From: a virus
Virus record (IMG/VR): IMGVR_UViG_3300023117_000984
Coordinates: 1 to 36,168 of that record
Strand: one strand, 5' to 3'
DNA length: 36,168 nucleotides
Under the pieces are notes generated by a model. It was not told the origin of the DNA, searched no databases, and was given only the letters and a program-made list of their open reading frames with translations. How positions within the stretch are numbered: the first letter of the stretch is position 1; the number at the start of each line of letters is the position of its first letter. Positions 1 through 36,168 of this stretch are shown here, in pieces. Made by a program: the position numbers and the translations under genes.

Positions 1-630
1 TAATTTTTGTGTACGCTCATTTAGTTTTACTGTTAAAATAAGACTATACAAGTTATCACTAAAACTAAACACACTATGATCTAATTGGAAGTTTGTGAAG
101 TAAACATACCCTGCTTCTGGATATAAAGGTTTACCGTCAACTAACTGTACATAATTCTCAGGACTGCATCTGCCAAATACTACTAATAGTCTAAAGTATT
201 CTGGACTAGTTCCGTGAAAATCTCTATGTGGTGGGAAAAATCCACCTTGATCAATACGTAATAAATGTACACGCCCGATGTCTGGCGAAAATATATCTAC
301 TAGTTTTGCAATTTCAGGAATTTTATTATACACTTCTGTAGGTGTATTAAAGTTTTCTTCCTTCATTTCAACATTGTGATATTTTTGCATATGGCCAAAA
401 CTATTAAGATGATAATTGTCCATTACATCACCTGAATGACTAGTTACAGGTAATCCCCAACGATTATTATGCTTGTCTTTTTTAACATTATAAGGACACC
501 AGTTATTTTTAAACTGTTCTAACTGCTGTTCAACAGCATGATGATCAATATGCCATTTGAGTTTTACTTGGTTACCTAGATTAACTAGGCTTTGCCAACG
601 CAACGCTCTTTCTATTTCATTTTGATCCAT
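1..630 (-). CDS. 2OG-Fe(II)/aspartyl hydroxylase-like protein, partial (C-terminus outside window)
   Basis: The frame is open from the ATG at 630 to the left edge, giving 210 codons with no stop, so the C-terminus is missing. The protein has a double-stranded beta-helix iron-site pattern: H135-x-D137 in a GGFFPPHRD context and a distal His at 185 (DHSVF). This matches the HxD...H facial triad of 2-oxoglutarate/Fe(II) oxygenases, most like the aspartyl/asparaginyl beta-hydroxylase group. I do not see a clear 2OG-binding Arg after H185. Its ATG lies 14 nt inside the end of the next upstream gene, whose product has the same kind of motif, so the two are tandem relatives and probably translationally coupled. 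Substrate is unknown; in this neighbourhood a protein side chain or a sugar is possible. Oxygenase class is fairly secure, hydroxylation of a protein is inference. Confidence 0.72.
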   Translation of the reverse strand, partial: MDQNEIERALRWQSLVNLGNQVKLKWHIDHHAVEQQLEQFKNNWCPYNVKKDKHNNRWGLPVTSHSGDVMDNYHLNSFGHMQKYHNVEMKEENFNTPTEVYNKIPEIAKLVDIFSPDIGRVHLLRIDQGGFFPPHRDFHGTSPEYFRLLVVFGRCSPENYVQLVDGKPLYPEAGYVYFTNFQLDHSVFSFSDNLYSLILTVKLNERTQKL

Positions 631-1258
631 TATATTCCTTTCCGTAACTGTCGCAAACTAGTTGCATAACACCGCTCCAATCATCAATTGGTTCGCTGTG
701 TATAATTATATGTATCCTTGGTTCATTACTTTTGTTCATAACCTGGTGCATACTTCCTAAATCAATTAGTCTTGCTTCGCCTTCTTGCCATTCTACATTA
801 CCATAATTTTCAATATCAAATATTGTACCTTCTGGATGCGTTATAGCAACATTAATACCGGCTAACAGTTGTCCATTTGGATAGTCTTTATGCGGACTAA
901 TATGCCCACCCGGGTCAACTATCATTATTCTTACCCTACCGTACTTTTTAAAAGGTATATTCTCAGTAATCCATTTTTTAGTTAAAGGAAAATACTTTGC
1001 AACATCAGTCCAAGTTTTTTCTCCTAACATAAATCCCTTTTCTTTGTATGCTTGATCACTGTCGGTCATTGTTGAACTATGACCGTGTAGTGTTAAACTA
1101 CGCCACCCTTTACCATAATCTTCTCTATGTGGTACTGCAAGATGTAAACTTTGCAATATTTCTTCTCGCATAGCACCGCTTGGCTTTGGTACATCTAATC
1201 GTAATGTAGCAAGTCCGCTTTCATGTCTAATCCAATTAAACTGTTCGACTAGATCCAT
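617..1258 (-). CDS. aspartyl/asparaginyl beta-hydroxylase-like 2OG-Fe(II) oxygenase
   Basis: A complete 213-residue protein. A cupin-type iron site is visible: H123-x-D125 (SPHKD), then H171 (SMHQV) and, ten residues on, R181 (EPRIHI), the usual position of the 2OG carboxylate-binding Arg. The segment RIMIVDPGGHISPHKD is typical of the Asp/Asn beta-hydroxylase family; members oxidise side chains with O2 and 2-oxoglutarate. No signal peptide or membrane segment, so it should be cytosolic. The start ATG at 1258 overlaps the end of the upstream gene by 10 nt and its own end overlaps the following hydroxylase-like gene by 14 nt. It sits in an operon with radical SAM, methyltransferase and glycosyltransferase genes, which suggests a role in modifying a virion or cell-surface component, but the substrate is not known. 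Confidence 0.8.
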   Translation of the reverse strand: MDLVEQFNWIRHESGLATLRLDVPKPSGAMREEILQSLHLAVPHREDYGKGWRSLTLHGHSSTMTDSDQAYKEKGFMLGEKTWTDVAKYFPLTKKWITENIPFKKYGRVRIMIVDPGGHISPHKDYPNGQLLAGINVAITHPEGTIFDIENYGNVEWQEGEARLIDLGSMHQVMNKSNEPRIHIIIHSEPIDDWSGVMQLVCDSYGKEYNGSK

Positions 1259-1932
1259 GGTAACACCTTAAACTTATCATCAAGTTTCATATCAACTAGT
1301 TCTCTAGCAGGGGCTTGGAAATATATACCGTTAACAGTACACATATCAACATACCATTCAATTTTATCTTCTGCTAGTACTTGCATTAATTTATTTTGCC
1401 TTGTTAGTCTTGCTTTTGCATCAAACATAATACAATTAGGCAAATATAAAAATATATTACTTAAACAAAATAATCCTGTTTCACCTTTGCACTTACGCAA
1501 AAACTTACGCACTTCTTCTAAATCAAACACATCAAGTTCGTAATATTCTGTTGATGTCATATTAAATGCTTTTTGATGATTTTGTAAAGCCTTAGGACTA
1601 ATATCAATAACATACATATACTTAGATTCAATTTGATCTACAGTATTGCCACTTGCTAATACAACAGCACAGTCTGGTTTTAAATCTGTTTTAAGTGTTT
1701 GTTCTGTATTTTTTCTAAAGTAAACATTATAATTTAATAAACTATTTAAAATAGCCATATCCTTAACTGTATATTTTTCTTCAAGAAAAATTGTACCAAT
1801 TGGTGTGCCTTCTGTTTTAGAATATGAAATATCTCCCTGACAATTTCCTGTGTGAAATTCAGTAATATTTCTTGCTATATTGTTTAGACTATTATTTTTA
1901 TAGTCTACTTCTTTCCACGTAATATTATTCAT
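1249..1932 (-). CDS. putative class I SAM-methyltransferase-like protein
   Basis: A 227-residue protein when started at the ATG at 1932. A longer frame reaches 1989, but that would overlap the upstream gene by 65 nt, and 1932 gives the 8-nt overlap typical of this operon. The middle looks like a Rossmann methyltransferase: a hydrophobic strand ending in a small-residue loop (CAVVLASGN, about 88-96, in place of the classical GxGxG), an acidic strand end (VIDIS, about 108-112), LDVFD at 133-137 and a further strand (LFCLSNIF, 154-161). The glycine loop is degenerate, so the activity is uncertain; it could be a divergent methyltransferase or an inactive fold relative. It lies between a small fibre-like gene and the tandem hydroxylases, all on the same transcript. 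Confidence 0.5.
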   Translation of the reverse strand: MNNITWKEVDYKNNSLNNIARNITEFHTGNCQGDISYSKTEGTPIGTIFLEEKYTVKDMAILNSLLNYNVYFRKNTEQTLKTDLKPDCAVVLASGNTVDQIESKYMYVIDISPKALQNHQKAFNMTSTEYYELDVFDLEEVRKFLRKCKGETGLFCLSNIFLYLPNCIMFDAKARLTRQNKLMQVLAEDKIEWYVDMCTVNGIYFQAPARELVDMKLDDKFKVLPWI

Positions 1933-2512
1933 TTTCAATTTTATATAACGGCATTGCAAACTTTTTGCCATCATATTCCACTTCAACATACTTTTCTACA
2001 AGACCTATGTGCCACGAATCAATAGTATTATCTGTTATAGTTAAATTGCCACTAGTAATATTTCCATGTGTAATTAAATTTCCTTTACTATCAAGTTTTA
2101 ATCTAGCACTCATATCGTCATTGTCAGATAACGCTATAATCATTTCAGTAGCAACTGCACCTTGTTTATTATAATCGTCTGCTACAAAAAATTGGATAGC
2201 GCCTGTTAACGGACTTTCACTATGACAGTAACCTAAACTATTGCCTGGTTTAGTTCTTGCGTAAACTTGAAACCCACCCAATGTATCACCTGCTTCAACT
2301 GGCAGTTTGTTAGTTTGATCTCCACGCGATTTAGAAAGTCCAATAAAGATAGGCGACTTTCCATCTGTAGCACCGTCAAGATATAATAACTGTTCGTTAG
2401 CACTTGAACGTACAACCAAGTGTCCGTTTTCTGTGTCTGTACCAATTATAGTTTGTTTGTGTAGTTCATTTGGGTCAATATCATCGCAAACAATTTTAAA
2501 TCCTACTTCCAT
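1925..2512 (-). CDS. small tail-fibre-like protein inside the enzyme operon
   Basis: A 195-residue protein that resembles the distal part of the phage fibres further right rather than an enzyme. It has fibre-style phrases such as ENGHLVVRSSANEQLLYLDG, then LKLDSKGNLITHGNITSGN, the repeat style of trimeric beta-structured tail fibres, and a short polar C-terminus rich in Glu and Lys. No catalytic motif, signal peptide or membrane helix is seen. It overlaps the radical SAM gene upstream by 10 nt (ATGGAAGTAG junction) and the methyltransferase-like gene downstream by 8 nt. Because it sits alone among modifying enzymes, it could be a dedicated substrate or a minor fibre/decoration protein. Structural character is inferred from composition and repeats; the substrate idea is speculative. 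Confidence 0.55.
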   Translation of the reverse strand: MEVGFKIVCDDIDPNELHKQTIIGTDTENGHLVVRSSANEQLLYLDGATDGKSPIFIGLSKSRGDQTNKLPVEAGDTLGGFQVYARTKPGNSLGYCHSESPLTGAIQFFVADDYNKQGAVATEMIIALSDNDDMSARLKLDSKGNLITHGNITSGNLTITDNTIDSWHIGLVEKYVEVEYDGKKFAMPLYKIENE

Positions 2513-3825
2513 AATGCCTCCAGTTCAGGAAACACATCAGTTAAATTTTGTTCCCTAGTATTGTCATTGATTTTTAAATACTCTTTCATTGCAGGAAGTT
2601 TATGACTCCAGTCCTCTGAATTCATATAATCTACAAGACCAAACCAACGTTGTCTACCATATGGATTCATTGCAAATTCCATATCACGTTGAAAACTAGT
2701 AGCAAAAGTTTCTAGTTTGATTGTTATTTCTTTTTTAAGTTCTTTAGGTAATACTCTTACATTTAGATGACTTGGCAAGTATACCAAATGCAATCCTATA
2801 AGTCCTGCACCGTATGGTGCTTTGTTAATTTTTTTAAATTTTTGTGCTAACTTCCATTCAGCAAGATCTGTAACACGATAAATGTTTAATGCTTGAACTG
2901 CACACGCAATATTAACTGTAATATTATCTGATGTTTCATCTAGCAGTTTTAGATTCTTTTCTATAGTTTCAAACTTACTAGGGTATCTAATATAATCATT
3001 TTGTTCGCCTATTGCATCTAAACTAAAATTAAATTTTACTTCTTTAAACTGTTCCCATAATGCTATTAACTTTTCGCTTATTTCTGTACCATTTGAATTA
3101 TAACGTAAAATACAGTTCTTTGCGTGACCTTCTGCAACCATAAACTCTAGTATAGCATAATGCTCCGGAATCATTAAAGGTTCGCCACCGGCAAAATACA
3201 ATTCTTTAATATGCTGTGCTTGATTTTTCATCGTATCAAGGAAACTGCCTTTCTTATACCAAGTATAATCATATGAACTATCCCAGTCTTGATCTTTAAG
3301 TAACAAAGGATCTTTATACTGCGGATATTGTAGTTTCCAATCTTTAATCCAACTTGAACTGTCATGTGGTGAACACATTACACATTTTAAATTACACATA
3401 TTACCTAAACGTAAATCAAAATAAGGAATGTTTACAGGCAAACTTCCATCAAACTGTGTTTGTGATACAATACTATCAATGTCTAAACGTCTGTTCCATA
3501 CTTCTGTTTCCCAATTACGTTTACTCTTGATACCCTTTGCTTCTTCTTCAAAACACTTACGACAACTTTCAGGTACTTTATTGTTTAACATCTGTAGTCT
3601 TGTTCTACGCATATGATCACTATTCCAAACTTCTTCAATAGTATGATCACGAACATTCATAGCAATTCCATCTTTCTTTACAAGACCTGCTGTTTTATCA
3701 TCATCTTCACCCGCACCACTAGCATTAGCAGTACAACACACACGCACATCGCCGTTAGGACGAGTTGCTAAATGTATCCACGGTAACGGACAAAACTTAT
3801 CTGAATTGTTCTTTGAATACGTCAT
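2503..3825 (-). CDS. radical SAM protein with N-terminal twitch/SPASM-like domain (A)
   Basis: About 440 residues from the ATG at 3825 (an in-frame GTG lies three codons upstream; the ATG has GGAA just before it). Radical SAM enzymes use a 4Fe-4S cluster to cleave S-adenosylmethionine. The cluster motif is C144-x3-C148-x2-C151 (CNLKCVMC), followed by GGEP at about 213-216. Unusually, the auxiliary-cluster cysteines come first: C12 in CPLPW, C30/C31 and a CxxC at 88-91, preceding the core. This is the arrangement of the family annotated as twitch domain-containing radical SAM proteins in bacteria and marine phages. The C-terminus ends with VFPEL, shared with the proteins at 12733-14100 and 11568-12746. 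It overlaps the small fibre-like gene. The substrate is unknown. Confidence 0.85.
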   Translation of the reverse strand: MTYSKNNSDKFCPLPWIHLATRPNGDVRVCCTANASGAGEDDDKTAGLVKKDGIAMNVRDHTIEEVWNSDHMRRTRLQMLNNKVPESCRKCFEEEAKGIKSKRNWETEVWNRRLDIDSIVSQTQFDGSLPVNIPYFDLRLGNMCNLKCVMCSPHDSSSWIKDWKLQYPQYKDPLLLKDQDWDSSYDYTWYKKGSFLDTMKNQAQHIKELYFAGGEPLMIPEHYAILEFMVAEGHAKNCILRYNSNGTEISEKLIALWEQFKEVKFNFSLDAIGEQNDYIRYPSKFETIEKNLKLLDETSDNITVNIACAVQALNIYRVTDLAEWKLAQKFKKINKAPYGAGLIGLHLVYLPSHLNVRVLPKELKKEITIKLETFATSFQRDMEFAMNPYGRQRWFGLVDYMNSEDWSHKLPAMKEYLKINDNTREQNLTDVFPELEALWK

Positions 3826-4783
3826 ATGTTCCACATTGTTTTTTACATTCTTTTAAAGGATTAGTTTTCCAACCCTGTTCTATTTTATTAAAGAAGTTTG
3901 AAGAAAAGATTTCTTGCATAGTATTACTATGCAAATTAGGATAATTTCCAAAATGATTCATAAAATCAATTCTACTTGTCGATGTTGGTTGTATGTAATC
4001 ATGATCTAACCAACAACAAGGAAGTAAGTTTCCATTGGCACCTATGTAAATTGCACGTTCTTCTTTTACTTTACATTTAATTGTGCAAATTTCTTCTGAT
4101 GCTTTTACTTCTTTAATTTTTTCTTTATGTTTTACACTCTTTTCTGTTGGGTAAAGTGTATCAACTTGTTTTCCTGTTTTATCTAATACAGGTAATACGT
4201 CATCTCTAAATCTACTTGTGTTTTTACTGTAAAACTCTTTGAAGCCAATAGTATCTGCTAATTCTTTACACGCTTCTTTTTGATGTGCATTATGACTAAA
4301 AATTAACATATCCCAAATAGCATATCCGCCAGCATTGATAAATGATTTTGCATTTTCTATAATTTTATTCCAGTCTGTACCAATACGATATTTACTGTGT
4401 GTATCTTCTAATCCATCAATACCAAAACGAACACGCACATTTAAATTAGCAAGATCTTTAAACCATTCTGTATTCCTAGCACTACCGTTTGTATTCATGC
4501 TTAAACTAATCGATGGATTTGTTTCACGTAAATATTGAAATATTTCAAGTGTGTCATTTGCAATAATAGGATCGCCGAAATTACCACACATATACAAACG
4601 ATCTAGTTGACGTACAATGTTTCTTGGAATCCAATTTACAAATGTTCCTAGATCAACTTCGTTTAGTTTAAGGAAAGGATTTAACGGACCGCCTTGTAAA
4701 TTTCTAGCACACATAGGACAAGAGGCTTGGCACTTTGACGTTACTTCTAAATGTATCGCTCTAATGTCTTCTATATTATACAC
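3797..4783 (-). CDS. radical SAM/SPASM domain protein (B)
   Basis: A 328-residue radical SAM protein in the normal domain order. The SAM-cleaving cluster motif is C18-x3-C22-x2-C25 (CQASCPMC) near the N-terminus. A SPASM-type auxiliary cluster region follows at the C-terminus, with C233, C237, C256/C257 (GNLLPCCW) and C313/C317. SPASM enzymes typically modify peptides or proteins, though other substrates are known. The start is a GTG at 4783: the upstream gene ends as GTGTATAA across it and no in-frame ATG lies nearby. It overlaps the next radical SAM gene (A) by 29 nt. Together with A and the enzyme at 5686-6666 it makes three radical SAM genes within about 4 kb. Confidence 0.86.
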   Translation of the reverse strand: MYNIEDIRAIHLEVTSKCQASCPMCARNLQGGPLNPFLKLNEVDLGTFVNWIPRNIVRQLDRLYMCGNFGDPIIANDTLEIFQYLRETNPSISLSMNTNGSARNTEWFKDLANLNVRVRFGIDGLEDTHSKYRIGTDWNKIIENAKSFINAGGYAIWDMLIFSHNAHQKEACKELADTIGFKEFYSKNTSRFRDDVLPVLDKTGKQVDTLYPTEKSVKHKEKIKEVKASEEICTIKCKVKEERAIYIGANGNLLPCCWLDHDYIQPTSTSRIDFMNHFGNYPNLHSNTMQEIFSSNFFNKIEQGWKTNPLKECKKQCGTYDVFKEQFR

Positions 4784-5378
4784 GTTTCTTACCTATAATC
4801 ATAAATCTATTATACTTATCGAGCCTAAGTGTTGCACCAGTAAAAACTTTTATTTTAGATTTATCTGAAAAGTTCATTAAATCCTTTGAACAGTTAATAT
4901 GCTCATCTAACTCATCATAGTCATTACTTTGTAAAACTATAGTAGCATTTTGTGGAACATTGCTTAACCATTGCTCGTACTGTTCTTGTGTAATATGTTC
5001 GCAACTTGTATTAATGACAATATCTGCTTCATACTTATAATCACACATATCTGCTGTAACTGATTTAAAACGTCCTTCCATCTCTTGACGTTTGTTCATT
5101 GTACTAGCAATTTGTTCGCACTCTGAATCTATATCTACCGAAGTAATATGTTCAACATTAATATCGCTATTGAATATCATACTTGCTAACACACCGTTCC
5201 ACCCTCCGTGTATTACAATTCTATTTTTGCTAGGCAATGCTGATTGTTCTAGTTGTTCTATTAACCAACGTTTACTACGCAACTGTCCTTTCCAAAAACT
5301 TTCAAGTGTGCGATACTTGTCTTCGCTATTGCGTATAGCGTCCATCCAAAACATAATATCATCTAATTCAATTTTCAT
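4776..5378 (-). CDS. class I SAM-dependent methyltransferase
   Basis: A 200-residue protein with a recognisable class I methyltransferase layout. There is a SAM-binding loop after the first strand (RIVIHGGWNGVLAS, about 53-66), acidic strand end VDID at 81-84, TAD at 108-110, and a motif IV-like stretch INTSCEHI at about 122-129. Proteins with the NTSCEH signature are common small methyltransferases in phages; the acceptor is not predictable from the sequence. It starts at ATG 5378 in a 4-nt ATGA overlap with the membrane-protein gene and its end overlaps the GTG of radical SAM gene B by 8 nt, so it is tightly co-expressed with the radical SAM enzymes. Confidence 0.75.
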   Translation of the reverse strand: MKIELDDIMFWMDAIRNSEDKYRTLESFWKGQLRSKRWLIEQLEQSALPSKNRIVIHGGWNGVLASMIFNSDINVEHITSVDIDSECEQIASTMNKRQEMEGRFKSVTADMCDYKYEADIVINTSCEHITQEQYEQWLSNVPQNATIVLQSNDYDELDEHINCSKDLMNFSDKSKIKVFTGATLRLDKYNRFMIIGKKRV

Positions 5379-5689
5379 AATTCATTTACCAGTTGATCAA
5401 ATAATTCTTCGCCTAATATGTAATACAATGATACAACTACAAATATAAACCATAATAACCAAAACACATAATAGCCTAACTTTGTCCAACCTAAACCTAA
5501 TACCTTATATACTTTTTTCATAGGAAAATATTTTTCAAATAATGTAGTAATATCCCATACAAATTTAAGCATGAATATCCACATAAATGCTCTAACGTAT
5601 TTGTTCTTTATATCAGAAACTTTAAAATTTGCTTGTGCTTCTTTTACTTTTTTATCATGCGCCTTGAGGCGTTCCCATAACTTCTTCAT
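5375..5689 (-). CDS. small two-helix membrane protein of unknown function
   Basis: A 104-residue protein with a basic, amphipathic N-terminus (about 1-30, rich in Lys) followed by two hydrophobic segments, about 32-51 and 71-92, separated by a short basic loop. This predicts an inner-membrane protein with both ends probably cytoplasmic by the positive-inside rule. No family is recognised. It is bracketed by ATGA overlaps: its ATG overlaps the end of the radical SAM gene upstream and its stop overlaps the methyltransferase start. It may tether part of the modification machinery to the membrane, or be an unrelated membrane effector; this is inference from position only. It is too long and its helices are in the wrong place for a typical simple holin, although that cannot be ruled out. 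Confidence 0.6.
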   Translation of the reverse strand: MKKLWERLKAHDKKVKEAQANFKVSDIKNKYVRAFMWIFMLKFVWDITTLFEKYFPMKKVYKVLGLGWTKLGYYVFWLLWFIFVVVSLYYILGEELFDQLVNEL

Positions 5690-6666
5690 AGTTTTACCTT
5701 TGGTATTTTGTTATCTGCACTACTAACACAAGTATCAGTAACGCATTTAGATGGTGTCTTAAACAGCGTAAAACCGTGTGTAAGTGTACCTAATGGTTCG
5801 TCACTACAACTATATGCCCTCTTAACTTCATTACCACGTATAATACAACTTTGATATCCTGCATTACAGTTCCACCCTTTAAACTTATTAAATCCAAAAG
5901 CATTAAACCGTTCTGCTTGATCTATTTCGTATTTTATTCCATCATTTGTTTCGAGGCGAACTTGTGCGACTTCTTCTCCGTCGATTTCTTGCGGGAATCC
6001 TGTTTGTAATTTTTCCAGTTGATCATCTGTATAACCAGAGACCACAAATGACGCAGTAGGATCTGATTGCGGCTTGAGTGTGACATGAATTCCCCTTTCA
6101 TTTAATCTTGCACATCTATCGTAATATTCGTTAAAGTGTTCTGGAACCATAACTTGATTAACTGTTACAAGTGTATTATTTTCCATAAGCATTAAACACT
6201 TATCACCAAATTCTTTTTCGTCAGCAAACTCTGCATGATAACTTGCTGTTAAACTTCTTCTATCCATAACAAAGGTTTTATCTAACCAACGCATCCACCA
6301 TGACTTGTTAGGAGATAGATTAGTTGTCATGTGAATACTTAAATATGGACTTTTAAAATCTTCATAGTATTGAATTAGTTCAAGTAGGTGTTTGTATGCT
6401 GTTGGTTCACCACCACTAAAACTAAAATGAAATTTGCTAAATCCGTTATCATTTGCTTGGCGTTTAATTTCATCTATTGTATGTTTATATGTCTGCAAAC
6501 TAAAGTGATCTGGTTTGTCTGTATTAGCATAAGGCCAGCAGTAACTACATTTGTAATTACAAAATCTTCCTAGTATCCAACTAACAGAAAACACGCCTTC
6601 GTCAAGCATTGTTTTTTGACCAAAGCGTGTAATCTTGTCAAATGGAATTTTTTGAAAATTGCTCAT
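5686..6666 (-). CDS. radical SAM protein with C-terminal SPASM-like cysteines (C)
   Basis: A 326-residue radical SAM protein. The catalytic cluster motif is C36-x3-C40-x2-C43 (CNYKCSYC) and the GGEP motif is at about 85-88 in FSFSGGEP. A set of C-terminal cysteines (C267, C274, C287, C308, C313) resembles a SPASM auxiliary-cluster region, with GWNCNAGYQSC the clearest part. It differs from proteins A, D and E, which carry their extra cysteines at the N-terminus, and is a separate branch. It starts at ATG 6666, 29 nt inside the upstream glycosyltransferase gene. The reaction and substrate are unknown; SPASM relatives often act on peptides or sugars. Confidence 0.85.
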   Translation of the reverse strand: MSNFQKIPFDKITRFGQKTMLDEGVFSVSWILGRFCNYKCSYCWPYANTDKPDHFSLQTYKHTIDEIKRQANDNGFSKFHFSFSGGEPTAYKHLLELIQYYEDFKSPYLSIHMTTNLSPNKSWWMRWLDKTFVMDRRSLTASYHAEFADEKEFGDKCLMLMENNTLVTVNQVMVPEHFNEYYDRCARLNERGIHVTLKPQSDPTASFVVSGYTDDQLEKLQTGFPQEIDGEEVAQVRLETNDGIKYEIDQAERFNAFGFNKFKGWNCNAGYQSCIIRGNEVKRAYSCSDEPLGTLTHGFTLFKTPSKCVTDTCVSSADNKIPKVKL

Positions 6667-7321
6667 GCAACCAATCCCAATCGTTTATAAGTTTTAAAGA
6701 CTCAGGCTCATTACGGTGAGCAAGACCAAAGTCACTACCACGGCGAGCACCATCGATACAATAGTTTCCGAATGGTCTGTCCATGCCTTTTTGACACCAG
6801 TCAGTAAGTCTAAATAAAGTTTCTTCATCTTCTTCTCTATCAATGATTTTACTAGACAATTTTACACATTCTCTAAATGCACTTTTCCAAGTATTAAAAG
6901 GATCTGTATTAAAAGCAGTAATATTGCTAACTTGATCCATTGCTTTAAAGTTATCACTAATACTTGTTGTCATATCAACTGTCTCAGTATTCATTTTTAG
7001 TGTTAATGACCGAGGTAATAACTTTACTCCGCCATACCCATAAACTAAATCATTTACAGGATTTTCACAACGCCATACGTGAACTGTATCTACATTGTAC
7101 TCGTCAACTTCGTAACTAAAATCAAAGTCATCTTTAATAATAGCATCACCGTCTACCACCCAAAACATTTTTGTAAAACATTTTTTTGCCGCGGCAATAT
7201 GTGCATTATGAATTCCTTTTACACCATGAACACGTTTAGCCATAGGAAACTTTTCTTTTAACTTTGCATATACTTCATCTGCATTGGGTTCTTGCCAACT
7301 TATAAAAACTATATCATACAT
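6638..7321 (-). CDS. putative GT-A type glycosyltransferase (DGD motif)
   Basis: A 227-residue protein when started at the ATG at 7321, which overlaps the upstream stop codon by 8 nt; a TTG three codons upstream is less likely. It has the nucleotide-sugar/metal-binding acidic triplet D57-G-D59 in FWVVDGDAII, preceded by KRVHGVKGIHNAH, and later a HxxxP-type tail. It is clearly homologous to the product at 14097-14984, which shares FxSxxEPN, KRVHGVxG, VDGD, a PxxxWxxxFRExxK region and a xGARxGxxxxxA region. The fold is probably GT-A; donor and acceptor are unknown. It sits between the SGNH hydrolase and a radical SAM gene. Confidence 0.65.
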   Translation of the reverse strand: MYDIVFISWQEPNADEVYAKLKEKFPMAKRVHGVKGIHNAHIAAAKKCFTKMFWVVDGDAIIKDDFDFSYEVDEYNVDTVHVWRCENPVNDLVYGYGGVKLLPRSLTLKMNTETVDMTTSISDNFKAMDQVSNITAFNTDPFNTWKSAFRECVKLSSKIIDREEDEETLFRLTDWCQKGMDRPFGNYCIDGARRGSDFGLAHRNEPESLKLINDWDWLHEQFSKNSI

Positions 7322-8222
7322 ATTTTGCAATATCCTCTGCTAGTTGTTTTTGTATATGTCTATCAACATGACAGTTATCTGGAAACTTATCACTTTTATT
7401 CATTAGGTCAATAACAACTTCGTAATCTTCAACAATGCTTCTAAATTCTGTTTCTATACCTTCTGGAATATCCGGAATGTTTAGTTCAGGTCGTTGTCTA
7501 GCAAACATACGTAATGCATCTGCCGCATTTTCTGTTAGGTCGGGTCTACGTCTACGTACATTTTCTGCTGTACCCCAAGAACTAATTAACGGAACCGGAC
7601 GTTCTATAATACTATCCATCCATCCGCGATGAACGTGTTTAATAAAAGTGTATTGTGAAATATCTTCTGGTAATTTTCCCCAGCCTTCAATTACTAACCA
7701 TGGAATATTAGTTTCTTCATAAATTTTTTGTGCGCCGTCTAGTGCAATTTTAAGCAGGCCGTCATTTATTTCTTTAATTGACTTTGCTTCTGCTACTAGC
7801 GGATCACTTTGTTTATGATACTTCTCTAAATCATACAAGCCTGCTTCATCTGGCCATAAACTTCTTTTTAAATCTCTACAAGGCTCTGTTAGCATCCATA
7901 TAATTAAATCAGGATTATAAAAAACAGGACTTGTAAAGCAAGGTGCTAATCCTAGTGCTTCTTCAACTTTAAAAATACTTTCGAAATTTCCTGCTCCGCC
8001 AAAAGCATAGTTAACTGTACAATGACCCATTTGATCTAAATGATAACCAAAGCCTGGCCAAACAACTTGAAAAGGTTTAGGAAAATCACCGCTTAAATAT
8101 TTTTCTTTATTCCAAGGACGAAACACTTCTGGATCGTTGTTGTTAGCACACCCCGGCCCAGGAATAATTGTTCCCCACTCACCTAGTGCATTGCTATCAC
8201 CAACTATTAAAATTTTTTTCAT
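7314..8222 (-). CDS. SGNH/GDSL-family hydrolase-like protein
   Basis: A 302-residue protein with SGNH-hydrolase blocks in the right order: GDSN at 8-11 (block I, nucleophile Ser10), GGAGN at 75-79 (blocks II-III Gly/Asn), a strand ending in WMLTEP near 109-114, and a C-terminal D282-x2-H285 (DNCH), the Asp/His of the triad. The family covers esterases, acetyl-transferases and carbohydrate deacetylases; here an O-acetyl or acyl group on a sugar would fit the glycosyltransferase neighbours. The ATG at 8222 overlaps the dehydrogenase stop as ATGA. No signal peptide is seen, so it should act in the cytosol. Confidence 0.75.
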   Translation of the reverse strand: MKKILIVGDSNALGEWGTIIPGPGCANNNDPEVFRPWNKEKYLSGDFPKPFQVVWPGFGYHLDQMGHCTVNYAFGGAGNFESIFKVEEALGLAPCFTSPVFYNPDLIIWMLTEPCRDLKRSLWPDEAGLYDLEKYHKQSDPLVAEAKSIKEINDGLLKIALDGAQKIYEETNIPWLVIEGWGKLPEDISQYTFIKHVHRGWMDSIIERPVPLISSWGTAENVRRRRPDLTENAADALRMFARQRPELNIPDIPEGIETEFRSIVEDYEVVIDLMNKSDKFPDNCHVDRHIQKQLAEDIAKYV

Positions 8223-9391
8223 CTTGTATTACCATAATGATACACTTTAAGCGTATCAGACTTAAATTCTCTCCACGGGTCAACAACAATACTATCGTCG
8301 TTGAGGAAACAATAAAGTTTAGGATGTGCTAGTAAAACAACTGCACTAAAAGGACCTTTTTGCGGACTTGCTAAAGGATCGACTTCAATACAGTGATATC
8401 CTAATTCTTTACAGTAGTGTCCTACAAGCAAACTATAACTTCCGTCTTTGTATGGAACATCAGGCTTATACGCAATTCCATTTAACAAAATTGGCAAGTC
8501 ATTTGCAGAAGCAAGTTTTACCAAATACTTTGCCATATTTTTTGCTTGTACTTCACGTGCATTCATTATAGCATCAAATAGGTCATATTGCAAGTCTAAT
8601 TGTTGTGCCATAAAACGTAGAGCAATGTTATCTCTTGGGTGACAAGCACCGCCATCGCCCATACCTGCTTTCATATATTTTGGACCCATTATACGTTGTG
8701 TACTTTTTGATAATGCTTCAGTAACTACATCAACATCAATATTACCTTGACGTTCTGCAACATCTTGAATCATATTAACGAATCCAATTTTAGTACTAAT
8801 AAATGTGTTGTAAAAAACTTTAATACATTCACATTCGTCCCAAGTACCAACTTCGTATCTTGGTTTGTTTTCCATTATTGTTTTATAAAAATCAATAAGT
8901 TCTTTTGCATCGCCTGTCTTAGATCCGTCTTCGGTTCCAATCATAACCATTTCAGGATTTACCATATCCCAAGCAACTGTACCCATTGCAATTAAGTATG
9001 GATTATAAACAAATCTTGGATTAGTAATATGCTGTACAAATTCTCTACGTACTGTACCAGGAAGAACTGTGCTAATAAGCACAAGTAATTGACTGTTATT
9101 CATATGTCTGTTTGCTTCGCGTACTACATCAATTACAATATCATACGAAAAATCTTTTGGTTCTAAATGTGCTGTCGGTTGCTTACCGTCATAGTCTGGA
9201 TGATGGGGTGTAGGTACTGCAATAAAAACAATATCTCTATCATGTACTGCTTCTTTAATAGTTTCTTTTACTGAAACTAAATCGCTCTTAACATCAACTA
9301 TGTCGTAACCGCTGACATTGTGTCCTTTTTCTGCAATAACTTCTGCACAAGGTAAACCTAATTTACCCAAACCAATAAATCCAATATTCAC
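8219..9391 (-). CDS. UDP-glucose/UDP-sugar dehydrogenase-like nucleotide-sugar dehydrogenase
   Basis: A 390-residue protein of the UDP-glucose/GDP-mannose dehydrogenase family, NAD-dependent enzymes that oxidise the C6 hydroxyl of a nucleotide sugar to a uronate. The N-terminal Rossmann motif is G7-x-G9-x2-G12, a central helix carries ECIKVFYNTF (Lys191 and Asn195 as in the family), and the catalytic Cys is C250 in GGACHPRDN. It is somewhat shorter than the usual 430-450 residues, with a compact C-terminal domain. The start is a GTG at 9391 supported by GGAG six bases upstream. It is the first gene of the left-hand operon and would supply a uronic acid-type donor for the glycosyltransferases. 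Exact sugar (UDP-Glc, UDP-GlcNAc/ManNAc or other) cannot be fixed. Confidence 0.82.
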   Translation of the reverse strand: MNIGFIGLGKLGLPCAEVIAEKGHNVSGYDIVDVKSDLVSVKETIKEAVHDRDIVFIAVPTPHHPDYDGKQPTAHLEPKDFSYDIVIDVVREANRHMNNSQLLVLISTVLPGTVRREFVQHITNPRFVYNPYLIAMGTVAWDMVNPEMVMIGTEDGSKTGDAKELIDFYKTIMENKPRYEVGTWDECECIKVFYNTFISTKIGFVNMIQDVAERQGNIDVDVVTEALSKSTQRIMGPKYMKAGMGDGGACHPRDNIALRFMAQQLDLQYDLFDAIMNAREVQAKNMAKYLVKLASANDLPILLNGIAYKPDVPYKDGSYSLLVGHYCKELGYHCIEVDPLASPQKGPFSAVVLLAHPKLYCFLNDDSIVVDPWREFKSDTLKVYHYGNTR

Positions 9392-9397
9392 ACTATT

Positions 9398-9401
9398 CTC
9401 C
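9398..9401 (-). promoter_or_regulatory. ribosome binding site deciding the GTG start of the dehydrogenase
   Basis: GGAG on the minus strand, six bases before the GTG at 9391. No ATG in frame lies close by, and the Rossmann motif begins two codons after this start, so this site fixes it. Confidence 0.7.
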
Positions 9402-9417
9402 GTTAATTAAGTACGCA

Positions 9418-9425
9418 TATAAATA
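9418..9425 (+). promoter_or_regulatory. T4-type late promoter (TATAAATA), plus strand
   Basis: A perfect TATAAATA box, the consensus -10 element recognised by T4 sigma factor gp55 with its co-activators. It lies 26 bases before the ATG at 9452, so a transcript starting about six bases downstream would have a leader near 20 nt. Being in the short divergent gap, it is well placed to drive the two-gene plus-strand islet. Confidence 0.75.
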
Positions 9426-9430
9426 CATAG

Positions 9431-9438
9431 TATTTATT
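9431..9438 (-). promoter_or_regulatory. T4-type late promoter (AATAAATA), minus strand
   Basis: On the minus strand the bases read AATAAATA, fitting the relaxed NATAAATA late box of marine T4-like phages. It lies about 40 bases before the GTG at 9391 and would start the left-hand operon. It is only five bases from the plus-strand TATAAATA, so each promoter's start site should fall in or beside the other's box. Confidence 0.6.
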
Positions 9439-9451
9439 GGAACCCAGAAAC

Positions 9452-10720
9452 ATGAATCGCATCATTGGCTTTTTTCAACATAACGATTTTTTATCGTGTC
9501 CGCAAAACACTCTAACCTATGAGTTTTTAAAAGAAGAATTTAACAAAAGTGGTATTGTACACAAGGACATTACCATTTATCAAGGATTGATTAAATATCC
9601 TAGATGGCCAAAAACTGCACCAATTTTTAGACAAATGCGTTTATCTCATCTACGTCAACTGAAAAAGGATAAGAAAACATTTTTTATCTTTGATGCAAGT
9701 ACCGAGGGCTTTAGCACAATTTACGATCAACCATTTTTTGATGTACTGTATTTTAATTGTAAAGAACACGGTGTTGATCCCGAAAGAGTAATTTATATTT
9801 CTAGTAATATGCTAGATCATGATAATTTAAAAAGATACAATCAAGAACACGGAATTACTAGAAGCATTAAACTAATGTGCTTTAACAATTTTGAATCTAT
9901 GTTGTTTGGTGTGCAAGGTGCAAATCTTATTGTGGACCAACACGGTGATATTAATGAACAAGCAAACAAAAGATTAAAAGCAAGTAAAAAAGGAACCAAG
10001 TCAAAATTTAAGAATAAACTATTCTTAAGTTTAAGTAGAGTTAATAGACCACATAGAACATTGTCTGCTTGGGAGATATTTCACGGTGACTACTTGTTTG
10101 ACGGCCTTATAAGTCACGGAAACTTTAATTCTAAATATTTTAGTTGGGATGGTTATGTTAGTCAAATTCCAGGCGACCACGGTATTGAACCTAAACACTT
10201 AAGACGCTGGAATAAAACTGTATTACCTTTAGTTGCAGACACAGAAGATTTTATTACAAACCATGCTATGTTCCTTAATACACACTTACACGATCAAACG
10301 TTATTTCAAATAGTTAACGAAACGTTTGCTGAAAACTGGCAAGGTACTAGTCAGTTTTGGAGTGAAAAAACATTTAGATCAATGTTTCATATGCAACCAT
10401 TTATTATTTGGGGGCAACAAGGTGCAAACAAAAAGTTGCAAGAGTACGGCTATCAACTTTTTGACTGCTTTGATTATAGTTTTGATGACGAACCAGACGA
10501 TTATAAACGCTGGAAAAAGATTTATGCAGAACTAGAAAGAGTAGTCCTTCAATTAAGAAATATGACTTGGGAAGAACAAGTCAAATGGAAATATGCAGAA
10601 AGTGATAAACTGTTAAATAATTTTAAAACAATGTTAGCAGGTAAACATACAAGAGCACAATTTTTTGATTTGTGTAAATACATGAGAGATACAGCAGATG
10701 GCAAAACAATTAATTCATAA
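9452..10720 (+). CDS. putative glycosyltransferase (exostosin/fucosyltransferase-like C-terminal signature)
   Basis: A 422-residue protein started at the ATG at 9452; an upstream TTG at 9437 is possible but falls at the expected transcript start. I do not recognise the N-terminal half. The C-terminal half has a signature of a marine-phage and giant-virus glycosyltransferase-like family: LSRVNRPHR at about 193-201, then VNETFAE near 288-294, WSEKTFRSM at 303-311, QPFIIWG at 315-321 and a YGYQLFD segment. SEKxF...PFIxxG is a common donor-site arrangement in GT-B enzymes of the exostosin and fucosyltransferase type. The gene overlaps its downstream partner by 23 nt. The pair is on the opposite strand from everything else in the window. 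Function is moderately supported, family exact assignment is not. Confidence 0.55.
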   Translation: MNRIIGFFQHNDFLSCPQNTLTYEFLKEEFNKSGIVHKDITIYQGLIKYPRWPKTAPIFRQMRLSHLRQLKKDKKTFFIFDASTEGFSTIYDQPFFDVLYFNCKEHGVDPERVIYISSNMLDHDNLKRYNQEHGITRSIKLMCFNNFESMLFGVQGANLIVDQHGDINEQANKRLKASKKGTKSKFKNKLFLSLSRVNRPHRTLSAWEIFHGDYLFDGLISHGNFNSKYFSWDGYVSQIPGDHGIEPKHLRRWNKTVLPLVADTEDFITNHAMFLNTHLHDQTLFQIVNETFAENWQGTSQFWSEKTFRSMFHMQPFIIWGQQGANKKLQEYGYQLFDCFDYSFDDEPDDYKRWKKIYAELERVVLQLRNMTWEEQVKWKYAESDKLLNNFKTMLAGKHTRAQFFDLCKYMRDTADGKTINS

Positions 10721-11573
10721 TAAACCAAAAAGAATCTTTACATTTGGTTGTAGTTTTACTTCATATATTTGGGGTACTTGGGCAAATGTTATCGGAGCAG
10801 AATTTCCTGAGGCTGAGTTTAGAAACTTTGGTCGTTCGGGTGCAGGTAATCATTATATTTTTAATTCGCTAATGCAGGCAGATGCTGTATATAATTTTAC
10901 ACACGAAGACCTAGTTATTGTACAATGGACTAATGTTTGTAGAGAGGATAGATATCTTCCTCAACGTGACGGTTGGCTTGTGCCGGGTAACATTTACACA
11001 CAAGGCGAGTATGACGAAAAGTGGGTGCAAACTTGGTTTAGTGAGTATGGTGCTTACGTTAGAGATTTTGCATTCATCTATGCGGCAAACGAACATCTAA
11101 AACATAAAACACAATTTCATTTCTTGCAAATGATGAAAATTGTTGACTACACCGATCAATGGAACTTAAACAGACGCACACAACATCATGATAAAATTAA
11201 AAAACTAGCAGACATCTACAGACCAGTTCTTGAAACTATACAGCCTAGTTTTTACGAAGTTCTTTGGAACAACGATATTCAAAAGAAATTTAAACAAGAT
11301 AGAAAAACTGTAAACAAAGATTTTCAAGACGGTCATCCTCATATAGTTGAATATTACAATTATCTCAAAGCAGTTTTTAAACATAACTGGCGTGACGAAA
11401 CCGATGCCGCAGTAGCCGAAAGTTTTAAAAAGTGGGTTACAATGATGAACGGTGCAAGTAAAGGTGTTCCAAAGTTTCATATTTACAGTTCAGGACAAAG
11501 ATTTGTTGATAGTTGTAACTATGAACTTAGATTGCGTCAATCAGATCAATTAGAACCAATCTTGCATTTATAA
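10698..11573 (+). CDS. SGNH-hydrolase-like protein
   Basis: A 291-residue protein with SGNH-type blocks: FGCSFT at 16-21 (Ser19 as nucleophile), NFGRSGAGN at 43-51 (Gly/Asn oxyanion blocks), VQWTN at 75-79, and DGHPH at 211-215 supplying the Asp/His pair. The GCSFT and DxHP pattern is common in phage-encoded SGNH proteins that sit with glycosyltransferases. It is a diverged second SGNH protein in the window; the other is at 7314-8222 and uses GDSN. It begins inside the end of the putative glycosyltransferase gene and ends overlapping the convergent radical SAM gene by 6 bp. A carbohydrate esterase or acyl-transfer role is inferred. Confidence 0.65.
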   Translation: MAKQLIHNKPKRIFTFGCSFTSYIWGTWANVIGAEFPEAEFRNFGRSGAGNHYIFNSLMQADAVYNFTHEDLVIVQWTNVCREDRYLPQRDGWLVPGNIYTQGEYDEKWVQTWFSEYGAYVRDFAFIYAANEHLKHKTQFHFLQMMKIVDYTDQWNLNRRTQHHDKIKKLADIYRPVLETIQPSFYEVLWNNDIQKKFKQDRKTVNKDFQDGHPHIVEYYNYLKAVFKHNWRDETDAAVAESFKKWVTMMNGASKGVPKFHIYSSGQRFVDSCNYELRLRQSDQLEPILHL

Positions 11574-12746
11574 TAATTCAGGAAAAGTTTCAGCAAAACT
11601 TCTTTTACGTATTTGATCGTAGTAAGAATTTTTGTTTGCCCATATAGCATTATGGTCTGGATTATATTCTACATTGCTAATATACTTTAACACACTATTA
11701 ATAGTTTCTTTGTGTTCTCTATTAGTTATTTTATTGTAATATTCTTCTAAACGTTGTTTTGCGTGTTGTAGTTTTTCTGTTGGTACTGCTGAAACACTAT
11801 AATGTACAGGATCAACAAGATTATATAAAGTACAACTGTTTACGTCAAATCCATTATCTGTCATATATTCTAAAAAGTCTACAAGTGTAACAATATTAAA
11901 TGCACTTACTACTGCATTAAAACTCATAATTACGTGAGGACATTCTTTTTTAATAAAATTAAGATTCTCAATAATCTTATTCCAGTCAGTTCCTTCTCTA
12001 ATGTATTCTGCTTTAGAACCATAATGATCTAAACTTGCTCTTACTTGTACTTTTTTAAATTGTTTCCAGTAATCTGTTACAAGTTTACCTTTATAAGTTA
12101 GGTTACTTAAATTAGTATTGTATTGTAATATTGCATCTGTTTTATTTTCAGCAATTAAATAATCTAAAATTTCGTAATGCTTATCTGTTACTAACGGTTC
12201 GCCACCTGCAAAATAAAAATCTTCAATATCTTTTAAATATGGCTTAAACTGTTCAAACAAACTGTCATTAGAATCTCCTCCTGCAAATGTATATACAGGA
12301 ACGTTCTTTCCGTTCGCATTATCTTCTATTGCCCAACTTGAACTGTATGTTGCACTACACGTTCTACATTTAAAATTACAAATATTACTCCAGCGTACAT
12401 CAAAGTAAAGTAATTTCATTACGTCTAAACTGCCGTCTTGATTAGTTAGTTCACGCACACCTAAATGCTTAGAAAACTTTTTATTATTTTCTTTTCTAAA
12501 ACTCCAAACATCACTTGCTTCATGTGCCCAGCATTGCGAACATTCGTTTGGTTGTTCACCATTTAGTAATGCAAGACGTAACTTTTTGTATGCTTCGCTA
12601 TTCCAAATTTCTTTAATAGTATTATGTTTAGTATTTCCTAAAGGTTTGTCCCACTTACCAATACAACAAGGTAACACATTGCCATCTGGATTGACATACA
12701 TATGGCTCCAGGGTAATATACAAAATGTATCTTTACTTGTACTCAT
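11568..12746 (-). CDS. radical SAM protein with N-terminal twitch/SPASM-like domain (E)
   Basis: A 392-residue paralogue of the proteins at 2503-3825 and 12733-14100. The N-terminal twitch-like region has C9 in CILPW, C27/C28 (GNVLPCC) and CxxC at 69-72. The SAM-cleaving cluster motif is C123-x3-C127-x2-C130 (CNFKCRTC), followed by SSSW and FAGGEP ending at 184. The C-terminus ends in a shortened FPEL tail. It is the last gene of accessory operon 1, starting 14 nt inside the preceding radical SAM gene, and ends tail-to-tail against the plus-strand SGNH gene. Of the three twitch-type proteins it is closest to A in the blocks FCxLPW, RxxNxCNxKCxxC and YFAGGEPL. The substrate is unknown. Confidence 0.84.
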   Translation of the reverse strand: MSTSKDTFCILPWSHMYVNPDGNVLPCCIGKWDKPLGNTKHNTIKEIWNSEAYKKLRLALLNGEQPNECSQCWAHEASDVWSFRKENNKKFSKHLGVRELTNQDGSLDVMKLLYFDVRWSNICNFKCRTCSATYSSSWAIEDNANGKNVPVYTFAGGDSNDSLFEQFKPYLKDIEDFYFAGGEPLVTDKHYEILDYLIAENKTDAILQYNTNLSNLTYKGKLVTDYWKQFKKVQVRASLDHYGSKAEYIREGTDWNKIIENLNFIKKECPHVIMSFNAVVSAFNIVTLVDFLEYMTDNGFDVNSCTLYNLVDPVHYSVSAVPTEKLQHAKQRLEEYYNKITNREHKETINSVLKYISNVEYNPDHNAIWANKNSYYDQIRKRSFAETFPELL

Positions 12747-14100
12747 TATAAAATTGCTCTAATTCTGGAAATACACTAACAAGATTAGTTCCGCGTCTAC
12801 GATCGTATTCTGTAAACCAACGTGAGAAATCTCTACGTGCTTGTTCTAGTTTTTCAGGTTCATAATTAGTAGTTGCCATATAGTCTACAACACGTCTAAA
12901 CTTTTCATATTCTAAACTACTAAACTTTGTGTTGTCATTATCATCTTTAAAACGCTCTATTAAATCTAAATGGTCTTGCATATATGGCATAAACTTTTCT
13001 TTAGGTAAAATATTCATGTCAAAGATTGTAGGTTCTTTTAAATGTGGAGTATCAAATCTAATACGTTGCCATTGTGTTGCATTTTCATTATTATATTTTA
13101 CACGCCATTCTAAAATCTTTGATAATAGCAAACTAAAACTTGTAACAGCAAATAAATTAAATGTAATCATAAATGTTACAGGAAAGTTTGTATTAGTTAG
13201 ATAGTAATCTAAGTTCTTTTCCCATAGTTCAATATCTAAACCAGTACGTGTATATTCTGCACGTTCGCCCCAAGTATCTATACTTGTATAAAGTTTAAAA
13301 CTTTTAATACAATTCTTTTCTTTTAGTGTGTTAATACGTTCTACAAGTTTTTCTACTAGTTTAGTTTTAACACCCATATTGCTGTTTACTTCGATTTGAA
13401 TATGTGGCTTAGGATCTGCTTCCAACTCGTCGAAAAGTCTCCAAGTACTCTTGTGCATTAAAGGCTCACCTCCCGTAATTCTCAAAATATTAAGAGTCTT
13501 GGAGACTTCCGGCCACCAATCCCACCATGCTTTCACATAGGGGTTTGATTCTTCATTGTCATATAACTCAAACCAGTCAATGTCTTGCCTATGTGCTGTT
13601 GACATTTTATATGGTCCGTGTTCTTTAATCTCATTATAGTATCTACTGCTAAACTTAGGATGGCAATAACCGCATTTAAAATTACACTCATTACTAAAGT
13701 TAATCTCAATATACTCCGGATTTATGTTAAAATCCGCCCCTTTTTGTTTTATTTCCGTAATTCTTTCGGGTCTATAGATACTCGTAGTTTTGATATGTCT
13801 ATCACTAACAAAGTCTTTGCCCATTGCTTCGATCTTCCAGCAATAGTTACAACCTTCTGGCTTTTGTCCACATAACATCTGCTTACGTTGTTCTTTTTTC
13901 TCTTTAGTGTTATGCAATGCACTTGGATTATCTTTTAATTCTTCTAATGGTATAGGGTGCGGAGCAGGATGATAACAACTATGTGTTTCACCTGTTTGTA
14001 AATAGATAGTAGTATGATGCCACTTTGCTAAACAAAAAGTAGGAGATGTTTCCTCTTCTACTATCGGCATTATTTCTTTAATTTTATCTAGTTCGCTCAT
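12733..14100 (-). CDS. radical SAM protein with N-terminal twitch/SPASM-like domain (D)
   Basis: A 455-residue radical SAM protein, longest of the five. The N-terminal auxiliary-cluster region has C23 (FCLAKW), C42 (HSCYHP), C77 and CxxC at 84-87. The core motif is C139-x3-C143-x2-C146 (CNFKCGYC), followed by SSRYY and GGEP at about 210-213. The C-terminus has RRGTNLVSVFPEL, the tail signature of the twitch-type family. FCLAKW...SCYHP differs from the CxLPW...CC pattern in A and E and may mark a different auxiliary cluster or substrate. It starts in an ATGA overlap with the glycosyltransferase gene before it and overlaps radical SAM gene E by 14 nt. Confidence 0.85.
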   Translation of the reverse strand: MSELDKIKEIMPIVEEETSPTFCLAKWHHTTIYLQTGETHSCYHPAPHPIPLEELKDNPSALHNTKEKKEQRKQMLCGQKPEGCNYCWKIEAMGKDFVSDRHIKTTSIYRPERITEIKQKGADFNINPEYIEINFSNECNFKCGYCHPKFSSRYYNEIKEHGPYKMSTAHRQDIDWFELYDNEESNPYVKAWWDWWPEVSKTLNILRITGGEPLMHKSTWRLFDELEADPKPHIQIEVNSNMGVKTKLVEKLVERINTLKEKNCIKSFKLYTSIDTWGERAEYTRTGLDIELWEKNLDYYLTNTNFPVTFMITFNLFAVTSFSLLLSKILEWRVKYNNENATQWQRIRFDTPHLKEPTIFDMNILPKEKFMPYMQDHLDLIERFKDDNDNTKFSSLEYEKFRRVVDYMATTNYEPEKLEQARRDFSRWFTEYDRRRGTNLVSVFPELEQFYNEYK

Positions 14101-14984
14101 CTAATAACTCTAGGAGTGTTTTCATAAACTGCTTTAAACATTTTACTTTGTCCAGCATCGAAAGGTTTTGGACTAATCGGCAGTCCTGCTTCTCCTAATT
14201 TTGCTCCTAGTTCTTCCATTGATTCATCTAATGCCCAAGCATCCTTATCTTTTTCTTTTTCCCACATCTCATTTAAGATTTTAAAGTCTCTAGTTTGTGA
14301 AATGTCCCAATCTGTACAATATGCTAGATGACATCCTTGCCTTGCACCGTACACTGACCAAATTCCGTTAGTAACATCTGCACCAACGTTCATCCAAATT
14401 AACAATCTTTGGTAATTTTGCCACCAAATGTCTTTGCTAAGATCAGAAACTCTTGCACCTCTGTTTAAACTCATCTTAACACCTTCACGGAATCCTGCTC
14501 TCCATGCTTGATGCGGTGTTGAACTAATAATACTAGTGCTATAGTTTTCGTTTAATTGGTAATAGTTGTCAAAATAACAAAATTCAATATTTGTATCATC
14601 ATTGCCGTCGGTGTTTTCATGTGTTTTCATATTTTTAACGAATTCTTTAGTCCACATTTTTAAACTGCCGTTGCCGTATTTTAATCCGTTAACATCGATG
14701 TGTCCACACCAACTAAATTGATAATCATCATCAACGCCCATTACGTCTAAATCTAAAACTACATTTAAAAATTCCGGATCTACAATAGTATCTCCGTCAA
14801 CTGTTACAAAGTGTTTTGTTTCTGACAAATCTGCACAGGCTTTATGTGCGGCATCTGAACCGTGTACTCCGTGAACACGTTTTGCCCAAGGAATTTTTTT
14901 GCATAAATCAACATAATTCTTTTCGCAGTTAGGTTCATCGTAACTTAAGAATATAATATCTTGCTCTGCAATGTTAATCTTCAT
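14097..14984 (-). CDS. putative GT-A type glycosyltransferase (DGD motif), paralogue
   Basis: A 295-residue protein with the acidic triplet D63-G-D65 in FVTVDGDTIV after KRVHGVHGSDAAH, clearly homologous to the product at 6638-7321 but with a longer C-terminus. Shared blocks include FLSYDEPN against FISWQEPN, HQAWRAGFREGVK against FNTWKSAFRECVK, and YGARQG against DGARRG. Such a shared block order supports a common GT-A-like enzyme family in both minus-strand operons. The extra C-terminal region (about 235-295) has no recognisable motif. It is coupled by ATGA overlaps to the unknown gene before it and to radical SAM gene D after it. Donor and acceptor are unknown. Confidence 0.65.
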   Translation of the reverse strand: MKINIAEQDIIFLSYDEPNCEKNYVDLCKKIPWAKRVHGVHGSDAAHKACADLSETKHFVTVDGDTIVDPEFLNVVLDLDVMGVDDDYQFSWCGHIDVNGLKYGNGSLKMWTKEFVKNMKTHENTDGNDDTNIEFCYFDNYYQLNENYSTSIISSTPHQAWRAGFREGVKMSLNRGARVSDLSKDIWWQNYQRLLIWMNVGADVTNGIWSVYGARQGCHLAYCTDWDISQTRDFKILNEMWEKEKDKDAWALDESMEELGAKLGEAGLPISPKPFDAGQSKMFKAVYENTPRVIR

Positions 14985-15574
14985 TTAATTACCTCGTACA
15001 TATACTTGTCAAATCTTTTAATTGTATAAATGCCAATTGGTTCGTTATCAAATTCAAATTTACTATCAAATGGCAATACAATGTACTTACCGTCAACTAA
15101 ATCTTCAAAGTTAAAAGAGATTGTTTTGTACAAAATGTTTGGATCGTTTTTCTTTGTAATTGAAAAAAACATAATTTGTTTAAAACTTACTTTTTGAGCA
15201 AGTATGTTTGCTTTTAAATCTCCGCCAATACTAAATTTCCAACACGTATCTTTTACATTTTTAGTAATACGTATATCTGCGTCTTTAATTTGTTCTTCTT
15301 TTACTTCATATATAAGATCATCAACATAGTAACTATCAATATCAAAGTTGTTCCTAGTTCTTAACTGGTATTCTTTTTTAGTTTTGTTATAATGTACATA
15401 ATAATATGACATTGGTTCTGTACCATTAACAATACTAGATACCTCTTTTTCTTCTACTGGAATATAACTTCCTTCTTTTGGTTGTGAATTAGTAACACTA
15501 ATCAAGTCACCATTTGTAGGATTAAAGATAGCATATCTTTTATCAATAACAACAGGAGGTCTCATTGTAATCAT
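14981..15574 (-). CDS. conserved-looking protein of unknown function
   Basis: A 197-residue protein, not recognised. It is rich in short beta-prone stretches and has no obvious catalytic motif, no signal peptide and no membrane helix. The N-terminal half has IFNPTNGDLISVTNSQPKEG-like phrasing reminiscent of phage virion accessory proteins, and the C-terminal half alternates hydrophobic and charged residues. The start ATG at 15574 overlaps the upstream stop as ATGA; a second ATG three codons later, after AGGAGG-like bases on the minus strand, cannot be excluded. It is enclosed by glycosyltransferase genes, so it may be an acceptor, a binding partner or an unrelated structural protein. Confidence 0.5.
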   Translation of the reverse strand: MITMRPPVVIDKRYAIFNPTNGDLISVTNSQPKEGSYIPVEEKEVSSIVNGTEPMSYYYVHYNKTKKEYQLRTRNNFDIDSYYVDDLIYEVKEEQIKDADIRITKNVKDTCWKFSIGGDLKANILAQKVSFKQIMFFSITKKNDPNILYKTISFNFEDLVDGKYIVLPFDSKFEFDNEPIGIYTIKRFDKYMYEVIK

Positions 15575-16407
15575 AGTTTTAACACTCTTTCATACTTTGA
15601 AATCTTATCTTTTGATGCAAACGTTTTTTCAGTATAATGAAAAATGCCTGTTTGAGCATGATTTCCTATTTTTAATTTAAGGTCATCTGTTAGATAACTA
15701 CCAACTCTACTTTGCCAAGTAGCACTTGGATTGTACCAACCTTGTATTCTAGGCTTCATGTGTGTAAAACTTGGTATGGTTGCTTTCTTATTAGTAATCT
15801 TTTCTTCACAGTCTAGTATCTTTGCAACAATAGCCGCACTTAAATCTACTGATAGTGATTTCTGATATAGTTCTTTAGCATATTTTCCATAAAATAGTTC
15901 CCAGTTATTCATAACTAGTTCTAACCAAGTATAAAATTCTTTTGCAAAATCACTCTTTTTAAAGTAATGAAACCCTGCATATAAGTTTGGCAGTTCGTTA
16001 GCAATAAAAGTTTTACGATAATAGTTATCTACTACTTCATCTCCTCTATAAGTAAACACCTTGCTTACAAAATATAGGTCATAATTACTTAAAAAGTTCC
16101 ACCAACTTTCTAAATCTTGCAATACAACCATGTCTGTGTCCATTACAATAGTTTCATCATACGGACTAGCATGATAAATTTTCCATCTATTCTGTACTTT
16201 CCACTCTGCTTCTATTGCACTATCTTCCCAGGGGATTTCTTTTATACAATCAAACAGTGATACATATTTTTCAGGAACTTCGTCATTGGTAATTAGGCAA
16301 ATTTTAGGATCTTTTTGTGTAGCGTGTAAACTCATTGCTAACAAACAAGCCTGTTTTACATAATCGTCTTCACTGTTTTGTGCAATGAATACAAATCCTT
16401 TACTCAT
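15571..16407 (-). CDS. GT-A type glycosyltransferase, tandem paralogue 2
   Basis: A 278-residue protein started at the ATG at 16407, which lies in an ATGAGTAA overlap with the preceding gene. It begins MSKGFVFIAQNS and carries the nucleotide-sugar-binding triplet D90-T-D92 in YDETIVMDTDMVV, with LQDLESWW after it, resembling GT8-like transferases. A later region has TKYF-like and HMKPRIQGWYNPS phrasing. It is a tandem paralogue of the gene before it: both start MSKG, share the YDET...DxD block and the same overlap sequence. Acceptor is unknown. It lies between the paralogue and the unknown 197-residue protein. Confidence 0.7.
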   Translation of the reverse strand: MSKGFVFIAQNSEDDYVKQACLLAMSLHATQKDPKICLITNDEVPEKYVSLFDCIKEIPWEDSAIEAEWKVQNRWKIYHASPYDETIVMDTDMVVLQDLESWWNFLSNYDLYFVSKVFTYRGDEVVDNYYRKTFIANELPNLYAGFHYFKKSDFAKEFYTWLELVMNNWELFYGKYAKELYQKSLSVDLSAAIVAKILDCEEKITNKKATIPSFTHMKPRIQGWYNPSATWQSRVGSYLTDDLKLKIGNHAQTGIFHYTEKTFASKDKISKYERVLKL

Positions 16408-17245
16408 TATCAATAATCCTTGTTAAACTAAACTTGTTCATAACGTGTACATTACTACCTTTAATCCTTAAAGGCGTATATTCTCCTAAATGGTCTTTCT
16501 TTTCGATTAAGAACAAAAAGTTTTCTTTATCAAGTTCCCATAGAATATCTCTATCAGTAGTAAAATACTTTGTTCCTGGCAGAGGTGTTGCAAAGTCTCC
16601 ATGTTGATAACCATTCATAATATGAATAGCAATACTAAACACCCAATCGTTGCGAAATGTTCCTTTATTAATTTGAAATATACTGTTATAGTGTTGCCAA
16701 TTTTCTTGAATATGCTTTGTTAAGTTAAAATATGTTTCTACTTCTTTGCACTTTTTAAAATAAACTACTGTTGCCCAATAAAAGTCAACACTTGTTTCGC
16801 TAATATTTTTAAATTCTGCTACTTCTCTAAAACCTGACAAATCTTTTGCATCTTTGTATATTTGAAAATTGTGGTCTGATGTAAAACACTCTTTAAATAA
16901 ATCGTTAGCAATAATATAATCGCTATCCAACATTAATGTTTCGTCATATGGTGTTAGATCGTATGCTTGTGTTCTTAGGTCGTTTTTAAATTCTAAGTTT
17001 TTAAAGACATTACTTCCGTCATAATATCTTTTGTTACTAATACCTTGTTGAAAAGGCACTTCAATTACTTTATCCCACACTTCTTGGTAATCAGGATACG
17101 CCGAATGCAAGTATTCAATACTGTCTGTAACAATACTTGTAGGTATACCTAAATATGTTTTAATACGTTTTGCTAAAAAGTGTGCTTGTTTGATGTAATC
17201 TATTTGAGCATTGTTTCTAGCAAAAATTAATGCTCCTTTACTCAT
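16400..17245 (-). CDS. GT-A type glycosyltransferase, tandem paralogue 1
   Basis: A 281-residue protein starting at the ATG at 17245 in an ATGAGTAA overlap with the small gene before it. It begins MSKGALIFARNN, has a YIKQAHFLAKRI helix, and the acidic triplet D107-S-D109 in YDETLMLDSDYII, the metal/nucleotide-sugar site of GT-A enzymes, followed by NDLF. The C-terminal region includes VHVMNKFSL. Both this protein and its downstream paralogue share start, motif position and overall length, so they arose by tandem duplication. Neither has a membrane segment. Likely cytosolic sugar transferases; donor and acceptor unknown. Confidence 0.7.
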   Translation of the reverse strand: MSKGALIFARNNAQIDYIKQAHFLAKRIKTYLGIPTSIVTDSIEYLHSAYPDYQEVWDKVIEVPFQQGISNKRYYDGSNVFKNLEFKNDLRTQAYDLTPYDETLMLDSDYIIANDLFKECFTSDHNFQIYKDAKDLSGFREVAEFKNISETSVDFYWATVVYFKKCKEVETYFNLTKHIQENWQHYNSIFQINKGTFRNDWVFSIAIHIMNGYQHGDFATPLPGTKYFTTDRDILWELDKENFLFLIEKKDHLGEYTPLRIKGSNVHVMNKFSLTRIIDNE

Positions 17246-17588
17246 ACTCTACAAGTCCAGATACTTTCCTGTTAGTTCTAATTTTTTCGTATTCTGTGTG
17301 ATATTCGTTAGTTGCTGTAAAATAAATGTCTAATGCTTCGCTATAAAAGTCATCAATTTTTTCAATACGTACAGGAATATCATTATCGTCAATTAACACA
17401 ACGTTTTCTTGACCCGACTGTACCAACATATTACAAAAGTTTAGTAGTTCTTTTGTTACACTAAATTGTCCACCATTAAAATAATAGACGTTTGTTTCAT
17501 AGAACTTTTCTTTTGCTACTCTTTTTTGGTTATTTAGGGTAGTCATATAATTGGCAAAGTCTAATGCTTTTTCTAATCGTTCGTCCAT
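17238..17588 (-). CDS. conserved-looking small phage protein of unknown function
   Basis: A 116-residue acidic protein with predicted helices at both ends. It has phrases ALDFANYMTTLNNQK near 9-23, YYFNGGQFSVTKEL in the middle, VVLIDDNDIPVRIEKIDDF around 62-80, and a C-terminus ending EKIRTNRKVSGLVEYE. I associate these phrases with a conserved hypothetical protein of marine T4-like phages, but I know no function. The start ATG at 17588 has AAAGGAGAT just before it. It is the first gene after the virion block and first under the promoter at 17606-17634, and its end couples to the first glycosyltransferase. Confidence 0.65.
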   Translation of the reverse strand: MDERLEKALDFANYMTTLNNQKRVAKEKFYETNVYYFNGGQFSVTKELLNFCNMLVQSGQENVVLIDDNDIPVRIEKIDDFYSEALDIYFTATNEYHTEYEKIRTNRKVSGLVEYE

Positions 17589-17600
17589 AAGATCTCCTTT

Positions 17601-17615
17601 AGTGTATTATACACT
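17601..17615. repeat. perfect 15-bp palindrome AGTGTATTATACACT
   Basis: Seven-base arms around a central T, in the 49-bp gap between the virion block and accessory operon 1. On the minus strand it contains the TATAAT box, so it could be an operator over the promoter. It is followed by the ribosome binding site rather than a U-tract, so it does not look like a terminator. Confidence 0.6.
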
Positions 17616-17634
17616 ATTTAGATCTAAAATGCAA
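17606..17634 (-). promoter_or_regulatory. sigma-70-like promoter (TTGCAT, 17 bp, TATAAT) with overlapping late-like box
   Basis: On the minus strand TTGCAT (17634-17629) is followed after exactly 17 bases by a perfect TATAAT (17611-17606). A start about seven bases on gives a leader of roughly 11 nt before the ATG at 17588, which is short. Between the two lies TCTAAATA, one base off the relaxed late box, whose start site would give a more comfortable leader. The gene cluster could be read early by host polymerase, late by gp55, or both. Confidence 0.5.
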
Positions 17635-17637
17635 GGA

Positions 17638-18528
17638 TTAAGTTAGATTTGAACTTGGTTCGTTAGTATATGTAGGTGATTGGACTTCAACAGCATTACC
17701 AGTTGCTCTTAATTGAGTAATTGTGCTGTTAAGTGTACCCAAAACGTTTTCGTCTGTATTTGGGTTACCTGTGTTATCATCGTTAAACGTTACTGTAAAT
17801 CTAACACTAGTAGTACCATTTAGTTGTGCTTCGATTTTATAGTTGTTTGCGGCATAGTTTCCGCTACCGTTTTTAATAAACACTTGTTGTGGACCTGTTG
17901 TAAGATCATGGAAACCAATTGCACTACCAGTACCAGTTCCTGTTGGAAGTGTTGACGTGTAGTTAAATTTAACTGTACCAATGTTTACCAACATTGTCAT
18001 CCAGTCAATAGTTTTAGCACTAGTTCCTGTATATGTAATATTAGACGCAAGTCTAATTTCGCCACCTGCATTGAAATACTGTCTACGATGATCTGCATCT
18101 GCAAATACTACATCAAAAATATGAGATAAAGTACCATTCCAGTTTTGTGTGTACTGTGCTTGTACTCCTGGTTCTGCACTTGCTTGTGAACCAGCAATAA
18201 CAAATTTGTCATTTTCTGCTGAAGTAGTTAAGTTTTCAAACTGTACAACACCTTTTTTGTTAATAGTATCACTATCAAGAATAATGTCTGATTGATTAAT
18301 AAAAGCAATTTCTGTAGGCTGTGTACCTGTTTGGTGAATTCTGGCGTTTGCTAAGTCAGTATAAAGTGTTTGCATATCTGTTGCTAACACAATAGCGTTA
18401 GTTGCTACCTGAGAACTTGCTAGGTTTTGACCATATCCGTCATCACCGGAGCCTACTCCCATTACTGTTGCTACACGAGATTGCAAGTTGTTATACCTTG
18501 CGGCTGTAATAATATCACCGACTGCCAT
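17638..18528 (-). CDS. virion structural protein, fibre-associated type
   Basis: A 296-residue protein, rich in Thr, Asn, Gly and Ser with short beta-strand patterns and no catalytic motif. The N-terminus MAVGDIITAARYNNLQSRV and the following GVGSGDDGYGQ are typical of structural proteins found beside the fibre genes of marine T4-like phages. It is last in the virion block; AAGGA lies seven bases before its ATG. It is separated by 10 nt from the previous gene. A minor tail or fibre-associated role is inferred from composition and position. Confidence 0.6.
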   Translation of the reverse strand: MAVGDIITAARYNNLQSRVATVMGVGSGDDGYGQNLASSQVATNAIVLATDMQTLYTDLANARIHQTGTQPTEIAFINQSDIILDSDTINKKGVVQFENLTTSAENDKFVIAGSQASAEPGVQAQYTQNWNGTLSHIFDVVFADADHRRQYFNAGGEIRLASNITYTGTSAKTIDWMTMLVNIGTVKFNYTSTLPTGTGTGSAIGFHDLTTGPQQVFIKNGSGNYAANNYKIEAQLNGTTSVRFTVTFNDDNTGNPNTDENVLGTLNSTITQLRATGNAVEVQSPTYTNEPSSNLT

Positions 18529-18538
18529 TGTCTATTCC

Positions 18539-18931
18539 TTATTCCTCGTTAGTACCTTGACTCCAACACCATTCGCCATCTGTGAATACTGCCCAGGCCA
18601 TTGAATGTTCTTGTGAAGCCGTGAATGGTGCCCATTCTGCTGTGCTACTTGACCCTGTGATTCTTGTGCCGCCGCTGTCAAATGCGTATCTTGCTCTACA
18701 GTTTACTCTAATATCGTTTATGTTGCCAGCACCATCTGAACTTGCCACAAAGGTCATCATCTGTCCTTCTTGACCATTAGCCAGTGTAAAGGTTGTTCCT
18801 GAGCCGTTGGCAATCAATGTCACCGTGCCAGCAGTTAGAGGTATTTCTTGCGGAGACGCTTCTCCTGTTAGTTTTACAGACCTTTTGCCTCTTTGCGGTC
18901 TATTTGGGTTTATGTTTCTTGTGATTGCCAT
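18539..18931 (-). CDS. small virion-type protein of unknown function
   Basis: A 130-residue protein with a basic N-terminal stretch (NPNRPQRGKRSVKL at about 8-21) followed by a Gly/Thr/Ser-rich, beta-prone body: LANGQEGQMMTFVASSDGAGN in the middle and a Trp-rich C-terminus (AVFTDGEWCWSQ). This looks like a small jelly-roll-like or fibre-tip decoration module, not an enzyme. It lies 6 nt after the 495-residue fibre gene and 10 nt before the 296-residue structural gene, so it belongs to the same transcript. No precise family recognised. Confidence 0.55.
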   Translation of the reverse strand: MAITRNINPNRPQRGKRSVKLTGEASPQEIPLTAGTVTLIANGSGTTFTLANGQEGQMMTFVASSDGAGNINDIRVNCRARYAFDSGGTRITGSSSTAEWAPFTASQEHSMAWAVFTDGEWCWSQGTNEE

Positions 18932-18937
18932 TTTACT

Positions 18938-20425
18938 TTATACCTTCAATATACATTCTACTAGGCCTTCTTCGTCACCTTCTGGTTCGAAAGTTTCTAA
19001 AGCAACGCCCACTATATATTCACCTTTGACCGAATGACCTACACCATCCATATCAACGTAAACTGCTTCGCCTTTGTTAATTAACCCTTTTACTCTTACT
19101 GGAACACGACCTTTAAGACCAATTGCTTGACCTTCTGCTTCGCTGTTCATTAAGTATGCTGGTGCATCTGAAACAACTCCTACTGGAATTGATCCTGCTT
19201 CTGCTGGTTCTACTTCAGCACCTTCAACATCTTCAATTCCATCACATACAGCAACAATAGTACCTACCGGAAGATCTGTTCCTGTAGTATATTTCTCTGC
19301 TAAGTCAGCGTATTTTGCACTTGAAGCAACACCTGTAAATTCGTTTGCAAGTAAGTTACCTGCACCATCTCTAACAGCAACAGTATTAAATGTTGACGCA
19401 GTATCTGGATAACGATAGTTAGCACCAACTTTCATTGTTTGTGCGGAAGTTGCTTCACCGTCAAATGTTGTTGCATACATCGTTGCAAATCTAGCAACGT
19501 TTGTACCAAAATCGTATGTGTTATTTGCACCTGGCATTACACCTGTATCTTCAACTGTAAATACTGATTGCTCAACACCCTGTGCATTATCAACTCTAAC
19601 GTGAATTTTACGTCCTACGTCATTTTTAATAACACCTTCGTTGTCATTTTCAATAAAAATCTTAAGATCGTTTGAATCACCAATTGAAATACCTGCATCT
19701 GCAAAACTAACAAGTGATGTAAATGATCCTGATCCTGCTAGTGCAAAGTCTGATGCGGTATAACCGCCAAGTTTTAATGAGTTACTTGCTGTACCCCAAT
19801 AGTAATCAGTAGTACTTGTAACACCGCCTGTTGCGTTTTGTGTGTTTCTTAATGTTAAGCCTTTTTTAACTACGTCAAATCCTGTAATTGCGTTTTGCGG
19901 ATCTGTTGAGTCAATAGTAAATGTTGCTCCACTAATGATGTAAATTACTTCATCGTTGACAACGGCTTTAATAATCACTCTGTTTGTGTTTGTTGTATCT
20001 CTAACTGATGCTGATACCATCTGTGTAACTGTAGTACCTGCACCTTGTGGACCAATTAGCACATAACCTGTTCCGCTGTAAGCATATAATTGCTCGTTTG
20101 CTGAATCCCACCAAAGGTCTCCAGTCGCTAAACCTGCTGGGGCTGTAGCACTAACTTCTGCACCACCTGTTGTTCTAAACTTAGAACCATCGTAAAATTT
20201 TAATTTACTTGAAGAAGAATCATACCAAACCTGTCCTGAAATGGCTTTGGGAGGTTGGTTTGCTCCGCTAAAGTTTTCTAATAAATGTAAAAAATTCTCG
20301 TTTTGAATTTCACCGTATCCAGCGTAGTTTTTACCGACAAGTTTAATGTCCGTAGTCTGGTCTACAGTTCCGTCTTGGACTACTGTTAGTGTAGTGCCGT
20401 TGTATCTATCAATAGTATATGCCAT
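18938..20425 (-). CDS. tail-fibre-like protein with shared head module and YADLAE C-terminal domain
   Basis: A 495-residue fibre-like protein. The first about 125 residues form a module shared with the next two upstream genes: GKNYAGYGE, ENFLHLLENF, GQVWYD, LKFYDG and GDLWWD. The middle has beta-rich repeats. The C-terminus (about 370-495) begins YADLAEKYTTGTDLPVGTIV, includes DAPAYLMNS and GLKGRVPVRVKG and ends in VECILKV; this is a domain common at the ends of phage fibre and neck proteins. Preceded by a late-type box at 20448-20455. Probably one of several alternative or co-assembled fibres; receptor unknown. Confidence 0.75.
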   Translation of the reverse strand: MAYTIDRYNGTTLTVVQDGTVDQTTDIKLVGKNYAGYGEIQNENFLHLLENFSGANQPPKAISGQVWYDSSSSKLKFYDGSKFRTTGGAEVSATAPAGLATGDLWWDSANEQLYAYSGTGYVLIGPQGAGTTVTQMVSASVRDTTNTNRVIIKAVVNDEVIYIISGATFTIDSTDPQNAITGFDVVKKGLTLRNTQNATGGVTSTTDYYWGTASNSLKLGGYTASDFALAGSGSFTSLVSFADAGISIGDSNDLKIFIENDNEGVIKNDVGRKIHVRVDNAQGVEQSVFTVEDTGVMPGANNTYDFGTNVARFATMYATTFDGEATSAQTMKVGANYRYPDTASTFNTVAVRDGAGNLLANEFTGVASSAKYADLAEKYTTGTDLPVGTIVAVCDGIEDVEGAEVEPAEAGSIPVGVVSDAPAYLMNSEAEGQAIGLKGRVPVRVKGLINKGEAVYVDMDGVGHSVKGEYIVGVALETFEPEGDEEGLVECILKV

Positions 20426-20447
20426 TTCTTTTTAACCCCTATGTTAC

Positions 20448-20455
20448 TATTTATC
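20448..20455 (-). promoter_or_regulatory. T4-type late promoter (GATAAATA), minus strand
   Basis: Minus-strand GATAAATA fits the relaxed NATAAATA late box and sits in the 32-bp gap before the ATG at 20425, with AGGGG between them. It would add late transcription of the 495-, 130- and 296-residue virion genes. Confidence 0.6.
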
Positions 20456-20457
20456 TT

Positions 20458-22266
20458 TTACCACAATCCACCACTAGATCCAAGATCTGTGTCAAACTGC
20501 CATTGTCCTGTGGATACGACAAAGCGTTTTAATCCCCTTGAAACGGATGCATTAACAGCACCAGTTGCTGACGCAAATGATATATCCTGTACAACTGATT
20601 CGTTTTGTACGCCATTTGAATCAACTGCAATCCTTGAAATATTCTTAACAGAGTCAACATCAACACCTGTAACCGTAGCACCAGTTAGTGTTGTTGTTGC
20701 TACATAAGCATAAGTTCCTGCTTTCTTGTTACCTGCTGGATAAATGTCCTCAATAATTGAAGCAATTTGTGAGTTATTTAAGCCTGTAATATCTAAACTC
20801 ATTACAACCGGTTCAATGTTAATTTGGTCATCAACATAAAACTTGGTTGCCGCATCTGTATTATCTGTTGGTTCAGCAAGTCCTGTAATTTTTTGATTGT
20901 TAGTAATTGTAATAGCACCATTACTTTCTAATTGTAACGGACCTGTGCTATTTGCAATTTTACTACCGTTAATGTTAACATCATCTACATTTAGATATTG
21001 TAGTGTACCAATTCTGTTTAGTCCTAGTGCATCTGTAACTGTTGAACCGATTTCTGTTTTGTTAAGAACTTCAACACCGTCTGCGTAATAACCTTTAGTA
21101 TCACGGACGTTGATGTTTTCACTTGACTCCCACCATTTGCCAAAGTTTTTCCAAATCCATTCTTTATCGCCGGCACTACCTTTTAGAATAATACCACCTG
21201 AATCGATACTTGCATCATTTAATACTGTACTATCACTAGTTACTGCAAGTTCAATATTTTTATCTTCAACTCTTAAATTTTGTGTTTCAATGTTAACAGC
21301 CGGTGATTGTAATAATAGTTCACCGTCAACTTTCATTGATCCGCCTACGTGTAATGTGTATTGCGGATTTGATTGGAAAATACCAATTGCTGATTCACTA
21401 GTATCAATAGTAATAGCGTCAACAAATCCTGTTGTCTTTCTAACCCTAATTTTATAATCATGATTTGAAAGTTGGTTTTCTGAAATAAATGTTGTACCAA
21501 CAACTTTTTGTTGATTATTCTGTGAAACACCAATTGTAATACCCGAAGAGTTTGCAACAGTTAATGCACCAACTGTAACACCATCGGCGTCTGTAGGTAG
21601 GAATGCGTTTGCACCTTTTGCAATACCATTTTGTGTAATAAGTGTTTCTGAAGCAGTTGCTCTACCTCTAAAGTGGAATTCATCTGCTAGTACATTAAAT
21701 CCTTTTAGTACTCTGTCTAATCCTGTGATTGCGTATGCCGGTGCCGGAACAAATTCGCTTGAACTCCATACACCTACAAGTACTCCTGCCATCCACATTT
21801 CTAAAATAACTTTACTGTTATTTTGTGTATCAAGTAGTGTGACAGATTTAAATCCTGTAGTGCCTTGTCCAGCAGTCCAAATTGGACCTGCTAATTCTAA
21901 ATCACTTCCGTTTTTACTAAAAAATAATTGATTAGTTTCGTTGTTAATCCAAAGGTCACCTGCAACAATATTCGAAGGTTGGCTGTTAGCAACAATTGGA
22001 CCACCTGATGTTCTAAATTCTTCACCGTTATAAACTTTTAATCTTTGTTCAGATGTATCATACCAGATTTGACCAGTTAGTGGCCTAGTCGGTGCTGTAC
22101 TTCTAGCAAAATTTTCTAATAGTCTAATTAAGTTTTCGTTAAATGCTTCACCAAAGCCGCTGTAGTTTTTACCAATTAAAGAGATGTCAGTAGTTGTTGT
22201 ATCTAGTACGCCATCTACTAAATCTACAAGCAAACTTCCATCTGTTTTATTTAATTTATAACTCAT
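20458..22266 (-). CDS. tail-fibre-like protein with shared head module
   Basis: A 602-residue fibre-like protein. It carries the shared N-terminal module (GKNYSGFGE, LLENF, GQIWYD, GDLWINN). The middle has fibre phrases such as NPQYTLHVGGSMKVDGELLL (about 310-330), ending with KITGLAEPTDNTDAATKFYV, the coiled repeat often found in tail-fibre proteins. The C-terminal quarter has no recognisable domain and ends SSGGLW. The start ATG shares one base with the stop of the 680-residue gene (TAATG), so the two are coupled. A distal receptor-binding end is likely; the target is unknown. Confidence 0.75.
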   Translation of the reverse strand: MSYKLNKTDGSLLVDLVDGVLDTTTTDISLIGKNYSGFGEAFNENLIRLLENFARSTAPTRPLTGQIWYDTSEQRLKVYNGEEFRTSGGPIVANSQPSNIVAGDLWINNETNQLFFSKNGSDLELAGPIWTAGQGTTGFKSVTLLDTQNNSKVILEMWMAGVLVGVWSSSEFVPAPAYAITGLDRVLKGFNVLADEFHFRGRATASETLITQNGIAKGANAFLPTDADGVTVGALTVANSSGITIGVSQNNQQKVVGTTFISENQLSNHDYKIRVRKTTGFVDAITIDTSESAIGIFQSNPQYTLHVGGSMKVDGELLLQSPAVNIETQNLRVEDKNIELAVTSDSTVLNDASIDSGGIILKGSAGDKEWIWKNFGKWWESSENINVRDTKGYYADGVEVLNKTEIGSTVTDALGLNRIGTLQYLNVDDVNINGSKIANSTGPLQLESNGAITITNNQKITGLAEPTDNTDAATKFYVDDQINIEPVVMSLDITGLNNSQIASIIEDIYPAGNKKAGTYAYVATTTLTGATVTGVDVDSVKNISRIAVDSNGVQNESVVQDISFASATGAVNASVSRGLKRFVVSTGQWQFDTDLGSSGGLW

Positions 22267-24308
22267 TATAGATTCCCTGTATTTTCACCTGCGTATATAA
22301 TATAGTTCAACGCCATATACGGGTTCATAACATTTAACGCCTGCCCTAATCCTTGGTTAGTTAATATACCACCTGATGATGGATATGCTTGTCCTGCTCC
22401 TGTACCAGTTGGAGCATCATAAACAATACCTTGTGGGTCATTTGGAGTTCCTGTAATATCTCTAATTGTGTAGTATTGGTCTCCTGTAGGACCTCTTAAA
22501 TCGTGTTCGTGTTCTGGTAAGTTCTGTGTAGCAATTTGTTTGCTTTCTGAACCTTCAACGTTACCTAATGTGTCAGCCGCTGAACTTGTTACACGGTTTG
22601 CACTTTCTCCGCCCATGTCGTCAAGTCCTAATGCAAATCTACCACGTAGATCTGGTAGTGCAAATCTACCTGCGGAAACAAGTGTTTGATCTTTAAAGTT
22701 ATACTTGATTACGTTAAACAAGTTCTGGTATTCTGCAATTAAGATTTCTCTACCATCGCACAATAACCAATCATCTGGCATAATTAATCCGCCGAATGGA
22801 GTAATCATTCCAATTGGGAGTGTAGGGATCGCTTTAAATAGGTTAGTTCGGCTAATTTTAAATACACCAGTATCGCCTTCTGTGTCTGGAGTAGTTCTAT
22901 TAAAAATGAATTCGTCTGTTGTTTGTGACTCGCCCTTCTCAGGTTTTGTTGCTAAGAATGTGTTACTAATTGTTGTATCAAAAGTTTTAACGGATTCGTC
23001 TTGTCCGTCGAACGTAAATTCTGGAGCACTTACGTCACCAACTAATCTAAATGTTGTTGCTGAAGCAAGTTTATCTGTAGATCCTGATCTACCACTAACA
23101 GCACCTGTAACGTTACCTGTTAAGTTACCTACAAAGTTTTGTGCAAAAACATTTAACCATTGTTCATTCTGTGTACCCAAGTTACGTGTTACAGTAATGT
23201 TAGGAACAATATTACCTGCTGTTAATAACCCTGCAATATTTGTATCGCTTCCTACAAAAAGTTTTTTAGCAATACCAACACCACCTTTAGTGATAATTGA
23301 TCCTGTACTAATTGACGATGAATCTGTTACACCTTCAACAAGTATTTTACTATCTGTTTGAATGTTACCTACAACGTCTAAACTTTGGTCTGGTGATAAA
23401 TTGTTAATACCAACTTTTGCTGTTGAATCAACACGAATAACTGTTGTTGTTTCTCCTTCGTTATTAACACGAACGTCGATGTTTGATCCTGATGTTCTGT
23501 GCGAAATAATACCTGCTTGGCCTTCAATACCAATGTTCATCGCACTATCAGCACCAACTGTTAGGCCGCCGTTGGCTTTAATTCTTAATGGAACAGTTGA
23601 CGGTGTTTCTTGATCGCTTCTTACAAAGTTACTTGCCGGTACAGATTCACCATTAACAATTAATGCTTCTGCTTTTTCTGATGTACCGTAAAACTTACCG
23701 ACACCTTGTCCTGTAATATCAGCATTACTTAAATTATATCCTGGCTTAATAGATGTAAAGCCTTCAAGTGTTGTCTTTGGAGTAAAGGCATTACTTGCGA
23801 TAATTGCTACTGTTTTTGCTCTTACTTCAATAATAATAACTGTATATGTTACATTGTCTGTACCAATAATTGAAGATGCTCTAGCACCTGTTGCTAATCC
23901 ATCTGAGAAAGTTGGTCCTACTAAGATCCAACCTGCACCAGTGTACAAGTATAACTGTTGATTATCTGTGTCAACCCACAAGTCGCCAACAACTGATTGG
24001 TTTGCCGCTGGTTGTGTGTTGCCTTTCTTTAAACCTGATGCACTAACCCAGTTAGTACCGTCATAAATTTTTAATTGATCAACACCCGGTGTTGTATCGT
24101 ACCATAATTGTCCTTCAACAGGATTATCAGGAGCACTATTAAAAGCAAAATTTTCTAATAGATGTAAAAAGTTTTCAGCAATGGCAGTTCCATAAGCAGT
24201 TGTATTTCTGCCTGGTAATTGCAAACTAGTCTGTTCGTTGATAGTGTTGTCTTCAACTACAACGCTTCCTTTGTTTGCTAAGTCCGTATATCTAACTGTG
24301 TATGCCAT
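22266..24308 (-). CDS. tail-collar-domain fibre protein, T4 gp12-like
   Basis: A 680-residue fibre protein. The first about 150 residues are the shared head module (ENFLHLLENF, GQLWYD, GDLWVD). Beta-rich repeats follow, including PDQSLDVVGNI and GGVGIAKKLFVG phrases of trimeric fibres. A phage tail collar domain begins about 497 (PIGMITPFGG, WLLCDGR) and runs to LPDLRGRFALGLD at about 551-563. A HEH motif at about 600-602 (LPEHEHD) recalls the His-x-His zinc site in T4 gp12 short tail fibres, and the end MNPYMALNYIIYAGE is typical of collar-domain proteins. Likely baseplate-attached receptor-binding fibre. It follows the 204-residue gene by 3 nt. Confidence 0.82.
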   Translation of the reverse strand: MAYTVRYTDLANKGSVVVEDNTINEQTSLQLPGRNTTAYGTAIAENFLHLLENFAFNSAPDNPVEGQLWYDTTPGVDQLKIYDGTNWVSASGLKKGNTQPAANQSVVGDLWVDTDNQQLYLYTGAGWILVGPTFSDGLATGARASSIIGTDNVTYTVIIIEVRAKTVAIIASNAFTPKTTLEGFTSIKPGYNLSNADITGQGVGKFYGTSEKAEALIVNGESVPASNFVRSDQETPSTVPLRIKANGGLTVGADSAMNIGIEGQAGIISHRTSGSNIDVRVNNEGETTTVIRVDSTAKVGINNLSPDQSLDVVGNIQTDSKILVEGVTDSSSISTGSIITKGGVGIAKKLFVGSDTNIAGLLTAGNIVPNITVTRNLGTQNEQWLNVFAQNFVGNLTGNVTGAVSGRSGSTDKLASATTFRLVGDVSAPEFTFDGQDESVKTFDTTISNTFLATKPEKGESQTTDEFIFNRTTPDTEGDTGVFKISRTNLFKAIPTLPIGMITPFGGLIMPDDWLLCDGREILIAEYQNLFNVIKYNFKDQTLVSAGRFALPDLRGRFALGLDDMGGESANRVTSSAADTLGNVEGSESKQIATQNLPEHEHDLRGPTGDQYYTIRDITGTPNDPQGIVYDAPTGTGAGQAYPSSGGILTNQGLGQALNVMNPYMALNYIIYAGENTGNL

Positions 24309-24311
24309 TTA

Positions 24312-24926
24312 CTACGCCTCGTTAAAACCTGTTAGTGATTGTACTCTAACAGTATAATCAATTTGAATAAGTCTGTTTAATGATTTTTGTACTGGGTGGA
24401 AAATTACGTGTGTTAGCAATCTACCTGTTCCGGAAGAACTATAACTTACTAAGCCTAGTTCATCAAAAACATATAAACTCTCATTACCTGTTGCATTGTC
24501 TAGTGCGTCTTGGCCTTCTGGCTCACCGTAGTCTAGCAAACAAGTTGCAATGATATCTGTATAATTTGTTCCACTTACGTGGCGTGTTTCTAATTTGTTT
24601 CTTGTAGGATCTGTGTTATTAACATTGTTATTATCAATAACTTTAGCATAAGTTTGGTTGTATAACGAAGCGTTAGTTCCTGTTGAGTTTGGTGACAGAT
24701 ATGTAATAATTCCAGTAGGATCAACAGAAGTACCTCCATTACCAAAAGCCATTTGGTAAATCATGCCTTGTCCTTGGTTTGATAGACTTTCCGCTAATGA
24801 AATACTCATGTTTTCATAGTGGATAGCATTTCGCTTATCTACCAGGATTTCTCCAGTATTTGGGTCTGTAATCTTGATGTATCCTTGTAAAAGAATACCT
24901 TGTTTTTCGTTAAATTTATCTGTCAT
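24312..24926 (-). CDS. virion structural protein of marine T4-like phages
   Basis: A 204-residue protein with an N-terminal EKQGILLQGYIKITDPNTGE region, a Gly/Asn-rich middle, and a C-terminal half containing YVFDELGLVSY and LTHVIFHPVQKSLNRLIQIDYTVRV. Its composition and fixed position between the giant structural ORF and the collar fibre suggest a baseplate or fibre-connector role; this is inference. The ATG at 24926 has AGGA upstream and is preceded by an AATAAATA late-type box overlapping the end of the giant gene. No catalytic motif is seen. Confidence 0.62.
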   Translation of the reverse strand: MTDKFNEKQGILLQGYIKITDPNTGEILVDKRNAIHYENMSISLAESLSNQGQGMIYQMAFGNGGTSVDPTGIITYLSPNSTGTNASLYNQTYAKVIDNNNVNNTDPTRNKLETRHVSGTNYTDIIATCLLDYGEPEGQDALDNATGNESLYVFDELGLVSYSSSGTGRLLTHVIFHPVQKSLNRLIQIDYTVRVQSLTGFNEA

Positions 24927-24943
24927 TTTTGTTTCCTACATTG

Positions 24944-24951
24944 TATTTATT
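24944..24951 (-). promoter_or_regulatory. T4-type late promoter (AATAAATA), minus strand
   Basis: Minus-strand AATAAATA overlaps the stop codon of the giant ORF and lies 18 bases before the ATG at 24926. It would start a late transcript for the 204-residue gene and the collar fibre. The leader would be short, with AGGA close to the ATG. Confidence 0.6.
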
Positions 24952-27900
24952 TAGGTAACGCCACCTCTTTGTTTCTTAAGAACCTAGCAATGTCATTTTC
25001 TTGTCTATGTAGTGGTGTTCCTGGGTCTGTCCAGGCTTTACCAATACGTCTAATTACTACAATCCTAGTATTTATTGCTGGAGTATCTGCTAAGACTAAA
25101 GTCGAAGTTACTCCATCTACACTAAATTCTGCTGGTGATATTACATCACCTTCTGGACTATCAAGGTCTACTGTTGGGTCAAACACCGATATAGCGTTCT
25201 TACGTAGGCGTTTGCCAGCAACAAACACTTCAAACTCGTTTACAGATTTTGGAATAAAGTCTAATACTACTGTATTTGTTGATCCATCTGCAATATATGT
25301 TTGTGATAGTGTTCTATCCTTATAAGGAATAGTTTGGAAGTTACTTTGATCAAGTACTGCTGAGCCTGATGTATGTAACTGTGCAATACCAGTTCCAAGT
25401 GTTCCTCTTCTAAGTTGTCTTAAAAGGCCGCCCTCTTTTAGATAGTATTCAATACGTTCACCGTTAATAAACACAATACCTGGAATACTTCTTTCTTTGT
25501 TAGGTTCTGGTAAACTGTCATAGTTTGTTACACTAATACTTGTATCATAGTAATTTAAATCTTTAGCAAGTGCATACTGTACATCGTCGCCCAATCTCTT
25601 GAAGTGCGTTCTATTAAGCATATCTTTAAATTGACTATATCCAAATTTTGGAACAATAACAGGGTTACTAAAGTGTATTACTTCAATATTATCATTCTGA
25701 TCAACGTCAATTGCTAGTCTAACTGTTTGCTTGTCTTCCATTACGCTATATTCAACACTTGGTGTTAATAATTCATTGTTAATTGAAATCCAAACATAAT
25801 TTGTATCAATAGCAGGCTTACGCAATTTAATGATTCCATTTGCTAATTGATGGTATTCTGTATAATCACCTGTGCCAATGGTTACAGCATTTCTAGCAAC
25901 AACTTGTAATATCTCTCTTTCAACTTTAAGAACATCATGATTGCTAAATTGATATACTGTAATTGTTTCGCCTACTGCTGGTGCAACATCTAGCCTTAGT
26001 TCTGTTGGTGTTGATGTCCACTGTGCTGTAACTGGATCAATGTATCCAAAGTCATACTCGCCATCGTCAATAATGAATACATCTAGTTGATCGCCATCTT
26101 CGCCTGTATCAACAAATAATTCTACCGAACTGTTAAATCTATTCCAGCGCCAAGTTACGTTTTGTTCTTGTTCAACATCATTAATATAAACTCTAATAGT
26201 TTCTGCTGGAATTGAAGCAGTTGAGAACTGATATGGTCTTAACTGATATTCTCTTACTGAACTAATTGTAAATTGTTCGTTATATCCTGCACGTAAAATT
26301 CTGTTACCAACTTTAACAATAGTGTTGTGTTGTAAAGGAGTGTCATTAAACGGTGCAAGTCCAAGTGTAAACACTTTTGTTACTCCGTCACCTGTAAATG
26401 TGTCTGTTGTAACACTTGAGAAACTCTTAGCCGCACTATCGTAAATTACATACTGAATAATGTCACCAACGTCAGGTGCAATGTTTAATCTTAACAATGC
26501 TTGACCTGATGTATCAAATGTATCATCGGTTTCTGCTAAGTCAGCGTTAACATCTTCACCATTCTTAGTAACATAGAAACTTAATCCTTGTTTAAACTGA
26601 ACACTAGTAACAAATACTGATGTACTTCCGTCACCTTCAAATGTATCACTATCTAAAATATTTTCACCGTTAGTAGACATTGTTATAATGTTAACAGGAT
26701 CATTGTTATTAAGAGTTACATTTGAAAGCGTGATTGTCTTATCTTGATAATTTACACTCCATTTATCTTCACTTAAAATTGTTCCATTTGCTTTAATAAA
26801 GATGTCTTTTTGGCTTGCTGGATAACTGTTAAGTGGGAATGTGTAACTACCTTCAAATTTAAAGTTGTAGTTTTCGATTACTCCACTACCGTCATTAATT
26901 CTGTCAAATACTTTGATGTTAACTGAATCTAAAATCTGCCCTGGAACAAGTTCTTCTGGACCATGTGATGTATGCTCGGAAACAAAATCGTCACCGTCAA
27001 TTATAATCTCTTCAGCATTAATACCTTTTGCTGATGAGTAAGCCATGTCGCCACCTGTTAGTAATGTATCATACGCTTCTGGATCAGGAATAAATGATCC
27101 ATCGCTTGTAGACTTTCTAATAATAATTACATCGTCTGCTTTTGTAACCAACTTGTCATTGTCAATTAAGAATTCTGTTTGTACTCCGTCACCTATTAAT
27201 GGTAACATAATTGCTTTTGGATTTGCTTCAACAGTACTACCGTCATAGTCTGGATGATCTAGTCTTACATATCCGCCTTTCAATGCATCTTTATAATAAA
27301 CATTATATTCTACACCTTCTTCTAATGGTTGTGAAAGTGTTAACGATATTGTGCTACCATCTAATTGGAATACTTCATCTTCGTATGTAGAATCATATGA
27401 ATCCCATGATGTTGTGTAGAACGGCTCGTTACCCCAACCAGTACCTGTACCGAAGTTAAACGACTTAACTTGGACACCACCGTAATCAACACCTGGCATT
27501 AACTGTGCAATATCTTTACCAATTTGACCAGTTACTGGATTATAGAATAAGTTAATTCTATCTTGTGCTTGTAACATATCAATTGATTTGTTGTATGTTA
27601 CAACAATAACTGAATTATCTGCTGGCGGACTTTCAAACGAAATTCTACCTCTGTATCTAGTATATGACTTATCATTGTATTCAATATTCGATACACTATA
27701 GTCGCTCTTAAGAACTTCTAAGCCATTAACTGTAATATTGTATTGTGTTGATAATAAGTTCATTGGAAACTTAAGATCAAAATCTGTTAAACTGTTGTTA
27801 CCTGCAAAAGTTTCACTCTCATTTAGTGTAGTAACTAAGAATGTTCCAGATACTCTATCAAATTTAGTTCTTAAGTGTACACTTCGTATTTTACTATTAC

Positions 27901-30900
27901 CAATAACACTAGATGCTGTTGCTTGGATCCCCGAGTCAACATTTAAACTACCGTCGATCTCAACCAATGGTGCTGAAATATATCCTTTACCTGGATTTGT
28001 AACTTCAATACTTACAACGCCGCCGCCTGTTCCTAGTTTTGCTTCAGCAGTTGCACCTGTGCCGCCACCGCCAATAAATCTTACTTGTGGAATTTCAGTG
28101 TATGCTTTACCTTTATTTGTAACATTTACTTTTGTTACTTCAAAGCCTACATTGTCAATATAATGTTTATTAGGATAATATGTAGTTGTTAAATCTGTTC
28201 CTAAAATTAGATCATTATTAACTTTTAGTGATGTTGGTTCAATACGTCCTGTAATATCACTATATGTCGGCGGTACATCAAAATCAGTAACAGTACTGTT
28301 TGAATCATCGGTTTTAGTGTAGTTACTTAGATATTCTCTAATTTTAGTTTTGTAAGGTTTAGTTTCTTTAACAAAGTCTTCATAACTAGGCAAACTATCA
28401 TTTTGGAATGTAATTTTTTGTTGTAAATCGCCAGCATTATGTTTTGCTTTGATAAACGAAGTTTTAAATGCCCAGTCAACAAATAGTTGCTCACTAAATG
28501 CATATCTAACACTTGCTAAGAATAGTTTGTTATATTCTGCTTCAATCGTTCCTACAAATAAATCTTCTTTAACTGCTTCAAAAATAATTCTTAATTCAAG
28601 TGTTGGTTGATTGTCATAGAATTGAGTGTCATAACTTAATCCGTCAAAACCAACATTACTTGTTGCAGGATCGTAAAGTGAAGATCTAAACTTAATAGTT
28701 CCGTCCTGTCTACCAACTGTAGTATAATTTGTAGTATAATCAACACTTGCTGTATCGGATGTTTTTTCTAGCAGTAACCAACCGCCTGTACCAACGTTAT
28801 TAATTTTTACAATATCGCCTACAGCAGTATCTAAACTAGTTAATTGATAAGACTCGTCAATATTAAATGTTATAGGTGTAAATTGGTTATAGCCAGTAGC
28901 ATACCAATCAATATAATCCCACCATTCAGATACATCGTATGATTGTGTTGATGATCTTTCCCACTCTTGGGTAATATTATTATAATCAAAAATTGACCAC
29001 TTGTTATTAACTGTACTATCCGCTTTAACTAGAACTGCAAATGGTCTAACTGAAAGATTAGTTGAACTAGAATATTCTTTACCGGCACTTCTAACTGCTA
29101 CTGAAGAAATACTTCCGTTAGCATCTAATTCAATTGTTATTCTTGCACCGTTACCATCTCCAAACTGTTCAAAGTTATATGTTGGTATTGTTTTATATCC
29201 AGCACCCGGATCGTTAATAATAACATCAACTAATTTTCCATTTTCAAATACTGGTGTTAGTTTAGCAGGTTTAGATTTAGAAATACCTACAAACTGTAAT
29301 TCACTGTCAGTGTCAACCTCTACGTCAAACTTACCGCTTTCTAATCTAGGGAATTGATCTTTATCTAATAAACGTGTAAAGTCTAACTCGTCAACAATAA
29401 GTTGTGTTGCTAGTACTCTGTTAATTCTTTCAATAACTTGTTTAAGAGCCTCTTTATTGTTTTTAAACATACTCTGTCTTGGTCTGTTTAATACACCGTA
29501 TTTTTGTTTAAATGACAATTGAGGATCAGGCACCGGTCTGTTCATTTCGTCAGTACCAATTAAACTGTCAACCCATTTGCGTTCAATATCTGCATTAGGT
29601 TTGCTTGTTTTAAGTCCTTCTGAAATTAACTGATATTCGTTATGTAAATTAATATCTTGGTTTTCAATCGTCCAATAACGGAAATTAATAGCACGATTAG
29701 TACCTTCAACTAAACTCTTACAATTATAAAGTCCAAATTTATTGTTTCCGTAAATTGCAACAAACTTATATGATAGCGCCGCTGGATCTTCAATTAACTG
29801 TGCAACGTCATAAGCACTAGTTTTTCTAAATTCTAAATCAGGAATAACTTTTTTATTCTTAACCCAGTAATAATATTTGTTGTAGAATGATTTAGATACA
29901 TCATCATATAGGCGTTTAGTTACATACGCTTCCATTCCGTATGCTGTCGTACCACTAATGCCTCTGCCTAAGCCTACTTCGGTATCAGCAAGTGTGTCCC
30001 ATCTTTCAGGTGTAATATCTGTTTCAACCCATTCGTAAACATCAATGCTTGATCCTACAAACAGTTTATTAAAGTTTGCTGAATTATAAATGATATTACC
30101 TTGATATGGATCAATCCATTTTGCTTTGCTAATATCCCACCATAGTCGTCCTACTTTTTCTTCTGCCCAGTAATTTTCTGTATCTACAGTTTTACCATTA
30201 GTTGCATAAGTGTAAGTTGCCGGATCAAATGGTGTTTTAAATGCTAGTTCTTCTTCTGCAGGACCAGCAATTTTTCCTTGGATAGGATCAATGTAATCTA
30301 GTTTGGTTGAAATGCCGCTTCCGTCTTTGGTGTAAATGAACACACCTTTAAATTTGTTTAAGTCAACTTGTAAACTAGGCTGTGTAGCAATAGTCCAAGG
30401 AAGTCTGTCGCGGTTACGTTTAAAGTCAATAACTGTTCCAATTAGATTATCGTCAGTTACTGAAAGTTCTGGCATAGAAACGTAAACATGATTTTCATTT
30501 GCAAGAATAAACTCGCCAAATCTTTCTACTTCTGGATTCTGATATGCAAATTTTTCTGCATACAATAAGAATTCATCGATACGTTGATATACAAATACTT
30601 GTCCACTGTCTTTGTTAATATTTGTAAACTGTGTTAGGTTGTTATCAAATGTTGTGGTAATATCATCAAATGTTGTAGTACTTTGTAAATCACCACCTTG
30701 TGCAGATACTAATAAAGTATCTCCAGTAAAGTCAATTGCTTGACCAAATCTTTCTGCAACAGTATTGTTTGGACTATAAATTGTTTGATGTAAGTGATAG
30801 TAATTTTCAACGTTTTTGTAAACATACACTTTACCATTGTCGTTGCTTCTATCATCATCTAGTGGTGCACCAACTGCTAGGTATTCACCATCGTCGCTTA

Positions 30901-33900
30901 GTGTTAAAGCACTTGCAAATTTACTATCTGGTGATGAAATTTGGAATTGTGTATCGCCAGTATCAAATTCTGTTTCTTGATTATCAAAGAAAGTACTAAT
31001 AACTGCATCAGGTGTTGCAATAGTCTGATAGTATTCATAGTGTCCGTTATTATATCTATAAATTCCAATTGCAGGGAATTGATCTGTATAGTCTGCAACC
31101 GTAGCAATTACATCTCCATCTAAACTTACAGTAAACGGATGTGCAAAATTAATAAGTGTGCTTGTGCTATCAAAAGTGTTAAACGACCCGTCACCTGTAA
31201 CATTTGTTGCTGTGTCGTTTGGAACATAGCCTAAATAATCAATGTGTGTATCTAATAGATCCCAGTTAGCAATTAAGAAATTACCTGCAACTTGGTTTGT
31301 AGTACTCTTGTAAAAACTTCCATCATACACAACAATATCATCTGTGTAGTAAGCAACTGTATTATCAAACACACCTTTGTATTTTCTGTCTTGTGCAATA
31401 TCCCAGTCGTAAGTTATATTGTCTTCTACACCTTTTTTAACAAAGTGAATTCTACCTGGGTTTGACGGAGTTCCGTCACCTGGTGCCGCAACAAATAATC
31501 TATACAAATCACCTTTTTTGTTAATTGATATTTGATTTCCTAAGAATGCATTGTCGTGTCTTCCAAGGTTTGAATATCCAAATCTAAGTTTGTATTCGCC
31601 GCCACCGGTTTTGGTATAAACAAAGTAAGCACCTTCTTTGGTGTATCCACTATCATTACCATCAGCATCTAGTTTTAAGTTATTAACTTGGGTCCAATCT
31701 CTGTTTAACGGATTAGGAATGTTTGCTGGTCTTGGTACGCCTGTTACTGATCTACTCTTATAAAATTGTATTTCAATTTCATTTTTAAATGTTGGAGTAG
31801 TTACAGGAAGTAACGTACTATCATTGTTTCTTACAACAATATATTTTCCTAAATAATTTGTAGTTAAATCTGTAGTATCAATACGTCCAGATAATCTATT
31901 AAATCCTTGCCCTGTTACAATTGAAAGATATCCAACAGCATTATTGTTATTACCGTAACTAAATGTTCCTGATAAATTCTTAACATAAATTCTTGCACCA
32001 AGTAATGCTTCTTGCACAAATGCAACTTCTGCTGTTGCGCCTGTTGATTCTTCAATTACTGTTTCGCCTTCTTGCGGAACATATGGTACTTGAATAGGAG
32101 GTGGTGTAAAGTTTGTCCACGTTACATCAATATATCCGTCCCATAGATCATAAACTGTGTGAGGTTGGTCAAGATAATCAAAAGTTAACCCTAACGCAGA
32201 GGGATCAAATACTGTTAACGGATCGCCACCTTTAACTCTGTTTACTTTCATAGTAAACGTATCACTAGTGTTTAAAGTATCTGTAATTATTTTAGGTGCT
32301 CTAACAAACCAATATGGTGAAGTTTCTGGCAATCCTTGTTTATCATAGTAACTTAAAATACCAATCTTACCGCCTCTGGTCGGATTTTGTAAATCTTGAT
32401 TAACTTGATATACATCGTCCATGGTATTACCATACAACTCTGGTGATTTACTTTCACTTGCTGTAATATAGTCTGCAATAACAAAGTTAGGAGTAGTAAC
32501 TTCTTTAGTTGCTGTAATAAACGGTGTTAGATTATTAACTCTCCACCAGCCTGCAAAATGATCACTTGAATTTTCAAACTCAACAGTTTCATATGTACCC
32601 ATACTCTGACCGTTATAGATAAGTGTACCGGTTGTTTCAAACTGACCGTTCTGGTCGGAGATATAAATTAAACCTTGGTTAACATTGTCAATGATAATAT
32701 CTTGTACTGTACCAATAGCAGTTTCTGTTGAAATAACATCACCTACTTGTGGGAACCTAATTAAGTTTTCAACAAATAAAAGTGTATCAATCTTACCTGC
32801 GATAACTTTATTACCTTCGAACTCTGCAACGCCCGGTCCAGTTGGTCCAAATGGTAAAATGCCGTTTGGATAATTTTGAGAGTATTGATTCCATTGTAAA
32901 TTAATTGTGTCACCGACTGCCGAACCAATGTATTGAGCAACCGGTGCTCTAATTAACATATGATCAGTTGCGCCATCAAATTTATAATTACCTCTGATAG
33001 CATAAATTGTTTCAGGATAACTATTTGTATCAGCATCAAATGATGCTACTTCAATATCATGTGTTGTATAGAATCCACCAAATTGATAAGTTCCTAGTGC
33101 GGCTTCAACTCTGTAGTTTGCTTGCCATAGTTGCTCTTGATAAGAAACTATATCTTTAGGTTCGTAAACCGATCCTTGTGAATATGGTTCAACAAATTTT
33201 GTTTTAACATTAGAGGCTTCAGGAGCACCAACTACAATAAATTCTGAATCCGAACTAATTGTAACGCTCTTACCAAATTTACCATTACCTGAATATAACC
33301 CAACTGGTGGACTAATAGTTTGTATATGATTATACTCAACTGTATCTGTAAAACGTTTAAAGATATGTACACTTTCGTTTTCAGGTGATGAAATTACAAG
33401 TGTATTATTACGTTCGTCAACACTGATAACTTTACCAAACTCAACTGATTGATCTGACGATCTAACATTACTTAGAATTTGTTGTTGTTCAAAGGTTGGA
33501 GTATTCTTTAATACTGTCCAATCTCCTTTGCTATCTTCATCAATCCAAAGTGTTTCACCTACTTTTAAATTTTGATTTGATAGTAAAAGATTAGCACTAT
33601 CAAAGTTGGCTGTTCTTGCAGTATTAAATCTAGTTACAAATCCACTAGTTTCTTCAACATCAGATGTTTCGCCATTATCGTAACAAATAATGTCTTGTAA
33701 CTCTACTGTTTTAACTTTGAAGAATTTTTCTGCGCCTTCAACATTAAGCAATCCGATAATTTCATTATCTTCATAACGTGCTTGGCCTTCTAGTTTAATA
33801 CGTACTAAGTCACCATCTTTGGTAACACTTTCAACCCTGTCGTCTGTTCTAACGTATTTTAAAACTGTCCAACTTAAACCTTTTTTACCAATCCATAAAT

Positions 33901-36168
33901 AATCGTCAACATTATAATCGTTAACCGACTGTGTTAAAATATCATCATAATTTGCTAAACTAATTTTAACATCATCAGCATTAACGTATCCTGCTGTATC
34001 ATAAACATATTTTACATTAGTATTTGTTGGAAACGGTTTATGATTATAATCATTTGGTTTTAAGTAAACTTCAAACGGTCTTTGTCTATAAATTAGGTCT
34101 GTTTCTGTTCCATCAATAGTATCAACAAGTTCAACAGGCTGTGGACTTAATCTAAACTTAGATTCGTCTAAAGTAAATTCAACTTCTTCAAATGAATCAC
34201 TTGAGCCGTATTGTCCTAAACGAATTGCCCATTCTTCAAAAAACTCTAAACTATCTTCGTTTGTATTTGATAATGCATCAAATAATTTTGTTAAACTATT
34301 TTGTGTTCCTTTATCTTGAATAAATCCTTGATAAAACTTATACTGAGATACATCATCTTGAATGATGTTTTCTAGATACTGTCGTTTTTGATAACCAATT
34401 AAGTGTTGTGCAACCCGTTGGGTATCTGAGTCGAAGTTGTCTGTATCTAGATCGTAAAAATCGCCAAACTGTTTTGCTTTATAATCTAAGTTAGCAATAA
34501 GTCCAGACTCTGGTCTTTCTTCTAGTTTTTGCCAGTCATCATTATTAAAAACGTTTGTTCCAGGAATTTTATTTTTAGCAACATAATAAAATTCTTTATA
34601 TTTTACAGTATCGCCGATTGAATAATCTTGCCAAGAAGCCCATTGTGTTGTTCTTGCTTCGTCGTACACAAATCCTGGAATGTTTAAGCCACCTGTCCAG
34701 TCATCTGTTCTATACCCTAAAACCTTAATGCGTTCTTGTCTGTATCCTGCTGGCTGGTCATACACAATGTCTTTGAAAACTGTTTCGTTGTCAATAATAC
34801 AAACGTGTTCTTTTTGCAATAAAGGAATTTTAATTGCAAATATACCATCAGCAGTATTTCTAACTTGTACTGTAAAGTTATTATCTCTATCTCTAAATAC
34901 TTTTACATATTCTTGTAATAGTTTTTTACCATCAGATTTTAATATTGAATAATCATAGAAATCATCAAACACATTGTCTGCTATAATATATTTCGAACTT
35001 AGTTCTAATCTATTTGCTCCAGGCGATAACGTAATAACACTATTTTCTTTCCAACCTTGTGTTGTCCAGAACATAAATTCTCTTGCACTTGTTGACCAGT
35101 TTTCAACAAGATTAATGTCTGCATTAAAATTATTAAAATCAAATCCAACTGTTTCTAAATAATTTCCGTATCCTAATAAGAAATCAACAACCTCTTGAAC
35201 TGTTCTCAAGGTAGTACCATACGCAAGTTCTAACGGCTCGCTATTAATTTCTTTATTAAAGTTACGTCTAAAGTATGCAGAACGTCCGCCTTTAACAGGA
35301 AGGTCTACTAACTTTTGAAACTTGCTTTGATCAAATCCGTCTGTACTTTGATGTGATTCTTTAGTTGCATAAAACTCAGATCCAAATCTAACAATAGCAC
35401 CTTGTGCGTATGTTTTATTTGCTGTCCATTCAACAAATGATTCTGAAATACCGCCTACATTAATTAAAGGATCGTTTGCTAGTACAACCGGAGTATAATA
35501 TTTAAAGTATGGTGCTGTTTTATCGTATCCACGAATTACAAATCCATTTGTTTTCTTCTCAATAATAACACCACTGTAACTTACAACTTCAACAGGTGAA
35601 CTTGAATTTAAAAATACATCATAGTTTTCTTCTGGAACAAATACGTTACCTTGGTTGTAAGGTGTTCTACTGTCAAGTACTAATCTAAATTTATTCTTTG
35701 AAGTAAATCCACCAATTTTAAATCCTAATTGATTTGATATAGATGTTAAGTTTTCTTTATACTGCGAATAAACATTAACTGTTTTTGAATTCATATAATC
35801 AGCAATATAATTTACAAATCCTGCTGTATATGTACGTGTTGTATCTTCTACTGTGTTAGGAAATACAATGTCTTGTAAACGCAATGCTTTTAAAGTATCT
35901 TTATAAACAATTAATCCTGCATTGTTACGAATAATTCTACTTCTATCCCAACCTAACCCCATAATCTTACTAGGTTGAGTTACTAACCAAGCAGTTAGTA
36001 ATGCAAAAGGATATTCTGAACTTCTACGCCAAGCATTTTCTGTTGGTGCCATATCACCAAATGTAAATGGAAACTTAGAATTAGTTGCTGTAAATTCTTT
36101 TGAATAGTTACTTGCTAAAGGACTCAAAAGTGCGCCGCTATCGTCTACTGGAATCCAATTAGTTACAC
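24947..36168 (-). CDS. giant virion structural protein, N-terminus outside the window
   Basis: The frame runs uninterrupted from the right edge to the stop at 24947-24949, 3739 codons, and is still open at the edge. The first candidate start near 36127 is a TTG with coding sequence continuing before it, so the real start lies beyond the window. Modules, by window position: four chitin-binding-like blocks with WxxxxxYxxGDxVxYxxxxYxAxx spacing (about 35445-35315, 34655-34510, 33195-33070, 31385-31250); FG-GAP-like beta-propeller repeats with VGAP and FGxAxxxxxD patterns (33330-33220, 30950-30470); glycine-rich GxGYxxxP repeats (29250-29060, 28145-27950); and fibre-like TFxGDGxTxxF repeats (27810-27590, 26650-26290, 25300-25050). 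The C-terminus has WTDPGTPLHRQENDI. Very long structural ORFs beside fibre genes are known in marine T4-like phages. Probably a tail or baseplate-associated adhesin; no enzyme motif seen. Confidence 0.85.
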   Translation of the reverse strand, partial: VTNWIPVDDSGALLSPLASNYSKEFTATNSKFPFTFGDMAPTENAWRRSSEYPFALLTAWLVTQPSKIMGLGWDRSRIIRNNAGLIVYKDTLKALRLQDIVFPNTVEDTTRTYTAGFVNYIADYMNSKTVNVYSQYKENLTSISNQLGFKIGGFTSKNKFRLVLDSRTPYNQGNVFVPEENYDVFLNSSSPVEVVSYSGVIIEKKTNGFVIRGYDKTAPYFKYYTPVVLANDPLINVGGISESFVEWTANKTYAQGAIVRFGSEFYATKESHQSTDGFDQSKFQKLVDLPVKGGRSAYFRRNFNKEINSEPLELAYGTTLRTVQEVVDFLLGYGNYLETVGFDFNNFNADINLVENWSTSAREFMFWTTQGWKENSVITLSPGANRLELSSKYIIADNVFDDFYDYSILKSDGKKLLQEYVKVFRDRDNNFTVQVRNTADGIFAIKIPLLQKEHVCIIDNETVFKDIVYDQPAGYRQERIKVLGYRTDDWTGGLNIPGFVYDEARTTQWASWQDYSIGDTVKYKEFYYVAKNKIPGTNVFNNDDWQKLEERPESGLIANLDYKAKQFGDFYDLDTDNFDSDTQRVAQHLIGYQKRQYLENIIQDDVSQYKFYQGFIQDKGTQNSLTKLFDALSNTNEDSLEFFEEWAIRLGQYGSSDSFEEVEFTLDESKFRLSPQPVELVDTIDGTETDLIYRQRPFEVYLKPNDYNHKPFPTNTNVKYVYDTAGYVNADDVKISLANYDDILTQSVNDYNVDDYLWIGKKGLSWTVLKYVRTDDRVESVTKDGDLVRIKLEGQARYEDNEIIGLLNVEGAEKFFKVKTVELQDIICYDNGETSDVEETSGFVTRFNTARTANFDSANLLLSNQNLKVGETLWIDEDSKGDWTVLKNTPTFEQQQILSNVRSSDQSVEFGKVISVDERNNTLVISSPENESVHIFKRFTDTVEYNHIQTISPPVGLYSGNGKFGKSVTISSDSEFIVVGAPEASNVKTKFVEPYSQGSVYEPKDIVSYQEQLWQANYRVEAALGTYQFGGFYTTHDIEVASFDADTNSYPETIYAIRGNYKFDGATDHMLIRAPVAQYIGSAVGDTINLQWNQYSQNYPNGILPFGPTGPGVAEFEGNKVIAGKIDTLLFVENLIRFPQVGDVISTETAIGTVQDIIIDNVNQGLIYISDQNGQFETTGTLIYNGQSMGTYETVEFENSSDHFAGWWRVNNLTPFITATKEVTTPNFVIADYITASESKSPELYGNTMDDVYQVNQDLQNPTRGGKIGILSYYDKQGLPETSPYWFVRAPKIITDTLNTSDTFTMKVNRVKGGDPLTVFDPSALGLTFDYLDQPHTVYDLWDGYIDVTWTNFTPPPIQVPYVPQEGETVIEESTGATAEVAFVQEALLGARIYVKNLSGTFSYGNNNNAVGYLSIVTGQGFNRLSGRIDTTDLTTNYLGKYIVVRNNDSTLLPVTTPTFKNEIEIQFYKSRSVTGVPRPANIPNPLNRDWTQVNNLKLDADGNDSGYTKEGAYFVYTKTGGGEYKLRFGYSNLGRHDNAFLGNQISINKKGDLYRLFVAAPGDGTPSNPGRIHFVKKGVEDNITYDWDIAQDRKYKGVFDNTVAYYTDDIVVYDGSFYKSTTNQVAGNFLIANWDLLDTHIDYLGYVPNDTATNVTGDGSFNTFDSTSTLINFAHPFTVSLDGDVIATVADYTDQFPAIGIYRYNNGHYEYYQTIATPDAVISTFFDNQETEFDTGDTQFQISSPDSKFASALTLSDDGEYLAVGAPLDDDRSNDNGKVYVYKNVENYYHLHQTIYSPNNTVAERFGQAIDFTGDTLLVSAQGGDLQSTTTFDDITTTFDNNLTQFTNINKDSGQVFVYQRIDEFLLYAEKFAYQNPEVERFGEFILANENHVYVSMPELSVTDDNLIGTVIDFKRNRDRLPWTIATQPSLQVDLNKFKGVFIYTKDGSGISTKLDYIDPIQGKIAGPAEEELAFKTPFDPATYTYATNGKTVDTENYWAEEKVGRLWWDISKAKWIDPYQGNIIYNSANFNKLFVGSSIDVYEWVETDITPERWDTLADTEVGLGRGISGTTAYGMEAYVTKRLYDDVSKSFYNKYYYWVKNKKVIPDLEFRKTSAYDVAQLIEDPAALSYKFVAIYGNNKFGLYNCKSLVEGTNRAINFRYWTIENQDINLHNEYQLISEGLKTSKPNADIERKWVDSLIGTDEMNRPVPDPQLSFKQKYGVLNRPRQSMFKNNKEALKQVIERINRVLATQLIVDELDFTRLLDKDQFPRLESGKFDVEVDTDSELQFVGISKSKPAKLTPVFENGKLVDVIINDPGAGYKTIPTYNFEQFGDGNGARITIELDANGSISSVAVRSAGKEYSSSTNLSVRPFAVLVKADSTVNNKWSIFDYNNITQEWERSSTQSYDVSEWWDYIDWYATGYNQFTPITFNIDESYQLTSLDTAVGDIVKINNVGTGGWLLLEKTSDTASVDYTTNYTTVGRQDGTIKFRSSLYDPATSNVGFDGLSYDTQFYDNQPTLELRIIFEAVKEDLFVGTIEAEYNKLFLASVRYAFSEQLFVDWAFKTSFIKAKHNAGDLQQKITFQNDSLPSYEDFVKETKPYKTKIREYLSNYTKTDDSNSTVTDFDVPPTYSDITGRIEPTSLKVNNDLILGTDLTTTYYPNKHYIDNVGFEVTKVNVTNKGKAYTEIPQVRFIGGGGTGATAEAKLGTGGGVVSIEVTNPGKGYISAPLVEIDGSLNVDSGIQATASSVIGNSKIRSVHLRTKFDRVSGTFLVTTLNESETFAGNNSLTDFDLKFPMNLLSTQYNITVNGLEVLKSDYSVSNIEYNDKSYTRYRGRISFESPPADNSVIVVTYNKSIDMLQAQDRINLFYNPVTGQIGKDIAQLMPGVDYGGVQVKSFNFGTGTGWGNEPFYTTSWDSYDSTYEDEVFQLDGSTISLTLSQPLEEGVEYNVYYKDALKGGYVRLDHPDYDGSTVEANPKAIMLPLIGDGVQTEFLIDNDKLVTKADDVIIIRKSTSDGSFIPDPEAYDTLLTGGDMAYSSAKGINAEEIIIDGDDFVSEHTSHGPEELVPGQILDSVNIKVFDRINDGSGVIENYNFKFEGSYTFPLNSYPASQKDIFIKANGTILSEDKWSVNYQDKTITLSNVTLNNNDPVNIITMSTNGENILDSDTFEGDGSTSVFVTSVQFKQGLSFYVTKNGEDVNADLAETDDTFDTSGQALLRLNIAPDVGDIIQYVIYDSAAKSFSSVTTDTFTGDGVTKVFTLGLAPFNDTPLQHNTIVKVGNRILRAGYNEQFTISSVREYQLRPYQFSTASIPAETIRVYINDVEQEQNVTWRWNRFNSSVELFVDTGEDGDQLDVFIIDDGEYDFGYIDPVTAQWTSTPTELRLDVAPAVGETITVYQFSNHDVLKVEREILQVVARNAVTIGTGDYTEYHQLANGIIKLRKPAIDTNYVWISINNELLTPSVEYSVMEDKQTVRLAIDVDQNDNIEVIHFSNPVIVPKFGYSQFKDMLNRTHFKRLGDDVQYALAKDLNYYDTSISVTNYDSLPEPNKERSIPGIVFINGERIEYYLKEGGLLRQLRRGTLGTGIAQLHTSGSAVLDQSNFQTIPYKDRTLSQTYIADGSTNTVVLDFIPKSVNEFEVFVAGKRLRKNAISVFDPTVDLDSPEGDVISPAEFSVDGVTSTLVLADTPAINTRIVVIRRIGKAWTDPGTPLHRQENDIARFLRNKEVALPK

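Follow-up and report, generated by a model that had tools for sequence, protein, structure and literature searches.

Gene content of the island

The source of the DNA is a large uncultured virus of bacteria: the window, that is, the whole 36,168-nucleotide stretch analysed, belongs to a 185-kb T4-like phage record in which the T4-like gp23 was confirmed. Conservation is given for an anchored set of 61 viral loci (39 distinct) having h17238 and at least 8 kb downstream of it, or for loci selected by UGD or rSAM5. The h17238-anchored loci come from the nearest 80 among at least 584, so proportions in the anchored set apply to close relatives. The genes of the island and those upstream of it are as follows.

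1–630 (−): 2OG-oxygenase-like protein by sequence reading, truncated by the window edge
617–1258 (−): Asp/Asn beta-hydroxylase-type (AspH) 2OG oxygenase (PF05118, E 1.7e-13)
1249–1989 (−): possible methyltransferase by sequence reading
1925–2512 (−): fib1925, fibre-like protein by sequence reading; matched in 6/80 UGD-selected loci
2503–3834 (−): rSAM1, N-terminal-twitch radical SAM enzyme (NF033640, 423 bits)
3797–4783 (−): rSAM2, radical SAM/SPASM enzyme (PF04055 and PF13186 above cut-off)
4776–5378 (−): methyltransferase-like protein (PF13649, E 0.0032, below cut-off)
5375–5689 (−): small membrane-type protein by sequence reading; matched in 11/80 UGD-selected loci
5686–6666 (−): rSAM3, radical SAM enzyme (PF04055) without a named NCBIfam family
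6638–7330 (−): GT6638, GT-A-type glycosyltransferase-like; invariant DxD; in 51/51 rSAM5-selected loci
7314–8222 (−): SGNH-like protein (GDS and D-x-x-H)
8219–9391 (−): UGD, UDP-glucose/NDP-sugar dehydrogenase (PF03721, PF00984; phrog_9148, E 1.7e-98)
9437–10720 (+): ORF9437, glycosyltransferase-like by its C-terminal pattern; start probably an internal ATG
10698–11573 (+): SGNH-like protein (GCS block and D-x-H-P, both invariant across 14 sequences)
11568–12746 (−): rSAM4, N-terminal-twitch radical SAM enzyme (NF033640, 371 bits)
12733–14100 (−): rSAM5, N-terminal-twitch radical SAM enzyme (NF033640, 322 bits); in 59/61 anchored loci
14097–14984 (−): GT14097, GT-A-type glycosyltransferase-like; invariant DxD
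14981–15574 (−): fib14981, beta-rich, of no known family, between constant glycosyltransferases
15571–16413 (−): GT15571, GT8-like glycosyltransferase; invariant DxD; phrog_1903 (function unknown)
16400–17245 (−): GT16400, GT8-like glycosyltransferase; invariant DxD
17238–17588 (−): h17238, small protein conserved in related loci, first gene of the constant head
17638–18528 (−): h17638, structural-type protein by sequence reading, upstream of the island
18938–20425 (−): tail-fibre-type structural gene by sequence reading, upstream of the island; homologues at the equivalent place in related loci; its run continues into the island

With longest-ORF calls, 19 of 20 neighbouring gene pairs overlap, as the first-pass annotation had described, and the sole exception is a 45-bp gap at 9392–9436. 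Island genes are under purifying selection, with dN/dS of 0.06–0.33. Beyond the window, the parent record holds a Trp-halogenase-type gene, an AMP-binding gene and four AspH-type genes, the halogenase and 2OG genes adjoining the island; the phage also encodes a PfkB+cytidylyltransferase (HldE-type) protein and an epimerase and, by sequence reading, FolE- and QueE-like genes elsewhere.

The five radical SAM (rSAM) proteins with intact CxxxCxxC, reported downstream of the tail fibres, were all recovered as PF04055 matches with the motif and no internal stops. Four of them clear the PF04055 cut-off of 29.5 bits outright, and rSAM5 reaches it only by the sum of adjacent matches in the same frame (31.2 bits; 28.0 bits in another search). 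CxxxCxxC occurs in 9 of the 113 ORFs of at least 200 aa in the parent record, and because eight of these nine are rSAM genes, a chance origin of the motif is excluded. GGEP is present in four of the five proteins and absent from rSAM2. The parent record has eight PF04055 rSAM genes, all within one 20-kb stretch extending beyond the left edge of the window, and the three past that edge had been missed. Scores of rSAM1, rSAM4 and rSAM5 exceed the curated whole-protein cut-off of 170 bits for NF033640 (N-terminal twitch radical SAM), of which rSAM2 (62 bits) and rSAM3 (36 bits) are not members. In 15 sequences the rSAM5 cysteines C139, C143 and C146 are invariant, together with the N-terminal C23, C42, C84 and C87, and these last four may be ligands of an auxiliary cluster. 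Best PDB matches of its AF2 model (pLDDT 86.5, pTM 0.87) include the RiPP maturase SkfB (Z 13.6), BlsE (Z 13.5), whose substrate is a sugar nucleoside, and anSME (Z 12.8). Moreover, rSAM5 and rSAM4 are fused in L026:4990-7578.

Other family assignments held to different degrees. The nucleotide-sugar dehydrogenase is upheld by both of its Pfam domains. For the four or five glycosyltransferases the motifs were found, with DxD invariant across 20 aligned sequences for GT15571 and GT16400 and in 16 sequences for GT14097 and GT6638, but none of the five candidates of the window passes a Pfam cut-off, and their support is at motif level. GT15571 and GT16400 have no Pfam match and are called only GT8-like because DxD is invariant but the PF01501 cut-off is not reached; GT14097 and GT6638 have weak GT2 matches, and ORF9437, whose C-terminal pattern we take to resemble GT10, has neither a Pfam match above cut-off nor a PDB match. 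Both proposed SGNH proteins have their motifs, with D-x-H-P replacing the usual D-x-x-H in 10698–11573, but neither has a family match above cut-off. Where one or two methyltransferases had been counted, 4776–5378 has its weak match and 1249–1989 no credible one, and of the two 2OG-oxygenase-like proteins, 617–1258 is confirmed but 1–630 has no family match.

The conserved fib14981 had escaped notice within the gene string. An ORF is present at its position in 12 of 12 inspected loci, of which six gave no BLAST match, and its AF2 model (pLDDT 81.5, pTM 0.55) gave no PDB match at E 0.001 and no recognised fold. It is a candidate acceptor of the modification.

Constant head, variable cargo and late-promoter motifs

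In the anchored loci variable cargo of rSAM, NDP-sugar, SGNH-, methyltransferase- and oxygenase-type genes lies behind a constant head (h17238, GT16400, GT15571, fib14981, GT14097). GT16400, GT15571, GT14097 and at least one rSAM gene are present in 61/61 of these loci and fib14981 in 60/61, and the mean Jaccard index over the 39 dereplicated loci is 0.81 for the head versus 0.29 for the cargo. Two of the 61 lack rSAM5 despite a retained head. Sugar-nucleotide genes (PF16363/PF01370, PF01041 and PF00793) each occur in 1–2 of the 39 loci, in a 2.8–7.5 kb stretch. Hence the co-occurrence check proposed in the first-pass annotation found the genes together in fixed order, though 10 of the 80 UGD-selected loci carry UGD and no other island gene.

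A motif scan, moreover, located late-promoter motifs that had been overlooked:

9418–9425 (+): TATAAATA ahead of ORF9437; the sole TATAAATA in the window versus 6.2 expected
9431–9438 (−): AATAAATA ahead of UGD; in 15/16 distinct homologous spacers
20448–20455 (−): GATAAATA, 22 nt ahead of the tail-fibre gene 18938–20425
24944–24951 (−): AATAAATA ahead of the gene at 24312–24926

T4-type late-promoter motifs stand ahead of both island halves and are kept within an otherwise divergent spacer. As in a T4-type late operon, NATAAATA lies directly ahead of gene starts, and it is kept in 16/16 distinct homologous spacers ahead of ORF9437. ATAAATA occurs 43 times in the parent record, and 29 of these sites fall 5–60 nt ahead of gene starts, a range that covers 2.8% of positions; for permuted 7-mers used as a control only 3–10 of 64–116 sites did so. 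These motifs suggest that the island is probably expressed late in infection.

In a simple hydropathy scan, ORFs with at least four TM-like segments numbered 0/1,624 and 0/1,191 in two collections of viral loci, compared with 86/1,136 in cellular loci; the parent record has one four-segment protein, at 171.9 kb, outside the island. The scan of viral loci found no flippase, polymerase, ligase or ABC exporter of O-antigen or capsule type, and NDP-sugar genes with motif-level glycosyltransferases of variable content, as in such polysaccharide loci, are present. PqqD (PF05402), a recognition domain of RiPP biosynthesis systems, had no match in any of 23 viral records, mostly fragments, and was matched in 4 of 4 chosen bacterial genomes as positive control.

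A proposed glycan on the virion and alternative readings

We give roughly an even chance to the explanation that enzymes made late assemble a variable glycan on a virion protein of the fibre region and then tailor it. Head enzymes would glycosylate fib14981 or a neighbouring fibre protein in the cytosol late in infection, UGD would supply UDP-uronate, and cargo glycosyltransferases would extend the chain. The twitch/SPASM rSAM enzymes may then act by radical chemistry on the sugar or the carrying peptide, through dehydrogenation, epimerisation or cross-linking, and swapping of cargo would make the coat differ among related phages in a serotype-like manner. This reading rests on the fixed head with variable cargo, the sugar-nucleotide cargo, the late-promoter motifs and the lack of proteins with at least four TM segments in the scanned loci, and also on dN/dS, the rSAM5–rSAM4 fusion and two comparisons given below, the interleaved genes of Vibrio phage K566 and the bacterial locus L113. 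Counted against it are the motif-based glycosyltransferase calls, the lack of a recognised fold in the fib14981 model, the two heads without rSAM5 and the lone UGD genes. Soluble enzymes and late expression would also fit host LPS-core enzymes.

In the corresponding alternative, which we consider rather unlikely, the enzymes remodel the host surface by acting on LPS core or a lipid-linked glycan, blocking other phages or re-adsorption of progeny. PF05118 also includes lipid A hydroxylases, the HldE-type protein and epimerase of the parent phage would suit such a role, and in 15 loci cellular rSAM5 relatives have an ABC-2 permease (Wzm-like) gene nearby; the same role is argued for phage glycan clusters in the extracts considered of PMC7029224 and PMC7824862. 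However, the island lies inside the fibre region with late-promoter motifs, its fixed head contains a phage protein that belongs to no known family, and export-, flippase- and polymerase-like membrane proteins are absent from the scanned loci. The sugar-nucleotide genes of the cargo lend support to the coordinated glycan-directed system of the first-pass annotation. The late-promoter motifs, together with the absence of export-type membrane proteins from the scanned loci, point to the virion rather than the host surface, which makes that annotation's example of blocked superinfection less likely.

Quite unlikely, in our estimate, is direct modification of a fibre-like protein, cross-linked or oxidised by rSAM enzymes with glycosylation as a separate matter: the rSAM5 model matches SkfB and anSME, and some Bdellovibrionota loci have a relative beside PqqD and S74 genes, but BlsE ties with these matches and PqqD was unmatched in all 23 viral records, mostly fragments. 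That the island serves the infected cell by making a secreted small molecule or glycopeptide, a product of the kind that the extracts of PMC7824862 propose for cyanophage halogenase clusters, we judge very unlikely; the Trp-halogenase-type, AMP-binding and AspH-type genes beyond the window speak for it, and the fixed fibre-gene linkage, the late-promoter motifs and the failure of the hydropathy scan to find a polytopic exporter in the island speak against it. Phage glycosyltransferases can act on DNA and FolE- and QueE-like genes are present elsewhere in the record, but hypermodification of DNA by glycosyltransferases and rSAM enzymes is highly improbable given the fibre location, the late-promoter motifs, UGD and the sugar-nucleotide cargo.

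The reading of a glycan on the virion can be made more specific: a late constant-head/variable-cargo pathway would form a virion serotype locus, with rSAM tailoring of a glycan, or of its carrying peptide, on fib14981 as a dedicated virion acceptor and a twitch-rSAM family exchanged with predatory bacteria bearing phage-like fibres. We put this forward tentatively, as doubtful in its full form; if true, it would be, to our knowledge, the first radical chemistry on a virus adhesion apparatus. Marine-phage radical SAM genes have so far been reported without a tested role, and the present locus places them in a probable glycan system that is linked to fibre genes, has late-promoter motifs and resembles a serotype locus. 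If right, this would bring radical chemistry into virion glycosylation and point to a means by which large marine phages change their surface.

Comparison with known systems

The composition has more precedent than the first-pass annotation allowed, since rSAM cassettes adjoining glycosyltransferases in host-recognition islands of phages are already in print (extracts of PMC7029224 and PMC5332604). The extracts of PMC7029224 describe the pelagimyophage host recognition cluster, a hypervariable island beside the tail-fibre genes of T4-like marine phages, and like our island it has glycosyltransferases, rSAM cassettes and a UDP-glucose dehydrogenase, there listed among LPS-type genes. In these extracts, the rSAM cassettes are noted without a constant head, late promoters, a fib14981-type protein or an rSAM function, and the four core proteins tested here (h17238, GT15571, GT14097 and GT6638) had no match among 50,697 phage records. 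T4-like environmental genomes in the extracts of PMC5332604 carry up to 12 radical SAM genes, discussed as Fe-S metabolism; the parent record is alike in having many in one T4-like marine genome, but its eight all lie in one glycan-type island, and an Fe-S A-type carrier was found in no more than 3 of the 23 related records, which are mostly fragments. The cyanophage halogenase/2OG/carbamoyltransferase clusters of PMC7824862 resemble the island in their phage-borne sugar and amino-acid tailoring genes, but the term radical SAM does not appear in that paper's main text.

Near full-length relatives, at ∼34–42% identity and often in tandem, are the NF033640 (N_Twi_rSAM) members of Bdellovibrionota, which interleave with phage sequences in the tree. 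These genes are chromosomal, some loci also holding ABC-2 permease, PqqD or S74 genes, and neither UGD nor the constant head was found in the loci kept as cellular. In a single case, the bacterial locus L113, a GT6638-type gene adjoins an rSAM5 relative.

A small analogue exists in Vibrio phage K566 (OZ196521.1), where four twitch-type rSAM genes are interleaved with two PF01501 (GT8) genes, both of which pass the PF01501 cut-off. Its rSAM proteins have ∼25% identity to rSAM5, two of the four being below the NF033640 cut-off, and a search of K566 for h17238, GT15571, GT14097 and GT6638 gave no match. The TATAAATA ahead of its cluster could be chance, at least one copy occurring in 77 of 200 shuffles. 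Given a candidate acceptor and this analogue from a named phage, mass spectrometry and gene deletion could address the role of the rSAM enzymes.

The radical SAM set in the parent phage genome

The window corresponds to bases 29,454-65,621 of its parent record G001, an IMG/VR record of 184,930 bases, which was obtained from locus L006 of our numbered homologous loci, and 36,158 of the 36,168 positions are identical. The parent phage encodes a T4-type major capsid protein gp23 (PF07068), and the best-ranked phage records were Sinorhizobium phage Phosso (71%) and Vibrio phage 2.275.O (70%); host labels of phage pieces in MAGs conflict with each other. The first-pass annotation had claimed five radical SAM genes with a CxxxCxxC motif in each, and this was borne out in the window. 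Three of the five belong to NF033640, a family with an N-terminal twitch, as follows.

Features of the window and of the parent record
2503-3834: radical SAM protein rSAM1, NF033640 member
3797-4783: radical SAM protein rSAM2, a SPASM protein
5686-6666: radical SAM protein rSAM3, below the cut-off of every named family
8219-9391: NDP-sugar dehydrogenase UGD
9437-10720, + strand: glycosyltransferase-like ORF9437
10698-11573: SGNH-like protein SGNH10698
11568-12746: radical SAM protein rSAM4, NF033640 member
12733-14100: radical SAM protein rSAM5, NF033640 member
14981-15574, - strand: fib14981, a protein of no known family
G001 14.8-29.4 kb (L086:14763-20000 plus L087:1-9430): left extension of the island, with a Trp-halogenase-type gene, four AspH-type oxygenases, an AMP-binding gene and three radical SAM genes
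G001 about 121-140 kb (L092:1522-19739): second glycan-type gene set by other fibre genes, with carbamoyltransferase, methyltransferase, PfkB plus cytidylyltransferase (HldE-type), epimerase, cupin and NUDIX

All eight PF04055 (radical SAM) matches of G001 fall at 23.3-43.2 kb, with none elsewhere in the record, and three of them lie past the left edge of the window. PF04055 was matched in all 23 related records searched, over the cut-off in 21. Supply of Fe-S clusters by an A-type carrier (PF01521) as a constant partner was not evident, as the carrier was found in only 3 of the 23 records, most of which are fragments. In locus L026 (4990-7578) rSAM5 and rSAM4 form one 862-aa fusion that keeps both CxxxCxxC motifs, and three proteins of the left extension read like beta-propellers. 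FolE-like and QueE-like genes were also read in G001 (L086:3567-5334), possibly part of a 7-deazaguanine pathway; the QueE-like protein (4.4-5.3 kb) has C-x3-C, lacks CxxxCxxC, and is not among the eight PF04055 matches.

Profile searches of solved structures found MoaA chains for rSAM5 (best E 2.6e-5) and nothing at E 1 for the GT-A-type family, ORF9437 or SGNH10698. A fold search with the rSAM5 model scored SkfB at 13.6, BlsE at 13.5, anSME at 12.8 and viperin at 12.4, and does not distinguish sugar-acting from peptide-acting enzymes. The model agrees about as well with RiPP enzymes as with formylglycine, sugar-nucleoside and viperin-type ones, so the target of the radical step could be a sugar or a peptide. 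PqqD, a RiPP recognition protein, was matched in none of the 23 viral records.

A constant head followed by variable cargo

Downstream of the tail-fibre genes the island begins with the small gene h17238, the glycosyltransferase-like GT16400 and GT15571, fib14981 and the glycosyltransferase-like GT14097. For loci anchored on h17238 we used the 80 closest among at least 584 relatives. One of them, L310, had no h17238 that could be called, and of the remaining 79, 61 extended 8 kb or more downstream. All 61 carried GT16400, GT15571, GT14097 and one or more radical SAM genes, whereas 60 had fib14981 and 59 an rSAM5-type gene. Viral loci selected by rSAM5 with enough flank (n = 51) carried GT15571, GT14097 and GT6638 in 51, GT16400 in 50 and fib14981 in 48, and further rSAM3 in 41, rSAM2 in 33, UGD in 31, ORF9437 in 28 and rSAM4 in 26, tallies made by best-hit assignment, which undercounts paralogues, notably rSAM4 and rSAM1. 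The closest viral-contig loci selected by UGD have identical gene order (e.g. L006, L009, L011, L014, L017 and L021), and in 10 of the 80 UGD-selected loci no further window gene was placed. UGD was rejected as an island-specific marker since 31 phage records match it, among them Synechococcus phage Bellamy (58.6%) and Pelagibacter phage HTVC008M (50.4%), where it sits in another cassette. Against two relatives, dN/dS was 0.06-0.33 (Nei-Gojobori), a rough range because synonymous sites are near saturation, with one gene omitted per comparison because its dS was not computable.

Merging identical h17238 proteins left 39 loci, with GT16400 and GT15571 sharing one cluster. Gene content was nearly constant in the first 2.8 kb after h17238 (mean Jaccard 0.81) vs a mean of 0.29, with 28 families, at 2.8-7.5 kb; in most UGD-bearing loci UGD lies further downstream still. 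This is the pattern of variable glycan loci. Cargo families found in one or two loci each include an NDP-sugar dehydratase/epimerase type, a DegT aminotransferase fragment and a DAHP-synthase type, which by reading is KDO8P synthase; 2OG oxygenase-type and AMP-binding-type proteins also occur.

An ORF lies between GT15571 and GT14097 in all 12 loci inspected, and in six it has no BLAST match to fib14981. Its ends are mostly recognisable, with YDPxTG close to the start and NDPN and SVYT close to the end, and only three columns are invariant in an alignment of 17 sequences. The structure model of fib14981 had no matches in the PDB at E 0.001 and three in BFVD at the same threshold, all uncharacterised or unnamed viral proteins. 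In L064 (977-2314) and L078 (2806-4143) the protein has grown to 445 aa with similar ends. In L026 (2187-2972) and L031 (2658-3434) the sequence between GT15571 and fib14981 reads as an additional NDP-sugar-dehydrogenase-like gene, of shorter length.

Late-promoter motifs and a proposed modification of a virion protein

In T4, late expression from promoter motifs of this kind is established, and by analogy the island is taken to be late-expressed. ATAAATA occurs 43 times in G001, and 29 copies sit 5-60 nt before a same-strand gene start, a zone of 2.8% of positions; for five permuted 7-mers, 3-10 of 64-116 copies did so. The word TATAAATA occurs 7 times in G001 vs 26 expected under a Markov model, 5 of them no more than 50 nt ahead of a gene start, and it seems to be avoided elsewhere. 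The window contains one copy vs 6.2 expected, in the gap that separates the divergent genes UGD and ORF9437. Among 16 distinct homologous spacers, several from near relatives, NATAAATA points toward ORF9437 in all 16 and another site toward UGD in 15. Another late-promoter site stands 22 nt ahead of the tail-fibre gene from which the gene run continues into the constant head. Of the six NATAAATA sites in the window, two (25069-25076 and 33894-33901) mark no gene start and fall inside one giant open frame (24947-36166, at least 3,739 aa), which runs off the right edge. Sigma-70 promoter-like sites were rejected, being at chance level (84 found vs 87 expected).

We propose that the constant head, including its acceptor-like protein, would glycosylate a virion protein in the cytosol, and that the variable cargo would add strain-specific tailoring. 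We give this an even chance, because the fixed head with an acceptor-like protein, the variable tailoring genes, the late-promoter motifs and the soluble enzymes all point to it. Remodelling of the host surface is the strongest rival, and a rather unlikely one in our judgement. Unlike bacterial O-antigen loci, the island had no ORFs with at least four TM-like segments in two viral locus sets (0/1,624 and 0/1,191), compared with 86 of 1,136 ORFs in cellular control loci.

Relatives in bacteria and in named phages

Bacterial relatives of rSAM5 are about 34-42% identical over near full length, with labels mostly of Bdellovibrionota. Six of 77 genome-contig loci were removed as phage pieces (L103, L133, L137, L164, L173, and L102 by identity alone), and a few of those retained (e.g. 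L178) may be phage too. Neighbours in the 70 loci with an rSAM5 relative included ABC ATPases (20, some not Wzt-like), ABC-2 permeases (15), PqqD (8) and S74 (8). In the Bdellovibrionota-type loci L166, L169, L175 and L177 the rSAM5 relative adjoins a PqqD gene and a small S74 chaperone-type gene that stands alone; the S74 proteins of L166, L169, L177 and L150, from a scan that relied on a few motif strings and gives no count, have in common an N-terminal stretch, possibly a leader. Prey contact by Bdellovibrio uses S74 phage-like fibre proteins (PMC10769870), and these fibres may be linked to the radical SAM enzymes described here. In bacterial locus L113 an rSAM5 relative is immediately preceded by a GT6638-type gene of 41% identity (about 9.1-11.3 kb). 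In the tree bacterial and phage sequences interleave, though with weak support at the deep nodes (0.43 for the clade that holds most phage sequences), and the idea of recent capture from Bdellovibrionota was set aside.

Published work describes glycosyltransferases and radical SAM cassettes in pelagimyophage host-recognition clusters (PMC7029224), 12 radical SAM genes in one T4-like genome (PMC5332604), radical SAM and glycosyltransferase genes in Tasman Sea phages (PMC7150976), an ahbD-type radical SAM gene in Baltic viruses (PMC9301287) and a single one adjoining queuosine-type genes (PMC10783043), as well as halogenase/2OG clusters (PMC7824862), 2OG, halogenase and LPS genes in cyanophages (PMC3037559) and the cyanophage halogenase VirX1 (PMC8407142). 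In the open PMC literature covered by the searches, no account of the constant head, the late promoters or a function of the radical SAM set was found.

Among 50,697 phage records GT6638, GT14097, GT15571 and h17238 had no matches, and rSAM5 matched only Vibrio phages K566 and K567 (25.7%); rSAM1 matched six of the records at 24-25%, five of which belong to Vibrio phages. Phage QD01, whose host is Vibrio natriegens Vmax, has three genes annotated as radical SAM at 135-145 kb of its record. The K566 cluster is as follows.

L340:4093-13560 (OZ196521.1): four twitch-type radical SAM genes, among which two PF01501 glycosyltransferases and one weak GT4-like protein are interspersed

Two of these radical SAM proteins are over the NF033640 cut-off and two under, and several genes of the cluster carry hypothetical annotation. 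TATAAATA stands before its first gene, and at least one such word occurred in 77 of 200 shuffles. K566 resembles the island of the window in that twitch-type radical SAM genes are paired with GT8-type glycosyltransferases, and their interleaving indicates that this pairing recurs in a distant phage.
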